The position numbers and the translations under genes were made by a program. Positions 1 to 64,000 of a DNA stretch of 64,000 nucleotides are shown here, piece by piece. The stretch spans positions 2,832,501 through 2,896,500 of the forward strand of contig NZ_QHJE01000001.1 in assembly GCF_013626205.1 (NCBI RefSeq). The letters run 5' to 3'. The notes beneath the pieces were generated by a model. That model made no database searches, was not told the DNA's origin, and saw only the letters and a list, made by a program, of their open reading frames with translations. The stretch comes from Hyphomicrobium methylovorum (GTDB lineage Bacteria > Pseudomonadota > Alphaproteobacteria > Rhizobiales > Hyphomicrobiaceae). Positions within the stretch are counted from its first letter, which is position 1. Every line of letters begins with the position of its first letter.

Positions 1-322
1 CTTTTGCGTTGGAGATCGATGCTTCGATCTTGGCACGATTGCGGATGATGCCTTCGTTCGCCATCAGCCGTTCGACGTCGTTGGCGTTCATCCGCGCCAC
101 GCGCTCGGGATCGAAGTTGTGAAATGCTTTGCGGAAATTTTCGCGTTTGCGCAGGATCGTCAGCCAGGAGAGGCCCGCTTGAAATCCTTCGAGTGATAAT
201 TTCTCGAAGAGCGCTCGCGGGTCCGTCATCGGGACGCCCCACTCTTCGTCGTGATAGCGCGCATATTCGGTCGCGTCTTCGCCAGCCCAAGAACAGCGCA
301 CGAGTTTCGTTGTTTTGCTCAT
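1..322 (-). CDS. tag: DNA-3-methyladenine glycosylase I (3' part outside window)
   Basis: Base-excision repair enzyme that removes 3-methyladenine from alkylated DNA. Reading the minus strand from the ATG at 322, the N-terminus contains the Tag signature: RCSWAG near residue 9, then YHDEEWGVP near residue 23 and FEKLSLEGFQAGLSW near residue 39, followed by the LRKRENFRKAF segment. About 107 codons are visible; the gene runs off the left edge. The ATG overlaps the TGA of the upstream ygfZ-like gene (ATGA, 319-322), so the two are probably translationally coupled. That start is preferred because of this overlap and because the conserved N-terminus begins a few codons later. Identity is secure from motifs; only the C-terminus cannot be seen. 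Confidence 0.93.
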   Translation of the reverse strand, partial: MSKTTKLVRCSWAGEDATEYARYHDEEWGVPMTDPRALFEKLSLEGFQAGLSWLTILRKRENFRKAFHNFDPERVARMNANDVERLMANEGIIRNRAKIEASISNAK

Positions 323-1206
323 GATTGCAGTGTCGCCGACGAACGCGCGCTTCGGCGATAGCGGTCTAGTGCATCGCTCTCGATCGTTATCGTCGTTCCG
401 TGCGAGGTGAGAGAGAGGTTTTTTTCTTCCGCGTCGAGCACGCGATCGAGCCGGATAAGCGCGAGTGCGCGCGTGCCATCGACCGTGCCGACGCGCCCGA
501 TCACCACGTCGCTCACCAAAACGTCGGCGCCCGATACGAGGGGCGAGGCGGCGCTGATCCTTACGACTCGTTTTCGTACGACGGTCTTGTTCTGCATGCG
601 CGCAACGACTTCCTGGCCGACGTAGCATCCCTTGGTGAATGAGACGCCGTTAAAGAGATCGTAGTCGGCTTCATGCGGATAGGCGTCGCCGAATGCGTAA
701 TCCTTTCCGCCCTCGGGCACACCGAGACGAACGCGCAGCGCGTCGTAATCGAGGTGGGCCAGTTGCGAAATCGATAGAGCGGGAACGGCGTCCTGCGTCA
801 GCAGCCGAAAGCCTAGATCGCTGGCGCGAGGATCGGCAAAGAGGATGCCGCCGGCGCACGCCGCGAGTTGGTCAGCACTATTTCCCCAAAGCGCATGCAC
901 CGAGTACTCCAGCGTAACGTCTGTAATGGTTACGTCGGCGCGTAGTTTGTACATCGCGAGGCGCTTGACGAGATCGGGCGCCTTTTCGGCCGCGACGTCG
1001 AGCAGATAGCCATCGGGGACGCGCACGACGAAAAAATCGAACAGAATTTTACCCTGCGGCGAGAGCAGTCCGGCGAAGCGAGCGGAACCTTCCGCCAAGC
1101 CTTCGATTTCGTTCGTAAATAGCCCTTGCAGCAGTTTTTCACTGTCGGGGCCTGCGACGTTGACGACGCCGCGGTCGGTCAGCCGCACGATGCTGGCGTT
1201 GGGCAT
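319..1206 (-). CDS. ygfZ: YgfZ/GcvT-type folate-binding protein
   Basis: Predicted tetrahydrofolate-binding protein of the YgfZ/IBA57 family, which supports assembly or repair of certain iron-sulfur enzymes in the cytoplasm. The 295-aa length fits the family. The family signature KGCYVGQE lies at residues 192-199 and contains the conserved Cys; upstream is the GcvT-like fold (about residues 15-180), and the C-terminal barrel follows the signature. The gene is transcribed leftwards and overlaps tag by 4 bp. The 80-bp gap to the divergent dihydroorotase gene presumably holds both promoters. Confidence 0.92.
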   Translation of the reverse strand: MPNASIVRLTDRGVVNVAGPDSEKLLQGLFTNEIEGLAEGSARFAGLLSPQGKILFDFFVVRVPDGYLLDVAAEKAPDLVKRLAMYKLRADVTITDVTLEYSVHALWGNSADQLAACAGGILFADPRASDLGFRLLTQDAVPALSISQLAHLDYDALRVRLGVPEGGKDYAFGDAYPHEADYDLFNGVSFTKGCYVGQEVVARMQNKTVVRKRVVRISAASPLVSGADVLVSDVVIGRVGTVDGTRALALIRLDRVLDAEEKNLSLTSHGTTITIESDALDRYRRSARSSATLQS

Positions 1207-1286
1207 AGACTCGCCTCGATTGCAAACGGAGCGAGAGTTACGTATGCGGGGTTATCGTTGATGGCAAGGGTAGGAGCGCCGCGCAG

Positions 1287-2621
1287 ATGTCGGAACCGTT
1301 CGATCTCGTGATACGCGGCGGCACAATCGTCAATCATGATGGCGAGGGGATCGGCGATATCGCGATTTCGCAGGGCCGTATCGCCGCCATTGGAGACTTC
1401 GGGTTCGCCAGGACGGCGGATGTGATTTCCGCAGCCGGGCTGCACATTCTGCCGGGCGTGATCGATACGCAGGTGCATTTCCGCGAGCCCGGCCTTGATC
1501 ACAAGGAAGATTTGGAAACCGGCAGCCGGTCAGCGGTGGCGGGCGGGGTTACGGGCGTGTTCGAGATGCCGAACACCAAACCGCTGACGACCAATGCCGA
1601 AGCGCTTGCCGACAAAGTTCGCCGCGCACGGCATCGGATGTTCTGCGACTTCGCATTCTTCGTTGGCGGAACGCGCGAAAATATCGGCGATATTCCGGAG
1701 CTCGAGAAGCTCGAAGCCTCAGCAGGCATCAAGGTTTTCATGGGCTCGTCGACCGGCAATCTTCTGGTTGATGAAGAAGAGGCGCTCGACCGCATCATCG
1801 CCAATCTTTCGCGGCGCGCATCGTTTCACGCAGAGGACGAAGCGCGGCTCAAGGAGCGGATGGGGCTTCGGCGCAAGGGTGATCCATCATCGCATCCGGA
1901 GTGGCGCGATCCGGAAGCGGCGCTGATCGCGACGAAGCGGCTGGTCCGTCTTGCGGAGAAGCATGGGAAACGTGTGCACGTGCTGCACATTTCCACGGCG
2001 GAGGAGATGACGTTTCTTGCCGATCACAAGGCGTATGCGACGGTCGAAGTCACGCCGCATCATCTCACGCTGGAAGCGCCGGAGTGTTACGAACGTCTCG
2101 GTGCTTACGCGCAGATGAATCCGCCCGTCAGGGATGCGCGGCACCGGGCGGCGATCTGGGGTGCGCTCGAAGCAGGCGTTGTCGATGTTCTTGGCTCCGA
2201 TCACGCGCCGCACACGCGCGAGGAAAAAGAGCACGTCTATCCTGATACGCATTCCGGCATGACCGGCGTGCAGACACTCGTTCCGACGATGCTCGATCAC
2301 GTCAACGCGGGGCGGCTTTCGCTGCAGCGCTTTGTCGATTTGACGAGCCATGGTCCGCAGAGGCTTTTCGGCATTCGCAATAAGGGGCGGATCGCGGTCG
2401 GCTACGATGCGGATTTCACCATCGTCGATCTCAAGCGCAAAGAAACGATCAGCAATGGCTGGATCGAAAGCCGGTGCGGGTGGACGCCGTACGACGGTAT
2501 GCAGGTGACAGGCTGGCCGGTTGGAACGATTGTCCGTGGCCGGACCGTGATGTGGCAGGGAGAGATCAACGGGCCCGCACATGGCGAGCCCATTGGTTTT
2601 CTTGAAGGGTTCCGCGGCTGA
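1287..2621 (+). CDS. pyrC: dihydroorotase (class I type)
   Basis: Cyclic amidohydrolase, predicted to interconvert carbamoyl-aspartate and dihydroorotate in pyrimidine synthesis. The 444-aa protein shows the family landmarks: VHFREPG at 63-69, EMPNTKP near 93, a candidate carbamylated lysine K150 (GIKVFMGSSTG), FHAED with H182, VLHIS with H235 and LGSDHAPH with D306. Unusually, the first His of the usual HxH metal pair is Gln62 (TQVHF). I believe related alphaproteobacterial proteins share this, but that needs checking, because a lost ligand could also mark a non-catalytic paralogue. It stands alone: no other pyr gene is adjacent. ATG start at 1287. Confidence 0.85.
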   Translation: MSEPFDLVIRGGTIVNHDGEGIGDIAISQGRIAAIGDFGFARTADVISAAGLHILPGVIDTQVHFREPGLDHKEDLETGSRSAVAGGVTGVFEMPNTKPLTTNAEALADKVRRARHRMFCDFAFFVGGTRENIGDIPELEKLEASAGIKVFMGSSTGNLLVDEEEALDRIIANLSRRASFHAEDEARLKERMGLRRKGDPSSHPEWRDPEAALIATKRLVRLAEKHGKRVHVLHISTAEEMTFLADHKAYATVEVTPHHLTLEAPECYERLGAYAQMNPPVRDARHRAAIWGALEAGVVDVLGSDHAPHTREEKEHVYPDTHSGMTGVQTLVPTMLDHVNAGRLSLQRFVDLTSHGPQRLFGIRNKGRIAVGYDADFTIVDLKRKETISNGWIESRCGWTPYDGMQVTGWPVGTIVRGRTVMWQGEINGPAHGEPIGFLEGFRG

Positions 2622-2643
2622 CGTTTTATCGGCTGCTGGTCGT

Positions 2644-2685
2644 CTGGCGCTGTGGCGACTCTCCTTCGTAGAGCCGGCCGAAGTC
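2644..2685. repeat. REP-like palindromic repeat, copy A (degenerate)
   Basis: Contains the block TGGCGACTCTCCTTCGTAGA followed by GCCGGCCG, nearly identical to copies B and C, but the right arm has decayed so the outer stem is lost. It lies 23 bp after the dihydroorotase stop and just upstream of copy B, making a tandem pair in the spacer between two convergent genes. Confidence 0.6.
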
Positions 2686-2691
2686 TAGTTC

Positions 2692-2731
2692 GGCGCTGGC
2701 GACTCTCCTCCGTCGAGCCGGCCGCCAGCGC
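2692..2731. repeat. REP-like palindromic repeat, copy B
   Basis: A 40-bp element with perfect 9-bp arms GCGCTGGCG (2693-2701) and CGCCAGCGC (2723-2731) around a core CTCCTCCGTCGAGCCGG. It sits between convergent genes and matches the copy at 21726-21765 at almost every base. There is no T-tract, so it is not a standard terminator, although the hairpin may still stabilise 3' ends. Confidence 0.7.
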
Positions 2732-2740
2732 TTAGGTAAA

Positions 2741-3502
2741 TCAGCCTTCGCTGCCAGCGTTCGCGACGCGGGCGATGTTGGCCGGAAGACGCTTCAGCAC
2801 ATGCACCGTCGTGCCGACTCCAGCGATCTTGGAGAGGTGCATGACGTGGCCGTTCTTCATGCGGATGCAGCCTGAAGAGGATGCGGTGCCGATGGACCGA
2901 ACGTCATTGGTGCCGTGGATGCGATAGAGCGTGTTGCCGAGATAGAGCGCCATTGCGCCGAGCGGATTGTGAATGCCGCCCTTCATGTGCTCCGGGAGGC
3001 CCGGCTTGCGAGCGCGCATTTCCGCCGGCGGATACCAATCTGGCCATGCAACCTTGCGCGAGATCTTCTCAACGCCTGACCAGGCAAAACCCTGCTTGCC
3101 GACGGCGATCGGGTAGCGATAGGCACTGGAAGACGAGAGCACGTAGTAGAGCTGGCGTCCGGCGGTATCGATCACGATCGAGCCAGCGGCGTAGGAATTC
3201 GGGAATCTCACTTTTGGCGGTGCGGTGGCCGCGATGTTCGGCTGTCCGCCACCGGTGAGCGTGCCGCGAGAGCTCCCGCGGACATCGTCTTCGTCTTCTT
3301 CATCGGCGCGATTGTTTTGCGGGCGGCCCCAGTCCCAGCCCATGCTTGGGAGAGGCTTGGTTTCCGCAGCCGCGCGCTGTCCGCGCTTCAATTTCTTGGG
3401 GGCGACGTAGCCGTACGTTTCCTCGTCGGGATGGAACGCCTGAGCCGGGGCAGCGAGCGCGCAGCCAAAAATGACGGCTGCTAAAACCGCGATACTCTTC
3501 AT
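2741..3502 (-). CDS. L,D-transpeptidase (YkuD domain), secreted
   Basis: Periplasmic enzyme expected to cross-link peptidoglycan stems or attach proteins to them. The 253-aa protein begins with a signal peptide (MKSIAVLAAVIFGCALAAPAQA), then an acidic linker (DEEDEDD) near residue 65, then a YkuD domain at about 104-241 with His196 (YRIHGTND) and the catalytic Cys212 in SSSGCIRM. The start at 3502 was chosen because it gives a clean signal peptide and follows GAGG about 9 bp upstream. A longer reading to 3574 has no such signal. Single-gene unit convergent with dihydroorotase. Confidence 0.92.
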   Translation of the reverse strand: MKSIAVLAAVIFGCALAAPAQAFHPDEETYGYVAPKKLKRGQRAAAETKPLPSMGWDWGRPQNNRADEEDEDDVRGSSRGTLTGGGQPNIAATAPPKVRFPNSYAAGSIVIDTAGRQLYYVLSSSSAYRYPIAVGKQGFAWSGVEKISRKVAWPDWYPPAEMRARKPGLPEHMKGGIHNPLGAMALYLGNTLYRIHGTNDVRSIGTASSSGCIRMKNGHVMHLSKIAGVGTTVHVLKRLPANIARVANAGSEG

Positions 3503-3624
3503 GATACTGATCCTCGCTCTTCGCTTGGTTTGTGACGCGGACCTAAACCAGAAAGTGCGTATAAGACACCCCACTGCGGCAATTGGCGGATATGCATCTC
3601 AACGAATCAGGCGAGATCGAGAGA

Positions 3625-4236
3625 TCATTCGCCGCGTTTGAACAGCAGCCAGGTTCCGTCTGCGCCGATCAGCAGGCGCCACCATGTCCACCGCTTTTTC
3701 TCATGCATCTCAGTGGCCTTAGGCACACTGGCGAGCCGGTAGAGGTCTACGTCTTCTGCGGGTGTAAGCGTGTCGAGCGGGCGGACCGCCAGATACGGCC
3801 AAACGTAGACGAGATTATTTTCCAGGTCGTTGCCGAAAGGGATGGTGGCGGGCGCCATCTCGAGTGTTTCGATCAATCCAGCCAGGATTTCGCGGCCCTC
3901 GCCATCTTCTGAATACCCTTTCAATGCCTTGATAGGGTCGTCGCCGAGCGCGATACCGAACTCGGGCGCGCCACCATTCATATCGAACACGGTTTTCAGT
4001 TCTTCGATTCGTCCGGTGCGTGCGGCAGAGAGGATCGCGTCGCGCAGTTCTGCGACATGCGGCGGCAGGGTTGGAGTTTTATCAGGCGTCGCGAAAGCGG
4101 GTCGCAAGACATAGACAAGCGACGTAGCCGAAACTACCAGTATGATGAAGAAGTGCCGCAGTGTGGAAAGCGCGGTTGTAATTCGCCGTGCGTTCTCGAA
4201 TGTGGATCCGGAACGGACTTTAGAAGGTGTCGCCAT
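3625..4236 (-). CDS. conserved hypothetical protein with N-terminal membrane segment
   Basis: 203 aa, function not recognised. One hydrophobic segment at about residues 28-49 (FFIILVVSATSLVYVLRPAFA) could be a signal peptide or anchor. The remainder is mixed alpha/beta with an alanine-rich helix (LRDAILSAARTGRIEELKTV) and a C-terminal motif KKRWTWWRLLIGADGTWLLF that resembles a small beta domain. It looks like a periplasm-facing protein of unknown role. It is divergent from the LysE-type exporter with about 95 bp between the starts. Confidence 0.75.
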   Translation of the reverse strand: MATPSKVRSGSTFENARRITTALSTLRHFFIILVVSATSLVYVLRPAFATPDKTPTLPPHVAELRDAILSAARTGRIEELKTVFDMNGGAPEFGIALGDDPIKALKGYSEDGEGREILAGLIETLEMAPATIPFGNDLENNLVYVWPYLAVRPLDTLTPAEDVDLYRLASVPKATEMHEKKRWTWWRLLIGADGTWLLFKRGE

Positions 4237-4330
4237 TGCCGTCCTGCCGTCTGCTCACGAAGCCAAATAGATTGCGCGCATCGCAGAGCGACGCAACCTT
4301 CCTTCCTGACATCGAGCGCTTCTTCCATTG

Positions 4331-4993
4331 ATGGACTTCATTCCCAACCCCCTCATCATTCCGATTGGATTGATCGTTGGCGTTCTCATTGCGGCGCCGG
4401 TCGGCCCTGTCAACGTGCTGTGCATTCAGCGTGCTATCGAGCGCGGTTTCTGGGGCGGAGTTGCGGCGGGTATCGGCTCGGTGATGGGAGATGGTCTGAT
4501 CGCGCTTTGCGCCGGTCTCGGTGTCGGATCCGTTTCGGGCGCAGTCGAGAATCATCGCGCCATCATCCAAATCTGCGGCGGCCTCGCGTTGATGGGATTT
4601 GGTGCGCGCCTCTATTTCAGCGCGCCGCGGCTTCGCATCGCGACCGAAGAGGAAGCTTCGACTGCGCGACTTAGGGATTTCGTCTGGGACATCCCGCAGA
4701 CGTTCTTCCTCACCATCACGAATCCCGGAGCCGTGCTTGGTCTGTTCGCGGTGTTTGGCGGAATCAGCACGTTCGTCGAAGTGCATTCGACCGTCGACGT
4801 ATTCCTAATGGTTGCGGCGATCGTCTGCGGCAGCCTGATCTGGTGGGTTACGCTGTCGAACATCATCGGCCGGTATCGGCACCAAATCCGGCCGGATTTG
4901 CTTCAGTTTGTCAATCGCATTGCGGGCATTTTGCTCGCGGTCTTCGGCGCAGTGTTGATCGCCGAAGTGATCTACAAAGCCGGGAATTTCTGA
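4331..4993 (+). CDS. LysE/RhtB family amino-acid exporter
   Basis: Inner-membrane exporter, probably for amino acids or similar small metabolites. The 220-aa length and six hydrophobic segments fit the LysE superfamily. The family motif appears in the first helix pair (GVLIAAPVGPVNVLCIQRAI, then GFWGGVAAGIGSVMGD at about 44-59), and a second conserved segment, TNPGAVLGLFAVFGG, lies near residue 135. The ATG at 4331 is used; a TTG directly before it is a possible but poorer start. Substrate cannot be inferred. Confidence 0.88.
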   Translation: MDFIPNPLIIPIGLIVGVLIAAPVGPVNVLCIQRAIERGFWGGVAAGIGSVMGDGLIALCAGLGVGSVSGAVENHRAIIQICGGLALMGFGARLYFSAPRLRIATEEEASTARLRDFVWDIPQTFFLTITNPGAVLGLFAVFGGISTFVEVHSTVDVFLMVAAIVCGSLIWWVTLSNIIGRYRHQIRPDLLQFVNRIAGILLAVFGAVLIAEVIYKAGNF

Positions 4994-5016
4994 GTGGTGC
5001 CGGTTTTCGGCTGGCG

Positions 5017-5262
5017 CTACTGATCCCGGCGCGTGAGTGTGAACTCGCCTTCGACGACGCGCTTTTCAAGTCCGCGCGTGAGTGTGATCACGGCTTCCTC
5101 GCCATAGATTGCGACCAGATCCGTCAACGCCGTGAAGAGCGCCGCGTATGCCATCTGCTGCGGCTCGACGCCGGTATCGACGCCTTCATCCCAGGCTGCC
5201 AGGATGAGGTCGAGCGCCTTCAGCGTCGGATTCTTCGTATCGATGTCTTCAAAGCATTGCAT
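5017..5262 (-). CDS. small conserved hypothetical protein
   Basis: 81 aa, acidic and helical, with no signal peptide. The sequence MQCFEDIDTKNPTLKALDLI is followed by GVEPQQMAYAALFTALTDLV and a C-terminal EKRVVEGEFTLTR. The start at 5262 was picked because the upstream in-frame extension is of low-complexity, non-protein-like composition. Function not recognised. It lies in a tail-to-tail arrangement with the LysE gene (23 bp apart). Confidence 0.7.
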   Translation of the reverse strand: MQCFEDIDTKNPTLKALDLILAAWDEGVDTGVEPQQMAYAALFTALTDLVAIYGEEAVITLTRGLEKRVVEGEFTLTRRDQ

Positions 5263-5401
5263 GTTTGTTTCTTGCCCGCGGCCTAACCCAGAACGGGTTG
5301 GCTCCCCCTCATGGCACTGTGGACTAGCATGGTCGTTTGGGGAAGTTCGGTAAGCGCGCAATTCACAGTAAACCGGTCGTTGCCAGCGCGTCAGACAATC
5401 G

Positions 5402-5836
5402 TTACGGGAAAGCTTTCAGTAAGCCTTCCGAGAGTTCGGACCCTTCCTTCAAGAACCGCATTACGGCGGTCTGGGCCGAGGGGCTGCACGTGTTATAGGT
5501 GCGGCTGTAACTTCGATACCCCTGGTTGAAAGCGCGGGTCAGTTTGGCGCGGCGCAGTGCGCTCGAACCTTCCGCGTCCATGATCTCGCGCATGCGGTCG
5601 CGCCAATATTGGCCCTCATTGGCGCTGCACAGCTCGCGCAGAAAGTGAACCGCACCGAGGATTTCCGATAGCCGAAGCAGCCTATCATCGTATGGCTTCG
5701 TTTCGACGGCCGCAGCGGTTTGCGGCATCGCTATCGGCAGGCCGACCGTTACGAACACCAGCGTCGCCATGATGGCGCGCACCGGCCCATGCCGGAGCGG
5801 CTTTCGCGCTGTCGAACGTCGAGATGACTGGTTCAT
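5402..5836 (-). CDS. TIGR02301 (DUF2385) family secreted protein
   Basis: 144 aa with an N-terminal hydrophobic segment (about residues 21-42, AIMATLVFVTVGLPIAMPQTAAA) that looks like a signal peptide. The mature part has the pattern I associate with the alphaproteobacterial TIGR02301 family: LSEILGAVHFLRELC, then GQYWRDRMREIMDAE, then the Cys-containing FNQGYRSYSRTYNTCSPSA. Two cysteines could form a disulfide in the periplasm. Biochemical role unknown. Divergent from the SRAP gene, with a 90-bp shared promoter gap. Confidence 0.8.
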   Translation of the reverse strand: MNQSSRRSTARKPLRHGPVRAIMATLVFVTVGLPIAMPQTAAAVETKPYDDRLLRLSEILGAVHFLRELCSANEGQYWRDRMREIMDAEGSSALRRAKLTRAFNQGYRSYSRTYNTCSPSAQTAVMRFLKEGSELSEGLLKAFP

Positions 5837-5926
5837 GCAGCACTCTTAAATCAGATTCTCGTCCTGGATACGGCGGTCGGTCGTGATAAGACACATGCCG
5901 GCTGAAGTGATTGCCGGGAATTCGAT

Positions 5927-6607
5927 GTGTGCTCGCGTTATAGCCTGACGACGCCTCCTGAGGCTCTGCGATTGCTCTTCGAGCTTGAGCAGATTGATGA
6001 TTTTCCACCGCGTTACAACATCGCGCCGTCTCAGCCTGTTCTCATTGTGGCGAACGATCCGCGGGGCAAGCGCGAGGCGCGTTTGGTGCGCTGGGGGCTT
6101 ATTCCTGCCTGGGTCAAAGACCCGCGAAGCTTTGCGATGCTCATGAATGCCCGCGGAGAGACGGCGGCTGACAAGCCCTCATTTCGCGGTGCTCTCCGCC
6201 ATCGACGCTGCCTCATTCCGGCGAGTGCCTTTTACGAATGGACCGGCGCACGCGGGTCGCGGCAACCACATCTGATTGAGCTGAAGGGGCGCGATCTCTT
6301 TGCTTTAGCGGGGATCTCGGAAGTCTGGCTCGGTGCTGATGGCAGTGAGATCGAGACGATGGCGATCCTGACGACGGCGGCGAACGGCGATATGGCGGCG
6401 CTTCATGAGCGGATGCCGGTCATTCTGGAACCTGCGGATTATGCCCGTTGGCTTGATTGTTCTTCGGGGTCTGCGGTCGGTATCAGCGATCTTCTCGGCC
6501 CGCTTCCGGACGGCTTGATCACCATCACAGCCGTAGATCCGCGCCTCAATAACCCACGTTCGGAGGGAGCCGACCTCCAAACGCCTGTGATTACGACGCT
6601 TCTTTAG
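5927..6607 (+). CDS. SOS response-associated peptidase (SRAP/YedK/HMCES)
   Basis: Protein that forms a covalent thiazolidine link with abasic sites in single-stranded DNA and so protects them. The 226-aa sequence starts MCSRYSL, placing the catalytic Cys at position 2 after Met removal. The other family motifs are NARGET (about 72), RCLIPASAFYEWTG (about 98-111) and HERMPVIL (about 158). Start codon is GTG at 5927; only this frame exposes Cys2, so the nearby ATG at 5925 in another frame is excluded. Confidence 0.93.
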   Translation: MCSRYSLTTPPEALRLLFELEQIDDFPPRYNIAPSQPVLIVANDPRGKREARLVRWGLIPAWVKDPRSFAMLMNARGETAADKPSFRGALRHRRCLIPASAFYEWTGARGSRQPHLIELKGRDLFALAGISEVWLGADGSEIETMAILTTAANGDMAALHERMPVILEPADYARWLDCSSGSAVGISDLLGPLPDGLITITAVDPRLNNPRSEGADLQTPVITTLL

Positions 6608-6806
6608 GTGGAGGAGGGCTCTCAGGGACCCTCATCGATTGAATCCTGGGACTCGCCTTCGACCTTGGTTGAGACTCGCGAGCGTGCGCGATCGGCGTTA
6701 ACTTCGAAAGTCAAGACCTCGCCGATATCCTTGTGTAGAAGACCGGTCGGGAAGGGCCCTACTCGGGCCAGAGGCAGGTGGGCGACGCAGGGAGCGAAGT
6801 TACCCG

Positions 6807-8552
6807 ATGGGAGACGACCAGATGGCTTACCGGGGCGAAGACCTCGATCTTAGAACTTCGCAGACGTTCACCGCTGCTGCCGGAGAGTTCGCCGCCACGG
6901 ATGTTTCGCAGCAGAACGGCAAGCGTTCGGGCTATCGCACGGATCCGATCCTGGTCGATGACATCGTGCTGGCGTGCTGCAATCAGGCTTATGACGTTGC
7001 CGTTGCGCATCGCGCGGGCGAGGTTCGTGTTGAGCATCTTCTCAACGCCATGACACGCCTCGATGCAGCAGCCACCGTTCTTGAAGCGCGGGGCATTCGC
7101 ATTCCGTCTCTCCGGCGAGAAACCGGAACAATCATTGCCAGTGAAATTCCGGCGGTCGGTGGAAACGAGCCGGTCTCGCCACGGCGGTCGGAGGAACTTG
7201 CCGAGCTTTTGCGTCAAGCCGCCTATGCCGCCAGCCGTCGAAAGACTGCGGTCAGCGTCGACGATCTGGTGCAGGCATTGTTCGATCATCGCGGTGCGCT
7301 GCCCGCGTCTGAAATTCTTTTGCACTACACGGCGCGTGCGCCGCTGCGCGAAGCGCCAGAACCGTTGCCGCCGCTGACGCGCGCGGGCGACGGACGGTAT
7401 CCGCAGGCGCCAGGCGTTCGCTATCTTTCCGATGGGCAGAGATCGTATCGCAGCGACTATTCCGGGACGACCACCGACGCGCTTCAGAATTCGCGCATCG
7501 AAGCGCTTGAACAAATGGTGCGCGCGCTTGGGCAGGATTTGTCCAACGAGCGGCATATCATTTCCGGGCTTGTTCGCGATTTGACGCGCGAGACACGCGC
7601 GCAGCAGGAAGATGGCGGGCACCGGCAAAGCGTGCTTCTCGATCGCATCGGTACGCTCGAAGAGGCCGTTCTTGAATCGCGCGGAGCACCCGGATCGGAC
7701 AAGGCTCTCGTCGGCAAGCTCGAAGATGTCGAAGCGGCTCTGGAACTCAGGCTGCAGGAGATGACGCAATCCTGGAGCGTCCTTTCGCAACGATTGCAGG
7801 AACTCGAGATCGCCGTGCGCGAGCGGCGTGAACCGGATGCAGGGCCGTCTGTCGAGGATATTCGCTCCGCGGTCGACTTGCGGCCTCTGTTGGACAGGCT
7901 TGCGATTATCGAGGAGGCGGTGCTTACGAACTCCGGCGGTACGCACGCAGCGCTTGGCGCAGAACTTGGCGAGCGTTTCGACAAACTCCGCAGCGACATT
8001 TCAAACGTGCTTGCGGTTCCGGCCGATCCGACGGCGGATGCGTCGCTTGCGGCGGGGTTAGAACGCATCGGCAGTCTGTCGGAGCGTATCGACGAGCAAC
8101 ACGGCTTTGTCTCGCAGGTGTCGGCGGATCTGAGCGAGCGGCTCGGTGCTGTTGAGCGCGCTGTGACGGGCGAGATCGAAACGTCGGCGGCGAAGCATCA
8201 GGCGTACACGAACGACCTGACCGAAGTGCATGACGCGCTGATGAAGCTCAATCAGAACCAGCATACGCTTGCGGGTTCGATGGATCAGTGGCGCACGGAT
8301 TCGGCGACGGATGTTGCGAACATCATCAACCGGATCGCGAGTCTGGACCAAGGCAACGCAATCCCTGCCGAGACCATCAATTCGCTCAACGCGCATATGG
8401 ACAACATGAACCGTTTCATTATCGAGCGGTATCGTCGGCGTCACGGCTTCTGGTACTGGCTGTTCGGAACGGACGATTGGCTTGGCGCGAGCTGGCCGTC
8501 GAAGTCACGCGAGACGAAGGACGCGACCGAAGGCGGTTCGGCTTCAGCGTAA
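6807..8552 (+). CDS. Clp N-domain protein with long coiled coil, no ATPase domain
   Basis: 581 aa. Residues about 45-110 (DPILVDDIVLACCNQAYDVA...VRVEHLLNAMTRLD) and 125-175 (SEELAELLRQAAYAASRRKT then VSVDDLVQALFDHRG) resemble the two repeats of the ClpA/ClpB amino-terminal substrate- or adaptor-binding domain. No Walker A or B motif follows. Residues about 220-535 are heptad-rich, charged coiled coil, and the C-terminus is a short aromatic tail (FWYWLFGTDDWLGASW). It could be a scaffold or adaptor acting with a Clp machine; that is inference. A second ATG at 6822 is preceded by GGGAG at 8-bp spacing and may be the true start. Confidence 0.8.
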   Translation: MGDDQMAYRGEDLDLRTSQTFTAAAGEFAATDVSQQNGKRSGYRTDPILVDDIVLACCNQAYDVAVAHRAGEVRVEHLLNAMTRLDAAATVLEARGIRIPSLRRETGTIIASEIPAVGGNEPVSPRRSEELAELLRQAAYAASRRKTAVSVDDLVQALFDHRGALPASEILLHYTARAPLREAPEPLPPLTRAGDGRYPQAPGVRYLSDGQRSYRSDYSGTTTDALQNSRIEALEQMVRALGQDLSNERHIISGLVRDLTRETRAQQEDGGHRQSVLLDRIGTLEEAVLESRGAPGSDKALVGKLEDVEAALELRLQEMTQSWSVLSQRLQELEIAVRERREPDAGPSVEDIRSAVDLRPLLDRLAIIEEAVLTNSGGTHAALGAELGERFDKLRSDISNVLAVPADPTADASLAAGLERIGSLSERIDEQHGFVSQVSADLSERLGAVERAVTGEIETSAAKHQAYTNDLTEVHDALMKLNQNQHTLAGSMDQWRTDSATDVANIINRIASLDQGNAIPAETINSLNAHMDNMNRFIIERYRRRHGFWYWLFGTDDWLGASWPSKSRETKDATEGGSASA

Positions 8553-8674
8553 CGTTCAAATTGAAGCGGGCGGCAAGGTTCGGTTAGGCATATACGCGCC
8601 GCCGCCCGTTTACCTTTCTGGCATGGGCCGTGCTTGGTTCTGAGGCGAAATCTCATTCCAGCACACGTGAGCCG

Positions 8675-9802
8675 ATGACCCGTCATTTCATTCCTGCCAA
8701 CATTGGCCTTTCGACAGCACCCCGCCTCTCCGAAATTCTGACGCCCGAGACGAATAGCTTCGGGGTGTTGCGCCTGCTCATGGCGTCGCTGGTTCTGATC
8801 TCGCACAGCTATCTTTATTCGGCAGGCACGTCCGAAGCCGAGCCTCTCACGGCATGGCTCGGCCAATCGCTCGGCGAATATGCCGTGCAGGTGTTCTTCC
8901 TTCTCAGCGGCGTGATGGTGGCGCAGAGTTTTGATCGCAGCCGCAATCCGGCGGATTTCGCCGTGGCGCGTGGGCTGCGTATTTTTCCTGCGCTGATTGT
9001 TTGCGTTCTTGTGACGGCGTTTGTGCTCGGTCCTATCGTCAGCGATCTTTCGCTGTCTCAGTATTTCGCGAGCCCGGGGCTCTACACGTATGTGGCGAAG
9101 ACGCTGTCGCTCTCGACAGGCGCCGCGCCGCTGCCGGGCGTTTTCGAAAATCTGCCGTATGCCGGTTTCGTCAACTCATCGCTTTGGACGCTGAAGTACG
9201 AGGTGATCTGCTACGTCGTGCTCGCAGCGCTGGGGTTTGTGGGGCTATTCGAAGTGCGCCGCAGACGGCTTGCTGTTGGCGGTCTTTTGCTGGTCGTTGC
9301 GACCGTAACTCTGACGCTGCCTTCGGACCCGGCTCAGTATGGTTTGATCGATAACGTCCGTTACTTCACTGTTTTCTTTTTCGGTGGCGCGCTGGTTTAT
9401 CTGGTGCGCGAGCGGATCGTGATTGCGGGCATTCTGCTCGTGCCACTGTTCGCCGTCTTCGTTGCGTCCGCGAATACAATGTTCGCGGAAGTCGGCTCTG
9501 CTGTGTTCCTTGGCTATGGTTCGCTCTATCTTGGGACGATGCGCTTTGGTCGGCTGCGCGAGATCTGCAACCGTTACGACATCTCGTTCGGCATCTACAT
9601 TTTCGCGGGTCCGATCCAGCAGACGCTGTTGTGGCTGGCGCCCGGCATTTCTCCGCTGCTTCTCACCTTCGCTGCGTTCGTGATCGTGGTGCCGCTCGCG
9701 TTCGTGTCCTGGATCGTGATTGAGGGTCCGTCTCTCCGGCTGCGCCGTGGCGTCATGGAGCGGATCAGGGGAGCTTTCCGAATTGGGACAGTTGGCGCTT
9801 AA
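8675..9802 (+). CDS. acyltransferase 3 family membrane protein (OafA/YrhL-like)
   Basis: 375-aa integral membrane acyltransferase, expected to move acetyl or other acyl groups onto a cell-surface polysaccharide or lipid. The family pattern is visible: NSFGVLRLLMASLVLISHSYLY near residue 20 with the catalytic-type His, then AVQVFFLLSGVMVAQS at about 76, RIFPALIVC, and about ten hydrophobic segments ending in SLRLRRG. The ATG at 8675 was preferred to the upstream GTG at 8630. No surface-polysaccharide genes are adjacent, so the acceptor is unknown. Confidence 0.9.
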   Translation: MTRHFIPANIGLSTAPRLSEILTPETNSFGVLRLLMASLVLISHSYLYSAGTSEAEPLTAWLGQSLGEYAVQVFFLLSGVMVAQSFDRSRNPADFAVARGLRIFPALIVCVLVTAFVLGPIVSDLSLSQYFASPGLYTYVAKTLSLSTGAAPLPGVFENLPYAGFVNSSLWTLKYEVICYVVLAALGFVGLFEVRRRRLAVGGLLLVVATVTLTLPSDPAQYGLIDNVRYFTVFFFGGALVYLVRERIVIAGILLVPLFAVFVASANTMFAEVGSAVFLGYGSLYLGTMRFGRLREICNRYDISFGIYIFAGPIQQTLLWLAPGISPLLLTFAAFVIVVPLAFVSWIVIEGPSLRLRRGVMERIRGAFRIGTVGA

Positions 9803-9917
9803 AACCGCCAGCCTCCGGCCCGTTAACCATGACTGTCGCTTCCTGCAAATTCTGTTGAACCGTTCTCTCCGCTCGTGCTTTGATTAATAGGAAGTTAACG
9901 AGCAAGGTGAGACACGG

Positions 9918-10109
9918 ATGTTGCGGCGTTATCTGCTCGTCAACGGCATCTCGACGGCTGTTCTCTACGGCGCAATTCTGGCGCTGGCTCCGGTCGTTCC
10001 GCATGTTCTGATGTCGGCGCGCGAGACGCTCAGTTCTATTGCGATGGAAAGCCCCGCGTTGGCGCCGATCGTGTATCGCATCGTCATCGTGCAAGGCGGT
10101 GGCGGCTAA
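9918..10109 (+). CDS. small membrane protein, hypothetical
   Basis: 63 aa with one strong hydrophobic helix (about residues 8-32, NGISTAVLYGAILALAPVVPHVLM) and a Gly-rich C-terminus. AAGGTGAG lies about 8 bp before the ATG, a good ribosome binding site. Function unknown. It sits between the acyltransferase and the convergent threonylcarbamoyl-AMP synthase gene (18-bp gap). Single-helix size and RBS support a real gene, but no family is recognised. Confidence 0.55.
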   Translation: MLRRYLLVNGISTAVLYGAILALAPVVPHVLMSARETLSSIAMESPALAPIVYRIVIVQGGGG

Positions 10110-10127
10110 TGCCGCCTTTCATCCGCA

Positions 10128-11090
10128 TCAATCGCGCGGCGCTGCTGCGCGTTCCAATCGATCATTGATTGCTTCACCAAGCCCGTGCGTAGGTATGGGC
10201 GTCACGGCGATGACGCTTGCGCCACTTTGATCGAGCGCACGCAGGCTGGCGAAGAGATTGGCGGCCGCCTCGACCAGATCACCTGATGGACTGAGATTGA
10301 TCGTTTTCCTGGAAGGACGTTCTGAAACCTTTCCGAACGCCAACACGGCTTCATCGGGCTGCCACGTCTCAGCGTTGAGCCGCATGCTGGCATTTGGAGC
10401 GTAGTGGCTTCGCAACTGGCCTGGTGAGGAAAGCTGCTCTCCCGTTTCTGTGTGACGAGACAGCCGATCGCTGATGACGTCCTCGATGGCTTCGGCGGCT
10501 ATGGCGCCCGGCCGCAACAAGACGGGCCGATCGTTCACAAAGCCAATGACGGTCGATTCAAGACCGACGGACGCCGGTCCCCCATCGAGAATGAGTGCGA
10601 TTTTGTCTCCCAGATCGGAGGCGACATGCTCGGCGCGTGTGGGGCTGACGCGGCCCGATCTATTGGCCGAAGGAGCCGCGATCGGACGGTGCGCTTCCTT
10701 CAGCAGAGCGCGTGCGAGCGGATGCGCGGGCGCTCTGATCGCGACGGTTGGTAATCCGGCTGATACGAGTTCGGTGACGGTTGTCGTTTCGAGACGCGGC
10801 ACGACGAGCGTCAACGGGCCGGGCCAGAAGGCTTCAGTCAGCATGCGCGCAACGGGCGAGAACGTGCCGATGATGACGGCCTGTTCAATGCCCAATACGT
10901 GCACGATCAACGGGTTGAATGTCGGGCGGCCCTTGGTCTCGTAAATGCGCGCGACAGCTTCGCCATTTGTCGCGTCGGCGCCGAGGCCGTAAACGGTTTC
11001 AGTGGCGAAGGCGACCAGTGCGCCGGCGCGGATGAGGTTTCCAGCCTCCGCGGTCCATTCCGCATTGGCCGGCACGATCCTGCCCTGCAT
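10128..11090 (-). CDS. tsaC: L-threonylcarbamoyladenylate synthase (Sua5 type)
   Basis: Makes threonylcarbamoyl-AMP from threonine, bicarbonate and ATP, the donor for t6A at position 37 of ANN-decoding tRNAs. Residues about 10-200 form the YrdC domain (AGALVAFATETVYGLGADAT, then KGRPTFNPLIVHV, then APSANRSGRVSPT). The extra C-terminal 110 residues (SPGQLRSHYAPN and onward) are the Sua5 domain, so this is the long form of 320 aa. Start at 11090 follows GGATGAA; the longer reading to 11147 is basic and unlike the family. Confidence 0.93.
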   Translation of the reverse strand: MQGRIVPANAEWTAEAGNLIRAGALVAFATETVYGLGADATNGEAVARIYETKGRPTFNPLIVHVLGIEQAVIIGTFSPVARMLTEAFWPGPLTLVVPRLETTTVTELVSAGLPTVAIRAPAHPLARALLKEAHRPIAAPSANRSGRVSPTRAEHVASDLGDKIALILDGGPASVGLESTVIGFVNDRPVLLRPGAIAAEAIEDVISDRLSRHTETGEQLSSPGQLRSHYAPNASMRLNAETWQPDEAVLAFGKVSERPSRKTINLSPSGDLVEAAANLFASLRALDQSGASVIAVTPIPTHGLGEAINDRLERAAAPRD

Positions 11091-11167
11091 AAATTCATCC
11101 GGTTTGCTACGGTGTTCCAAATGCTTAATCTTCCAAGCACCGCGCAACGATACCGAGAAAACGATTC

Positions 11168-12934
11168 ATGGCCTATCTCGCTCCAGTAGACGACATCGTC
11201 TTCGCTCTCAAGACGGCAGCGGGTCTCGACGACCTTCTGGCGCGTGACCTCTATCCAGGCCTCGATATGGCGACGGTGACAGCCGTTATCGAAGAAGCCG
11301 GAAAACTGGGCGCTGAGGTCCTAGCACCTCTCAATGCTCCGGGCGACCGTTCCGGTTCCAAACTCTCGAATGGTTCTGTCACGACGCCGGTGGGTTTTGC
11401 CGAAGCGTATCGCCAATTTTCGGAAGCTGGCTGGGGTGCGCTGCCGTGCAGCGAAGACATTGGCGGTCAGAATTTACCTGAGGTCGTTGCGGCTGCAGCC
11501 GGAGAGATCTGGAGCGCCGCGAACGTTTCTTTCGGTTTGTGTCCGCTGCTGACGCAAGGCGCCATTCATGCGCTCGAAGTGGGCGGCAGCGCGGATTTGA
11601 AGGCAGCGTTCCTGCCCAACATGGTCACCGGACGCTGGACCGGCACGATGAATCTGACGGAGCCGCAGGCCGGTTCCGATCTCTCGGCGCTCACGACACG
11701 CGCCGAGCCGCAGGCGGACGGTACTTACCGGCTTACCGGTACGAAGATCTTCATCACCTACGGCGAACACGATATGGCGGAGAATATCATCCACCTCGTG
11801 CTCGCTCGCATTGTTGGAGCGCCCCCGGGCACGCGCGGCATCTCGCTGTTCGTCGTGCCGAAGTTTCTCGTCAACACAGATGGTTCGCTTGCGGCGCGCA
11901 ACGACGTTGTCTGCACCGGCATCGAGCACAAGCTCGGGATTATGGCGAGCCCGACGTGTGTGATGACGTTCGGAGATAACGGCGGGGCGACAGGATATCT
12001 CGTCGGAGAGGAAAATCGCGGACTGGCGACAATGTTCGTCATGATGAATGCGGCGCGTCTGGGAGTTGGTTTGCAGGGTGTCGGGGTTGCGGATCGCGCG
12101 CTGCAGCACGCGTTGGCGTATGCGCGCGAGCGGCGGCAGGGGAAGAGCTTCCTCGCCAATGGATCGGCAGCAAGTCCGATCATCGAACACGCAGACGTTC
12201 GCCGGATGCTGTTGACGATGAAGTCGCTGACGCAAGCTGCCCGCATGATCTGCTTTGCAACGGCGCGCGAACTGGACATCGGTCGGCGCTCAGAGAATGA
12301 GAACGAGCGGCAATCCGCGCTCAAACGTGCCGCTCTGCTGACGCCGCTCGCGAAAGCATTTTCAACCGACATCGCGAATGAGGTGGCTTCACTTGGTGTT
12401 CAGGTACATGGCGGCATGGGGTTCGTTGAAGAAACCGGCGCCGCTCAGTTCCTTCGCGACGCGCGTATCCTGCCGATTTACGAAGGCACCAACGGCATTC
12501 AAGCCATCGATCTCGTGACGCGGAAGTTGCCGCTCGATGACGGTGCTACGATCACAGCGTATCTCATCGAGTTGGCCGGTATTGTTGGAAACGTGAAAGC
12601 TGCAAATCGAGCTGAATTCGGTGCGATGGGGCCGCGGCTTGCCGCTGCGCTGGCACGTCTCCAGTCGGCGACGCTCTGGATGGCGGATGCGTTGCGCACA
12701 GCACCGGAACGAGCGCTCGCAGGGGCGACGCCGTATCTCCGGCTATTGAGCCTTGTTGCTGGCGGCACGTATCTCGCCAAGGGTGCGCTTGCGGAGGACG
12801 CAGCGTCTCCGCGAGTCGCGGTGGCGCGTTTCTTTGCGGAAAATCTTTTGCCGGAAGCGATCGGACTTGCTGACGCAATCGAAAGCGGCGCCGAGTCTGT
12901 GCTGGTCGATCCTCATGGGGCGGTGTTCGCATGA
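11168..12934 (+). CDS. acyl-CoA dehydrogenase (long type with C-terminal extension)
   Basis: FAD-dependent enzyme that introduces a 2,3 double bond in an acyl-CoA. The 588-aa length matches the large subgroup that also holds DmdC (3-methylmercaptopropionyl-CoA dehydrogenase). Visible motifs are WTGTMNLTEPQAGSDLSAL at about 156, KIFITYGEHDMAENI at about 194, RLGVGLQGVGVADRALQ near 295, and YEGTNGIQAIDLVTRKLP near 438 with the predicted catalytic Glu. The extra 120-residue tail is helical. It overlaps the enoyl-CoA hydratase gene by 4 bp (ATGA), so they form one operon. Substrate chain length is not readable. Confidence 0.92.
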   Translation: MAYLAPVDDIVFALKTAAGLDDLLARDLYPGLDMATVTAVIEEAGKLGAEVLAPLNAPGDRSGSKLSNGSVTTPVGFAEAYRQFSEAGWGALPCSEDIGGQNLPEVVAAAAGEIWSAANVSFGLCPLLTQGAIHALEVGGSADLKAAFLPNMVTGRWTGTMNLTEPQAGSDLSALTTRAEPQADGTYRLTGTKIFITYGEHDMAENIIHLVLARIVGAPPGTRGISLFVVPKFLVNTDGSLAARNDVVCTGIEHKLGIMASPTCVMTFGDNGGATGYLVGEENRGLATMFVMMNAARLGVGLQGVGVADRALQHALAYARERRQGKSFLANGSAASPIIEHADVRRMLLTMKSLTQAARMICFATARELDIGRRSENENERQSALKRAALLTPLAKAFSTDIANEVASLGVQVHGGMGFVEETGAAQFLRDARILPIYEGTNGIQAIDLVTRKLPLDDGATITAYLIELAGIVGNVKAANRAEFGAMGPRLAAALARLQSATLWMADALRTAPERALAGATPYLRLLSLVAGGTYLAKGALAEDAASPRVAVARFFAENLLPEAIGLADAIESGAESVLVDPHGAVFA

Positions 12935-13698
12935 GTGAGGCCGTCACGATTTCGCGCAATGGCGCTGTGCAGATCGTGCGGCTGACGCGAGCTGAAAAGA
13001 AGAACGCGATTTCGAGCGAGATGTATCGTGCGCTCGCCGATGCGATTGAAGCGGGTGAGCGGGATGAGGCGGTCGGCGCGCATATTCTCGCTGGATCCGG
13101 CGGTATTTTCACTGCTGGAAACGATCTCGGAGATTTTCTGGCGAGCGCGCGGGGCAATGGCGATCTCAGCTCGGACGTGCTGCGATTCATCAGGTTGCTG
13201 CCCGACATTCGCAAACCGATGGTGGCGGCCGTCGACGGCGCTGCGATAGGGATCGGAACGACGCTCCTTTTCCATTGCGATCTGGTTTACTGCACGCCCG
13301 AGTCTTCGTTTGCCACGCCGTTCCTGGATCTCGGGCTCGTTCCTGAGGCCGCGTCCAGCCTGCTGATGCCGATGCGGATGGGCTACGCTCGCGCGTTTGA
13401 GATGCTCGTTCTCGGCGACACGTTTTCGCCTGTGCGCGCGGTTGCTGCTGGCATGGTCAATGCGATCGTTGCCAAGGATGCGTTGGACGCGACAGCACTC
13501 GCTGCTGCAGCACGGCTTGCGGCGAAGCCGCGTGCTGCATTGACGGCGGCGCGTGATCTCATGCGCAGCGATGCGAGGGAAATTCGCGCGAGGATTGATG
13601 CGGAGGTGGTGGCGTTTCGGGACTTGCTATCGTCGCCCGACGCTATTGCTGCGTTGGATCGGTTTTTTGCGACGCGAGGCAAGGGCACTGCAAACTGA
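12931..13698 (+). CDS. enoyl-CoA hydratase/isomerase family protein
   Basis: 255-aa crotonase-fold protein, probably hydrating the enoyl-CoA made by the dehydrogenase encoded just upstream. Crotonase landmarks are AEKKNAISSEMY (about 20-31), the oxyanion-hole segment AGSGGIFTAGNDLGDF (about 60-75) and VDGAAIGIGTTLLFHCDLVYC (about 102-122). The position of the two usual catalytic glutamates is not fully conserved, so an isomerase or hydrolase role is possible. Translationally coupled to the upstream gene by ATGA. Confidence 0.9.
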   Translation: MSEAVTISRNGAVQIVRLTRAEKKNAISSEMYRALADAIEAGERDEAVGAHILAGSGGIFTAGNDLGDFLASARGNGDLSSDVLRFIRLLPDIRKPMVAAVDGAAIGIGTTLLFHCDLVYCTPESSFATPFLDLGLVPEAASSLLMPMRMGYARAFEMLVLGDTFSPVRAVAAGMVNAIVAKDALDATALAAAARLAAKPRAALTAARDLMRSDAREIRARIDAEVVAFRDLLSSPDAIAALDRFFATRGKGTAN

Positions 13699-13847
13699 GG
13701 GAATTGGCCGGAAGTTATTTCGGCAGCGCACAAATTTGTGTCTTGAATGTTCTGCGAAACTTTAATTCGTCCTCTTCGTCTCTACGGCTTACACGACTCT
13801 TTCAAACGTATTAAATTAAACTACGTTCGGAATGACGAGGTAATGCA

Positions 13848-14723
13848 ATGGCGCTAAGGGGCAAAACCTTATTCATAACTGGCGCCAGCAGAGGCATTGG
13901 ACTCGCCATCGCGCTTCGAGCAGCGAAAGATGGCGCCAACATCGCCGTCGCTGCGAAAACCACGAGCCCGCACCCGAAACTTGAAGGTACGATTCATTCC
14001 GCTGCCGAGGCCATCGAAAAGGCTGGCGGAAAGGCCCTCGCGGTCGAGTGTGACATTCGGAATGGCGAGGACGTAAAGCGTGCGGTTGATGCAACCGCGG
14101 CGAAATTTGGCGGCATCGATATTTGCGTCAATAACGCGAGCGCGATCTATCTCGGGCCAATTGAAGATACCGATATCAAGCGATTAGACTTGATGTTCGC
14201 AGTGAATGCGCGGGGCACTTACCTCGTTTCGCAGGCTTGCCTTCCGCATCTGAAGCGCGCTGCGAATCCGCATATCCTCACGATGTCGCCTCCGCTTGAA
14301 ATGCACGCCGCGTGGTTTTCCACTCGCGTCGCCTATTCGATTGCAAAGTATGGCATGAGCATTTGCGTTCTTGGGCTTTCGGGCGAACTCGCGAAGGACG
14401 GCATTGCGGTTAACGCGCTTTGGCCGCGCACGACGATTGCCACGGCAGCGGTGAAGAACGTTATCGGCGAGAAGCTTATTTCGATGAGCCGCAAGCCCGA
14501 AATTCTAGCCGATGCGGCGCATCTTGCCTTCCGGCAACCCGCGAAGAGCTTTACGGGGAACTTTCTGATCGACGACACCTTTCTTTACACGAAGGGAGGG
14601 GTTACCGATTTCGATCAGTATCGGCTTGACTCGTCGGTGCCGCTCGCGCCGGATTTCTTCGTTCCAGTCAATGATAAGCCGCCGCCTGGAGTTCAGATCG
14701 CGCGCTTGGCGGAACTGGCATAG
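13848..14723 (+). CDS. short-chain dehydrogenase/reductase (HSDL2-like)
   Basis: NAD(P)-dependent oxidoreductase of 291 aa. The cofactor motif TGASRGIG is at 11-18, NNAS at 95-98, catalytic Tyr163 and Lys167 in YSIAK, and Ser147 in TMSPP. The substitution of the usual S-S/A context by PPLEMHAAWF and the C-terminal segment SFTGNFLIDDTFLYTKGG are typical of the HSDL2-like subgroup linked to fatty-acyl metabolism. It follows the acyl-CoA dehydrogenase and hydratase genes in the same direction after a 150-bp gap, so it may have its own promoter. Substrate unknown. Confidence 0.9.
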   Translation: MALRGKTLFITGASRGIGLAIALRAAKDGANIAVAAKTTSPHPKLEGTIHSAAEAIEKAGGKALAVECDIRNGEDVKRAVDATAAKFGGIDICVNNASAIYLGPIEDTDIKRLDLMFAVNARGTYLVSQACLPHLKRAANPHILTMSPPLEMHAAWFSTRVAYSIAKYGMSICVLGLSGELAKDGIAVNALWPRTTIATAAVKNVIGEKLISMSRKPEILADAAHLAFRQPAKSFTGNFLIDDTFLYTKGGVTDFDQYRLDSSVPLAPDFFVPVNDKPPPGVQIARLAELA

Positions 14724-14770
14724 GACAGGTTGAAAACATGGTGCAGACATTGCACGTTACGCGCTGAGAT

Positions 14771-15715
14771 ATGACGACCGCTCTCATCACGCATCCCGCA
14801 TTTGTTGGTCACGATACCGGTGCCGGGCATCCGGAACGTCCCAGTCGAATGGCTGCGATCGATAAGGCTTTTTCGGAACCGGCCTTTGCCAATCTTCAGC
14901 GGCACAGCGCGCCGTTGCGTGATGACGATGCGATTTATATCGCCAAAGCTCACCGGCCCGAGCATCTCGACGAAATCCGCACATTCGCAGAACATCTTTC
15001 CAGTACGCACAAGTTCATTGACGGCGATACCGTGATGTCGGCGGGCTCATGGGAGGCCGCGCGACGTGCGGTCGGCGCGGCGCTGGATGGTGTCGATCTT
15101 GTCATGACAGGCGGCGTGCAGAATGTGTTCTGCCAAGTGCGGCCGCCCGGTCATCACGCGGAAAGCAATCGCGCGATGGGGTTTTGTTTTTTCAACAACG
15201 TTGCGATCGCTGCGCACTACGCGCGCTCGAAGTATGGCGCCGAGCGTGTGGCCGTCGTCGATTTCGATGTGCATCACGGCAACGGAACGCAACAGATTTT
15301 CTGGAACGACAAAGATCTGTTTTATGGCTCGACGCATCAGATGCCGCTCTTTCCGGGAACTGGCGCGACGCGCGAGGCGGGCGTTGGCAATGTCTTCAAT
15401 GCGCCGCTGCGGGCGGGGGATGGGCGCGAACCTTTCGAGGCCGCGGTTCGGGAGCGGATTCTAGCGCCACTTCATGATTTTGCTCCGGACCTGCTCTTAA
15501 TTTCTGCCGGATTCGACGCGCACCGCCGCGATCCCCTGGGGGGATTGCAGCTCGTTGAAGAGGATTTTCGGTGGGTTACGGACGTTTTGGCCGAGACGGC
15601 GCGGCGGCACGCAAAGGGGCGAATTGTATCGATGCTCGAGGGAGGGTATGACCTCGACGGGCTCGCGCATTCGGCGGCGGCGCATGTCAGCGCGCTGATC
15701 GAGGCAGGCGGGTGA
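14771..15715 (+). CDS. histone deacetylase family protein (AcuC/APAH-like)
   Basis: Zinc amidohydrolase of 314 aa that probably deacetylates lysine, polyamine or other acetylamide substrates. Motifs in order: HPERPSR (about 21), RPPGHHAESNRAMGFCFFNN (about 124-143) with the catalytic His pair, VDFDVHHGNGTQ (about 161-172) with Asp and His zinc ligands, SAGFDAHRRDPLGGL (about 241) with the third ligand, and EGGYD near 287. It precedes xseB and dxs in the same direction, an order often seen in Rhizobiales. Confidence 0.93.
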   Translation: MTTALITHPAFVGHDTGAGHPERPSRMAAIDKAFSEPAFANLQRHSAPLRDDDAIYIAKAHRPEHLDEIRTFAEHLSSTHKFIDGDTVMSAGSWEAARRAVGAALDGVDLVMTGGVQNVFCQVRPPGHHAESNRAMGFCFFNNVAIAAHYARSKYGAERVAVVDFDVHHGNGTQQIFWNDKDLFYGSTHQMPLFPGTGATREAGVGNVFNAPLRAGDGREPFEAAVRERILAPLHDFAPDLLLISAGFDAHRRDPLGGLQLVEEDFRWVTDVLAETARRHAKGRIVSMLEGGYDLDGLAHSAAAHVSALIEAGG

Positions 15716-15745
15716 TCGACCCCGCATTTTTCTAAGCAGGATACT

Positions 15746-16027
15746 ATGACCACGGCAAAGACATCGCCTAATGCGTTCGCGGACATCCAGGACATGACGT
15801 TCGAGCGGGCGTTGAAGGAGCTTGAGAGCATTGTCGGCAAGCTCGAGCGTGGCGACGTGGAGCTGGAGGAAAGCATCGCGATTTATGAGCGCGGTGAAGC
15901 TCTCAGAAATCATTGCGATCGGTTGCTCAAGGCCGCCGAAGCAAGGGTCGAGAAATTGACGCTCGGGCCGGATGGGGCGCCCAAGGGCGCGACACCGCTG
16001 GACGGAGACGACGGCGCGCCATTCTGA
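15746..16027 (+). CDS. xseB: exodeoxyribonuclease VII small subunit
   Basis: 93-aa subunit that binds XseA to form a single-strand DNA exonuclease. The family core is present: [20 protein letters not shown] at about 14-33, then [20 protein letters not shown] and a C-terminal coiled coil ending AEARVEKL. Length fits. xseA is not in this window. It lies 30 bp after the HDAC-like gene and is probably cotranscribed with it; dxs follows after 175 bp. Confidence 0.95.
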
Positions 16028-16202
16028 CCGCACCGCTCCAAAGCGCGCCACTTTTCGCGGCCATAAACCGATCTGACCATAGCGTGAGACCAGCAGCGCG
16101 GTTCGGCCCTCTTCAGCCCGCGCGCAATACGGGCTATGGAGGGCACTAGATTTCCGTCGTGGACGCTGTGCTGCCGACGTCCTGGATAGCGCAAGGTTAA
16201 TC

Positions 16203-18110
16203 GTGAGCCAGACACCTTTACTCGATCGTATCAAGACGCCCCATGAGCTGCGTGAACTCGGCGAAGCAGATTTGCCGAAACTCGCGGAGGAATTGCGCGC
16301 GGAGATGATCGATGCCGTGTCGGTCACGGGCGGGCATCTCGGTGCGGGCCTTGGCGTGATCGAACTGACGGTCGCTTTGCATTGGGTGTTCAATACGCCC
16401 GATGACCGGCTGATTTGGGATGTCGGCCATCAGGCGTATCCGCATAAGATTTTGACGGGTCGACGCGATCGTATTCGCACGCTGCGGCAGCCAGACGGTC
16501 TGTGCGGTTTCACGAAGCGCGACGAGAGTCCGTATGATCCCTTCGGCGCGGGGCATTCGTCGACGTCGATTTCAGCGGCGCTCGGTATGGCCGTTGCGCG
16601 CGATCTCAACAACGGCACCAACAACGTCATTGCCGTTATCGGCGATGGTGCGATGAGCGCGGGCATGGCGTACGAAGCCATGAACAACGCGGGGGCGCGC
16701 AACGAGCGGTTGATCGTCGTTCTCAATGATAACGACATGTCGATTGCGCCGCCGACGGGGGCGTTGTCGGCGTATCTCGCGCGCGCGACGTCGAGCGGCA
16801 CGTACCTGCATCTGCGCGATTATGCCAAGCAGCTTGCCAAGATGCTGCCGAAGCAGTGGGAGCGGCGCGCGGCACGCGTGGAAGAATACACGCGTCATCT
16901 CTGGCAGGGCGGTGCGTGGTTCGAGGAGCTTGGCTTCTATTATGTCGGGCCGATCGATGGGCATGACTTCGACCAGCTTTTGCCGGTGCTGAAGAACGTG
17001 CGTGATGCGACGCAGGCGCCGATCCTCGCGCACGTCGTTACGAAGAAGGGCAAAGGCTATGCGCCTGCCGAAGCTGCGGACGACAAATATCACGGCGTGA
17101 ACAAGTTCAACGTCGTGACTGGCGCGCAGGTGAAGCCGAAGCCGAATGCTCCGAGCTACACGAAAGTGTTTGCGGAGAGCCTGATTAAGGAAGCGCGCAA
17201 GGACAAGAGCATTGTTGCGATCACGGCAGCGATGCCTTCGGGCACCGGGCTCGATCTCTTCGGCGCAGAATTCCCCGATCGCACGTTCGATGTTGGCATT
17301 GCCGAACAGCATGCGGTGACGTTTGCGGCGGGGCTCGCGAGCGAAGGCATGAAGCCGTTCGCGGCGATTTACTCGACCTTCTTGCAGCGGGCTTACGATC
17401 AAGTTGTGCACGACGTTGCGATCCAGAAGCTGCCGGTGCGGTTCGCACTCGACCGCGCGGGGCTCGTTGGAGCGGACGGGCCAACGCATGCCGGTGCCTT
17501 TGACGTTGCGTACCTCGGTTGTCTGCCGCACTTCGTCATCATGGCCGCGGCGGATGAAGCGGAACTCGTTCACATGGTCGCCACGCAGGCGGCGATTGAC
17601 GATTGCCCGAGCGCGCTGCGGTATCCGCGCGGCGAGGGGATCGGCGTCGAGATGCCAGACGTTGGCGTTGCGCTTGAGATTGGCAAAGGCCGGATCGTGC
17701 GCGAAGGTTCAAAGATTGCGCTCTTGTCGTTCGGTACGCGGCTTGCCGAATGTCTGAAGGCGGCCGATCAGTTGCAGACATTCGGCCTCTCGACGACGGT
17801 TGCGGATGCGCGTTTCGCAAAGCCGTTAGACGAGCGGCTCATCCGTGAGCTCGCTCAGAACCATGAAGTGCTGATAACCGTCGAAGAAGGATCGATTGGC
17901 GGCTTCGGCAGTCAGGTTCTGCAGTTCCTTTCGGACAATGGTCTGCTGGATCGCGGCCTCAAGGTGCGCTGCAAGGTTCTGCCGGACATCTTCATCGATC
18001 ACGGTAAGCCCGAGGCCATGTATGACGTGGCCGGGCTCAATGCTTCAGGCATCGTAGCGACGGTTTTCACGGCGCTCGGACGCGCGGACGAAATCGGCGA
18101 GCGAGCTTGA
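16203..18110 (+). CDS. dxs: 1-deoxy-D-xylulose-5-phosphate synthase
   Basis: Thiamine-diphosphate enzyme that condenses pyruvate and glyceraldehyde 3-phosphate, the first step of the MEP isoprenoid pathway. The 635-aa protein has the N-terminal [18 protein letters not shown] (about 40-57), the ThDP site [18 protein letters not shown]...LNDNDMSI (about 148-182), the transketolase pyrimidine-binding part with [15 protein letters not shown] (about 361) and [10 protein letters not shown] (about 425), and a C-terminal transketolase domain. Start codon is GTG at 16203. Confidence 0.97.
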
Positions 18111-18144
18111 GACGCTGAAGCCGCGGCTCTTATCGGGAACAATC

Positions 18145-18879
18145 ATGCGACTGGATCAGACGCTCGTCGCTCGTGGCCTGGTGCCATCGCGAGCGCGCGC
18201 GCAGGATTTGATCAAGCGTGGATTTGTGAGCGTTGCCGGACAGGTTTGCGGCAAGCCTGCGCTCGATGTGAATAGCGATCAGGTGATCGAAGTTGCGCGG
18301 GATGCACCGGCTTACGTTTCTCGGGGTGCGGAGAAGCTTGCGGCTGCGCTCGATCATTTCGGGTTTGAGGCGTCCGGCAAAGTGGCGCTTGACGTTGGCG
18401 CATCGACAGGGGGCTTCACGCAGGTTCTGCTGGAGCGCGGCGCAGCGCGCGTGTTCGCAGTCGATGTTGGGAGCGGGCAATTGCATCCGGATGTAAAGGG
18501 CGATCCGCGCGTCACGGCGTTTGAGAATTTCGATGCGCGCAACCTGACAGTTGCCAATCTTGAAACGTCCGTCGATGCCATCGTCGTGGATGTCAGCTTT
18601 ATCTCGGTGACGAAAGTTCTCGACGCGGTGTTGCCGCTCGCGGCAGAGAACGCGTGGCTGGTGGTATTGGTGAAGCCGCAATTCGAAGTCGGGCGGGAGA
18701 ACATTGGCAGCGGCGGGATTGTGCGCGATCCAGTCAAGCGCCAGGCGGCACTCGAAGGCGTTCGTTCCTGGATTGCCGATCGACGTGGTTGGTCTATCGC
18801 CGGAGAGATGATTTCGCCGATCCTTGGCGGATCAGGAAATGAAGAATTTCTGCTTGGGGCAGTTCGCAGTGACGGCTGA
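18145..18879 (+). CDS. tlyA: TlyA family rRNA 2'-O-methyltransferase
   Basis: 244 aa: an N-terminal S4 RNA-binding domain (residues about 1-60, MRLDQTLVARGLVPSRARAQ) joined to an FtsJ-like SAM methyltransferase domain with DVGASTGGFTQVLLERGA (about 79-96) and AVDVGSGQLHP (about 102). Homologues 2'-O-methylate ribose in 16S/23S rRNA. Older annotations call it hemolysin A. It lies 34 bp downstream of dxs and overlaps the next methyltransferase gene, so dxs, tlyA and the next gene form one unit. Confidence 0.93.
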   Translation: MRLDQTLVARGLVPSRARAQDLIKRGFVSVAGQVCGKPALDVNSDQVIEVARDAPAYVSRGAEKLAAALDHFGFEASGKVALDVGASTGGFTQVLLERGAARVFAVDVGSGQLHPDVKGDPRVTAFENFDARNLTVANLETSVDAIVVDVSFISVTKVLDAVLPLAAENAWLVVLVKPQFEVGRENIGSGGIVRDPVKRQAALEGVRSWIADRRGWSIAGEMISPILGGSGNEEFLLGAVRSDG

Positions 18880-20098
18880 TCGAGAGTTGACGATTACGCG
18901 CCTCGGAGCGCAAGGCGATGGCATCGCGGACGTCGATGGACGCATGCTTTTCGTGCCGTTTGCTTTGCCGGGAGAGCGTGTTCTTGCAAGCGTATCTGAT
19001 GATCGGGCGCGGCTGATCGAGGTTATTGAGGCAAGCCCAGACCGGATTGCTCCGGTCTGCCGACATTTCGGCGTTTGCGGCGGCTGTTCCGTCCAGCATC
19101 TTGCGCCGAGCCCATATCGCGCGTGGAAGCACGACCTCGTTCAATCTACGTTTCGCCAGCGCGGGCTCGAGATTGAAATTGGCGATGTGGTCGAACCGCG
19201 GGGACGGCGCCGCCGCGCGATCTTCAGTGCTGTGCCGTCGAAACATGGTTTGGATATCGGATTTCACGCGGCGGGAACGCACGATCTCGTTCCAATCGAC
19301 GATTGTGCGGTGCTTGAACCAAAGATCGTGGCTGCGTTGCCGCAGCTTGCAGCGTTGATTGGGCCGCTTGTTTCGAAAGTGGGTGCCCGCATCACCGTGA
19401 CAGCTACGGAGGGTGGCCTTGATGTTTCCGTCGAGGGGACGGAGCGCCGGTTGACGCCCGATATTCGCAGCAAGCTCGCGCTTGAAGCGAATAAAATGGG
19501 TTTGGCGCGGCTTGTCATCGGCGGCGACGATGTTTGCCAGATGCTGCCGCCCGTTCTGAAGTTTGGGACGGCCGAGGTTGTGCTTCCGCCCGGCGCATTC
19601 GTTCAAGCGGTTGCCGAAGCGGAACGCGAAATCGCAGCGCGCATTGTTGCCGCGGTCGGCAAGGTGAAGACTGTTGCCGATCTCTTTTCGGGGCTTGGGG
19701 CGTTCACGTTTCCGCTGGCGCAGCGCGCGAAGGTTTCGGCGTTCGACGGAGATCGAGCGGCAATCGCTGCGTTGTCTGCCGGCGTTCGGACTGCCAAAGG
19801 TCTCAAGCCGATTGCCGCGCGCGTGCGCGATCTGTTTCGCGAACCGTTGTCGCCGCTGGAACTCAACGAACACGATGCGGTGGTGTTCGATCCGCCGCGC
19901 GCGGGGGCCGACGCGCAGGCGCAGCGGCTTGCAAGGAGCAAGGTGAAAACGGTGGTCGCTGTGTCGTGCAATCCAGCGACGCTTGCGCGCGACGCGCGGC
20001 ATCTCGTAGATGGCGGCTACAAAATCGAATCCGTTACGCCGGTCGATCAGTTCATCTATTCAGCGCACGTGGAAGTGGTCGCGATCTTCCGGCGCTAG
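18869..20098 (+). CDS. TrmA/RlmD-type RNA (uracil-5-)-methyltransferase
   Basis: Iron-sulfur SAM methyltransferase of about 409 aa, expected to form 5-methyluridine in rRNA or tRNA. An N-terminal TRAM-like domain (LTITRLGAQGDGIADVDGR) is followed by the cluster cysteines in PVCRHFGVCGGC (about 51-62). The C-terminal domain has DLFSGLGAFTFPLA, VVFDPPRAGAD and VVAVSCNPATLARD with the catalytic Cys. GTG at 18869 is preferred: it begins just before the TRAM fold and overlaps the tlyA stop by 11 bp. An ATG at 18839 is an alternative. Which uridine is modified cannot be told. Confidence 0.88.
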   Translation: MTADRELTITRLGAQGDGIADVDGRMLFVPFALPGERVLASVSDDRARLIEVIEASPDRIAPVCRHFGVCGGCSVQHLAPSPYRAWKHDLVQSTFRQRGLEIEIGDVVEPRGRRRRAIFSAVPSKHGLDIGFHAAGTHDLVPIDDCAVLEPKIVAALPQLAALIGPLVSKVGARITVTATEGGLDVSVEGTERRLTPDIRSKLALEANKMGLARLVIGGDDVCQMLPPVLKFGTAEVVLPPGAFVQAVAEAEREIAARIVAAVGKVKTVADLFSGLGAFTFPLAQRAKVSAFDGDRAAIAALSAGVRTAKGLKPIAARVRDLFREPLSPLELNEHDAVVFDPPRAGADAQAQRLARSKVKTVVAVSCNPATLARDARHLVDGGYKIESVTPVDQFIYSAHVEVVAIFRR

Positions 20099-20109
20099 AG
20101 CTGTGTATC

Positions 20110-21198
20110 TCAGCGCCCCGTTTGGCCGCGATGGCGGAGGAAATGATCGGCGAGCACGATCGCCATCATGGCTTCTCCGACGGGTACAGCGCGGATGCCG
20201 ACGCAGGGATCGTGACGACCCTTCGTGACGATGTCGGTCTCGTTGCCTTTTGAGTCAATCGACCGGCGCGGTGCCAGGATGGACGACGTCGGTTTAACCG
20301 CGAACCTGCAGACAACGGGCTGGCCTGTCGAGATGCCGCCGAGGATGCCGCCCGCATTGTTCGAGAGGAACTTCGGTTTGCCGTCGTCACCGATGCGGAT
20401 TTCGTCGGCGTTGTCCTCGCCCGAAAGCGCGGCGGCGGACATTCCCGCACCAATTTCGACACCCTTCACGGCGTTGATCGACATCATTGCGCTGGCGATA
20501 TCCTGATCGAGCTTCGCGTAGAGCGGCGCGCCCCAACCCGGTGGCACGCCTTCCGCGACGACCTCGATGATTGCACCGGCCGATGAGCCCGACTTGCGGA
20601 CGCCGTCAAGATAGGTGGCCCAAAGCTCGGCGGCTTTCTTGTCGGGAGAGAAGAACGGATTGGCGTTCACTTCGTCCCAATCCCAATTCTTACGGTCGAT
20701 CTTATGCGGGCCGATCTGTACGAGCGCGCCACGAATTGTAACGCCCGCGAGCACTTTGCGTGCGACGGCTCCAGCGGCAACGCGCGAGGCCGTTTCACGC
20801 GCCGAGGAACGGCCGCCGCCGCGGTAATCGCGGATCGCGTATTTCGCGTCGTAGGTGAAGTCGGCGTGGCCCGGCCGGTAGGTGTCTTTGATTTCGCCGT
20901 AGTCTTTCGAGCGCTGATCCGTGTTGAGAATTTCGAGCGCGATCGGCGTGCCTGTCGTCACCTGCTGTCCCGAAGAGTCCTGAAAGACTCCTGAGAGGAT
21001 CTTCACGGCGTCGGCTTCCTGCCGCTGGGTGGTGAAGCGGGATTGCCCTGGCTTTCTCTTGTCGAGGTAGCCTTGGAGGTCTGTTTCGGTGAGTGCGATT
21101 CCTGGCGGGCAGCCGTCAACGATCGCGCCAATCGCGGGCCCATGGCTTTCGCCCCAGGTCGTCACGCGAAACAGGTGGCCGAAAGTGTTGTGAGACAT
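20110..21198 (-). CDS. aroC: chorismate synthase
   Basis: Last shikimate-pathway step, converting 5-enolpyruvylshikimate 3-phosphate to chorismate with reduced FMN. All family signatures are present in 362 aa: [18 protein letters not shown] (about 17-34), the [13 protein letters not shown] segment (about 107), [21 protein letters not shown] (about 125-145), [16 protein letters not shown] near 284 and [17 protein letters not shown] near 333. It is convergent with the RNA methyltransferase gene (11 bp). An 800-bp gene-free region follows upstream of its start. Confidence 0.97.
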
Positions 21199-21499
21199 CG
21201 CTTGCTGCTTGCCAGGTTAGAAGCCGTCGGTCGAGCGGCCAGCAACCTGAGTGTGTTGCCGCCGTGCGTCACTGATGTTCTTAGGAGCGGCCGGGGAGGC
21301 GGGCAAGCCCGGAGCGGCTCGAAAGGTGAGTGACAAGTTCCAGCGACGCAGATTTACTCCGCCACAGTTTGCGTTTGTCGACGGCTCCGTCACGCGTCCG
21401 GCGAGGTTTTGACGATAACTTTTAGGCTGCATTCGACCTGCAACTCGGCCGAACACGCTTTTACCGCCTGACAGCGGCCCGCGTGGTCTCGAAAGATCG
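21199..21499. other. upstream region of aroC with no protein gene
   Basis: About 300 bp between the aroC start and the first hairpin of the RNA candidate. It must hold the aroC promoter (minus strand) and, if the RNA call is right, a plus-strand promoter. A TTGACG at about 21407-21412 on the plus strand is a possible -35 element, but I could not find a convincing -10 at the right spacing. No protein-like reading frame is seen. Confidence 0.5.
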
Positions 21500-21702
21500 C
21501 ATGTTCCAGGACTGGTGCGGATGATGCTCTTTTATTGGAGCATCGGGGTTATTGGCTCAAATTTCGACGTCCGGTGACGGGTGAGCCTGAGACCCAAAAG
21601 ACCGTCCTGCTGGGGGCTTGAGCACCTCTGGCTCGAATGGTCTTTCATTATGCGTCCACTAGGACGCCGAAGAGCCGGAGAGCCGCATCTCCGGCTCTTT
21701 TT
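21500..21702 (+). ncRNA. candidate structured small RNA with intrinsic terminator
   Basis: Five consecutive helices can be drawn on the plus strand without overlap: GATGCTC/GAGCATC (21523-21529 with 21538-21544); GGCTCA/TGAGCC (21554-21559 with 21582-21587) with an inner CGTC/GACG; AAAGACC/GGTCTTT (21597-21603 with 21639-21645); GCGTCC/GGACGC with loop ACTA (21652-21667); and an 11-bp terminator stem followed by TTTTT (21670-21702). No protein gene precedes the terminator on this strand, since aroC points away. A free-standing RNA is therefore the best reading. I could not match it to 6S RNA, tmRNA, SRP RNA or RNase P RNA by their conserved motifs. The 5' end is a guess. Confidence 0.6.
21670..21702 (+). 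terminator. Rho-independent terminator
   Basis: Perfect 11-bp stem AAGAGCCGGAG (21670-21680) with CTCCGGCTCTT (21689-21699), 8-nt loop and a run of T. The T-tract is on the plus strand only, so it ends plus-strand transcription. Confidence 0.85.
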
Positions 21703-21725
21703 GTTTGGCGCTGGAGATTTTTGAT

Positions 21726-21765
21726 GGCGCTAGCGACTCTCCTTCGTCGAGCCGGCCGCCAGCGC
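21726..21765. repeat. REP-like palindromic repeat, copy C
   Basis: GGCGCTAGCGACTCTCCTTC followed by GTCGAGCCGGCCGCCAGCGC. It differs from the copy at 2692-2731 at only a few positions, and its left arm (GCGCTAGCG) pairs with CGCCAGCGC apart from one mismatch. It lies just beyond the RNA terminator. Confidence 0.7.
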
Positions 21766-21829
21766 AGTCGTGGGGTGGGACCTTTACCGACTTCTCTTCG
21801 TGGGGTGAGGCGGGCGCGGAGCGCCGTTC

Positions 21830-21996
21830 GTCATCCTCGGCCGATGAGCGAAGCGAATGAGGGCCGGGGATCCAGCGCAAGACTCGGCAAGGCCGTCGCT
21901 CATTTCACAAACGAGCAGATTATTTGCGCCTTCGGCGACTCTTGCGCTGGATCCCCGGTCTTCGACGCGACTGCGCCGCGCTCGACCGAGGATGAC
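21830..21996. repeat. 167-bp imperfect palindromic element
   Basis: Outer arms GTCATCCTCGG (21830-21840) and CCGAGGATGAC (21986-21996) are exact inverses. Inner arms of about 22 bp, CCGGGGATCCAGCGCAAGA.TCG (21864-21885) and CGA.TCTTGCGCTGGATCCCCGG (21936-21958), match except at one base. The loop is about 50 bp. It ends 6 bp from the stop of the phosphatase gene. The form resembles the intergenic palindromic elements common in Rhizobiales; only one copy is in this window. Confidence 0.75.
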
Positions 21997-22002
21997 GGTA
22001 GA

Positions 22003-22614
22003 CTAGAGCCAGCGCAGGTTGTCGCTGCGGAGCTCGAGGATTTGGTCCTGCGGAACCGCGAGGAAGGGGACGGTGGCGCGGTCCAGATCGTAGAGGGCGC
22101 CGCGCGCGACGCGACTTACGCCGCCGTGTGAAACGGCAACCGTCGTTTTCTTTATTCCGCCAAGCCAGGGCGAAATACGCGCTTCAAGATCGGCGTAGCT
22201 TTCGCCTCCGATGGGTCGCCAATGAAACGGATCCAAAGATTTGGCAGCGACGCCCGCCGGGTCTTTGCTCGGAAGTTCAGCGGCGAGTTCGCCTTCCCAG
22301 TGGCCATAGCTCAATTCGACGATCCGGTCGTCCGTTGCGAACGCCTCGGGATTGAGCCCAAGAGCCGTGCGAACGATGCGCATCGTCTCGGAAGCTCGTC
22401 CGAGCGGGCTCGATACGAAATCGACGGCTGTTGGGTCTGAAAGCAGCGACTTCAGCAGGTCACCGTGACGCTTCGCTTGCGCGCGGCCGGTGGCATTCAA
22501 TGGAATGTCGCGCTGGCCCTGATAGCGTGCGTCCCGATTCCAATCGGTTTCGCCGTGACGGATGAAGTAGAGGATCGTGCCGGGCCGAAGCAGGCCCGGC
22601 GATTGGGTGCTCAA
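22003..22614 (-). CDS. histidine phosphatase (phosphoglycerate mutase-like)
   Basis: 203 aa with the catalytic RHG motif at about 19-21 (YFIRHGETDWNRDARYQGQ), the second conserved arginine region SSPLGRASETMRI, the acid E in ELSYGHWEG (about 109-116) and the second His in VAVSHGGVSRV (about 168-178). These show an active branch-1 phosphatase fold; the substrate is open and could be a phosphosugar or cofactor intermediate. It overlaps fabI by 4 bp (ATGA at 22611-22614), so the two are coupled. Confidence 0.9.
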   Translation of the reverse strand: MSTQSPGLLRPGTILYFIRHGETDWNRDARYQGQRDIPLNATGRAQAKRHGDLLKSLLSDPTAVDFVSSPLGRASETMRIVRTALGLNPEAFATDDRIVELSYGHWEGELAAELPSKDPAGVAAKSLDPFHWRPIGGESYADLEARISPWLGGIKKTTVAVSHGGVSRVARGALYDLDRATVPFLAVPQDQILELRSDNLRWL

Positions 22615-23462
22615 GTCTCGTCGCTCTTCACGACCGAAATGTCGGGAGCGTCCTCGTTCTTCATGCCCTGCAGGTGATAGCCGCTATCGACGTGATGAAT
22701 TTCGCCCGTCACACCGCGCGAGAGATCGGATAGCAGATAAAGACCAGCGCCGCCGACGTCTTCGATGGTGACGTTACGGCGGAGGGCGGAGTTGTACTCG
22801 TTCCATTTCAGAATGTAGCGGAAGTCCGCGATGCCTGCCGCTGCGAGCGTTTTGATCGGTCCTGCGGAAATGGCGTTCACGCGAATGCCGGTGCGTCCAA
22901 GGTCTGCCGCGAGATAGCGGACGCTGGCTTCCAGTGCGGCTTTGGCGATGCCCATGACGTTGTAATGCGGCATGACCTTTTCGGCGCCGTAGTAGGTGAG
23001 CGTTACGAGCGAGCCGCCGTCCGGCATCAACTTCTCGGCGCGCTTGGCGAGCGCGGTGAAGGAATAGCAGGAGATCAAAAGGCTCTGCGTGAAGTTCTTT
23101 TCCGTCGTATCGACGTAGCGGCCGTCGAGTTCGTTCTTGTCGGAAAACGCGATCGCGTGAACGAGGAAGTCGAGACGACCCCAGGTCTTCTCGAGCGTTT
23201 CGAAGACTGCGTCCATCGACGCGGCGTCGGTCACGTCGCAGGGGAGAACGAGTTTCGTTCCAAGCTCGGCAGCAAGCGGCTGAACCCGCTTCTTCAGCGC
23301 GTCGCCTTGATATGTGAGCGCGATCTCGGCTCCCTGCGCGGCGCATGCCTTGGCGATGCCCCAGGCGATCGAACGATTGTTCGCAACGCCCATGATCAGG
23401 CCGCGCTTCCCGGCCATCAATTGCCCCGCGGCGACGGGAGTGGTGGTTTCAGACCCCGTCAT
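22611..23462 (-). CDS. fabI: enoyl-[acyl-carrier-protein] reductase (NADH)
   Basis: Last reduction of the fatty-acid elongation cycle. In 283 aa the FabI-specific cofactor motif GVANNRSIAWGIAKACA lies at about 25-41, the substrate-site segment AIAFSDKNELDGRYVDT at about 113-129, and the catalytic YNVMGIAK (Tyr-x6-Lys) at about 177-184. The C-terminus ends with DSGYHLQGM, as in other FabI. First gene of a short operon with the phosphatase. About 180 bp upstream, AT-rich near 23620-23640, presumably carries the promoter or the 3' end of the exporter operon. Confidence 0.96.
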   Translation of the reverse strand: MTGSETTTPVAAGQLMAGKRGLIMGVANNRSIAWGIAKACAAQGAEIALTYQGDALKKRVQPLAAELGTKLVLPCDVTDAASMDAVFETLEKTWGRLDFLVHAIAFSDKNELDGRYVDTTEKNFTQSLLISCYSFTALAKRAEKLMPDGGSLVTLTYYGAEKVMPHYNVMGIAKAALEASVRYLAADLGRTGIRVNAISAGPIKTLAAAGIADFRYILKWNEYNSALRRNVTIEDVGGAGLYLLSDLSRGVTGEIHHVDSGYHLQGMKNEDAPDISVVKSDET

Positions 23463-23643
23463 GGGCTCAATTTCCTTAGATATTCCGGATATGTAATTGG
23501 GTTGTTGGGGTGCATCCTACACAAATGCAACCGGTGGTCCAGATGGCGAAAAGGGCCTAATGCGCGGCGATTGGCCCCTTTCGACGGATTTGGCCGAACT
23601 CGATTAACTGCCGGGCCAAATTAAGTAATTTCGTTTACGTCTC

Positions 23644-24384
23644 TCAATGCGCGGGTACGGCAAAGGGCTGTCCGGAAAGTTTCGGGCGTTCCGAACTTGC
23701 GATGCGGCCGTCGTCGATCGTGATTATCCGGTCGGCGAACTGAAGAGTGCGATGATCGTGAGTAACCGCCAACACCGCACGACGCGTATCCTGCGCGACC
23801 TTTGCCAAGAGTTCCATAACCGCGAGGCCGTTCTTGCTGTCGAGTGCCGCCGTCGGTTCGTCGGCGAGGATGACGGACGGCGAACCTGCTAGAGCACGTG
23901 CGATCGAAACGCGCTGTTTTTCACCGCCGGACATCTTTGACGGCATCGCTTTGATGCGATGGCCGAGACCAACCGCTTCCAGAGCTTCAGCCGCCTGATC
24001 GTAGGCGTCCGGGCCTCTCTGGTCACGCAGGTCCAGGGCGAGCATGACGTTCTCAACGGCAGAGAGAGTTGGAACGAGGTTGTAGGATTGGAAGACAAAG
24101 CCGACGTGCTGGCGGCGCAGATTGGCCAATTCCTCTTTGCCCATCGTATGCGTTTCGTATCCGGCGACGTTCAGCTTGCCTTCGGTCGGCGATAGGATGC
24201 AGCCGAGGATCGAGAGCAGCGTCGTCTTGCCGGAGCCGGAAGGCCCCATGAGCAGCGTCAACTCTCCGGTGTGCAGTTCGACGTCGATGCCTTTCAGGAC
24301 TTTCACTTCGTTCGGGGCAGCGCCGAGGACCTTTACGATGCCCTGGGCTTCCAGAATGATCTTGCTGTCAGATGGCGCGGTCAT
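23644..24384 (-). CDS. ABC transporter ATP-binding protein, DevA-like
   Basis: 246-aa ATPase of the MacB/LolD/DevA class. Walker A GPSGSGKTT is at about 48-56, Q-loop VFQSYNLVPTLSAVENVMLAL at about 96-116, signature MSGGEKQRVSIARALAG at about 149-165, Walker B VILADEPTAALDS at about 170-182, and the H-loop VTHDHRT near 207. It is the last gene of the minus-strand export block and starts 21 bp after the permease gene, so it should energise that permease. With the HlyD-type protein encoded 4 kb upstream it makes a DevBCA-type set. Confidence 0.93.
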   Translation of the reverse strand: MTAPSDSKIILEAQGIVKVLGAAPNEVKVLKGIDVELHTGELTLLMGPSGSGKTTLLSILGCILSPTEGKLNVAGYETHTMGKEELANLRRQHVGFVFQSYNLVPTLSAVENVMLALDLRDQRGPDAYDQAAEALEAVGLGHRIKAMPSKMSGGEKQRVSIARALAGSPSVILADEPTAALDSKNGLAVMELLAKVAQDTRRAVLAVTHDHRTLQFADRIITIDDGRIASSERPKLSGQPFAVPAH

Positions 24385-24405
24385 TGGGGTCTCTCCAGAG
24401 TTCGG

Positions 24406-25620
24406 TTAGCGGCTGAATACGACGGCCGGGTCGATCCGGACGACCTTGAGGATGGCGCTGATCGCAGCGAATACGCACATTCCGATGGTGACGGCAAACA
24501 ATGCGCCACCTAGAGCGGGCGTCATAATGATCGTCAGCTTCGTGTCTTGTGCGGCCTGGATGGCGGCGAGCGCCAGCGCCATGCCGAGAACGTATCCGAT
24601 GAAACCAGAGAGAACAGCCTGCATCAGGATCACCTTCACAATGTACCCAGCACCTGCGCCCAGAGCGCGGAGCGTCGCGAACTCGTTGATGTGGTCCTTC
24701 GTGCTTGAATAAAGCGTCTGAGCGACGATGACGATACCGACAATCAGTCCCAGGAGGGCCCCGGCGATCAAGGCAGCGCCTGCGCCGGTCTGGAAGAGCC
24801 AGTAATTCTGGCTGCGGCTGCGGAATTCCGCCTGCGACAGAACCTCGGTATCCGGGAGGCGGCGCTGAATTTCAGCCCGTACCGTTTCCAGGTCGGCATC
24901 CGGCTGGAGCGTAACGCGCTGGTAGGATGCCTGGTCTTGGTCGGCGCCAGCCAGGCGGCGCGATTCCTCGATCGAGGTGAAGACGAACGGTAGCGTCGTG
25001 AAGGAGCGGATGCGTTTGGTTACGGCGACGAGTTCGACGGAGGCCCCGTTGAGTTCAGCGTGGCTTCCGAGGCGGTCGACGCCGAGATCCTTGAAGTAGC
25101 TTTCGTCGATTGCAACGGTGCCGGGCGCTTCCAGCGCATCGCGGCTGCCTTTGACGATGTTCCAGGGAAGCGCATTCGGGCTGTCGCCTGCCGTTCCGAT
25201 CAACAGCACGGTGTTCGTGCCGCCCGCAGGCTTCCTCCAGCGCGCGAAGGACACGACCATATCTTCGGAATTTTCGACGCCGGGTGTCGAGAGCGTCATG
25301 TGACGTTCGCGTCCCGACAGGAATGACGGATCGTCATAGCTCTTGGTGCCGAGCGGAATGACCCAGAGATCAGCGGGGGCGGCGTCGATGATCGCGGAGA
25401 TCTTGTTCTGCGAACCGAGATAGATGCCCGACTGGACCGCCACCAGAACCACCGAAAAGACGATGCCGACGATCGTTACGAAGAAGCTCATGCGATCGTG
25501 GAACAGATTGCGGTAGGCGAGCTTCACGACCATCGGCATAGAGCGGCGGCCAGTGCCACTGCGCTTCATCGGTTTCGCCTGCGGAGCGGCTTCAAAGGGT
25601 GTGTTTGCTGCGAGTTCCAT
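24406..25620 (-). CDS. ABC transporter permease, DevC/FtsX type
   Basis: 404 aa with one hydrophobic helix near residue 40 (MSFFVTIVGIVFSVVLVAVQSGIYLG), a large periplasmic region of about 200 residues, and three C-terminal helices (from about residue 285: TGAGAALIAGALLGLIVGIVIV onward). This is the MacB/DevC topology. The start at 25620 is preceded by AGGAGG, a much stronger signal than any further upstream in-frame start. DevC homologues export lipid or glycolipid through an outer-membrane factor; the substrate here is unknown. Confidence 0.9.
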   Translation of the reverse strand: MELAANTPFEAAPQAKPMKRSGTGRRSMPMVVKLAYRNLFHDRMSFFVTIVGIVFSVVLVAVQSGIYLGSQNKISAIIDAAPADLWVIPLGTKSYDDPSFLSGRERHMTLSTPGVENSEDMVVSFARWRKPAGGTNTVLLIGTAGDSPNALPWNIVKGSRDALEAPGTVAIDESYFKDLGVDRLGSHAELNGASVELVAVTKRIRSFTTLPFVFTSIEESRRLAGADQDQASYQRVTLQPDADLETVRAEIQRRLPDTEVLSQAEFRSRSQNYWLFQTGAGAALIAGALLGLIVGIVIVAQTLYSSTKDHINEFATLRALGAGAGYIVKVILMQAVLSGFIGYVLGMALALAAIQAAQDTKLTIIMTPALGGALFAVTIGMCVFAAISAILKVVRIDPAVVFSR

Positions 25621-25693
25621 GACCTGCCCCTCCTTGAGGCGTTGGCCGGTTGATTGCGTTCGGCTGATTGCGGGTTGCCAGGTGTGGTGTTGT

Positions 25694-26212
25694 TCAGTCT
25701 TTGCAGGGGACATCGACGAGGCCGGCAGTGGCTGCCGAATAGCGGCGGCAGATCTGCTTGGTTTCGGCGGTTGATGCGGTTTTCGTTTCGGTGGACGGCG
25801 TCGCTGCAGTTTTGACCGGCTTGGAGTCCGTCGTGGTTGTCGAAGCGGTCGTGACCGGAGCTGCCGTTTCAGTCTTGTTCGGAGCAGGCGTCGTCTTGGC
25901 GATTTCGGTCGTGGTGGCGGGATCGCTCGATAGCTTGTCTTCGAGCTTCGCCGTTTTCACCAGCGCCTTCGGCTGCGGTTTGGCGGCGGTTACGACAGGC
26001 TTGGCGATGGGTTTCTTCGGCTGAGCGATGCGGCGGGGCGCTGGGCGGCGATCGTAGTCACGGTCATAGCCGCGATCATAGTTCTGGTGGGGATGGGCAA
26101 CGAAGGAGCCGAGCGGGAAGCCGAAGCCGACGCGAATGCTGCCTGCGTTGGTAGCGCTGGTCAGTGTTGTTCCGGCGAGCAGAGCGGCGAGGGCGATTGC
26201 GATCTTGGTCAT
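25694..26212 (-). CDS. secreted Thr/Ala/Lys-rich hypothetical protein
   Basis: 172 aa. A signal peptide (MTKIAIALAALLAGTTLTSATNAG) is followed by a Tyr/Asp/Arg patch (YDRGYDRDYDRRPAPRR), a long low-complexity region of Lys, Thr, Ala and Pro (about residues 60-150), and a C-terminal Cys pair (ICRRYSAATAGLVDVPCKD). No enzymatic fold is apparent; it may be a periplasmic spacer-type protein. It has GGAGG just before the ATG, lies 73 bp upstream of the permease gene, and has palindrome site 1 93 bp upstream of its start. Confidence 0.75.
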   Translation of the reverse strand: MTKIAIALAALLAGTTLTSATNAGSIRVGFGFPLGSFVAHPHQNYDRGYDRDYDRRPAPRRIAQPKKPIAKPVVTAAKPQPKALVKTAKLEDKLSSDPATTTEIAKTTPAPNKTETAAPVTTASTTTTDSKPVKTAATPSTETKTASTAETKQICRRYSAATAGLVDVPCKD

Positions 26213-26304
26213 TGGAGCCTCCTACGGGGCAAAGCTGGTTGTTCGTGTTGGCGCCGGTCATCGCCGGCCATGGGTGAGAGAATGCCGTCTGCTGGCCGCC
26301 GCCG

Positions 26305-26322
26305 CTGTTCCGGCCGGAACAC
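26305..26322. promoter_or_regulatory. 18-bp palindromic operator candidate, site 1
   Basis: CTGTTCCGGCCGGAACAC, 93 bp upstream of the secreted-protein gene that leads into the DevC/DevA genes. It is near-perfectly symmetric. Same motif as sites 2-5. Confidence 0.7.
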
Positions 26323-26369
26323 GACTGCGAGGTGCGGAGAATTTTTATTTTTTTAATTAAAACAGGTAT

Positions 26370-27224
26370 TTATGCGGCCGCGGAGCGCGCGGTGGCGATG
26401 TCCGCGACGGGAGCGACGGCGGGTTCTCCGGTGAGCGCGCGTGCAAACCGATCGATCGCTTCGACAACGAGGTGGCGCTGCCGATCGATGGTTACGATGT
26501 GATAGCAGTCGTCCAGGATCTGCAGGTCGACCGGGCCTTTGATGCCGTCGCGCAGATAGGTGGCGTTGGTCATCCCAGCGTAGTCGTCTTCCAGCGGGTG
26601 CAGGATCAGCGACGGCTGGCGCACGAACGCGACGAGCTTCTTGGCAGCACTCACCATGCGGCGGTGTTCGAAGACGGCGCCGCCGGGCGTTGCGGGGTGG
26701 CCGCATTCAGCCGTGCCGGATGCCGTTCGGGCGCGGCGGATGAAGTCGCGGATGCGCTCGTCCTTGATGCCGTGCGGGTCGTGGTGGGGGAAGCGGAAGA
26801 GGTTCGCGAGCCACTTCTGGCGCACGAGCGGAAAGAGCCGCGCGTACCACGGGATCATCCAGCCGTTGAGCCAAAGCGTCGGCGCGAGAAGTGCAGTTGC
26901 GTCGACTTTATGCGGGTTTTTCGCTGCCAGCATCACGGCGAGTACGGCGCCTGCGGAAAGTCCCCCAGCGATGACGACATCGCATTCGCTTTTGAGATCA
27001 TCGAGCGCCTGTTGAGCGCTGCGGTACCAGTCAGTCCAGGTGGAGGCCGTCAATTCGGTGCCGGTGCCGCAGTGTCCGGCGAGCATCGGGCAGTGCACGG
27101 TGTAGCCTTGTTTCGCCAATCCGTTTGCGACGAAGCGCATCTCGACCGGTGTGCCGCAGAGCCGATGCAGCAACAGAATTCCGACTTTTCCGCCTTTGAT
27201 TTTGAAGCCCGTGTCGATTGCCAT
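26370..27224 (-). CDS. alpha/beta hydrolase (carboxylesterase/lipase-like)
   Basis: 284 aa. Nucleophile elbow GGLSAGAVLAV near 90-100 with the predicted catalytic Ser, acid in LEDDYAGMTN near 215, and His in DDCYHIVTIDRQ near 240. The layout resembles carboxylesterase Est30 and monoacylglycerol lipases. The oxyanion-loop segment reads LLHRLCGTPVEMR rather than the usual HGFTGSP, an unusual change. No signal peptide, so it is cytoplasmic. Member of the minus-strand exporter block; GAGGG precedes its ATG. It may act on a lipid linked to the exporter, which is inference. Confidence 0.85.
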   Translation of the reverse strand: MAIDTGFKIKGGKVGILLLHRLCGTPVEMRFVANGLAKQGYTVHCPMLAGHCGTGTELTASTWTDWYRSAQQALDDLKSECDVVIAGGLSAGAVLAVMLAAKNPHKVDATALLAPTLWLNGWMIPWYARLFPLVRQKWLANLFRFPHHDPHGIKDERIRDFIRRARTASGTAECGHPATPGGAVFEHRRMVSAAKKLVAFVRQPSLILHPLEDDYAGMTNATYLRDGIKGPVDLQILDDCYHIVTIDRQRHLVVEAIDRFARALTGEPAVAPVADIATARSAAA

Positions 27225-27307
27225 GATACCCTCGGATGCGTCTGATGACTGTGTTCGCGAGATTTATGCTGAGCGCTGGATTGCAGCAGTTCCGGCGGTG
27301 ACAGGCG

Positions 27308-27730
27308 TCAGGCGGCGGCTTGAAATGAGGTTTGCGGGAGGTGTGTGCGTTGCGACGGCGCCGTTGCCGCATCGATGGCGAGAAAGAGCCTATGCGCGCT
27401 GAAGCCGAAGCGCGTGTTGAGACGCTGTTCGGAAGCTGCGATCAGTGCCGCCGTCAGAACCTTGAAGCCGCGTTCCAACAGCAGGTTTCTGAGGCGGCGC
27501 GCGGCAAAAACGTGAAGCAAGGCGCGAAAGCGCAACGCAATCGGCAAACGCACTTCGGGTTGGTCTGCGAACGCATTCCAGATTTCGCTTTCGAGCGCAC
27601 GGATCTCGCTCTCCGTTAGCCCCGTGATGAGTGCGAGCCCATGTCCGCGCTGAATCAGAAGATCCATCGGCACTTTGAAATCCGCGGCGTTGACGGATGG
27701 GACATCGTCCAGATTGAATTGGGAAGGCAT
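27308..27730 (-). CDS. hypothetical protein
   Basis: 140 aa, not recognised. It has no signal peptide and is alpha-helical by composition: a segment MDLLIQRGHGLALITGLTES, then ALRFRALLHVFAARRLRNLL, then a Gly/Ala helix and a polar C-terminus. It starts 23 bp after the cold-shock-like gene in the same direction and should be cotranscribed with it. The gap to the hydrolase gene downstream is 83 bp. Confidence 0.65.
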   Translation of the reverse strand: MPSQFNLDDVPSVNAADFKVPMDLLIQRGHGLALITGLTESEIRALESEIWNAFADQPEVRLPIALRFRALLHVFAARRLRNLLLERGFKVLTAALIAASEQRLNTRFGFSAHRLFLAIDAATAPSQRTHLPQTSFQAAA

Positions 27731-27753
27731 GGTGCGTTTCCTCGCTTGTTGCC

Positions 27754-27972
27754 TTAAAGGCCGATGCCGCCGAATGCAGACCAGGGCGATCCGGCCAGCA
27801 CGATGATCTCGCGGGCTTTCAATTCGCCGAGTTCGAAATGAACTTCCTGGCCTTCGAGATCGCGCTGAGAATTGAGGATCGCCGTCTGCTCGAAGCGGTA
27901 ATCGCGTCCGTTTTCAGCAGCGATGATGCCGATGCCGAGATCGCCGCGGAATTTTTTGATTGCGCCGTACAT
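27754..27972 (-). CDS. small cold-shock-domain-like protein
   Basis: 72 aa. The opening MYGAIKKFRGDLGIGIIAAE and following YRFEQTAI have the spacing of the cold-shock fold (K.F....G.G.I....G.D..F...I), although the RNP1 aromatic residues are mostly missing. It may be a diverged OB-fold RNA-binding protein. Palindrome site 2 lies 74 bp upstream of its ATG, and a long hairpin (28134-28186) lies further upstream. GGAGAGACC precedes the ATG. Confidence 0.7.
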   Translation of the reverse strand: MYGAIKKFRGDLGIGIIAAENGRDYRFEQTAILNSQRDLEGQEVHFELGELKAREIIVLAGSPWSAFGGIGL

Positions 27973-28045
27973 GAGGTCTCTCCACTGCCAAGGTTGCGAT
28001 GAAATTCGTTTGTTGGCGGATCATGCGGAAGACGCGCGTTCGGCG

Positions 28046-28063
28046 CTGTTCCGGGAGAAACAC
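28046..28063. promoter_or_regulatory. 18-bp palindromic operator candidate, site 2
   Basis: CTGTTCCGGGAGAAACAC, 74 bp upstream of the cold-shock-like gene. One arm base differs from the consensus. Confidence 0.65.
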
Positions 28064-28133
28064 GACGCGAAGCGGGTGCAGAATTTTTGTGAGTTGGGGA
28101 GCTGCGCGCTGTTGGGTCGGCGCGGAAACGGTT

Positions 28134-28186
28134 GCGGGGAGGAAGACGGAAGGGGCCGCAATCCCCGTACCGTCTTGCCTCCCCGC
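28134..28186. other. long intergenic hairpin
   Basis: GCGGGGAGG (28134-28142) pairs with CCTCCCCGC (28178-28186), then AAGACGG with CCGTCTT with a one-base bulge, then an inner GGGG/CCCC. About 20 base pairs in all. No T-tract on either side, so not a standard terminator. Confidence 0.6.
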
Positions 28187-28308
28187 TCCAGGACCGGCAG
28201 CTGCTCCGCTAAGGAGGAAGCGTTACCGCCACTGGCCTGTTCGAACTTTCTATCGATGCTTTGCAAGCATCACGCGGCCGATGGGTTTCGGGAGATCGTC
28301 CGCTCCCG

Positions 28309-29391
28309 TCACTTGAAAAAAGCGTCGGCCCTCATGCCTGGCAGCAACGGCGGATTGCCTGAGAGATCGACGGTTACGGCGAGCACTTCGACATCCATCG
28401 GACGGCGCGCGCCGCGCAGTGCGAACTGTGGCGAGGTCAACGACGGTGCGAGTTCCGCGACAACGCCTTCGAATTCCTTGCCTGGATAGGCGTTGCTCTT
28501 CACGACGACCTTGCCGCCGAGTTTGATCTTCGAAACATCGATCTCGTCGACCTCGGCTTTCAGGCGGACGACTGACATATCGCCCAGCACCGCGAGGATT
28601 TGATCTGGCGAGGGCGCTACCATTTCACCGGCTTTCGCAGGAAGCTGAAGAATGGTTCCGGCGACCGGGGCACGAATGCGTGTTTTTTCCAGCAGAGCTT
28701 CTGCGACCTGCACATCCGAGCGTGCGGCTTGCAGCGCCGATTCAAGTCTGTTTGGCGCAGGAATGTCAGACTTGGCCTGTGCTGTGGCGTAAGACGAGCG
28801 TTCGTTCTGCAGCTTTTCCTTCGCGCGTTCGACATCCTGACGCGCATCGGCAACGCGGTCGGCGCTGCCTGTACCTTGGCGCTGGGCCTGCAGTTCGAAT
28901 TCAAGCGCGAAGCGAGCGTTCGTCAGAGCGCGTTCCGCGGAAAATACGTCGTCTTCTGCCTTGCGCAATTCATCGCGTGCGCGATCGAGGGGTTGTGCGT
29001 CGCGTTCGCGCTTACGGGATGCAACTTCTGTTTCGGCGGCCTGTAAGCGGGCGCGGGCCTCGTCATCGTCGAGGCGGATCAGCAGCTCGCCTTCCTCGAC
29101 CTTGTCGTTCAATTTGACGGTCACTTCAGAGATGCGGCCGAGCAGTGCCGCGCCAACGCGGACCAGGCCAGATTTCGGTTCGATGCGACCGGGGGCTGCG
29201 GCAACCCAGTCGATCCGTGCGGAAGCATTTTCGATTTTCAGACCGTCGCTCGCGTCGGCCTTCGACGTGAAGAGATCCGTCTTTGCAAGTTCGATCGTGC
29301 CCAACCCGCCGGCGCCTGCTGCGGCCACGACGACGAAGATCTTCGATAGCAAACGCCGCTTCGGGCGCTGGTTGTTTCCGTTGGTGCTCAT
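28309..29391 (-). CDS. HlyD/DevB-type periplasmic adaptor protein
   Basis: 360 aa. A short cytoplasmic N-terminus precedes one membrane helix (LLSKIFVVVAAAGAGGLGTI, about 13-32). A lipoyl-like barrel (RIDWVAAAPGRIEPKSG) flanks a long coiled coil (about residues 120-215, rich in E, R, A and Q) and then the TRIRAPVAGTILQLPAKAGE segment and beta-barrel. This is the DevB arrangement of a membrane fusion protein linking the ABC permease to an outer-membrane factor. AGGAGG precedes the ATG at 29391; an upstream in-frame extension has no such signal. Palindrome site 3 lies 86 bp upstream. Confidence 0.9.
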   Translation of the reverse strand: MSTNGNNQRPKRRLLSKIFVVVAAAGAGGLGTIELAKTDLFTSKADASDGLKIENASARIDWVAAAPGRIEPKSGLVRVGAALLGRISEVTVKLNDKVEEGELLIRLDDDEARARLQAAETEVASRKRERDAQPLDRARDELRKAEDDVFSAERALTNARFALEFELQAQRQGTGSADRVADARQDVERAKEKLQNERSSYATAQAKSDIPAPNRLESALQAARSDVQVAEALLEKTRIRAPVAGTILQLPAKAGEMVAPSPDQILAVLGDMSVVRLKAEVDEIDVSKIKLGGKVVVKSNAYPGKEFEGVVAELAPSLTSPQFALRGARRPMDVEVLAVTVDLSGNPPLLPGMRADAFFK

Positions 29392-29476
29392 GACAATCCT
29401 CCTTAAGAATTTCGAGCGAGTGGCCAGTCGTTTGCCTGGCCGACATGGGAGGTTTAGGGGAGGGCGAGGCAGCGCG

Positions 29477-29494
29477 CTGTTTCCGCGGGAACAG
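29477..29494. promoter_or_regulatory. 18-bp palindromic operator candidate, site 3
   Basis: CTGTTTCCGCGGGAACAG, 86 bp upstream of the HlyD-like gene. Arms CTGTT and AACAG are exact inverses. Confidence 0.7.
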
Positions 29495-29546
29495 GTGTCG
29501 TGCGTGTTGCGACGAGCGGAGAAACGCGGCTCGCAAACGAAAAAGG

Positions 29547-29573
29547 CTCCGGGGATGTCCGAAGCCTTTTGCG
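29547..29573 (-). terminator. Rho-independent terminator
   Basis: On the minus strand AAGGCTTCGG, a short loop and CCGGAGCCTTTTT form a stem with a T-run, 29 bp after the stop of the small secreted protein gene (29602-29874). It separates that gene from the HlyD transcript. Confidence 0.75.
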
Positions 29574-29601
29574 AATTCATTAGTCGAGTTTTTCTGCGGG
29601 C

Positions 29602-29874
29602 CTACTGGCACATCTCGCGGAGCGTCCAGCTCACGATCTTGCAGCTTTCGCCGCCGCCGGGTGTGCTCACGCACTTGCGGTTCGGCAGGCGCTGATAATC
29701 GCAGTAATAGTTGCCGGAATGGCCGGAATAGCCGTGCATCGGCTTGGCGAATTTGTAATCCTGAACGAACACTTCCTTGCCGCGTGCGTTCGCGGCATTA
29801 CCGGACAGGAGAGATGCGGTCGCGATCGCTGCGAGTGCGGCCGAGCGAAAAACAATGGTTCCGAAGTTCGTCAT
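29602..29874 (-). CDS. small secreted Cys-containing hypothetical protein
   Basis: 90 aa. A signal peptide (about residues 1-31, ending SGNAANARG) is followed by a Tyr/Gly/His-rich mature segment (YKFAKPMHGYSGHSGNYYCDY) and three more Cys (NRKCVSTP, ESCKIV, REMC). The four cysteines suggest two disulfides in the periplasm. Start at 29874 is used because it follows AGGAGGAAC and yields the signal peptide. Palindrome site 4 lies 81 bp upstream. Function unknown. Confidence 0.75.
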   Translation of the reverse strand: MTNFGTIVFRSAALAAIATASLLSGNAANARGKEVFVQDYKFAKPMHGYSGHSGNYYCDYQRLPNRKCVSTPGGGESCKIVSWTLREMCQ

Positions 29875-29954
29875 TGGAAGGTTCCTCCTTGATCGGGCGA
29901 TTGGCCCGGTGTTCATTTCCTGGAGGCTGGTGTACGGGGATTTTAAACCTGCCG

Positions 29955-29972
29955 CTGTTCCGGGTGGAACAC
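29955..29972. promoter_or_regulatory. 18-bp palindromic operator candidate, site 4
   Basis: CTGTTCCGGGTGGAACAC, in the divergent gap between the small secreted protein gene (81 bp from its start) and the glutathione peroxidase gene (50 bp from its start). It could act on both. Confidence 0.7.
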
Positions 29973-30021
29973 GATTTTCACGTGATGGCCTTTCGGATGC
30001 TCGCAGAAACGAGGAAGCAGA

Positions 30022-30615
30022 ATGCGCAACCTTTGGACCATGGCCGTTAGCCTGATCGCGATGTGGACTGCTGCTCCGAGCCTTGCGCCTTCCAAGTCGG
30101 TCCCCGGGTCGGCCTATGACTTTGAGTTCAAGGCGATTGACGGAAAGCCGATGAAGCTATCGGACTGGCGCGGTAAGGCGTTGCTGGTGGTCAATACAGC
30201 TTCATTCTGTGGGTTCACCAAGCAGTATGCCGGACTTCAGACGCTCTGGACGCGCTACGAAAAGGCGGGTCTGGTCGTCATCGGCGTGCCATCCAACGAC
30301 TTTGGCGAGCAGGAGCCGAAGTCGGAGGGGGAAATCAAAACGTTCTGTGAGGGCGCGTTCGGCGTGACGTTTCCGCTGACGTCGAAGGAGCATGTGATCG
30401 GGGAGGCTGCGCATCCCTTCTATAAATGGGTAGCGGAGGCGATGGGCCCTTCAGGCGTGCCCAACTGGAATTTTCACAAGTATCTCATTGGGCGCGACGG
30501 GCACCTCGTTCGCTCGTTTGCAACCAAGCTCGAGCCGACGTCCGAGGAATTGACGGGATGGATCGACAAGGCGCTGGCTGAACCAGCGCCTGCGTCTTCT
30601 GCTTTGCAGAACTGA
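30022..30615 (+). CDS. glutathione peroxidase family protein, probably exported
   Basis: 197-aa thiol peroxidase of the Gpx/BtuE family. The Cys form of the active site is in NTASFCGFTKQYAGLQ (about 58-73), with the conserved GVPSNDFGEQEP (about 94-105) carrying the Asn-Asp/Gln context, and WNFHKYLIGRDG (about 149-160). A hydrophobic N-terminus (MRNLWTMAVSLIAMWTAAPSLA) indicates export to the periplasm, unlike the usual cytoplasmic Gpx. GAGGAAG precedes the ATG. Reduces peroxides, with thioredoxin or glutathione as donor; which one is not readable. Confidence 0.92.
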   Translation: MRNLWTMAVSLIAMWTAAPSLAPSKSVPGSAYDFEFKAIDGKPMKLSDWRGKALLVVNTASFCGFTKQYAGLQTLWTRYEKAGLVVIGVPSNDFGEQEPKSEGEIKTFCEGAFGVTFPLTSKEHVIGEAAHPFYKWVAEAMGPSGVPNWNFHKYLIGRDGHLVRSFATKLEPTSEELTGWIDKALAEPAPASSALQN

Positions 30616-30646
30616 GACCGATCTCTCCGTGACGCGCTGAGGCGGC

Positions 30647-31513
30647 TTACTTCGCCGGGCCGGTTTCGATGGGCAAGCCGTTATCTTCCTGGCCCCACTC
30701 AGCCCAACTGCCATCGTAAACGGCCGCGTTGGTCTGTCCGAGGGTTGCAAGCGCGAGCGCTAGGATCGATGCGGTGACGCCCGATCCGCATGTCGTTGCG
30801 ACCGGGCGGGTCACGTCGATACCGGCGCTCTTGAAGATTTCGGCCAGTTCAGCAGTCGGTTTAAATGTGCCGTCGGCCTGCAGCAGAGATTGAGACGGAA
30901 CGCTGCGGGAGCCCGGAATGTGGCCACTGCGAAGGCCCGGGCGCGGTTCAGGCTCGGCGCCTTCGAAACGAGGTTTTGGGCGGGCGTCCACAATCTGCGC
31001 GCCAGGTTTCTTGAGCAGCGCTTTCATTTCGTCGAGGTCGCGAATGATTTCGGTGTTCTGGAGCGGAGAGTAGTGGCGCTCAGATCGGCGCGGGGCGGGG
31101 CCGTCTTCCAGCGGACGGCCCTCGGCCTTCCATTTTTTGAGGCCGCCGTTCAGGACGGCCACGTCGCGGTGGCCCATTGCGCGGAACGTCCACCAGACGC
31201 GCGCGGCCGAAAAGATGCCGGTCGAGTCGTAGACGACGATGCGTGCGCCGTCGCCGATGCCCATTTTCTTCATGCGGGAGGCGAACTTGACCGTCGACGG
31301 CAGCATGTGCGGCAGGGACGATTTTTCGTCCGAGAGATCTTCAATGTCGAAGAAGATGGCGCCGGGAATATGCTCTGCCAGATATTCCTTCTTCGCGTCG
31401 CGCCCGGCGTTCGGAAGGTGCCAACTGCCATCGAGAACGATGAGATCAGGGGAAGACAGGTGGCTTTCAAGCCAATCGGTTTCTACGATCCAATGCTGGG
31501 CATTCGTCGGCAA
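30647..31513 (-). CDS. sseA: 3-mercaptopyruvate sulfurtransferase
   Basis: Two rhodanese domains in about 288 aa. The second carries the active-site loop VATTCGSGVTASILALAL, with the CGSGVTA motif typical of mercaptopyruvate sulfurtransferase rather than thiosulfate sulfurtransferase. The first domain has the DSTGIFSAARVWWTFRAMGH segment. There is no ATG or GTG near the start of homology; the best start is TTG at 31513, with AGGGG just upstream, giving M-PTNAQHWIVETDWLE. Moves sulfur from 3-mercaptopyruvate to a thiol acceptor. Confidence 0.88.
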   Translation of the reverse strand: MPTNAQHWIVETDWLESHLSSPDLIVLDGSWHLPNAGRDAKKEYLAEHIPGAIFFDIEDLSDEKSSLPHMLPSTVKFASRMKKMGIGDGARIVVYDSTGIFSAARVWWTFRAMGHRDVAVLNGGLKKWKAEGRPLEDGPAPRRSERHYSPLQNTEIIRDLDEMKALLKKPGAQIVDARPKPRFEGAEPEPRPGLRSGHIPGSRSVPSQSLLQADGTFKPTAELAEIFKSAGIDVTRPVATTCGSGVTASILALALATLGQTNAAVYDGSWAEWGQEDNGLPIETGPAK

Positions 31514-31957
31514 AGCGTACCCCTGGGTTCTGGCTTGACGGTGGATTTTTCGGCCCCCTGCACATAGGCAAAAGGAGTGGAGGTCGCAAGCTGTTGAGCG
31601 CTCAGAGTTTTGACTTAGGCCGCAAATGACTGAAATGCTACATGGCGGGACATAGGCTGTATTTCTGGGGAAACCGGGGCTGACCCACGCATTTGCGCTT
31701 TTGGCCCTCCTCAGATTTCGGCTCCGGCCCGGCGGTATAGGGCAGGTTTGTGCCCGGGCGTGTCGGCGCGTCCATTTGGGTGGGCGCGGGCGGGGCGGTA
31801 AACCCAGGGAAGCGCCAGCGCGCTCGCCGAAGCGAGCGGTGTGCGGGAACGCGCCAAGCGTATCGTTAGCCCGCTGGAAATGATGGCCCGCTTGCCGCCC
31901 TTGCATAGGGTCAAAATCCATGTCAAACGCGGTGACAAATCCCCCGAGACTGGCTTA
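31514..31957. other. gene-free region between sseA and tRNA-Leu
   Basis: 444 bp. It should contain the sseA promoter (minus strand) and the tRNA-Leu promoter (plus strand), but I found no convincing -35/-10 pair. A small hairpin CGCTCGC-cgaa-GCGAGCG lies near 31823-31841. No protein-like reading frame. Confidence 0.5.
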
Positions 31958-32044
31958 GCGAGCGTGGCGGAATTGGTAGACGCACTCGGTTTAGGTCCGA
32001 GCGCTTTCAAAGGCTTAGGGGTTCGAGTCCCTTCGCTCGCACCA
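31958..32044 (+). tRNA. tRNA-Leu (anticodon TAG), CCA encoded
   Basis: 87 nt. Acceptor GCGAGCG pairs with CGCTCGC, D-loop AATTGGTAGA, anticodon stem CTCGG/CCGAG around TTTAGGT (anticodon TAG), long variable arm of a class II tRNA, T-arm GGGGTTCGAGTCCC, and the 3' CCA is in the DNA. Confidence 0.96.
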
Positions 32045-32218
32045 CTTTGCAAAGGATTTCGAAGCACGTGCGCAGGTTCGGGGGCGCAAGCCGTCGACCC
32101 GTGCCATTGGGGCGCGGCAAAGCGCAGTAGCAGCAACTAGACGGGTTTTAGCCCGGTCGTATCAGCTTATCTAAGAGGGGCGCCCGATTGTGGCGAGCCT
32201 CAAACCAGGAAACGGACG

Positions 32219-33580
32219 ATGCAGGTTACCGAGACGGCGAGAGACGGTTTGAAGCGCACCCTTCAGGTGGTGGTTGGACAAGCCGAGTTGAATGAGCGTT
32301 TCTCCGAACGTCTCGACGAAATGAAAGATCGCGTGCAGATCAAGGGCTTCCGTAAAGGCAAGGTTCCTGTCGCGCATCTGAAGAAACTCTACGGCAAGTC
32401 GCTGATGCAGGAAGTCATGGAGCAGACGCTCAATGACACCAGCGTGAAGGTGATCAAGGACCGCAATGAGCGTCCCGCGGCGCAGCCGAAGGTCGAACTC
32501 GTCGGCAACGACGATCGCGGCGCGTTCGAGCGTATCGTCAACGGTGAAGCCGATCTTGCCTACGAAATGTCTTTCGAAGTTTTGCCGCCGATCGAGGTCA
32601 CGGATCTCAAAGCGCTCAAGCTCGAAAAGCTGGTGACGGACGTCGAAGACTCGGCCGTCGAAAAAGCGTTGAATGATCTCGCTGATCGCAATACCGCGTA
32701 TGAGTCTGAAGAAGGCCGCGTTGCTGGCGAAGGCGACCTGGTGACGATGGATTTCGTCGGCCGTATCGATGGGGAAGCGTTCGAAGGCGGTTCGGGCGAA
32801 GGTGCGAGCCTCGTTATCGGCAAGAAGCAGTTCATTCCGGGTTTTGAGGAAGGCATCACCGGCCTCAAGGCAGGTGACGAGAAGGTCGTCGAGGCGACGT
32901 TCCCCGAAGATTATCCGATGCCAACGCTGGCTGGAAAAACGGCGCAGTTCGACGTGTCGGTGAAGGCTGTCGCGCTGCCGAAGAAGCCGGAAATCGACGA
33001 AGATTTCGCGAAGGGTCTTGGCGCCGAAAGCTTGGACCAGCTCAAAGGCTTCGTCAGCGAGCAGATCAAGCGGGAATACGATCAGGCGTCGCGCGCAAAG
33101 CTGAAGCGCGAGATCCTCGATGCGCTCGACAAGGCGCATACGTTCGAGCTGCCGCCGTCGCTCGTCGATTTCGAATTCAACAACATCTGGACGCAGCTTG
33201 AGAACAATCTGAAGGCTGCGAACAAGACGATTGCCGACGAAGATAAGTCCGAAGACGAACTTAAAGCCGAGTATCGCGGAATTGCCGAGCGTCGCGTGCG
33301 TCTTGGGCTCGTGATCGGTGAGATCGGCGAAAAGAATAAGCTGCAGGTCGCGGAAGACGAGATGCGCCGTGCGCTCGTGGAGCAGGCACGCCGTTATCCG
33401 GGCCGCGAAAAGCAGGTCTATGAATACTATGAGAAAACGCCGGGTGCGCTTGCTGAATTGCGCGCGCCGCTCTTCGAGGACAAAGTGATCGACTATGTCA
33501 TCTCGGAAGCAGCGCCGATTGAAAAGAAAGTATCGCGTGACGATCTACTGAAGGCAGTCGAAGAGGCAACGGGCGCCTAA
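32219..33580 (+). CDS. tig: trigger factor
   Basis: Ribosome-associated chaperone with peptidyl-prolyl isomerase activity, 453 aa. The ribosome-binding signature is in GFRKGKVPVAHLKKLYG (about residues 43-59). The FKBP-type middle domain runs about 150-245 (GDLVTMDFVGRIDGEAFEGG and FIPGFEEGITGLKAGDEK), and the C-terminal helical chaperone arm fills the rest. It leads the tig-clpP-clpX-lon-HU group, an order common in bacteria. Confidence 0.97.
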   Translation: MQVTETARDGLKRTLQVVVGQAELNERFSERLDEMKDRVQIKGFRKGKVPVAHLKKLYGKSLMQEVMEQTLNDTSVKVIKDRNERPAAQPKVELVGNDDRGAFERIVNGEADLAYEMSFEVLPPIEVTDLKALKLEKLVTDVEDSAVEKALNDLADRNTAYESEEGRVAGEGDLVTMDFVGRIDGEAFEGGSGEGASLVIGKKQFIPGFEEGITGLKAGDEKVVEATFPEDYPMPTLAGKTAQFDVSVKAVALPKKPEIDEDFAKGLGAESLDQLKGFVSEQIKREYDQASRAKLKREILDALDKAHTFELPPSLVDFEFNNIWTQLENNLKAANKTIADEDKSEDELKAEYRGIAERRVRLGLVIGEIGEKNKLQVAEDEMRRALVEQARRYPGREKQVYEYYEKTPGALAELRAPLFEDKVIDYVISEAAPIEKKVSRDDLLKAVEEATGA

Positions 33581-33694
33581 CTCGGGCGCTTGTTGTACGG
33601 GTTCGCCATACGGGCGTTCCCGCGCGGGCAGAAATATTAGACGCTCCAGCCACGCACGGCGCGTGGTTGGTTGATATCAGGAAAGACCGATACG

Positions 33695-34342
33695 ATGCGC
33701 GATCCCATCACCACCGTGACGAATACGTTCTGGCCCATGGTGGTCGAACAGACGACACGCGGCGAACGCGGCTACGATCTGCCGTCGCGACTTTTGAAAG
33801 AGCGCATCATCTTCGTGACGGGCCCGGTGGAAGACCACATGGCGGCGTCGATCTGCATGCAACTTCTGTTTCTCGAGTCCGAGAATCCGAAGAAAGAAAT
33901 TTCGATGTACATCAATTCACCCGGCGGCGTTGTGACAGCCGGCATGGCGATTTACGACACCATGCAGTTCGTAAAGCCGCCGGTGGCGACGCTTTGCATC
34001 GGGCAGGCCGCGTCGATGGGTTCGTTGCTGCTTTGCGCTGGTGATAAGGGCATGCGGTATGCGTTGCCGAACGCGCGCATCATGGTGCATCAGCCGTCGG
34101 GCGGATTCTCGGGTCAGGCCTCCGACATCGAACGCCACGCTGAAGACATCATCAAGATGAAGCGGCGCCTCAACGAGACGTACGTGAAGCATACCGGCCA
34201 GAGCTACGAGATGATCGAAAAGACGCTCGACCGCGACTACTTCATGACCGCGGATCAGGCGCGCGATTTCGGCTTGATCGACCGCGTTCTTGAGAACCGC
34301 GATGAGGCTGGCGGTGCATTCGAGGCTCCGGCGGCGTCATAA
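33695..34342 (+). CDS. clpP: ATP-dependent Clp protease proteolytic subunit
   Basis: Serine protease that forms the double-ring chamber used with ClpX and ClpA. 215 aa from the ATG at 33695, which follows AGGAAAG. Active-site Ser in [14 protein letters not shown] (about 99-112), His in [15 protein letters not shown] (about 128-142), Asp in the [19 protein letters not shown] segment near 180. A TTG upstream at 33671 would add eight residues but has no ribosome binding site. Confidence 0.97.
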
Positions 34343-34694
34343 CGCGCTCAGGTGCTGCGACAACTCATACCTTGAGGACGCCTTAGTCGCGTCCCATCTC
34401 GTATTTCCGGCTGTTTGTGAGAACAAACGCTGCACGCGGCGGGTTTCATCGTGATGAACCGTTAGGGTGAATTGCGATGTTGCCACTGCGTTCACCAACT
34501 GTGGCAATACCGCCGCTTGCAGGGGACGGCCGGGTACGATCCATTAATCCAATCTTGATCTGCTGAACGCTAGCGTGCTGAACTTGAATCCGGTGTTGTC
34601 ATCATCGGAATCGCGTGAAAAAAGGCTAGGACGTCATCGGCGGGCCAAATCAAGAACATCCGGCTCGATGTTCTTGACCTGAAAGCGAGAAAAA
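34343..34694. other. structured clpP-clpX spacer
   Basis: 352 bp without a protein gene but with four inverted repeats: GTTTGT-gaga-ACAAAC (34413-34428), GGTTTCATC/GATGAACC (34442-34460), TTGCCAC/GTGGCAA (34480-34507) and an 11-bp perfect hairpin at 34650-34677. It probably carries the clpX promoter and its regulation. None has a T-tract. Confidence 0.65.
34650..34677. promoter_or_regulatory. 11-bp perfect inverted repeat just upstream of clpX
   Basis: TCAAGAACATC (34650-34660), loop CGGCTC, GATGTTCTTGA (34667-34677). It ends 17 bp before the clpX ATG, overlapping the likely transcript leader. It could be an operator or an RNA hairpin near the ribosome binding site. Confidence 0.6.
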
Positions 34695-35945
<1,251 letters not shown>

Positions 35946-35951
35946 ATCCTG

Positions 35952-35985
35952 GCGGCATTCACTGCTTTTGAAGTGATGCCGCAGG
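35952..35985 (+). terminator. possible terminator after clpX
   Basis: GCGGCATTCACT (35952-35963) and AGTGATGCCGC (35972-35982) pair with one bulged T. The run of T that follows is weak (ACTTGTTT), so termination may be partial. Confidence 0.4.
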
Positions 35986-36230
35986 ACTTGTTTACGGGGC
36001 ACTGGTCCCTATTTGTTCGGAGGGAGTGGCAGCCATAGGCCAACCGGGGAACTTCCTCCGTCGTAACCCGGCTTTCTCTGGCAAATGCCTCGCCCCGCGC
36101 TCGCGCTCACGAGCATGCCAACGTCGCCAATAAAAAGGGACGGGACGCATGGCTCAAAAAGTGGAACGAGCGTGGAATGCGCTGGTAGTTTCAATTGAGC
36201 GATTCCGGCGCAGGCCGATAAGGTAGCGAA

Positions 36231-38657
36231 ATGAGCGAAGAGAAAAAAACCAAAGACAAGTCGCCCGCCAAGGAACTGTATCCGGTTCTGCCGCTTCGGG
36301 ACATTGTCGTATTCCCCTACATGGTTGTTCCCCTGTTCGTCGGGCGCGAGAAGTCTATCGCGGCGCTCGAAGAGGTCATGCGGGCGGACAAGCAGATTCT
36401 TCTCGCTGCGCAGAAGAACGCTGGTGATGATGATCCGACGCCCGACGCGATCTACGAGATCGGAACGCTGGCGTCCGTGCTTCAGCTTTTGAAGCTGCCC
36501 GACGGAACCGTGAAGGTTCTGGTTGAAGGCAACGCACGCGCGAAGATCGTGCGCTACACCGCGAACACGAACTATTTTGAAGCCGAAGTCGAGCGCGTGA
36601 CCGACTCGCAGGGCGCGAAGGACGAGCTTGAAGCGCTTGCGCGTTCGGTCGTGACGCAGTTCGAGAGCTACGTGAAGCTCAACAAGAAGGTTTCGCCGGA
36701 AGTTCTGAGCAACGTCGGCCAGATCGAGGACTACGCGAAGCTCGCCGATACGATCGCGTCGCATCTCGCGGTCAAGATTTCGGACAAGCAGGACGTTCTT
36801 GAAACGGTCAGCATCTCGGAGCGGCTGGAACGCGTCTACACGCTGATGGAAAGCGAAATCTCGGTCCTTCAGGTCGAGCGGAAGATCCGTTCGCGCGTGA
36901 AGCGCCAGATGGAGAAGACGCAGCGCGAGTACTATCTGAATGAGCAGATGAAGGCCATTCAGAAGGAACTCGGCGATTCCGACGAGCGCGATGACATCTC
37001 CGAATTCGAGGAGAAGATCGAAAGCACGAAGCTGTCGAAAGAGGCGAAGGACAAGGCACTGGCTGAGCTGAAGAAGCTCAAGCAGATGTCGCCGATGTCG
37101 GCCGAAGCGACGGTGGTGCGCAACTACCTCGACTGGCTGCTGTCGATTCCGTGGGGCGTCAAAGGCAAGGTCAAGAAGGACATTGCTGAGGCGCAGATCA
37201 TTCTGGACCAGGAGCACTACGGGCTCGAGAAGGTCAAAGAGCGGATTCTGGAATACCTCGCGGTGCAGGCGCGCACGAACAAGCTCAAGGGGCCGATCCT
37301 GTGCCTCGTCGGGCCTCCGGGCGTCGGCAAGACGTCGCTTGGCAAATCGATTGCCAACGCAACGGGCCGTGAGTTCGTACGTATGTCGCTCGGCGGCGTG
37401 CGCGACGAAGCGGAGATCCGTGGTCACCGCCGCACCTACATCGGTTCGATGCCCGGCAAGGTCATCCAGTCGATGAAGAAGGCGAAGCGGACGAACCCGC
37501 TGTTCCTGTTGGACGAGATCGACAAGATGGGTCAGGACTTCCGTGGTGATCCCGCGGCGGCGCTGCTCGAAGTCTTGGATCCGGAACAGAACGGCACGTT
37601 CAACGATCACTACCTTGAGGTCGATTACGACCTCTCGAACGTGATGTTCGTGACGACGGCCAACACGCTGAACATTCCGCCGGCCCTCATGGACCGTATG
37701 GAGATCATTCGGCTTGCCGGTTACACGGAAGATGAAAAGCTGGAGATCGCCAAGCGCCATCTCATTCCGGAGCAGGTTACTGCGCACGGATTGGAAGCCG
37801 GTGAGTGGACGGTCGAAGACAGTGCGTTGAAGGAAGTCATTCGCCGCTATACGCGCGAAGCTGGCGTGCGCTCGCTCGAACGCGAGATCGCGAAGCTTGC
37901 CCGTAAGGCTGTGAAGGAAATTCTCACCTCGTCGAAGACGGCGATCGTCGTCACGGCGGAGAATGTCCACGATTTCCTCGGTGTACCGAAATACCGCTAT
38001 GGCGAAGCCGAGCTCGAAGATCAGGTTGGCATCGTCACGGGATTGGCGTGGACGGAAGTCGGCGGCGAGCTGCTGACGATCGAAGGCGTCATGATGCCCG
38101 GCAAAGGCAGGATGACGGTCACCGGCAACCTTCGCGATGTGATGAAGGAGTCGATTCAGGCTGCTAACGCGTACGTGCGTTCGCATTCGATCGATTTCGG
38201 AATTCACCCGTCGCTGTTCGAAAAGCGCGATATCCACGTGCACGTTCCGGAAGGCGCTACGCCGAAGGACGGCCCGTCTGCAGGTATCGGAATGACGACG
38301 GCGATCATCTCGGTTCTCACCGGTATTCCCGTTCGCAAGGACGTGGCGATGACGGGCGAGATCACGTTGCGTGGACGCGTGCTGCCGATCGGCGGTCTCA
38401 AAGAGAAGCTGCTCGCGGCGTTGCGCGGCGGGATCAAGACGGTCGTCATTCCGGAGGAGAACGCCAAGGATTTGGCGGAGATTCCGAACGAAGTGCAGAC
38501 CAAGATGGAGATCATTCCGGTCGCCCGTCTCGAAGATGTGCTGAAGGTTGCGCTTGTGCGCATGCCGGAAGCGATCACGTGGGATGAGGCGGCAGAAGCC
38601 GAGGCTCTCGAAGCCAAGGAAGCTGCGAAAGCCGGTTCGCGTATCACCGCGCACTGA
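36231..38657 (+). CDS. lon: endopeptidase La (Lon protease)
   Basis: 808-aa ATP-dependent serine protease. Lon N-terminal domain at about 18-210, Walker [16 protein letters not shown] near 362, Walker [15 protein letters not shown] near 423, and the Ser-Lys protease domain with [16 protein letters not shown] near 683 and [16 protein letters not shown] near 722. Degrades misfolded proteins and some regulators. The ATG at 36231 follows AAGGTAGCG. 285 bp separate it from clpX, enough for its own promoter. Confidence 0.97.
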
Positions 38658-38685
38658 TCGCCGTTGACGAAGAAATGAGTTTGAG

Positions 38686-38722
38686 CGGCCCTTGCGACAA
38701 TTGCGTCGTGAGGGCCGTTTCA
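38686..38722 (+). terminator. Rho-independent terminator after lon
   Basis: CGGCCCT (38686-38692) pairs with AGGGCCG (38711-38717), with an inner CGAC/GTCG extension, followed by TTTCATT. Placed 29 bp after the lon stop. Confidence 0.65.
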
Positions 38723-38905
38723 TTGTAAATTAACAGAGCATATATATGCGGTTTTGTCCGGAAATACGGGCTTTTTGTGCTTGACGGACCCTCCGATTGG
38801 GCGCTTTTACGCGGGCATGCGCGGCTGACTTCACCCCCCTGTCCGGCCGCTGTGGGCTCTTCCCACGCTGATCACCACAACTTCCGACGCTAGAGGAATG
38901 ACGAG

Positions 38906-39178
38906 ATGAGCAAGAAAGATTTGATCGATGCCGTCGCGCGTGATTGCGAGTTGACGAAAGAGAAGGCGAGTGTCGCCGTCGACGCTGTTCTCGCCCACAT
39001 TCGCGCCGCGATGAAGGATGGTCACGAGGTTCGCATTCCGGACTTCGGAACTTTCAAAGTTGCTGCCCGCAAGGCTCGTGAAGGCCGTAACCCAGCAACC
39101 GGCAAGACGATTCAGATCCCGGCTGCGCGCGTGCCGAAGTTTACGCCTGCGAAGGGTCTCAAGGACGCGCTCAACTAA
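38906..39178 (+). CDS. hupB: HU family DNA-binding protein
   Basis: 90-aa histone-like nucleoid protein. The start MSKKDLIDAVARDCELTKEKA and the DNA-binding arm FGTFKVAARKAREGRNPATGKTIQIPAARVPKF (about 47-80) match HU/HupB, including the conserved GRNPATG and the Pro of the beta-arm tip. Dimeric, non-specific DNA bending. Follows lon as in many proteobacteria. Confidence 0.97.
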   Translation: MSKKDLIDAVARDCELTKEKASVAVDAVLAHIRAAMKDGHEVRIPDFGTFKVAARKAREGRNPATGKTIQIPAARVPKFTPAKGLKDALN

Positions 39179-39198
39179 TCAGAGCAGTCGGCTCATTC

Positions 39199-39237
39199 GA
39201 CGCGCGCTGCTTTCGAGCTGCGCGCGTCTTTGTTTTT
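39199..39237 (+). terminator. Rho-independent terminator after hupB
   Basis: GACGCGCG (39199-39206) pairs with CGCGCGTC (39221-39228), followed by TTTGTTTTT. Confidence 0.85.
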
Positions 39238-39289
39238 GACACGACGCTGTCGAGCGATTAGCAACAGTGTTCACGACGCGGTTCGCGTC

Positions 39290-39364
39290 GGGCGGTTAGC
39301 TCAGTGGTAGAGCGCCTCGTTTACACCGAGGATGTCGGGAGTTCGACCCTCTCACCGCCCACCA
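39290..39364 (+). tRNA. tRNA-Val (anticodon TAC), CCA encoded
   Basis: 75 nt. Acceptor GGGCGGT/ACCGCCC (one mismatch-tolerant end pair), D-loop AGTGGTAGA, anticodon stem CCTCG/CGAGG around TTTACAC (anticodon TAC), T-arm GGGAGTTCGACCCTCTC and encoded CCA. Confidence 0.96.
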
Positions 39365-39443
39365 TATTTTCTGACATTGCGATTGAAGCATTAGCCACGC
39401 GGCACAGCGCGGTGCGTTGGCCTGCGCTTGCCGAAGTCATCGA

Positions 39444-39743
39444 TCATTCGTTCGGAGATGGTGGCGTCGCTGCTTGAGGTGTTCGCTGCGAACATTTCCA
39501 ATCGCTGTCTTTGGGATCGGCGACGCAGAAATCATCAAGCTCGAGAGCGCGATTTGCTTTGATGCATGCAGTGCGCGCTGCGGCGTGTGCCGTGGCCTCG
39601 CTTTCGCCGCCGCCCGTATAACTCCTGTTTCCCATGCCGCTGAAGCTCCAGACAGGCGCACACGTCCAGAGCGCAACTGGCTCGGCTGAGCAGGGGAAGG
39701 ATGTGAGGGCTAGAACGCAAGCCAACAGCGGCAAACGAAGCAT
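39444..39743 (-). CDS. small secreted hypothetical protein
   Basis: 99 aa. A signal peptide (MLRLPLLACVLALTSFPCSA) is followed by a short domain with four Cys (WTCAPVW, RTACIKAN, DDFCVAD, DWKCSQ) and an alanine-rich stretch (SEATAHAAARTACIKANRA). The pattern suggests a disulfide-stabilised periplasmic protein. I do not recognise the family. Stands alone between tRNA-Val and icd. Confidence 0.7.
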   Translation of the reverse strand: MLRLPLLACVLALTSFPCSAEPVALWTCAPVWSFSGMGNRSYTGGGESEATAHAAARTACIKANRALELDDFCVADPKDSDWKCSQRTPQAATPPSPNE

Positions 39744-39838
39744 GGCAGACCTCCGACGCGCCGACTATGGCACGGACGAAAGCCGCCAACACTAGACCGT
39801 TCGGCCGACACAGAGACTTGCGCCGGGGCTTTGCTGCG

Positions 39839-41056
39839 TCAGGCTTTTGCCATAGCCGTTTTCAGGCCCGCGTCGACCGCGTCGAGGAAGCCCGTCGTCG
39901 AGAGCCACTTTTGATCCGGCCCGACCAGCAAGGCGAGGTCTTTCGTCATAAGGCCTGACTCGACGGTCGCGATACAGACGCGTTCCAGCGTGTCGGCGAA
40001 CTTCTTCAATTCATCGTTGTTGTCGAGCTTAGCGCGATGAGCAAGGCCGCGGGTCCAGGCGAAGATCGAAGCGATGGCGTTGGTCGATGTTTCCTTGCCC
40101 TTCTGATGCTCGCGGTAATGGCGCGTGACCGTGCCGTGTGCGGCTTCGGCTTCGACCGTTTTGCCGTCGGGTGTCATCAGAACGCTGGTCATCAGGCCGA
40201 GTGAGCCGAAGCCCTGCGCGACCGTATCCGACTGGACGTCGCCGTCGTAATTCTTGCAGGCCCACACGTATCCGCCCGACCACTTGAGCGCGCTGGCCAC
40301 CATGTCATCGATCAGGCGATGCTCGTATGTGATGCCGTTCTTCTTGAACTCAGCGAGGAACTCGGCCTCGTAGATTTCCTGGAAGATATCTTTGAAGCGG
40401 CCGTCGTACGCCTTCAGGATCGTGTTCTTGGTCGAGAGATAGACCGGATATTTGCGCATGAGGCCGTAGTTCAGCGAGGCGCGCGCGAATTCGCGGATTG
40501 AATCGTCGAGATTGTACATCGCCATCGTGACGCCGCTGCCGGGCGCGTCGAAGACTTCCTTCTCGATGACCGTGCCATCTTCGCCGACGAACTTGATCGT
40601 GAGTTTGCCCTTGCCGGGGAAACGGAAATCCGTGGCGCGATACTGATCGCCGTAGGCATGACGGCCGACGATGATGGGCTTGGTCCAGCCGGGGACCAGG
40701 CGCGGGACGTTGTAGCAGACGATGGGTTCGCGGAAGATGACGCCGCCGAGGATGTTGCGGATCGTGCCGTTCGGACTTCTCCACATTTCCTTCAGGCCGA
40801 ATTCTTTGACGCGTGCTTCGTCCGGCGTGATCGTTGCGCACTTGATGCCGACGCCGTGTTTCTTGATGGCGTTCGCAGCGTCGATCGTAATCTGGTCGTT
40901 TGTCTTGTCGCGGCTCTCGATGCCGAGATCGTAGTATTCGAGATTGAGGTCGAGGTACGGGTGGATCAGCTTGTCCTTGATCAGCTTCCAGATGATGCGG
41001 GTCATCTCGTCGCCGTCGAGTTCTACGACGGTGCCTTTAACCTTGACTTTGTTCAT
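39839..41056 (-). CDS. icd: isocitrate dehydrogenase (NADP+), eukaryotic-type dimer
   Basis: TCA-cycle enzyme converting isocitrate to 2-oxoglutarate. The 405-aa length and sequence ([20 protein letters not shown], then [29 protein letters not shown] at about 77-105, [24 protein letters not shown] near 270) identify the homodimeric type found in eukaryotes and many alphaproteobacteria. The ATG at 41056 matches the conserved N-terminus; 42 extra codons upstream do not look like protein. Confidence 0.96.
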
Positions 41057-41297
41057 GGATTGATCTCGTGGACGATGGAGCTGTGATGGGATCCGTCCGA
41101 CAGTAACGCCGAGCGGGCGGCGGATGAAGCGTACCTTGGACGCAGTCGTGCTGCAGATCGTCTGCTTATTCAAGCCCCGCACGTGCGCCCTATTTGAAGC
41201 TGGCGGCGTATCGCGTTTAGGGCACTTGGAGTCCGCGCAGGACTTAGCATAAGACTAATTCAAACAGTTGGCTTGCGATGCCGGTTGCCTGGGAGCG

Positions 41298-41822
41298 ATG
41301 GAGATTGTGGTGAATGCCGGCACGGACGAGCGCGAGGTATCGCTGGCGGTGCGCGTCGCTCCCCAACGTGAGCCGGTTATCGGTCCGCGCGATACGCCGG
41401 TTGGCGCCATTGTGCACGAATGTCATGCAGCGACGATCGACCAGGGCATCGCTTCGCTCGCCATTCCCGGACTTACGCGCGACACGCTGGAACCCGTTCT
41501 GCAGTATTGCGCGAGCCTCAGGTGCGTCGACGATCGCGTGACGTGTCCGGGCTGCAAGCGGCGCACAGAGGCGCTGGGCATTGAGACGCTCGATCAGTTC
41601 ATCCTGTCGAAAAAGGAAGTGATCGTCGGCGACGGCCGGGTTCGGCTCAAAGGCGAAGGTACCGATACGGTTACGACGCCGTGCCTCGAAACGCTCGTCA
41701 AGCAATGGTCGGGAGAAAATTACTGGTTCTGGGCGCGCCGCGTTATCCGCAAGCTTCGGCATGGAATTCGGCGCGCACATATTCAGGGCGAGGCTGTCGC
41801 GGGCGATGGCGAAACGCCGAGC
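41298..41822 (+). CDS. DUF433-like N-terminal region in frame with the RNA methyltransferase
   Basis: 175 codons open from ATG 41298 and continuous, without a stop, into the RNA methyltransferase. The segment TPVGAIVHECHAATIDQGIASLAIPGLTRDTLEPVLQYCASLRC resembles the DUF433 winged-helix pattern (a variable strand, then PGLTR...V..AL.Y). Then VTCPGCKRRTEALGIETLDQFIL carries a Cys pair. The last 45 codons before the methyltransferase (LVKQWSGENYWFWARRV onward) look less protein-like. It may be a fused domain, or a separate gene whose stop has been lost. Function unknown. Confidence 0.5.
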
Positions 41823-42596
41823 ATGGTTCTGATGGAGCCGCAGCTCGCCGACAACATCGGAATGGTGGCGCGCGCGTGCGCCAACTTCGGGCTTGATGAT
41901 CTCCGCCTCGTCAATCCGCGCGATGGCTGGCCGAACGAGAAGGCACGGATTGCTGCCTCCGGTGCCAACTATGTCATCGACGACGCTCGAGCATATGCTC
42001 GCCTCGACGAGGGTATTTCCGACCTCAACTGGATCGCGGCAACGACTGCGCGCCAGCGGGATCTTCGCAAGCCCGTCATGACGCCTCAGCAGGCGGTGGC
42101 GGAGATGCGCAAGCGGATTGGGCGGGGCGAGCGCTGCGGGGTGCTGTTTGGTCGAGAGCGGAATGGCCTCGAAACCAGCGAAGTCGCGATGGCCGACGCA
42201 CTGATTATGATTCCGGTTAATTCGCGTTTCGCGTCGCTGAATCTGGCACAGGCGGTGCTGCTTATCGGCTACGAGTGGATGCGGGGCGACGAGGGACGAA
42301 GCCTCGGCCGGGTGACGACCTACGAAAAACCGCTCACTGAGGGGTTGTACCTTGGTCGTGACCGGATGGCGACGAAACAGGAACTGATTGGCCTATTTGA
42401 ACATTTAGAACGCGAGCTGGAAGCCAACGGCTTTTTCAACCCGGCTCATCGCAAGACGGTTGTGGCGCAGAATTTGCGCACGCTTTTGACGAGATTGAAC
42501 GCGACCGATCAAGAAGTGCGGACGCTTCGTGGCATAGTTGCCACTCTCTCACAGGGCAAGGGAAAGGCCCGAAAGCGCGGGGATGAGACGCCTTGA
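41823..42596 (+). CDS. RNA 2'-O-methyltransferase (TrmJ/SpoU family)
   Basis: SAM-dependent methyltransferase with the trefoil-knot SpoU fold. Motifs from the ATG at 41823: MVLMEPQLADNIGMVARACANFGLDDLRLV (motif 1), FGRERNGLETSEVAMAD (motif 2) near 110 and IPVNSRFASLNLAQAVLLIGYEW (motif 3) near 130. About 257 aa, matching TrmJ (tRNA Cm32/Um32) and related enzymes. The C-terminal TYEKPLTEGLYLG...GFFNPAHRKTVVAQNLRTLL also fits TrmJ. Upstream sequence in the same frame makes a 433-aa fusion possible. The target nucleotide is not certain. Confidence 0.9.
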   Translation: MVLMEPQLADNIGMVARACANFGLDDLRLVNPRDGWPNEKARIAASGANYVIDDARAYARLDEGISDLNWIAATTARQRDLRKPVMTPQQAVAEMRKRIGRGERCGVLFGRERNGLETSEVAMADALIMIPVNSRFASLNLAQAVLLIGYEWMRGDEGRSLGRVTTYEKPLTEGLYLGRDRMATKQELIGLFEHLERELEANGFFNPAHRKTVVAQNLRTLLTRLNATDQEVRTLRGIVATLSQGKGKARKRGDETP

Positions 42597-42737
42597 TCTC
42601 GACAAGTTTTGGGCCGAGCGATGCCAATCGAATGGGCATAGTGGCGACATGCAACGCGACCGTCGTCTGGATCGCGACAGCCGAACAATACGACATTCAG
42701 ACGAGATGAAATCGCAGAGACTCAACTGGAGATGTTG

Positions 42738-43394
42738 ATGAAGATTAGGGCGGGGGTAGTGTTAGCGGCTGTGTATGGGCTGACGCTTGGTTGGTCTGTC
42801 GCGCCCGCCGGCGCGCAGGATCTCAGTGAGCATGCAGTCAAATCGTTCATGGAATATGCGTGGTCGTTGACGCCGCAGCAGTTCTCCAAGCCTGACGGCT
42901 CGGTCATCATGATCGACAAGACGAAGAAGGATCAGGTCCTCGTGCCGCTCGACGTCGCGCGCGAAGTGATCAAGGCTGGCCGTCTCTCGGCACACGCTCA
43001 GATCTGCGAACTTGGGGACGATCAGGTGCAGAACCACCGGGCGCTGATGCGCCGGGAGGATGCCAAAAAGAAATGGACGCAGCAGCAGATGGTTTACATC
43101 AGCCAGCTGCATCTGACGACGTTGATGCTGCTCACGGGCCGGATCAAGCTGGTCGAGAAGCAGGGCGACAAGGAAGTCGTCATCGACGAGAAGAAAGAGA
43201 CGGCGCAGACTTGCACCGACGAGCAGAAAAAGAAGGTTAAGGAGATGATTGCGGCTTATGTGGCCGCAAGTCCGGCTCCTGCAGTCGCCGCAGCCCCGCA
43301 AGGGCAGCAGCCGCAGCGCCAGGGGCAAAACCAGGGCGCCCCGGCCTCCACGGGCTCGACCTCCGTCAGCGAGACGGCTATCGAAAAGAAATAG
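42738..43394 (+). CDS. secreted hypothetical protein with Gln/Pro-rich tail
   Basis: 218 aa. Signal peptide (about residues 1-27, ending APAGAQD), then a conserved-looking helical domain (HAVKSFMEYAWSLTPQQFSKPDGS, then VPLDVAREVIKAGRLSAHAQICEL). A Lys/Glu-rich helix precedes a low-complexity tail of Ala, Pro, Gln and Ser. GGAG sits 8 bp before the ATG at 42738. I do not recognise the family. It lies between the RNA methyltransferase and rpsD and ends in a strong terminator. Confidence 0.75.
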   Translation: MKIRAGVVLAAVYGLTLGWSVAPAGAQDLSEHAVKSFMEYAWSLTPQQFSKPDGSVIMIDKTKKDQVLVPLDVAREVIKAGRLSAHAQICELGDDQVQNHRALMRREDAKKKWTQQQMVYISQLHLTTLMLLTGRIKLVEKQGDKEVVIDEKKETAQTCTDEQKKKVKEMIAAYVAASPAPAVAAAPQGQQPQRQGQNQGAPASTGSTSVSETAIEKK

Positions 43395-43445
43395 CGGCCT
43401 TTTCACGGGTTGACGCCGCAGGGCAACACCGGTATCAGGCAGTTA

Positions 43446-43475
43446 ACGCGGGCTTTTGGGCCCGCGTTTGGTTTT
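43446..43475 (+). terminator. Rho-independent terminator
   Basis: ACGCGGGC (43446-43453) pairs with GCCCGCGT (43460-43467), followed by TTGGTTTT. Located 52 bp after the secreted-protein stop. Confidence 0.8.
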
Positions 43476-43604
43476 ACGCGCACCCGGGGCGGGACTGTCG
43501 AAGGTCCATGCCTGTCAGCCTCTTAGCGGAGGCAAAGGAGGGGGCGCTCCACCGCCGTGCCAGCGATTGCGCCAGCACGGCTTTTCAACTTGGAGTGCTA
43601 GAAG

Positions 43605-44222
43605 ATGACAAAGCGCATTCGCGCCAAGCATAAGATTGATCGCCGTCTTGGCGAGAACATCTGGGGCCGTCCGAAGAGCCCGCTGAACCGTCGCGAGAGC
43701 CGTCCTGGCCAACACGGTGAGCGCCGCACCGGCAAGCTTTCCGACTTCGGTCAGCAGCTCAAGGCCAAGCAGAAGCTCAAAGGTTATTATGGCTCGGTTT
43801 CCGAGCGCCAGTTCCGCGCGATTTACGACGAAGCTGCACGCCTCAAGGGTTCGACCTCTGAGCTGCTCGTCGGCCTTCTCGAGCGCCGTCTCGATGCCCT
43901 CGTATATCGCGCCAAGTTCGTGCCGACAGTCTTCGCGGCTCGCCAGTTCGTCAGCCACGGCCACGTTTCGGTCAACGGCCGCCGCGTCACGATCCCGAGC
44001 TATCGGATCCGCATCGGCGACGTCGTTGAAGTTTCGGAAAAGGCCAAGCAGCTTGCGCTCGTTCTTGAAGCGATCAAGAGCGCCGAGCGCGACGTTCCGG
44101 ACTACGTCAACGCCGACCACAACAAGATGACGGTGTCTCTGACCCGTATTCCCGCGCTCTCGGATATTCCCTATCCGGTGCAGATGGAACCGAACCTCGT
44201 CGTCGAATTCTATTCGCGCTAG
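43605..44222 (+). CDS. rpsD: 30S ribosomal protein S4
   Basis: Primary 16S rRNA-binding protein of the 30S subunit, 205 aa. [21 protein letters not shown] and [32 protein letters not shown] are typical for the short S4 form, and the S4 domain runs about 95-160 ([34 protein letters not shown]). The gene stands alone rather than in the alpha operon, which is usual in alphaproteobacteria. Confidence 0.97.
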
Positions 44223-44231
44223 TTTCTGTTT

Positions 44232-44270
44232 GGCGTCGGCGACTCCCTGTGGGAGCCCGCCGCCCACGCC
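44232..44270. repeat. REP-like palindromic repeat, copy D (diverged)
   Basis: GGCGTCGGCGACTCCCTGTG then GGAGCCCGCCGCCCACGCC. It shares GGCGACTC and the GAGCC-GCCGCC right side with copies B and C but has compensating changes in the arms. It lies 9 bp after the rpsD stop. Confidence 0.55.
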
Positions 44271-44288
44271 GATGCGCAAACTAAAATT

Positions 44289-44318
44289 AAAAAGCCGGTG
44301 CACGTCGCCGGCTTTTTT
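44289..44318 (+). terminator. Rho-independent terminator after rpsD
   Basis: AAAAAGCCGG and CCGGCTTTTTT form a stem around TGCACGTCG with a T-run. Confidence 0.85.
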
Positions 44319-44429
44319 GTGTCCTGGAAGGCGCGTCGACCGAGAACAGAATATAATATCTGCAACAGTCATTCGCTTCGCAGCTTAGAACTGAGAATAA
44401 CAAAGCGGAAAGCTGAAGGGGGCGAACGC

Positions 44430-46145
44430 ATGACGCAAGCAGAGCCGATAACTTCGTCAGACCGTAAGAGGGGCATGTCGCGCGAGGAACGCCGCGTGAT
44501 ATTCGCATCCTCGCTCGGCACGGTCTTCGAATGGTATGACTTCTATCTCTACGGCTCTCTAGCGACCATCATCGCCGCGCAGTTCTTCTCGCTGAAGGAT
44601 CCGTCCGGCGCCTTCATCTACAACGAATCGACGCGCAATATCTTCGCGCTGCTGGCGTTCGCGGCCGGCTTCATCGTCCGCCCGTTCGGCGCGATCATCT
44701 TCGGCCGCATCGGTGATCTTGTCGGCCGCAAAAATACGTTTCTCGTAACGATCCTGATCATGGGCCTGTCGACGTTCGTCGTCGGCCTGCTGCCGAGTGC
44801 GGCGTCGATCGGCATTGCCGCTCCGATCATCCTGATTGGACTGCGTCTGCTGCAGGGCTTGGCGCTCGGTGGCGAGTATGGCGGCGCCGCGACGTATGTC
44901 GCCGAGCACGCTCCGGCCGGACGGCGCGGTATGTATACGAGCTGGATTCAGACAACCGCGACTCTCGGGTTGTTCCTCTCGCTTATCGTTATTCTCGCGG
45001 TGCGCACCATCGTCGGCGAGGACGCGTTCATGGAATGGGGCTGGCGCATTCCGTTCCTGGTTTCGATTCTTCTGCTTGGGATCTCAGTCTGGATTCGTCT
45101 GTCATTGTCGGAATCGCCCGCCTTCAAGAAAATGAAGGAGGAGGGCAAGGGCTCCAAGGCGCCGCTGACCGAAAGCTTCTTCCGTTATCCGAACAACAAG
45201 TATGTGCTGCTCGCGCTGCTCGGCCTCGTCGCTGGTCAGGGCGTTGTCTGGTACACCGGCCAGTTCTACGCACTGTTCTTCCTGCAGAGCATTCTCAAAG
45301 TTGACGGCTATTCGGCGAACCTTCTGATTGCCTGGTCACTGCTGTTCGGCACGCTGTTCTTCGTGTTCTTCGGCTGGCTGTCGGACAAGATCGGCCGCAA
45401 GCCGGTCATCCTCGCAGGCTGCCTCATCGCGGCGCTGACCTACTTCCCGCTCTTCAAGCTTCTCACTGAGACGGCCAACCCGGCGCTCGCGCATGCGATT
45501 GAAACCGTACAGGTGAAGGTCGTTGCCGATCCGGCCGAATGCGGTTCTCTGTTCAATCCGGTCGGCACGCGCAAGTACACGACCAATTGCGATAAGGCCC
45601 GCGACTGGCTGTCGAAGGCATCGGTGAAATACTCGACTGAGGCAGGTCCCGCCGGTCAATCGGCGAAAGTCGTGATCGGCGATAAGGAAATTCCGGCCGC
45701 CGATCTCGAGACGGTCATCGGTGATCCGAAGGACAAGGTCACCGTCGGTTCGCAAGCGATCAACGCAGCCGGTTATCCGCGGGCGAATGATCCCGGCATC
45801 GTGAAGCTGGCCCATCCTTTCGACATCTTCCGCAGTCAGGCGGCGACGGTTGTCGGCATCCTCTTCATCCTGGTGCTCTATGTGACCATGGTGTACGGGC
45901 CGATCGCGGCGGCGCTGGTCGAACTGTTCCCGACCAAGATCCGCTACACGTCGATGTCGCTGCCCTATCACATCGGCAACGGCTGGTTTGGAGGCCTTCT
46001 GCCCGCCACGGCATTCGCCATGGTCGCTGCGACGGGCGATATCTACTACGGCCTCTGGTATCCGATCGTTGTCGCCGCGGCGACGGCTGTCATCGGCTTC
46101 CTGTTCATTCCGGAAACCAAGGATCGTGACATCAACACGATCTGA
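44430..46145 (+). CDS. MFS transporter, metabolite:H+ symporter (MHS) type
   Basis: 571 aa with about 12 membrane helices. MHS family motifs are ASSLGTVFEWYDFYLYGS (about 27-44), GRIGDLVGRKNTF (about 92-104), RLLQGLALGGEYGGAATYVAEHAP (about 139-162) and GWLSDKIGRKPV near 315-326. An insertion of roughly 120 polar residues (about 346-468) with two Cys (371, 387) splits the second half and should lie in the periplasm. Family members import organic acids, betaines or shikimate; the substrate here is unknown. ATG at 44430 follows AAGGGGG. Confidence 0.88.
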   Translation: MTQAEPITSSDRKRGMSREERRVIFASSLGTVFEWYDFYLYGSLATIIAAQFFSLKDPSGAFIYNESTRNIFALLAFAAGFIVRPFGAIIFGRIGDLVGRKNTFLVTILIMGLSTFVVGLLPSAASIGIAAPIILIGLRLLQGLALGGEYGGAATYVAEHAPAGRRGMYTSWIQTTATLGLFLSLIVILAVRTIVGEDAFMEWGWRIPFLVSILLLGISVWIRLSLSESPAFKKMKEEGKGSKAPLTESFFRYPNNKYVLLALLGLVAGQGVVWYTGQFYALFFLQSILKVDGYSANLLIAWSLLFGTLFFVFFGWLSDKIGRKPVILAGCLIAALTYFPLFKLLTETANPALAHAIETVQVKVVADPAECGSLFNPVGTRKYTTNCDKARDWLSKASVKYSTEAGPAGQSAKVVIGDKEIPAADLETVIGDPKDKVTVGSQAINAAGYPRANDPGIVKLAHPFDIFRSQAATVVGILFILVLYVTMVYGPIAAALVELFPTKIRYTSMSLPYHIGNGWFGGLLPATAFAMVAATGDIYYGLWYPIVVAAATAVIGFLFIPETKDRDINTI

Positions 46146-46189
46146 CGAGCGACATGTCGCCGTGTAAGCGCGTGGAATGTAGGTTCGGG

Positions 46190-46217
46190 AAAAGGCCGCT
46201 TGAATAGCGGCCTTTTT
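46190..46217. terminator. bidirectional Rho-independent terminator
   Basis: AAAAGGCCGC (46190-46199) pairs with GCGGCCTTTTT (46207-46217). It lies between the convergent MHS transporter and PqiA-like genes and has T-runs on both strands. Confidence 0.85.
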
Positions 46218-46219
46218 CG

Positions 46220-47305
46220 TCAGGCGTGGCGCCGCACATTTTCACGCGCGATGGTGACACGCGGATCGCCCGATATCGCCGGCCCGCTTCCTGATCGCCG
46301 CTGCCGCACTGTCGGGCGGTCGACGTTCGCCCAGCCATAAGCCAGGATCGTCATTAGCGCGGAGGCGGCGAAGAAGTAGACGCCGGGCAGCACCGTGGCT
46401 TCGGTATAGCCAGACGAATTGACGTAAAAGATCATCAGCGCCAGCACCATGACATCCGTCATCGAGTAGCGGCCCAGCCATTCCATCGTCGCGATCGAGC
46501 GGCTGCGGAACTCGGCGGGCATGTCATGCGAACTGATCAGTGTCAGCAGATAGAAGAGCTTCAGGAACGGAAAGAAAACGGACACGGCGAACACAACGGC
46601 GCAGAGGAAATACTCGTTCGTCTCGAAGAGCGCGTACATGATCGTCAGGATCGAGTGCTCATTGGTCCAGACATATGCCGTCGTGAAGCGGATGGTCGGC
46701 AGGATTAGGCCGAGCGCGAAGAACACCGTGGCAACGATGATCAGGAAACTCAGCGCGAAGTTGCGCCATTTGCTCGATCGCGCTTCCAAACCGATATCGG
46801 GTTCCGGGAGCACGGGTACGAGTTCGGGCGCGGCGGCCATGCCATCGGTTCTGATCCAGGCATAGGCCAGGATCATCAGCATGACGGCGGCAGTGAAGAA
46901 ATAGACGCCGTTGAGGCTCGCGGCGTCGTAAACGCCCTGGCTTTTGATGAAAAAGATCGTCAGTGCCAGCACCAGGACGTCGTGCATCGACCATTTGCCG
47001 AGCCATTCGAGCGCGCGTAGCCGCCGCTGATGGCGCACGATCTCAATCGGCGGCAGAGTTGAAACTAGAAGCAGATAGAGCAGCTTCGTTATCGGCAGCA
47101 GGATCGAGAATACGAGCACGACGAGGCCGAGAAAGGTCTGTCCGTCCCGGAGGAGCACGTTGACTGTCGACAGAAGCGAATGCTCCGTCGTCCAGAACGT
47201 GAAGGTCGTCAGCTTCAGGATCGGCAGGGTGATGCCGAGCGCGAGGCAGACGCTTGCGGTCAAAATCGTGAGAGACAGGAAAAAGCGCCGGCCGCGTACG
47301 GTCAT
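46220..47305 (-). CDS. paraquat-inducible protein A (PqiA) family membrane protein
   Basis: 361 aa composed of two tandem PqiA-like halves. The signature ALGITLPILKLTTFTFWTTEHSLLSTVNVLL (about 22-52) recurs as ALGLILPTIRFTTAYVWTNEHSILTIMYALF (about 198-228), and each half has four hydrophobic helices. No pqiB or pqiC gene is adjacent. PqiA-family proteins pair with MCE proteins for lipid movement across the envelope, so this may work with a distant partner. Confidence 0.87.
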   Translation of the reverse strand: MTVRGRRFFLSLTILTASVCLALGITLPILKLTTFTFWTTEHSLLSTVNVLLRDGQTFLGLVVLVFSILLPITKLLYLLLVSTLPPIEIVRHQRRLRALEWLGKWSMHDVLVLALTIFFIKSQGVYDAASLNGVYFFTAAVMLMILAYAWIRTDGMAAAPELVPVLPEPDIGLEARSSKWRNFALSFLIIVATVFFALGLILPTIRFTTAYVWTNEHSILTIMYALFETNEYFLCAVVFAVSVFFPFLKLFYLLTLISSHDMPAEFRSRSIATMEWLGRYSMTDVMVLALMIFYVNSSGYTEATVLPGVYFFAASALMTILAYGWANVDRPTVRQRRSGSGPAISGDPRVTIARENVRRHA

Positions 47306-47560
47306 GGGCGGTCGTCTCGATCAGAGCCCGCAGGTGGATACTTTTCGTCCACTGCCACATTGATGCAACACCCATGTTGGGCAGAAATGGGGAGACTGGC
47401 CCGGCTGTGCCCGTAATGCAGGTTTAAACGATCAATTGTGCAACGCGGCTATTGCTCCGCTTCCCAAGAAAACCCAAGGTCGGCTATACCGAGTGTGCAA
47501 ATGCCTATCAATCTGCCGAAGAATTTTGGACGGCTCGACCAGTAGGATTACGGCGCGCGA

Positions 47561-47923
47561 ATGGGGCGAGCTACTTCAGTGAACATATTGCGTTGGCGCG
47601 GGCCTGCTTCCGGATGGGGGCTGTTGGTGCTGGCCGCCTCCGCGTTCTTGACTGGATGTTCAAGCGATTTTGTTCCGGCTCCCCCGAATGCACGTCAGTA
47701 CAACCCAGACCAGATCCGTACGGGCTCCGCACGCGACGCTGCGCCGGTCGCCAGCCCTTATGCGGGTCGTAAGACTGGCGGACGGGGATGGGGGCTCTAC
47801 AGCGGATTAAGAGGCCAAACGAATCCGCCGGCTGAAGAGCACTTTGCGTTCCGCGGCGATCCCAATGCCGGCACAACCTTCGCTGAGACGCGGGTGCAAG
47901 AGCGTAATCGCGCGTACCGTTAG
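47561..47923 (+). CDS. hypothetical lipoprotein
   Basis: 120 aa. The N-terminus has a signal with the lipobox LTGC (Cys at about residue 33), then a mature part rich in Gly, Arg, Asn and Pro (YAGRKTGGRGWGLYSGLRGQ). No domain is recognised. It lies between the divergent PqiA-like gene and the RND adaptor gene. The ribosome binding site is weak. Confidence 0.6.
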   Translation: MGRATSVNILRWRGPASGWGLLVLAASAFLTGCSSDFVPAPPNARQYNPDQIRTGSARDAAPVASPYAGRKTGGRGWGLYSGLRGQTNPPAEEHFAFRGDPNAGTTFAETRVQERNRAYR

Positions 47924-48122
47924 CTTTCGGCGAATAGCCCGACCAGGTTGGAACGACAACCTCTAGTCCTTATGCAGATTAACGCCTGTGGCGGCGTTAA
48001 GGGCGAGCGCGACCGCATCCATCATGAGATGCGTATCTGTACGATTTCTTTGGAATGAAATAACCTCTGCGCCGCATATAACACTGATCGAATTCCATCT
48101 TTCAGAAAAAACGGCGGATAGC

Positions 48123-49355
48123 ATGACCGGCGGCTCTCGACTTTTGCAGGCGTTTGGCTGGGAGGCCGCGAGGCTGGGTTGTCATCCAAGGCGGCGACGA
48201 GCCGTTTTCGTTTTACCGGTGATCGTCACTTCGGCGCTGGGGCTCGCTGCGTGCGAAGAAAAGAACACGTTCGTTGCGCCGCCGCCTGCCAAGGTTGAGG
48301 TTGCCGTTCCCCTCAAGCAGACGGTTACGCGCTATCTCTTTGGGACGGGCAACACGCAGGCGATCAACAGCACGACCCTAGTGGCGCGCGTGCAAGGCTT
48401 CGTTCAAGCGATCAAATATCAGGACGGCGATACCGTCAAAGCCGGGCAAGTGCTGTTCGTGATTGAACAGAAGCCGTATCAGCTCGCTCTTGAGCAGGCG
48501 GAGGCGGGGCAATCGAGCGCTGCTGCTTCAACCAAGCAGATGCAGGCGGACTACGAGCGCCAAAAGGAGCTTGCGTCGAAGAATTATTCGAGCCAGTCGA
48601 CGCTGGATCAGGCGACGGCGGCGAAAGATGCGGCTGTTGCGAAGCAGAAGCAATCCGACGTCGATATCCAGCAGGCACAGCTCAATCTCGACTATACAGA
48701 GGTGAAAGCGCCGTTCGATGGCATCGTTTCCTCGCGCCAGGTTTCGATTGGGCAACTCGTCGGCGCGGGTAGTCCGACCACGTTGGCGACCATCGTTCAG
48801 GTCGATCCGATCTATGTGAACTTCGCCGTCAGCGAAGACGACGTGCAAAGTATCCGGGCCGCTGTGAAAGCCCGCGGCCTGACCAGCGAGGACTTGAAGA
48901 AAATTCCGATCGAAGTCGGCCTGCAGAGCGAGAGCGGGTATCCGCACGTCGGCAAGCTTGATTACGCAGCTCCGACGATCACGGCATCAACCGGAACGCT
49001 GATGGTTCGCGGTATTCTCGAAAACAACGACCATTCGCTGCTTCCGGGATATTTCGTTCGCGTTCGCGTACCGCGTGCTGAGGAGCCCAACCGGCTTCTG
49101 GTTCCCGATCGCATCGTGGGAAGCGATCAAAGTGGCCGATATGTGCTGGTAGTGAACAAGGACAATGTTGTCGAGCAGCGCAAGGTCGAGCTGGGACAGC
49201 AGCATGGAGATCTGCGCGTTATCGAGAAGGGACTTAACCCCGACGACCGCGTGCTCATTTCCGGTCTGATGACGACGGTTGCCGGACAGAAGATCGATCC
49301 GGTTGATAAGACGATCTCTGCCGCTGACGAAAACGAGGCGGGCCAAGCGCCATGA
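48123..49355 (+). CDS. RND efflux periplasmic adaptor (MexA/AcrA type)
   Basis: 410-aa membrane fusion protein. The N-terminus carries a long basic stretch and a hydrophobic segment (VFVLPVIVTSALGLAACEEK) with a Cys that may be a lipid anchor. Then a lipoyl domain (YLFGTGNTQAINSTTLVARVQGFV), a coiled coil (about 110-170, AEAGQSSAAASTKQMQADYE), YTEVKAPFDGIVSSRQVSIG, and the beta-barrel domain. Its stop overlaps the start of the RND pump gene (ATGA). ATG at 48123 starts the protein-like sequence. Confidence 0.92.
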   Translation: MTGGSRLLQAFGWEAARLGCHPRRRRAVFVLPVIVTSALGLAACEEKNTFVAPPPAKVEVAVPLKQTVTRYLFGTGNTQAINSTTLVARVQGFVQAIKYQDGDTVKAGQVLFVIEQKPYQLALEQAEAGQSSAAASTKQMQADYERQKELASKNYSSQSTLDQATAAKDAAVAKQKQSDVDIQQAQLNLDYTEVKAPFDGIVSSRQVSIGQLVGAGSPTTLATIVQVDPIYVNFAVSEDDVQSIRAAVKARGLTSEDLKKIPIEVGLQSESGYPHVGKLDYAAPTITASTGTLMVRGILENNDHSLLPGYFVRVRVPRAEEPNRLLVPDRIVGSDQSGRYVLVVNKDNVVEQRKVELGQQHGDLRVIEKGLNPDDRVLISGLMTTVAGQKIDPVDKTISAADENEAGQAP

Positions 49356-52300
49356 TCTCGAAATTCTTCATCGAACGGCCAGTCCTTGCCAACGTCATCG
49401 CGATCCTGATGGTCGTGATCGGAGCAGTTTCGGTCTACGGGCTTCCCGTCGCTCAGTATCCTGAAGTGGTGCCGCCCACGGTTCAGGTGACGACGCGGTA
49501 TCCGGGCGCGAGCGCGCGCACCGTCATCGACACCGTCGCGCTGCCGATCGAGCAGCAGGTGAACGGCGTCGAACGGATGCTCTATATGCAGTCCTTCGCC
49601 GCGGCGGACGGCAGCTATTCGCTGACGGTGACATTCGACATCGGAACGGACCTCAACGCAGCGCAGGTGCTGGTGCAGAACCGCGTTTCGGCGGCGATGG
49701 CCGGGTTGCCGCAATCCGTGCAGGTTCAGGGCGTCGTCGTACAGAAAAAGTCGACGTCTATTCTGGAGATCGTGACGCTGACGTCGCCGGATTCTCGGTA
49801 CGACAGTCTCTATCTCAGTAACTACGCGTCAATTCGGTTGAAGGATGAGATCGCGCGGCTTCCGGGCGTCGGCAACGTCAACGTTTTCGGTGCCGGTCAG
49901 TATGCGATGCGCGTGTGGCTCGATCCGGAAAAGATGCAGGCGCGCAACCTGAATACGCAGGACGTGATTCAGGCGCTGCAGCAGCAAAACGAGCAGGTGA
50001 CGGCCGGACAGATCGGCATGCCGCCAGCGCCGAGCACGCAATCGTTCCAATACACGGTGGAAGTGTCGAGCCGCTTCGACGATCCGGAACAGTTCGGCAA
50101 TGTCGTCGTGAAGACGGGCGCGTCAGGTGATCTCACGCGCGTCAAAGACATCGGCCGCGTCGAACTCGGTGCGCAGACGTATGGGCAGGTGTTCCGCCTG
50201 AACGGACAGCCCGCGGCGGGCCTTGCGATTTTCCAGACGCCCGGAGCGAACGCACTTGCGGTCGCGGATCTGGTGAAGAAAAAAATGGAAGCTCTTTCGA
50301 AAGAGTTTCCGGAAGGCGTCGTCTATACCATTCCGTTCGATACGACGATCTTCGTCAATCAGGCGATTTGGGAAGTCTACAAAACGCTATTTGAAGCGGC
50401 GTTTCTGGTTTTGATCGTCATCCTGGTCTTCCTGCAGGATTGGCGCGCCATGCTCGTGCCCGCGACGACCGTGCCCGTCACGATCATCGGTGCGTTTGCG
50501 GCCATGGCGGCGATGGGCTTCTCCGTCAATCTGTCGACGCTGTTCGCTATCGTGCTTGCTATCGGCATCGTGGTGGACGACGCGATCGTCGTTGTCGAAG
50601 GTGCGGCGCATAATATTGAAAAGGGCATGTCGGGCCACGATGCTGCGATCAGCGCGATGAACGCGTTGATGGGTCCGATTATCGGCATCACTCTGGTGCT
50701 GATGGCGGTTTTCCTTCCGGCGGCCTTCCTGCCGGGATTGACCGGAAAAATGTATGCGCAGTTCGCGCTCGTCATCGCGGCCACCGCGCTTCTCAGCGCA
50801 ATCAACGCGGCCACGCTGAAGCCCACGCAGTGTGCGCTCTGGCTACGGCGTCCCGTGCCGCCTGAAGATCGCAACTTTTTCTTTCGCGGCTTCAACGCCG
50901 TCTATGCGCGCCTCGAGAATGGGTACATCCGTTTCATCGACTGGATGGTGCATCGGAGCGTGCTGATGACGCTGGTAGCTCTCGCGATTGCCGGTGGCTC
51001 GATCTATGGCATGACGCGCGTTGCGACTGGATTCCTGCCGATCGAGGATCAGGGATATATGCTTGCAGCGGTGCAGTTGCCGGACGGCGCGGCGCTGGGG
51101 CGTACGCAAGCCTCGCTTGAAAAGGTCAACGAGATCGCGAAAGACGTGCCCGGGGTTGATCGTGTCATTACGATTGCGGGCATCTCGCCGCTCGACAACA
51201 GTTCATCGCTTGCGAACGCGGGCGTTGCCTACGTGATGCTCAAGGATTGGAGCGAGCGTGGCCCGGGGCAAGATCTTGCCTCGCTCTATAAGCTGCTCAA
51301 CGAGAAGCTATCTGTGATCGAGGACGGCACCGTTATGGTGCTTCCGCCGCCACCGATACAGGGCATTGGAAACGCGGGCGGCTTCTCGCTTCAGGTTGAG
51401 CTGCGCGACGGAAGTTTCGATCTTGGTAAGCTTGGAAGTTCCGCTCATTCGCTTGTGGACGCGGCGGAAGGGCAGTCAGGCATTCAGCGCATCTCGACGA
51501 CGTTCCGTGCTTCCGCTCCGCAATACAGGATCGAGATCGATCGCGAAAAGATTCAGACGCTTCTGCTGACGACGGATCAGGTGTTCCAGACGCTCGCGAG
51601 CTATTTCGGTTCGACCTACGTCAATCAGTTCAACAAATTCGGCCGGGTGTTTCAGGTTTATGTGCAGGGCGACGAGAAGTTCCGCATGACGCCTAACGAC
51701 ATCCTCACGCTCAAGGTGCGAAACCAAAACGGCGATATGATCCCGCTCGGCACGGTGCTGACGATTACGCCGAGCGTCGGTCCGTCGCTAATCAGCCTCT
51801 ACAATCTTTATCCATCCGCAACAGTGGTCGGTATGCCAGCGAAGGGCTTTTCGTCTGGCGATGCCATGAGCCTGCTCGACCAGACCGCAGCGCATACGTT
51901 GCCGCCGGGTGTTGGCTCGTCTTGGACGGCGTTGTCGTATCAGGAGATGATTGTCGGAGGGCAGATCTACTTCGTGTTCGCCCTGGCGATGCTGCTCGTT
52001 TATCTCGTGCTCGCTGGACAATACGAGAGCTGGTACACGCCGATCTCGGTGTTGCTCGCGGTGCCGCTGTCACTCATTGGGCCAGTCACCGTGATGAAGG
52101 GGCTCGGCATCGACAACAATCTTTATGTGCAGATTGGTCTGGTGCTGCTGATTGCGCTTTCGGCGAAGAACGCAATTCTGATTGTCGAAGTTGCGCGTGA
52201 ACTCCGTGCCGAGGGTAAGGCTATCGTCGACGCGGCGAGAGAAGCGGCGCGCGCGCGGTTCCGGCCGATCCTGATGACGTCGTTCGCGTTCATCCTGGGC

Positions 52301-52510
52301 GTTGCGCCACTCGTGATGGCGACGGGCGCTGGTGCTTCGGCCCGGAAATCGATCGGCATCACCGTGTTCAGCGGCATGATCGCGTCGACGCTTCTTGCGG
52401 TTCTGTTCGTGCCGTCGCTGTTCGCGATCGTGCAGCGGTTCGAAGAATGGCGCGCCGGCAAGAAAGGCAAGCCGACAGCGGCAAGCACACCTGCGCCGCT
52501 CCAAAGCTAA
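49352..52510 (+). CDS. RND multidrug efflux transporter (HAE-1 type inner-membrane pump)
   Basis: 1052-aa AcrB/MexB-like proton-driven drug exporter. Start MISKFFIERPVLANVIAILMVVIGAVSVYGLPVAQYPEVVPPTVQV is characteristic. Further markers are the TM4 ASN/ASP motif IGIVVDDAIVVVEGA (about 410), TLKPTQCALWLRR, and the C-terminal helices VLLIALSAKNAILIVEVA (about 928) and PILMTSFAFILGVAPLV. Twelve transmembrane segments, two large periplasmic loops. No outer-membrane TolC-type gene adjoins, so it probably uses a shared one. Confidence 0.94.
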   Translation: MISKFFIERPVLANVIAILMVVIGAVSVYGLPVAQYPEVVPPTVQVTTRYPGASARTVIDTVALPIEQQVNGVERMLYMQSFAAADGSYSLTVTFDIGTDLNAAQVLVQNRVSAAMAGLPQSVQVQGVVVQKKSTSILEIVTLTSPDSRYDSLYLSNYASIRLKDEIARLPGVGNVNVFGAGQYAMRVWLDPEKMQARNLNTQDVIQALQQQNEQVTAGQIGMPPAPSTQSFQYTVEVSSRFDDPEQFGNVVVKTGASGDLTRVKDIGRVELGAQTYGQVFRLNGQPAAGLAIFQTPGANALAVADLVKKKMEALSKEFPEGVVYTIPFDTTIFVNQAIWEVYKTLFEAAFLVLIVILVFLQDWRAMLVPATTVPVTIIGAFAAMAAMGFSVNLSTLFAIVLAIGIVVDDAIVVVEGAAHNIEKGMSGHDAAISAMNALMGPIIGITLVLMAVFLPAAFLPGLTGKMYAQFALVIAATALLSAINAATLKPTQCALWLRRPVPPEDRNFFFRGFNAVYARLENGYIRFIDWMVHRSVLMTLVALAIAGGSIYGMTRVATGFLPIEDQGYMLAAVQLPDGAALGRTQASLEKVNEIAKDVPGVDRVITIAGISPLDNSSSLANAGVAYVMLKDWSERGPGQDLASLYKLLNEKLSVIEDGTVMVLPPPPIQGIGNAGGFSLQVELRDGSFDLGKLGSSAHSLVDAAEGQSGIQRISTTFRASAPQYRIEIDREKIQTLLLTTDQVFQTLASYFGSTYVNQFNKFGRVFQVYVQGDEKFRMTPNDILTLKVRNQNGDMIPLGTVLTITPSVGPSLISLYNLYPSATVVGMPAKGFSSGDAMSLLDQTAAHTLPPGVGSSWTALSYQEMIVGGQIYFVFALAMLLVYLVLAGQYESWYTPISVLLAVPLSLIGPVTVMKGLGIDNNLYVQIGLVLLIALSAKNAILIVEVARELRAEGKAIVDAAREAARARFRPILMTSFAFILGVAPLVMATGAGASARKSIGITVFSGMIASTLLAVLFVPSLFAIVQRFEEWRAGKKGKPTAASTPAPLQS

Positions 52511-52562
52511 CGCGCGCCAACGATACACGCGCGAAGATGCTCGCGCGAAGATACAGGCATAA

Positions 52563-52598
52563 AAAAACCGGCGGAGCAGATAGCTGCTTCGCCGGTTT
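52563..52598. terminator. bidirectional Rho-independent terminator
   Basis: AAAACCGGCG (52563-52572) and CGCCGGTTTT (52589-52598) with inner AGCAG/CTGCT. Minus strand has seven T after the stem, plus strand four. Serves the convergent RND pump and grxD genes. Confidence 0.88.
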
Positions 52599-52616
52599 TG
52601 AATTTGGTGCGCCGGA

Positions 52617-52958
52617 TCAGGCGTGATGATGGCTATGCGGAATGCCCTTGTCGCAGATGAGATCGTGCAACTCGCCTGCCTGGTACATTTCACGCATGAT
52701 ATCGCAACCGCCGACGAATTCGCCCTTCACGTAGAGCTGCGGCACGGTCGGCCAGTTGGAAAAGTCTTTGATGCCTTGGCGGATCGAAGCGTCCTCAAGA
52801 ACGTCGACATCCTTGAAGGCGACGCCGAGGTGTTCGAGGATCTTTACGGCCGTCGCGGAAAAGCCGCACTGCGGAAACTGCTTCGTGCCCTTCATGAAAA
52901 GCACGACGTCATTGGCGGCAATCGTCTCGGCAATTTTTGCTTGAGTAGGGTCGGTCAT
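52617..52958 (-). CDS. grxD: monothiol glutaredoxin (Grx4 type)
   Basis: 113-aa CGFS-type glutaredoxin. The active-site motif is FMKGTKQFPQCGFSATAV (about 21-38), then WPTVPQLYVKGEFVGGCDI (about 69-87), which binds glutathione. CGFS glutaredoxins pair with BolA proteins to handle iron-sulfur clusters, and a bolA-like gene lies 74 bp upstream in the same direction. The His-rich tail SHHHA is notable. Start at 52958 fits the family. Confidence 0.95.
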   Translation of the reverse strand: MTDPTQAKIAETIAANDVVLFMKGTKQFPQCGFSATAVKILEHLGVAFKDVDVLEDASIRQGIKDFSNWPTVPQLYVKGEFVGGCDIMREMYQAGELHDLICDKGIPHSHHHA

Positions 52959-53031
52959 ACCGGATGTTCCTTTGCGCGGGAGCGGCCCGCGCTCCATTCA
53001 ATTCCGAAATGTGGTTAGTCGCGGTGCGAAG

Positions 53032-53262
53032 TCAATCGGCTGCGGTGGTGAGCTGCAGGGCGTGCAAAACACCGCCAACGCGGCCGCCGAGTGCGTCATA
53101 GACCATCTGGTGCTGCTGCACGCGGCTCTTGCCCTTGAAGGAGGGCGAGATCACGTGGGCGGCCCAATGATCGTTGTCGCCCGCAAGGTCCTTCAATTGA
53201 ACAATTGCGTCAGGAAGGCTGGCCTTAATAAGGCGTTCAATTTCGGTTGCGGGCATCGGCAT
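53032..53262 (-). CDS. bolA: BolA family protein
   Basis: 76 aa. BolA landmarks: IERLIKASLPDAIVQLKDLAGDNDHWAAHVISPSFKGKSRVQQHQMVYDAL, including the His and the KSRVQQHQ loop that contact the iron-sulfur cluster with Grx. Followed by grxD, so a BolA-Grx operon. Expected to act in cytoplasmic cluster transfer or iron sensing. Confidence 0.93.
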   Translation of the reverse strand: MPMPATEIERLIKASLPDAIVQLKDLAGDNDHWAAHVISPSFKGKSRVQQHQMVYDALGGRVGGVLHALQLTTAAD

Positions 53263-53458
53263 TCAAGTCGGCTCCTGGAAGTTGCCATTTGCTTGGAATT
53301 TAGAGTGATTTTATCACCCGATCGATCAGGCGAAGCAAGGTATCGGATCAGTATTTCTGATGACTCTCTCACGCGATTGCGATTGGACGTTATCGTCGCG
53401 CGTCACTACATTAGCTATAGGGAACGAACGTTCCTGGAAATGTCTAATGGAGGACACC

Positions 53459-53548
53459 ATGAAGACCTGGACCAAGCCCGCAGTTCGCGAGCAGGAAGTC
53501 GGCCTCGAAGTTACTTCGTATCTGCCGGCTGAGATCGACCTCATCTAA
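53459..53548 (+). CDS. pqqA: pyrroloquinoline quinone precursor peptide PqqA
   Basis: 29-residue peptide MKTWTKPAVREQEVGLEVTS then YLPAEIDLI. The invariant Glu and Tyr that are joined to build the cofactor lie in EVTSY, three residues apart (Glu17, Tyr21), as in known PqqA. The N-terminal MKTWTKP resembles methylotroph PqqA. GGAGG lies 6 bp before the ATG. A terminator follows at once. pqqB-E are not in this window, so it is an orphan copy. Confidence 0.88.
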   Translation: MKTWTKPAVREQEVGLEVTSYLPAEIDLI

Positions 53549-53573
53549 GTCGATCGACTGACTTTTTCTAGAG

Positions 53574-53613
53574 CGCGACGGCTGGGATTTTCCAGCCGTC
53601 GCGTTTTTATTTT
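53574..53613 (+). terminator. Rho-independent terminator after pqqA
   Basis: CGCGACGGCTGG (53574-53585) pairs perfectly with CCAGCCGTCGCG (53592-53603), followed by TTTTTATTTT. Confidence 0.9.
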
Positions 53614-53648
53614 GAGACGCCCGCCCAGCTCATTTGGGCGGGCGTCTC
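53614..53648. other. second perfect hairpin after the pqqA terminator
   Basis: GAGACGCCCGCCCA pairs with TGGGCGGGCGTCTC over 14 bp with a 7-nt loop. No clean T-tract. It may block read-through towards the convergent DUF2147 gene. Confidence 0.6.
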
Positions 53649-53733
53649 GTTTGCGCCAAGGACGGGGGGAGGCCGTGGCGCTAAGCGAGCGGAGGGAACG
53701 CCCGCATTCGGTTGCGTCTGTTCGCGAGGTTTC

Positions 53734-54549
53734 TCAGCGATCGCAGTCGAGCGTTACTTTCACCCACGGAAGGTCGAGCTTGCATTTGCCCGACTTGGTT
53801 TTGGTGATGACCTTGCCAAGGCCCAATCCGTTAAGAGCCTCGGCGATGTCGGGCCCGTTGTCTTCCGCTGATGCGGTTTCCTGATTGGACTCTTCGGTAG
53901 ATGCAGCTTCCTCATGGGTTGATACGGGCGGCGTCGATGCTTCGCTGCTCGGCGCGGCCAACTTCGTATTGTCGTTTGGCGCTGGGTTCGTCACGACTGG
54001 AGGGTTTGCTGTGGTTGGGACGCTCGGCGTTTCGGCAGCAGGGGCGTTCGATGCTGACGGCGCGACGCTCGCGACTGACGAACTCGGCTCTGGCGCCGGT
54101 TGAGGCGTCGCCGTTGGAGCTGCCTTTGCTTCCACGGCATCGCAGCGCTCGAGGTTATCCGGCGCGCGCTTCCAGACCATGGTCTTGGACAGGAACCTCA
54201 TGCCTGCATAACCGGTGACGCGAAGTGTTCCGTTGGCCAGTGGTGTGATCTCGACATTGTAGCGGCGGCCGCGTTCTGGCGAATAGATCCAGCCGTTGTC
54301 CCATCGTCCGCCGCCGACAGAGGCGACGTTGCCGATGATCTGTTTGCCGCAACCTTTGCTGTCGGATGTGTCTTTCACCCAGACGACGTGACCGCAAAGC
54401 GTGTCGCCGCATTTCTTGATTTCAACGGCGCCGCGTCCGGTGTCGTTCAGCCAGATTCCGATTGGGTCGTTTGCAGCAGCTGCGCCGGTTATACCGGCTG
54501 GCAACAAGGCGACTGCACATGCGGATGCGATTAACTTCATTCCGCTCAT
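53734..54549 (-). CDS. DUF2147 domain secreted protein with low-complexity tail
   Basis: 271 aa. Signal peptide to about residue 26 (ending ITGAAAA), DUF2147 domain at about 27-120 (PIGIWLNDTGRGAVEIKKCG, GRWDNGWIYSPERGRRYNVEIT, LRVTGYAGMRFLSKTMVWKR), then a long Pro/Ala/Ser/Thr and acidic linker (about 130-225) and a C-terminal segment with KCKLDLPWVKVTLDCDR. Palindrome site 5 lies 74 bp upstream of the start. AAGGAG precedes the ATG. Function of DUF2147 is unknown. Confidence 0.85.
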   Translation of the reverse strand: MSGMKLIASACAVALLPAGITGAAAANDPIGIWLNDTGRGAVEIKKCGDTLCGHVVWVKDTSDSKGCGKQIIGNVASVGGGRWDNGWIYSPERGRRYNVEITPLANGTLRVTGYAGMRFLSKTMVWKRAPDNLERCDAVEAKAAPTATPQPAPEPSSSVASVAPSASNAPAAETPSVPTTANPPVVTNPAPNDNTKLAAPSSEASTPPVSTHEEAASTEESNQETASAEDNGPDIAEALNGLGLGKVITKTKSGKCKLDLPWVKVTLDCDR

Positions 54550-54622
54550 GACCTGCTCCTTCGTGAAAAAAAAATCTGGCTGAAAACTCTGGGCTCCTTA
54601 AAGCGGTTTTTCGCGGCCGTAA

Positions 54623-54640
54623 CTGTTCCGCATGGAACAG
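54623..54640. promoter_or_regulatory. 18-bp palindromic operator candidate, site 5
   Basis: CTGTTCCGCATGGAACAG, 74 bp upstream of the DUF2147 gene and 24 kb from the other four. The outer arms are exactly symmetric. Confidence 0.7.
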
Positions 54641-54845
54641 GAGGGACTTGGCCGATTTCATGGTCTCGGTTCAGCGCGCGAGACTGTCGAAAAAAAATAA
54701 TTGGAAGCGTGAAACGAGGCCCCTCACGGTGGCGTAACGACATGTGCGCCTGCGAATGGCGCAATTAAACTGCGAACATTTCGCGCAGCAGCGCGAGCGG
54801 TTCGCATTGGACAGAACATAACTCGTTCAAACAGGAGTGGTTCCA

Positions 54846-55142
54846 ATGCCGAAGGCATTTTTGGCAGCGCTGGCGCTTGCCTTGTCGACAACGTTCGCGT
54901 TCGCAGCAGAAGATAGCAACATCACCACCAAAGCGATGAAGGATCATCCGGGAACCATGGGTGGTTCGACGTCTAACGCGACGGCGAAGCCGAACTCAGG
55001 CAGTCTTTCGGAAAAGCAGATGCAAGAGCAGCCGGGCGTCAACGGCGACACGTCGGGATCGACATCGATGCCCAACGCGAAGCCGGATGACGGTTCGATT
55101 GCGAATAAAGAAATGCACGACCACTCGGGCGCGCACAAATAG
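54846..55142 (+). CDS. small secreted hydrophilic protein
   Basis: 98 aa. Signal peptide MPKAFLAALALALSTTFAFA, then a low-complexity mature region with three repeats of a Ser/Lys/Pro-Gly-Asn pattern (DHPGTMGGSTSNATAKPNSG, EQPGVNGDTSGSTSMPNAKP, DHSGAHK). AGGAG is well placed before the ATG. The repeats (K.M.(D/E)(H/Q)(P/S)G) suggest a short secreted spacer protein. No known family. Confidence 0.7.
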   Translation: MPKAFLAALALALSTTFAFAAEDSNITTKAMKDHPGTMGGSTSNATAKPNSGSLSEKQMQEQPGVNGDTSGSTSMPNAKPDDGSIANKEMHDHSGAHK

Positions 55143-55157
55143 CGCGATTTACGTTCG

Positions 55158-55619
55158 CTATTTCACGTCGAGCAATTCGACATCGAAAATAAGCGTGGCG
55201 TTCGGCGGGATAACACTGCCGGCGCCGCGCGCGCCATATCCCAACGCGGCCGGAATGATGAGCGTGCGCTTGCCGCCGATCTTCATGGTGGCGACGCCTT
55301 CGTCCCAGCCTTTGATGACGCGGCCGGTTCCAATTGGAAATTCGAAGGGCTGTCCGCGATCAACGGACGAGTCGAACTTCGCGCCTTTCTTGCCATCCTC
55401 ATAGAGCCAGCCCGTGTAGTGCATTACGCACGTCTGCCCCGTTGCGGGCGTCGCGCCGGTGCCGACGACGGTGTCTTCGATCTGAAGGCCGGACGATGTG
55501 GTGGTCATGGTAGATCCTTGTGGTTCTGCAAATGCGGGGTTGATGCTGGCGCTTATCGCGAAGGCGGCAAGCGCGGCGGCGGCGGTTCTGACGACTATTG
55601 CCCGTGAGGCTTTGCGCAT
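55158..55619 (-). CDS. FKBP-type peptidyl-prolyl isomerase, periplasmic
   Basis: 153 aa. Signal peptide to about residue 31, then a full FKBP domain (CVMHYTGWLYEDGKKGAKFDSS, IGTGRVIKGWDEGVATMKIGGKR, GYGARGAGSVIPPNATLIFDVELL). The catalytic aromatic and Asp residues (Tyr, Phe-Asp, Trp) are present. Catalyses proline isomerisation in the periplasm. It lies 46 bp beyond the purL stop in the same direction. Confidence 0.93.
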   Translation of the reverse strand: MRKASRAIVVRTAAAALAAFAISASINPAFAEPQGSTMTTTSSGLQIEDTVVGTGATPATGQTCVMHYTGWLYEDGKKGAKFDSSVDRGQPFEFPIGTGRVIKGWDEGVATMKIGGKRTLIIPAALGYGARGAGSVIPPNATLIFDVELLDVK

Positions 55620-55665
55620 CTCGGTTCTTGCTCCATTCGTGTTGCGAGAATGAGTGTCTCTCGAT

Positions 55666-57903
55666 TCAGGCGCCCATTAATTTCGGCAGCCAGGATTCGT
55701 GCGCGGTGCGGAGTTCGGAGAGCGGCAGGGCTGTTTCGCCTTTGATGCTCAGCGCGTTTCCGGATACGCGGCCGACGATGCGAGCCGGCAGTTCCAACAA
55801 GCGGGCGCGTTCCAGAACTTCTTCCGCTTTCTGCGGACTGACTTCGACGACGTATCGGCCCTGGTCTTCGCCGAACCAGATGGCGTGTGCTGGCAGCTTG
55901 CCTTCGTAGGGATAGAGTTCAACGCCGAGGCCGGACGCTTCGCGCGTTAAACCATGATCGCCGCCTGCGAGCGCCATTTCGGCGATGGCGACGAGGAGGC
56001 CGCCGTCCGAACAATCGTGTACGGCGGAGACGCGGCCTTCGCGAATTAAGCTGCGGATGAGACGACCCGCTTTGATTTCCGATTGCAGATCGACGGGCGG
56101 CGGAGCGCCCTCGAACTTGCCGGTGGCGTGCTGCTGGTAAAGCGACTGGCCGAGATGGCCTTCCTCGCGGCCGATGACGATAAGCATGTCGCCTTCGGTC
56201 TTCAGGCGAATGTCGGCGAGTTTCGTTGCGTCCGGGATCAGACCGACGCCGCCGATTGCGGGCGTGGGTGGAATGCCAACGCCATTCGTCTCGTTGTAAA
56301 GCGAGACGTTGCCGGAAACGACGGGGTAGTCGAGCGCTTTGCACGCTTCGCCCATGCCGCGCACGCTCGCCACGAACTGCCCCATGATTTCAGGACGCTC
56401 GGGATTGGCGAAGTTCATGTTGTCGGTGATCGCGAGCGGATCAGCGCCGACGGCGGTGAGATTGCGCCAGGTTTCGACGACGGCCTGCTTCGTGCCTTCC
56501 TCGGGATCGGCGGTGACGTATCTCGGCGTCACATCGCACGCGACGGCGATGGCTTTCGACGTGCCGTGCACGCGCACGACGCCAGCGTCTCCGCCCGGCC
56601 GGCCGACGGTGTCGCCCATGACCATGTGATCGTACTGTTCCCAGATCCAGCGGCGCGACGCGAGGTGCGAACCGGACATGAGCGTCTTGAGGGTGCCGAG
56701 TACGGCGTTCGGTGCGGGCACCCATTCGGGCAGAATTTTCGCGAGCTTCTTTGGCTCTTCATACGGTCGCGTGTATTGCGGCGCGGAGTTCGCGAGCACT
56801 GGCACCGGAAGGTCGGCTTCGACATTGCCCTTGTGCATGATGACCATGCGGCCGGTGTCCGTCGTCTTGCCGATGACGGCGAAGTCGAGCCCCCATTTCG
56901 CGAAGATCGCCTTTGCGTCAGCTTCGCGCTCGGGCTTCAGGATCATCAACATGCGTTCCTGGCTTTCCGAGAGCATCATCTCGTAGGCGGTCATGTTGGT
57001 TTCGCGCTGGGGTACGTAATCGAGATTGAGCTCGATGCCGACGCCGCCCTTGTCCGCCATTTCGGACGTCGAAGAGGTGAGGCCCGCGGCGCCCATGTCC
57101 TGAATGGCGATGATCGAGTCCGTTGCCATCAATTCGAGGCACGCTTCAATCAGCAGTTTTTCGGTGAAGGGGTCACCGACCTGAACGGTTGGGCGTTTTT
57201 CGTCGCTTTTCTCGTCGAACTCGGCGGAGGCCATCGTTGCGCCGTGGATGCCGTCGCGGCCGGTTTTAGAGCCAACGTAGACGACAGGCAGGCCAACGCC
57301 CTTTGCGGCCGAGTAGAAAATCTTGTCCTTCTTCGCAAGGCCAACGCACATGGCGTTGACGAGGATATTGTTGTTGTAACCCTCGTCGAAGTTTGTTTCG
57401 CCGCCGATCGTCGGAACGCCGGTGCAGTTGCCGTAGTGGGCAATGCCCGCAACGACGCCGTTGACGAGATGGCGCGTTTTTGCGTGATCGGGAGCGCCGA
57501 AGCGCAGCGCATTCAAGTTTGCGACGGGGCGAGCGCCCATCGTGAAGACGTCGCGCATGATGCCGCCGACGCCGGTCGCGGCACCCTGAAACGGTTCGAT
57601 GTACGAGGGGTGGTTGTGGCTTTCCATTTTGAAGATGACGGCATCATCGCCGCCGAGATCGACGACGCCAGCGTTCTCGCCAGGGCCCTGGATGACCTTC
57701 GCGCCGGAGGTCGGCAAAGTCTTCAGCCAGACGCGAGACGATTTGTAGGAGCAGTGTTCGCTCCACATGACGGAGAAGATGCCGAGTTCGCAGATCGACG
57801 GCGTGCGGCCGAGGATCTCGAGAAGGCGCTGATATTCGTCGGGCTTCAGGCCGTGCTCGGCCACCATTTCGGGAGTGATTGTTTTCGTCGTCTCAGCGGC
57901 CAT
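55666..57903 (-). CDS. purL: phosphoribosylformylglycinamidine synthase subunit PurL
   Basis: 745-aa synthetase subunit (small PurL type, needing PurS and PurQ) for the fourth step of purine synthesis. Signature segments are [21 protein letters not shown] (about 33-53), [31 protein letters not shown] (about 80-110) and [17 protein letters not shown] near 495. Start at 57903 is used, as the extra 45 codons upstream are unlike PurL. purQ, purS and purC lie further upstream on the same strand, separated by two small genes. Confidence 0.96.
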
Positions 57904-58239
57904 CGGGCACTCACGTAAGCGAATCTGTGTGGGGAGGTCTCGTGGTCGCTTTATAGCGGTTTGTTGTGCGCTGGCGACTCGCGTTGCGCGAGGCTCTTTG
58001 CCCCCGGTGCGACCCAACTGGAGGCGGGCGCCTAACATACTCGCTTGAGCTGCGGATGACGTGTCCTACCCGTTTGGGCTGTGACCGTTCCGCGCTGCAC
58101 AGCTCGCATTACCGCATTGCAACAATTTGGGATTTTACTGGCGGGTCATGCGCTTATCTTGGTGATCAGCGTTGGCGTCATGCCCAGACAATTGTGCGCG
58201 GGCTTGAACTCAACGTTCTTGAATGTGGAGATCCCTCCA
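57904..58239. other. divergent gap between purL and a small secreted protein
   Basis: 336 bp with no protein gene. It contains a partial repeat-like block GCGCTGGCGACTCGCG near 57968-57983 resembling the left side of the REP-like repeats. The promoters of both divergent genes must be here. Confidence 0.5.
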
Positions 58240-58632
58240 ATGAGGAATTTCGCGAAACTCGCTTCCGTAGCGCTTTTCTCTGGTTTGGCCATGCTCTCAG
58301 GAGCTGCAGGAGTTTCGGCGGGTGAGCCGGCTGCCTATCATGTCAAACCGCTCAAGGGTGTCAGCTTCACCGTCGGTTCAAAGCGTGCGGTCGGCTATTA
58401 CGCCGCGACAGATGGTGCCTGCCGCTTGACCTTGATGCTGTCGGACGCCTACGCCGGTGACGGAACTCCAGCAACGGCACCTGTCCGGGTCAACCTGACG
58501 GTTGGTTCGGGTGCAACCGGTAGCGTCGACGCCGTGGATGGATCGGTGATCTTCCAGTGTGCGCCCGGCGCGACCAACATGACGGTGAAGGTTGCTCAGC
58601 GCGTCGCCTACAATGCGGCTGCTGCGAAGTAA
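58240..58632 (+). CDS. small secreted hypothetical protein
   Basis: 130 aa. Signal peptide (MRNFAKLASVALFSGLAMLS..GVSAGEP) and an all-beta-looking mature domain (HVKPLKGVSFTVGSKRAVGYYAATDGACRLTLMLSD, then VRVNLTVGSGATGSVDAVDGSVIFQCAPGATNMTVKVAQRV) with two Cys likely disulfide-linked. Looks like a small immunoglobulin-like or beta-sandwich periplasmic protein. The start at 58240 gives the signal peptide; the longer upstream reading does not. Function unknown. Confidence 0.75.
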   Translation: MRNFAKLASVALFSGLAMLSGAAGVSAGEPAAYHVKPLKGVSFTVGSKRAVGYYAATDGACRLTLMLSDAYAGDGTPATAPVRVNLTVGSGATGSVDAVDGSVIFQCAPGATNMTVKVAQRVAYNAAAAK

Positions 58633-58683
58633 CCGCTAACGAATTCGGCGCTTCCAAGTCCACGCTTGCAAGTTGTTCGAATT

Positions 58684-58716
58684 GGGGGAGGGAGCGAAAG
58701 CTCTCTCCCCTTTTTT
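58684..58716 (+). terminator. Rho-independent terminator
   Basis: GGGGAGGGAGC pairs with GCTCTCTCCCC around a GAAA loop, followed by six T. Located 52 bp after the small secreted gene. Confidence 0.88.
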
Positions 58717-58719
58717 ATG

Positions 58720-58750
58720 CGCGTTGACGTTTTGGATCGTCAACGCGCTT
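58720..58750. other. second hairpin in the same intergenic gap
   Basis: GCGCGTTGACG and CGTCAACGCGC are perfect 11-bp inverses with loop TTTTGGAT. TTTAACGTTTT follows on the plus strand. Confidence 0.6.
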
Positions 58751-58764
58751 TAACGTTTTGGCTT

Positions 58765-59001
58765 TCACCAGCGATGGGGGATGGCCGGTGTGGAATTTGC
58801 TCTCGCGTACAGGAAGTTTGACCGCAAGCGCGGAGCGGATGCCATCGCGATGAGGTCGCGCATCCTCGCGGACAGGCGCAGATGCAAGTTTTTCAATCGC
58901 ATAAGCTTGACGGAGTCGAGCGCACCTAAGCGCTCCTCCCGCTCAATCGCTTCGCGAATGGCGGTGGCACGTGCAAGCAAAGTGGAAAAATAGGGAAGCA
59001 T
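58765..59001 (-). CDS. small coiled-coil protein, YdcH/DUF465-like
   Basis: 78 aa. ATAIREAIEREERLGALDSVKLMRLKNLHLRLSARMRDLI has the Glu-rich first helix, turn, and Lys/Leu second helix pattern of DUF465 (YdcH) proteins. GGAGG precedes the ATG at 59001. Placed in the purQ direction but with a gap of about 215 bp. Function unknown. Confidence 0.65.
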   Translation of the reverse strand: MLPYFSTLLARATAIREAIEREERLGALDSVKLMRLKNLHLRLSARMRDLIAMASAPRLRSNFLYARANSTPAIPHRW

Positions 59002-59215
59002 AGGAACCTCCAGTCGGAATGGAGGGCGTGTCCGGCGAAAAAAGAATAGCACCGGGCGTGCCCGATGCGGTCCGACATCGCAGCGCCGTCATTGGCTCTG
59101 CCAGAGGGGCCCGGCCCCGCAATCCATTAGGATTTAGGTGCGCTTCCACGTTCGACAAGAGGCCGGAAGCGCTGCCCCTGAAAGATCACAATTGCGGACG
59201 GAAACGGCGCCAGGA

Positions 59216-59917
59216 TCAGGCGGCTTCGAGCGTCGAAAGCAGGATGCTTTCGAATATGCGCCGTCCGTCGGTGCCGCCGAGCGCAGCTTCGTAGAGCCGT
59301 TCGGGATGGGGCATCATTCCGAGGATGCGGCCCGTCTCGTCCGTGATGCCGGCGATGTTGCGCTGGGCGCCGTTCGGTGAGGCCGCTGCATCCGTTGAGC
59401 CTGCCGCATCCGAATAGCGGAATGCGACGCGGCCTTCGCCTTCGAGACGGTCCAGCGTATCGGTATCGGCGAAGTAGTTGCCTTCGCCGTGGGCGATCGG
59501 AATGCGGATCACTTCGCCCTTGCGATAGCATTTGGTGAAGAACGATTGATCGTTCTCGACCTTCAGAAATACATCGCGGCAGATGAAGTGGAGGGATGCG
59601 TTGCGGAGCAGTGCGCCCGGAAGCAAGCCTGTCTCGCAGAGGATCTGGAAGCCATTGCAGATGCCGATCACCGGCGTACCGGTTTTCGCCTTGGCGACGA
59701 CGTCGCGCATGATCGGGGAGTGGGCCGCCATCGCGCCGCAACGCAGGTAGTCGCCGAAGGAAAAGCCGCCGGGCAGCACGATGACGTCAGAGGAGGGAAC
59801 GCTGGCGTCGCCGTGCCAGACCATCTTCGGCGAATAGCCCGTCACCCGCTCAAGCGCGGTCTTGACGTCGCGATCGCAATTGGACCCTGGAAAGACGATG
59901 ACGGACGCGCGCAGCAT
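59216..59917 (-). CDS. purQ: phosphoribosylformylglycinamidine synthase subunit PurQ
   Basis: Glutaminase subunit that supplies ammonia to PurL, 233 aa. Class I amidotransferase signature [20 protein letters not shown] (about 87-106) with the nucleophilic Cys, and PHPER (about 203-207) with the His-Glu pair. [16 protein letters not shown] at the start matches PurQ. Upstream on the same strand is a secreted protein gene, then purS and purC. Confidence 0.96.
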
Positions 59918-59992
59918 CTCAATTCTCCGATAGACGATGTAGGACCATTACGGGCGTATTCAGTGCGTGTCCAGAACGCGACTGACGCGGCG

Positions 59993-60445
59993 TCAGGGTG
60001 ATGGCGAAAGCGGCGAGCGGTCTCGTCTTTCGCGCTCGACGACGGCTCTCGACTCGTTGGTTAGCCGCGAATCTTCTGTTTTCATTTCCGCCATCAAAGC
60101 GGCGAAGACGCTCGAGTCGCCAAATCCGCATCCTTTGCTTTCAGCCGTCCATACGCCCGTCACCTGCTTGCGTGACGTACGCATCACGACGGATGGGTGC
60201 GCGGGATGATCCGGCCGAGTGAAGGCGATGCTGACCCGCCACGTGTCGGGAGCGGACAGCGTGACGACATCGAACCGGTCTTGTGATGCTTGCTGGATGC
60301 CTGGAAGCGCGCTGACCTGGGCCCTGATTCCTTCAAAGCCCGCAGCGCAGTCGATCGTCGGCGGTGAAGACGCGGGATCTGCTGAAGCCGGCGCGGCGAG
60401 GAAAAGGGCGATGCCCGCTGCCATCATCCACGGCCGTGTGCGCAT
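59993..60445 (-). CDS. secreted hypothetical protein in the purine cluster
   Basis: 150 aa. Signal peptide (MRTRPWMMAAGIALFLAAPASAD), then a small domain with two Cys (IDCAAGFEGIRAQVSALPGI, GCGFGDSSVFAALMAEM). Its ATG shares one base with the purS stop (TGATG, at 60445), so translation is coupled. No purine-related motif is recognised. It separates purS from purQ. Confidence 0.75.
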   Translation of the reverse strand: MRTRPWMMAAGIALFLAAPASADPASSPPTIDCAAGFEGIRAQVSALPGIQQASQDRFDVVTLSAPDTWRVSIAFTRPDHPAHPSVVMRTSRKQVTGVWTAESKGCGFGDSSVFAALMAEMKTEDSRLTNESRAVVERERRDRSPLSPSP

Positions 60446-60687
60446 CAGGGCGCGATCTCGTAGCTGTAGTTTTCGATGACCATATTGGCGAGCAGGTCTT
60501 TGCACATCCGCTCGACAACGTCCTTGGCCTTAGCCGGATCGGTTTCGCCGAGGTCGACTTCGATGTACTTGCCCTGCCGGACATCACCTACGCCCGAGAT
60601 GCCGAGGCCGCGGATCGCGCCTTCGATCGCTTTACCCTGCGGGTCGAGGACGCCGTTCTTAAGCGTGATCTTGATGTGGGCTTTCAT
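60445..60687 (-). CDS. purS: phosphoribosylformylglycinamidine synthase subunit PurS
   Basis: 80-aa small subunit that docks PurQ on PurL. MKAHIKITLKNGVLDPQGKAIEGAIRGLGISGVGDVRQGKYIEVDL matches PurS, including the LDPQG turn. Lies 63 bp after purC and overlaps the following secreted protein gene by one base. Confidence 0.95.
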   Translation of the reverse strand: MKAHIKITLKNGVLDPQGKAIEGAIRGLGISGVGDVRQGKYIEVDLGETDPAKAKDVVERMCKDLLANMVIENYSYEIAP

Positions 60688-60750
60688 GATGGTGCGATGT
60701 GGTCCTGTGGTGTCTCTCCCCGCTGGGCTGCGGGGAGAGCAAGAGTTATC

Positions 60751-61554
60751 TCAGTTCGGCTTGCCGTTCACCGGTCCCGTATCGGGATTCGATGCAACAA
60801 GCACGGGGCCTGAACCACGCGGACGCGGCGTCTCCGTCAGGACGCCGAGGCGGCGGGCGACTTCCTGGTAGGCTTCGAGAACGCCACCGAGGTCCCGCCG
60901 GAACCGGTCCTTGTCGAGCTTGTCACCCGACTGGGCGTCCCAGAGGCGGCAGCAGTCCGGGCTGATCTCGTCAGCCAGGACAATGCGCACCTGATCGTTG
61001 TCGTAGTAGCGGCCAAACTCGACCTTGAAGTCGACGAGGCGGATGCCGATGCCGAGGAAGAGGCCGACGAGGAAGTCGTTCACGCGCAGCGCGAGCTGCA
61101 TGATCTCGTCGATTTCCTGCGGGGTCGCCCAACCGAACGCGGTGATGTGCTCTTCCGAGACCATCGGATCGTTCAGCTCGTCCTTCTTGTAGTAGAATTC
61201 CACGATCGAGCGCGGGAGCTGTGCGCCTTCCTCGAGGCCGAGGCGCGTGGACAGCGAGCCAGCCGCGACGTTGCGCACGACGACTTCGAGAGGAATGATC
61301 TCCACTTCACGGATCAACTGCTCACGCATGTTGAGGCGTTTGATGAAGTGAGTCGGAACGCCGATCTCGCCGAGCTTGACGAAGATGTATTCCGAGATGC
61401 GATTGTTCAGCACGCCTTTGCCTTCGATCAATGCATGCTTCTTTGCATTGAACGCGGTGGCGTCATCTTTGAAATGTTGGATGAGGGTACCCGGCTCTGG
61501 ACCCTCATAGAGGACCTTTGCCTTGCCCTCGTAGATGCGCCGACGCTTGTTCAT
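60751..61554 (-). CDS. purC: phosphoribosylaminoimidazole-succinocarboxamide synthase
   Basis: SAICAR synthetase, 267 aa. Markers: [41 protein letters not shown] (about 6-46), [17 protein letters not shown] (about 89-105), and [34 protein letters not shown] (about 174-207). The ATG at 61554 is preferred (GAGG about 8 bp upstream); 61593 lacks a ribosome binding site. First gene of the purC-purS-X-purQ run. Confidence 0.95.
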
Positions 61555-61939
61555 TCCGGGACCTCTGAGGATCAAAAGCTTGCTCTCACTCATACGTAGG
61601 TGGACTCTCTATTCGAGCAGGTGCTCGTACGCTGACGCCTTGATTCTACAAATTCTTTTGTGCTTGGCAGGAAAGGAGCCGCGCGCCTTTTCGCGCTCGA
61701 AAGCCTGGTCCGGACACTAGCCGAACGCGGGTGGCGACACAATGTAGACCATGAGCCGCAGCGGCGTTCGGGGAGCGTTTGAGCCAAACCTTTGATTTAT
61801 CTTGGAGCCTCTCGTTAACCCGGTTTCAAGACGTCTCAGAAATGCTCATGCAACACGCTCCTGGCGTGCGTCTTTGTTGCTTGCACGCAGAAGTAGTGGT
61901 CCGGCAGACAGTCCGGGACCTTCAGGGAGACACTTCGAG
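61555..61939. other. divergent regulatory gap purC / DUF1476
   Basis: 385 bp without a protein gene. Small inverted repeats are present (CGAGCA-GG-TGCTCG near 61614-61627, GCGTGC/GCACGC near 61873-61897). No clear promoter pair, riboswitch or PurR-type operator was recognised. Confidence 0.5.
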
Positions 61940-62266
61940 ATGACGACGTTCGACCAACGCGAGCAGGGATTTGAGAAAAAGTTCGCTCTCGATTCCGAGT
62001 TGAAGTTCAGAGCCGAGAGCCGTCGCAACAAAGCCGTTGCGGAGTGGGCCGGCGCAAAGCTCGGTTTAAGCGGCGATGAACTCGACGGATACATCCGTGC
62101 TGTTCGCAAGGCGGATCTGGAAGAAGCTGGCGACGACGACGTGTTCCGCAAAGTGAAGGGTGACTTCGCTGCGAAGGGCATGGCGATCGACGATGCGGAA
62201 ATCCGCAAGGTGATGGCCGAGGCGCTGGCGAAAGCAGTCGTCGAGATCGAAAACTCAAAGAGCTGA
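61940..62266 (+). CDS. DUF1476 protein, F1-ATPase inhibitor zeta-like
   Basis: 108 aa, acidic and helical. MTTFDQREQGFEKKFALDSELKFRAESRRNKAVAEWAGAKLG is the start of the DUF1476 family, whose Paracoccus member is the zeta subunit that inhibits the F1-ATPase. Near the C-terminus DAEIRKVMAEALAKAVVEI is conserved-looking. GGGAG precedes the ATG. Likely a cytoplasmic regulator of ATP synthase or stress dormancy. Confidence 0.9.
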   Translation: MTTFDQREQGFEKKFALDSELKFRAESRRNKAVAEWAGAKLGLSGDELDGYIRAVRKADLEEAGDDDVFRKVKGDFAAKGMAIDDAEIRKVMAEALAKAVVEIENSKS

Positions 62267-62272
62267 CGATAT

Positions 62273-62306
62273 TGGGCGGCGCGGGCAACCGGGCCGCCCA
62301 TCATTT
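62273..62306 (+). terminator. possible terminator after the DUF1476 gene
   Basis: GGGCGGC (62273-62279) and GCCGCCC (62292-62298) pair, with CGG/CCG inside, followed by ATCATTTT. Confidence 0.5.
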
Positions 62307-62361
62307 TGTGCAGCGCGTTTGGGCTGACGATCGCTTTCCGTTCGCGTGCAGTGTGCGGCGC

Positions 62362-62949
62362 TCAGCCGAGTCGGCTCAGGAACTGCCCGAACTGCAGCAG
62401 GCCGTCGGGCCACGGCCCATGACCGGACGCGATATTGATGTGTCCGCTTTCGCCTGCATCGATCAGGGTTGCGCCCCACTGCTTTGCGAGAAGCTCGGCA
62501 CGCGCATAGCTGCAATAGAGATCGTTGTTGGCAACGACCAGATGCGCCGGAAAGGGAAGACGCCGGTCCGGCATTTTGTCGAAGCCGCCTGTGCCTTTGT
62601 CGGGCGGCCAGCGACGGCCACCGGTGTCGGGCCAGAATGTTGCGTAGTCCAAATCCGCTGGCGCGACGAGGAAGGCGCCGATGACGCCGTTTCGTTTTAA
62701 CTTGTCGGCAGCATAGACCACGGCCGGTACGCCGACGGAATGCGCGACGACCACGACGGGCTGCGTTGCGCCTCCGGCAAATTTTGCCATGCGGTCGCCC
62801 CAGGCGCTCACTTCCGGATTGTCCCAATCCTCCTGGATGACGCGGCGCGCGGTCCTGAGGTTTCGTTCCCACCTGGTTTGCCAGTGGTCGTCCCCGGAAT
62901 TCTGCCAGCCGGGAACAATCAGAATATCGACTTCAGAGCTTTTCATCAC
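62362..62949 (-). CDS. RBBP9/YdeN family serine hydrolase
   Basis: 195-aa small alpha/beta hydrolase. IVPGWQNSGDDHWQTRWERNL (about 11-31) and VVVVAHSVGVPAVVYAA (about 65-81) carry the family signature with the nucleophilic Ser; GESGHINIASGHGPWPDGL (about 166-184) has the catalytic His and the conserved SGHGPWP. Substrate unknown. Confidence 0.92.
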   Translation of the reverse strand: MMKSSEVDILIVPGWQNSGDDHWQTRWERNLRTARRVIQEDWDNPEVSAWGDRMAKFAGGATQPVVVVAHSVGVPAVVYAADKLKRNGVIGAFLVAPADLDYATFWPDTGGRRWPPDKGTGGFDKMPDRRLPFPAHLVVANNDLYCSYARAELLAKQWGATLIDAGESGHINIASGHGPWPDGLLQFGQFLSRLG

Positions 62950-63135
62950 AGATGTGCTTAGCGGAGGTGTCGCGGCTAGGGAAGGCGACAGAGGTGGCGC
63001 GCATCATCTCAATGCAGGCTTTTGGTCGATGCTCCGGTGCGGCGCGGCAACAAAATGTGCCCGATAACTCCGGAACCGGGCGAGCATGCGGACGTTGCCG
63101 AGGGGAATGAGTGCAAGATCAAGGAGACGCCCCCC

Positions 63136-63624
63136 ATGAAAATCGAAAATCTGGAAGACCTTTTCAATCATACGCTTGAAGACATCTATTACGCCGAGGG
63201 CAAGCTGGTGAAGGCACTGCCGAAGATGGCGAAAGCGTCGGATTCCGCTGCCCTTGCGGAGGCCTTTATGGGGCATCTGGAAGAGACCAAAGAACACGTC
63301 GTCCGGCTCGAAGAGGTGTTCAAAGCGCTCGGGCGTAAGCCGAAAGGCACGGAGTGCCCCGCCATCAAGGGTATCCTTGAAGAGGGCGAGGAACTGATGT
63401 CGGAAATCAAAGATGCCGACACGCGTGACGCGGCGATGATCGCAGCCGGGCAAGCCGCTGAGCACTACGAGATTACCCGTTACGGCACGCTCGTTTCTTG
63501 GGCGAAGCTGCTGGGCCACAAGGATGCTGCTGCTATCCTCGAGAAGACACTCAAGGAAGAGTATGCGGCGGACGACAAGCTGACGAAGCTTGCCGAAGGG
63601 CGGCTCAACAAGGAAGCCGCGTAG
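63136..63624 (+). CDS. ferritin-like DUF892 (YciE/YciF) protein
   Basis: 162 aa. Start MKIENLEDLFNHTLEDIYYAEGKLVKALPKMAKAS is diagnostic for DUF892; ferritin-like metal ligands are the Glu in EDIYYAE, the E/H pair in HLEETKEHVVRLE (about 47-59) and AAEHYEITRYGTL (about 110-122). AAGGAGACG precedes the ATG at 63136. Often linked to stress or osmotic response; role not settled. Confidence 0.92.
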   Translation: MKIENLEDLFNHTLEDIYYAEGKLVKALPKMAKASDSAALAEAFMGHLEETKEHVVRLEEVFKALGRKPKGTECPAIKGILEEGEELMSEIKDADTRDAAMIAAGQAAEHYEITRYGTLVSWAKLLGHKDAAAILEKTLKEEYAADDKLTKLAEGRLNKEAA

Positions 63625-63662
63625 CGGTTCGACGCGACACAGCATTTCTCTACGCTGTTCAG

Positions 63663-63692
63663 AAACGCCTTCCTTCGGGGAGGCGTTTTTCA
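63663..63692 (+). terminator. Rho-independent terminator
   Basis: AAACGCCTTCC, TTCG loop, GGGGAGGCGTTTTTC: stem of about 10 bp and T-run, 40 bp after the DUF892 gene. Confidence 0.87.
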
Positions 63693-63769
63693 TTCGTCGG
63701 TAGGCTGACTTTCCACGCGATCGACCGTAGGTTTCCCCGGGTCGTCTCCCGTCGCGGAGGTGTGAGTTG

Positions 63770-64000
63770 GTGCGAGCCGCTGCCAAATCTCTTTTGGTCG
63801 TGTGTGGGGTGTTTGCATTCACCCTAGCGGCTGTTCCGCGTCCAGCACTCGCTCAGTTGTCCGATCCCGTTGAAACGGAAGACGCGGAACGATTTTGTCC
63901 GCTGGTATCGAAAGAGTTGGCCGCCAAGGCTGGCGAAGCCGTCAAACGGATGATTCACTGCGACGTCGCCTGCAAAGGATGCGGATGCAAAGGCGGTCCC
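63770..64000 (+). CDS. secreted protein, truncated by the window edge
   Basis: Open from GTG at 63770 (or TTG at 63767) to the window end, 77 codons. The start VRAAAKSLLVVCGVFAFTLAAVPRPALAQ reads as a signal peptide; GGAGG lies 9 bp before the GTG. The visible mature part has a helix with Cys (ERFCPLVSKELAAKAGEAVK) and then a Cys/Lys/Gly-rich stretch (HCDVACKGCGCKGGP). The rest is not visible, so no function is assigned. Confidence 0.6.
   Translation, partial: MRAAAKSLLVVCGVFAFTLAAVPRPALAQLSDPVETEDAERFCPLVSKELAAKAGEAVKRMIHCDVACKGCGCKGGP

What the first reader, a model, noticed from the sequence alone, without database searches (positions are those of the whole stretch)
26305..54640. Five-copy 18-bp palindrome: a candidate undescribed regulon
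The same inverted repeat occurs at 26305-26322, 28046-28063, 29477-29494, 29955-29972 and 54623-54640. Read on the minus strand, the gene-coding strand for all five, the consensus is STGTTYCNNSSGRAACAG, with AACAG invariant at the gene-proximal end. Distances from the site to the start codon are 93, 74, 86, 81 and 74 bp, a narrow range expected for a promoter-bound factor. The five genes are the secreted protein that leads into devC-devA, a cold-shock-like protein, the HlyD-like adaptor, a small secreted Cys protein and a DUF2147 secreted protein. Almost all concern the envelope. I do not recognise the regulator. Symmetry implies a dimer.
Basis: partly seen in the sequence, partly recalled or inferred. 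Interest (0 to 1): 0.85.

Follow-up and report, generated by a model that had tools for sequence, protein, structure and literature searches.

The report
cAMP-receptor (Clr-type) envelope regulon
The five repeated palindromes are real gene switches that match the known binding site of Clr, a cyclic-AMP-responsive regulator of rhizobia; here, in Hyphomicrobium, they appear to switch on exported and cell-envelope genes.

Summary
The five palindromes are real, at the stated coordinates, and far beyond chance. The motif is enriched upstream of genes across Hyphomicrobium and much of its family. It is not an unknown motif: TGTTYCNNNNGRAACA falls inside the published consensus of Sinorhizobium meliloti Clr (HGTYHCNNNNGRWACA), a cAMP/cGMP-responsive Crp-Fnr "cluster G" regulator. 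The genome encodes one close Clr relative (46% identity over 192 aa) that keeps five of the six DNA-contacting residues listed for Clr. Its gene lies 39 bp upstream of a MASE7 adenylate cyclase gene. Orthologues in relatives that lack a strict site carry one that still fits the Clr core. In two other genera clr sits beside orthologues of the window's hydrolase, DevC, DevA and DUF2147 genes. In about half of promoter-placed sites a -10-like YANNNT lies at one fixed distance, putting the palindrome centre near -41.5. That is class II activator geometry; no -35 consensus is present at the window sites. Most likely this is a cAMP-Clr-activated regulon of exported proteins and a DevBCA-like exporter. 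Binding, activation and cAMP dependence are inferred, not shown. The kind is known; the regulon in this family was not found in print in four searches.

The parts
26305..26322 (-). Clr-type site 1, GTGTTCCGGCCGGAACAG, 92 bp before the secreted-protein gene that leads into devC-devA
   Evidence: -10-like CATTCT at the expected place
26279..26284 (-). -10-like CATTCT at positions 38-43 counted from the first T of TGTT
   Evidence: offset rule
28046..28063 (-). Clr-type site 2, GTGTTTCTCCCGGAACAG, 73 bp before the cold-shock-like gene
   Evidence: -10-like CATGAT
28020..28025 (-). -10-like CATGAT
29477..29494 (-). Clr-type site 3, CTGTTCCCGCGGAAACAG, 85 bp before the HlyD/DevB-like adaptor gene
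   Evidence: TAAACC at the -10 place, only partly fitting
29955..29972 (-). Clr-type site 4, GTGTTCCACCCGGAACAG, 80 bp before the small secreted Cys protein; also 49 bp from the divergent glutathione peroxidase gene
   Evidence: TACACC at the -10 place, only partly fitting
54623..54640 (-). Clr-type site 5, CTGTTCCATGCGGAACAG, 73 bp before the DUF2147 gene
   Evidence: TTTAAG at the -10 place does not fit YANNNT
23644..24384 (-). DevA-like ABC ATPase
   Evidence: best NCBIfam model TIGR02982 DevA, E 3.9e-68, below its cut-off
24406..25620 (-). DevC-like permease
   Evidence: best NCBIfam model TIGR01185 devC, E 2.2e-40, below cut-off; Pfam MacB_PCD/FtsX
25694..26212 (-). secreted protein (MTKIAIALAALLAG...; secretion judged by eye), target of site 1
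   Evidence: no Pfam or NCBIfam family; orthologue site in 5 of 5 genus genomes viewed
26370..27224 (-). alpha/beta hydrolase; in genus g41 its orthologues carry their own site just downstream of clr
27308..27730 (-). 140-aa protein of unknown family between the cold-shock-like gene and the hydrolase
27754..27972 (-).
   Evidence: no Pfam or NCBIfam match; orthologue sites
28309..29391 (-). HlyD-type periplasmic adaptor, target of site 3
   Evidence: Pfam HlyD families; NCBIfam best EmrA/EmrK model 8.1e-28, DevB model second at 1.3e-23, both below cut-off; orthologue site in 5 of 5 genus genomes viewed
29602..29874 (-). small secreted Cys protein (by eye), target of site 4
53734..54549 (-). 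DUF2147 protein, target of site 5
   Evidence: Pfam PF09917, E 6.6e-21; orthologue sites in G008, G018, G028, G033, G062, G078, G081, G082

Best explanation
The palindromes are operators of a Clr-type Crp-Fnr (cluster G) dimer, encoded in this genome at G000:C1:2200186-2200926(-), outside the window and just upstream of a MASE7-type class III adenylate cyclase gene. When cAMP (perhaps cGMP) rises, the dimer binds TGTTYCNNNNGRAACA centred about 41.5 bp upstream of the transcription start, overlapping the place of a missing -35 box. There it recruits RNA polymerase as a class II activator, switching on exported and envelope proteins, among them a DevBCA-like exporter. Shown by sequence: the sites, their conservation, the preferred fixed spacing to a -10-like element, the Clr relative and its DNA-contacting residues, and the clr linkage to the cluster in other genera. 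Inferred: binding, activation (rather than repression), the cyclic nucleotide ligand, and the start site.
For: (1) All 5 sites fit the published Clr consensus HGTYHCNNNNGRWACA and its core GTNNCNNNNGNNAC (passages of PMC10127613 and PMC5498481). (2) G000 protein L090:2184-2927(-): best PDB match is Clr 7pza at 5.2e-50, next best 2.2e-28. Of six G000 Crp-family proteins compared it is the only close one: 46% identity, E 3e-58, next 1e-7. (3) Of the six residues that section 10 of PMC10127613 lists as contacting the site, Q184, S194, R195, K197 and N199 are identical in G000; L152 is I. The stretch ASR[PQ]K[VI]N holds in 56 of 56 family loci read. (4) Orthologues lacking a strict site carry one with 1 mismatch (11 tests) or 2 (1 test) that fits the Clr core in 12 of 12 tests (11 distinct sites); 4 are TGTCYC, which is HGTYHC. 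In 1200 shuffles 2 reached that 1-mismatch score and 22 reached the 2-mismatch score. (5) clr lies next to orthologues of the window's hydrolase, DevC, DevA and DUF2147 in G078, G081, G082 and G034. (6) YANNNT occurs at position 38 in 48 of 93 promoter-placed sites (41 of 82 dereplicated, 13 of 38 one per protein family) against a mean of 1.9 (1.7, 0.64) per offset. (7) Presence profile: directional motif in 78 of 87 family genomes with clr (E<=1e-40; one of the 78, G023, is a parS copy) and 3 of 16 without, p 2e-8; among genomes at least 90% complete 64 of 70 against 3 of 9, p 2e-4. The alternative Crp gives 69 of 81 against 12 of 22, p 0.006. (8) Both genomes whose Clr reads ASRQKVN (G065, G023) show only parS or near-parS copies among the listed matches: 2 of 2, and 19 listed of 22.
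Against: No binding, expression or start-site data. Only 2 of the 5 window sites have a full YANNNT at position 38; two have YA only, and the DUF2147 one does not fit. Nine clr-positive genomes lack the directional motif, and all nine Clr proteins keep the contacting residues (P196 reads Q in G065). Three clr-negative genomes (G080, G102, G103) have 1-3 motifs. No strict site lies near clr in G000 or in the clr loci of G018, G008, G001, G007, G091 and G028 looked at, so own-gene control is not seen there. R200 is A in the G000 protein, though R200 does not touch DNA in the Clr crystal. The genomes are related, so the p-values overstate independence.
Confidence: 0.87

Rival explanations
1. The same Clr-type protein binds but represses, by covering the -35 region.
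For: The sites overlap the expected -35 position, which is compatible with repression too.
Against: In about half of the sites the spacing to the -10-like element is fixed to the base, and the -35 place reads CAGCGN or CAGTTA in the five window sites, not TTGACA, as expected for activator dependence. S. meliloti Clr mainly activates, and for most of its activated promoters the site lies at -42 to -76 (passages).
Confidence: 0.08
2. A different Crp-family or other dimeric regulator binds. One candidate is the second Crp-type protein (G000:C1:740153-740869), whose relatives in G028 and G091 have a site upstream.
For: Sites face that gene in L047 and L149.
Against: These two sites form one orthologous spot that also fits an EcfG promoter, GGAAC-N16-CGTT (the EcfG consensus is recalled). 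The protein is undetected at E<=1e-10 in several motif-bearing genomes, e.g. G002, G009, G034, G071, G081, and its profile fits worse. It lacks the Clr recognition stretch.
Confidence: 0.04
3. The palindromes are degenerate ParB parS sites (TGTTTCACGTGAAACA shares the arms; the parS consensus is recalled).
For: Arms are identical, and parS-like copies occur in relatives, e.g. many in G023.
Against: None of the five has the ACGT centre. The sites sit in a narrow range upstream of genes with a preferred -10 distance, not scattered.
Confidence: 0.01

Closest known systems
Clr regulon of Sinorhizobium meliloti (Crp-Fnr cluster G; PMC10127613, PMC5498481)
   Same: Binding palindrome (all five sites fit HGTYHCNNNNGRWACA), a close relative of the regulator with five of six listed DNA-contacting residues, activator-type placement, adenylate cyclases as the likely signal source
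   Different: Here the arms are stricter (TGTTYC/GRAACA) with a directional GCG at the gene side, about half of the sites share one class II distance, and the targets seen are largely exported, envelope or unknown proteins including a DevBCA-like exporter. No published link to Hyphomicrobium was found
E. coli CRP/CAP class II promoters (recalled)
   Same: 16-bp palindrome with two half-sites 6 bp apart, dimer, centre at -41.5 (recalled)
   Different: Half-site TGTTC instead of TGTGA (recalled); E181 is not conserved in Clr, nor in G000, where P stands
ParB parS sites (consensus recalled)
   Same: Identical TGTTTC/GAAACA arms
   Different: No ACGT core in the five sites; promoter-placed

Membership tests
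Clr (cluster G Crp-Fnr) regulon | Site matches HGTYHCNNNNGRWACA | tested here: met
   5 of 5 window sites (against the consensus)
Clr (cluster G Crp-Fnr) regulon | Genome encodes a Clr relative | tested here: met
   PDB best hit Clr 5.2e-50; 46% identity, only close one of six Crp-family proteins compared. No tree was built
Clr (cluster G Crp-Fnr) regulon | DNA-contacting residues Q184, S194, R195, K197, N199 | tested here: met
   All five identical in G000; ASR[PQ]K[VI]N in 56 of 56 loci
Clr (cluster G Crp-Fnr) regulon | Loop residue L152 bonded to DNA | tested here: not met
   Aligned residue is I, a conservative change
Clr (cluster G Crp-Fnr) regulon | Site in class I/II activator position (-42 to -76 for most activated S. 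meliloti promoters) | tested here: inconclusive
   About -41.5 inferred from the -10-like element at a fixed offset in about half of the sites; start sites not mapped
Clr (cluster G Crp-Fnr) regulon | Activation by cAMP or cGMP | not testable with these tools
   cNMP-binding domain present, cyclase gene adjacent; no assay
Clr (cluster G Crp-Fnr) regulon | Direct binding to these sites | not testable with these tools
   Needs EMSA, DAP-seq or ChIP-seq
EcfG (general stress) promoters | GGAAC-N15..18-CGTT (consensus recalled) | tested here: not met
   Only one match in the window, at 63072, none at the five sites
ParB parS | TGTTYCACGTGRAACA with ACGT centre (recalled) | tested here: not met
   No exact match in the window; two of the five sites match with 2 mismatches
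DevBCA exporter | DevB, DevC, DevA above curated model cut-offs | tested here: not met
   DevA, DevC and DevB models match at 3.9e-68, 2.2e-40 and 1.3e-23, all below their cut-offs; the adaptor's best model is EmrA/EmrK: DevBCA-like only

The most novel reading that the evidence does not exclude
In Hyphomicrobiaceae, Clr began as the local, cAMP-driven switch of one envelope/export cluster (HlyD, DevC-DevA, hydrolase, secreted proteins, DUF2147), beside which it is still encoded in two genera. It then moved away in Hyphomicrobium while keeping a class II promoter grammar: TGTTYCN4GRAACAGCG with 21 bases between palindrome and -10. It would tie a cyclase signal to surface and export remodelling in these bacteria, which bud from prosthecae (recalled).
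Probability: 0.45. Interest if true: 0.5.

Novelty: new member of a known kind. Interest (0 to 1): 0.45.

Why it matters
It gives a regulator, a likely signal and a promoter rule to a set of largely unannotated exported proteins in Hyphomicrobium and relatives. I found no regulon for cAMP signalling in this genus in the held library. It also carries the Clr motif beyond rhizobia and shows the regulator linked to its targets in other genera, so the function of clr outside symbiosis becomes directly testable.

Tried and rejected
EcfG promoter: GGAAC is present but no CGTT at the right spacing at the five sites. parS: the arms fit, the core does not. LexA, NifA, GlpR and other palindromes were considered from memory and dropped on spacing or context, without a test. 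RNA element: none at the sites, Rfam found 3 elsewhere. Second Crp-family protein as regulator: looked promising from L047/L149, but those two sites are one orthologous spot that also fits EcfG, and the profile is worse. Unflanked pattern across the family: 97 of 103 genomes match, partly because it also catches parS (the list of places is capped, so e.g. the 18 hits of G035 were not seen and not classed), so the GCG-flanked pattern was used for the profile. Spacer control with N5: 5 hits in 22 Hyphomicrobium genomes against 117 for N4; reversed control 18. The home-made gene caller misses some genes (e.g. the window's DUF2147), so 'outside called genes' is approximate. Six sites were dropped before the 49-site alignment (two in genes, one parS, three without a gene start within 270 bp). 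L008, G000's coding hit, was left out of the 127 sites. Sites are a chosen part of the capped list. The orthologue loci were mostly fetched because they hold a site, which favours those counts.
Full report
Observation. All five palindromes are at the stated coordinates. The window pattern search found 7 matches with up to 2 mismatches against 0.57 expected; the two extra ones lie in called genes. Read on the minus strand, all five are [GC]TGTTYCNNNNGRAACAG and end 73-92 bp before a start codon.

Genome and relatives. The window lies in a 3.45-Mb genome (G000:C1:2832501-2896500). A same-genus genome (G001) has a contig of the same length as, and a clr position consistent with, Hyphomicrobium facile DSM 1565, so the genus is Hyphomicrobium. 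In G000 the strict 16-mer occurs 10 times, reversed control 2. Five are in this window. Four are elsewhere upstream of genes: a FecR-domain protein and a DUF3307 protein (Pfam), and, named by eye only, a His-rich secreted protein and a TetR-like gene ahead of RND-type genes, the last with its called start 200 bp away. One is inside a gene. In the 22 Hyphomicrobium genomes STGTTYCN4GRAACAS occurs 117 times, against 18 for the reversed pattern and 5 for a 5-base spacer. All 21 same-genus relatives and 11 of 14 other family members have it, though the single hit of one of these (G023) is a parS copy; 24 genomes of other families hold 12 hits in all, control 24. The directional form TGTTYCN4GRAACAGCG occurs 241 times in 103 family genomes, control 10.

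Position. Of 127 sites in fetched loci, 3 are inside called genes, although called genes cover 80% of those loci. G000's own coding hit, L008, was left out of that count. Among 49 sites fetched with the symmetric pattern (six dropped, see Tried and rejected) the gene-proximal end is more conserved than the distal end: G 45 of 49 against C 31 of 49, followed by C in 38 and G in 28. Among 93 sites with a start 40-135 bp downstream, YANNNT occurs at position 38 in 48, against a mean of 1.9 per offset. The figures are 41 of 82 after dereplication and 13 of 38 with one per protein family. If that is the -10 hexamer (-12 to -7), the palindrome centre lies at -41.5. The -35 place reads CAGCGN in four of the five window sites and CAGTTA in the fifth. 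This is class II activator geometry, known from CRP (recalled). In the window two of five sites fit YANNNT fully, two fit YA only, and one does not fit.

The regulator. The layout TGTTC-N6-GAACA led me to recall S. meliloti Clr. Passages in two papers confirm the consensus HGTYHCNNNNGRWACA, and all five sites fit it. G000 has nine HTH_Crp_2 hits; three were judged by eye not to be Crp proteins. One, C1:2200186-2200926(-), has Clr (7pza) as best PDB match at 5.2e-50 against 2.2e-28 for the next. Of the six Crp-family proteins compared it alone is close to Clr (46%, E 3e-58; next 1e-7). Six residues are listed as contacting the site in the Clr crystal (section 10 of PMC10127613). Q184, S194, R195, K197 and N199 are identical in G000 and L152 is I; R200, which does not touch DNA there, is A. 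ASR[PQ]K[VI]N holds in 56 of 56 family loci read. The gene is followed 39 bp downstream by a MASE7-Guanylate_cyc cyclase.

Three links. First, conservation under the Clr rule. In G008, G018, G007, G001 and G019 the HlyD and secreted-protein genes carry strict sites in 5 of 5. The 72-aa (cold-shock-like) gene has a strict site in 1 of 5 and the Cys protein in 2 of 5. In all 7 remaining cases, and in 5 further tests in other genera (12 tests, 11 distinct sites), the best upstream match has 1 mismatch (11 tests) or 2 (1 test) to the strict motif but fits GTNNCNNNNGNNAC. In 1200 shuffles 2 reached the 1-mismatch score and 22 the 2-mismatch score. Four are TGTCTC or TGTCCC, inside HGTYHC. Second, linkage: in G078, G081, G082 and G034 clr lies beside a run of hydrolase, a secreted protein, DevC, DevA and DUF2147. 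The hydrolase, DevC, DevA and DUF2147 are orthologues of the window's genes by tblastn; the secreted protein stands at the same place but was not matched at 1e-5. In the window DUF2147 lies about 30 kb from the rest. Third, presence: 78 of 87 clr-bearing family genomes have the directional motif (77 without the parS copy of G023) against 3 of 16 without clr (p 2e-8; 64 of 70 against 3 of 9, p 2e-4, among genomes at least 90% complete). The second Crp protein gives 69 of 81 against 12 of 22. The genomes are not independent.

A small extra. Two genomes have Q for P196 in the recognition stretch (G065, G023). Their listed unflanked matches, 2 of 2 and 19 of 22, are all parS or one base from it, as if the Clr sites were gone. 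Both are of one genus, so this may be one event.

Results against. Nine clr-bearing genomes lack the directional motif; all nine Clr proteins were read and keep the contacting residues, with P196 reading Q in G065. Three clr-lacking genomes have it. No strict site is found at clr in G000 or in six other clr loci looked at. Nothing here measures binding or expression.

Function. Window targets: a HlyD-type adaptor (best model EmrA/EmrK, DevB second), a secreted protein leading into DevC- and DevA-like genes (all models below cut-off), a small secreted Cys protein, a 72-aa protein and DUF2147. Elsewhere in the family the genes behind sites include an RTX-repeat protein, FecR-domain proteins, TPR proteins, a metallo-hydrolase, an acyltransferase and many small proteins that look secreted by eye. 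The reading is a cAMP-responsive envelope and export regulon.

Novelty. The motif and regulator kind are known. Paper searches for Hyphomicrobium with Clr (17 listed, none on this by title), with regulon and cAMP receptor protein (0), with cyclic AMP and cyclase (1, on another subject by title), and for Clr with Crp-Fnr and alphaproteobacteria (0) found no account of this regulon (listings only). Of PMC10127613 I saw passages and section 10; of PMC5498481 passages.

Noticed in passing
window 59063-59122 (-): terC RNA (RF03067) match, 60.4 bits, above gathering score.
   Followed up: no
L049 6055-6094 (G031): Two palindromes 22 bp apart (about two helical turns) upstream of a protein with RTX calcium-binding repeats, nine matched stretches.
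   Followed up: partly
L047 and L149 (G028, G091): Sites between a second Crp-family gene and a PRC-barrel-type gene (named by eye) also fit an EcfG promoter GGAAC-N16-CGTT, so one sequence may serve both systems.
   Followed up: partly
G023:C62:25834-32879: Eight parS-like TGTTTCACGTGAAACA within about 7 kb and others on further contigs; parS fits the Clr consensus, so ParB and Clr could share DNA.
   Followed up: no
L275 (G065) and L285 (G023): Clr recognition stretch reads ASRQKVN instead of ASRPKVN, in two genomes whose listed motif matches are only parS or near-parS.
   Followed up: partly
all site sets: Directional GCG extension at the gene-proximal end of the palindrome, beyond the symmetric part; cause unknown, perhaps polymerase contact.
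   Followed up: partly
L154 (G001) 2548: A second protein related to the window's MTKI secreted protein also has its own site, suggesting a duplicated target family.
   Followed up: no
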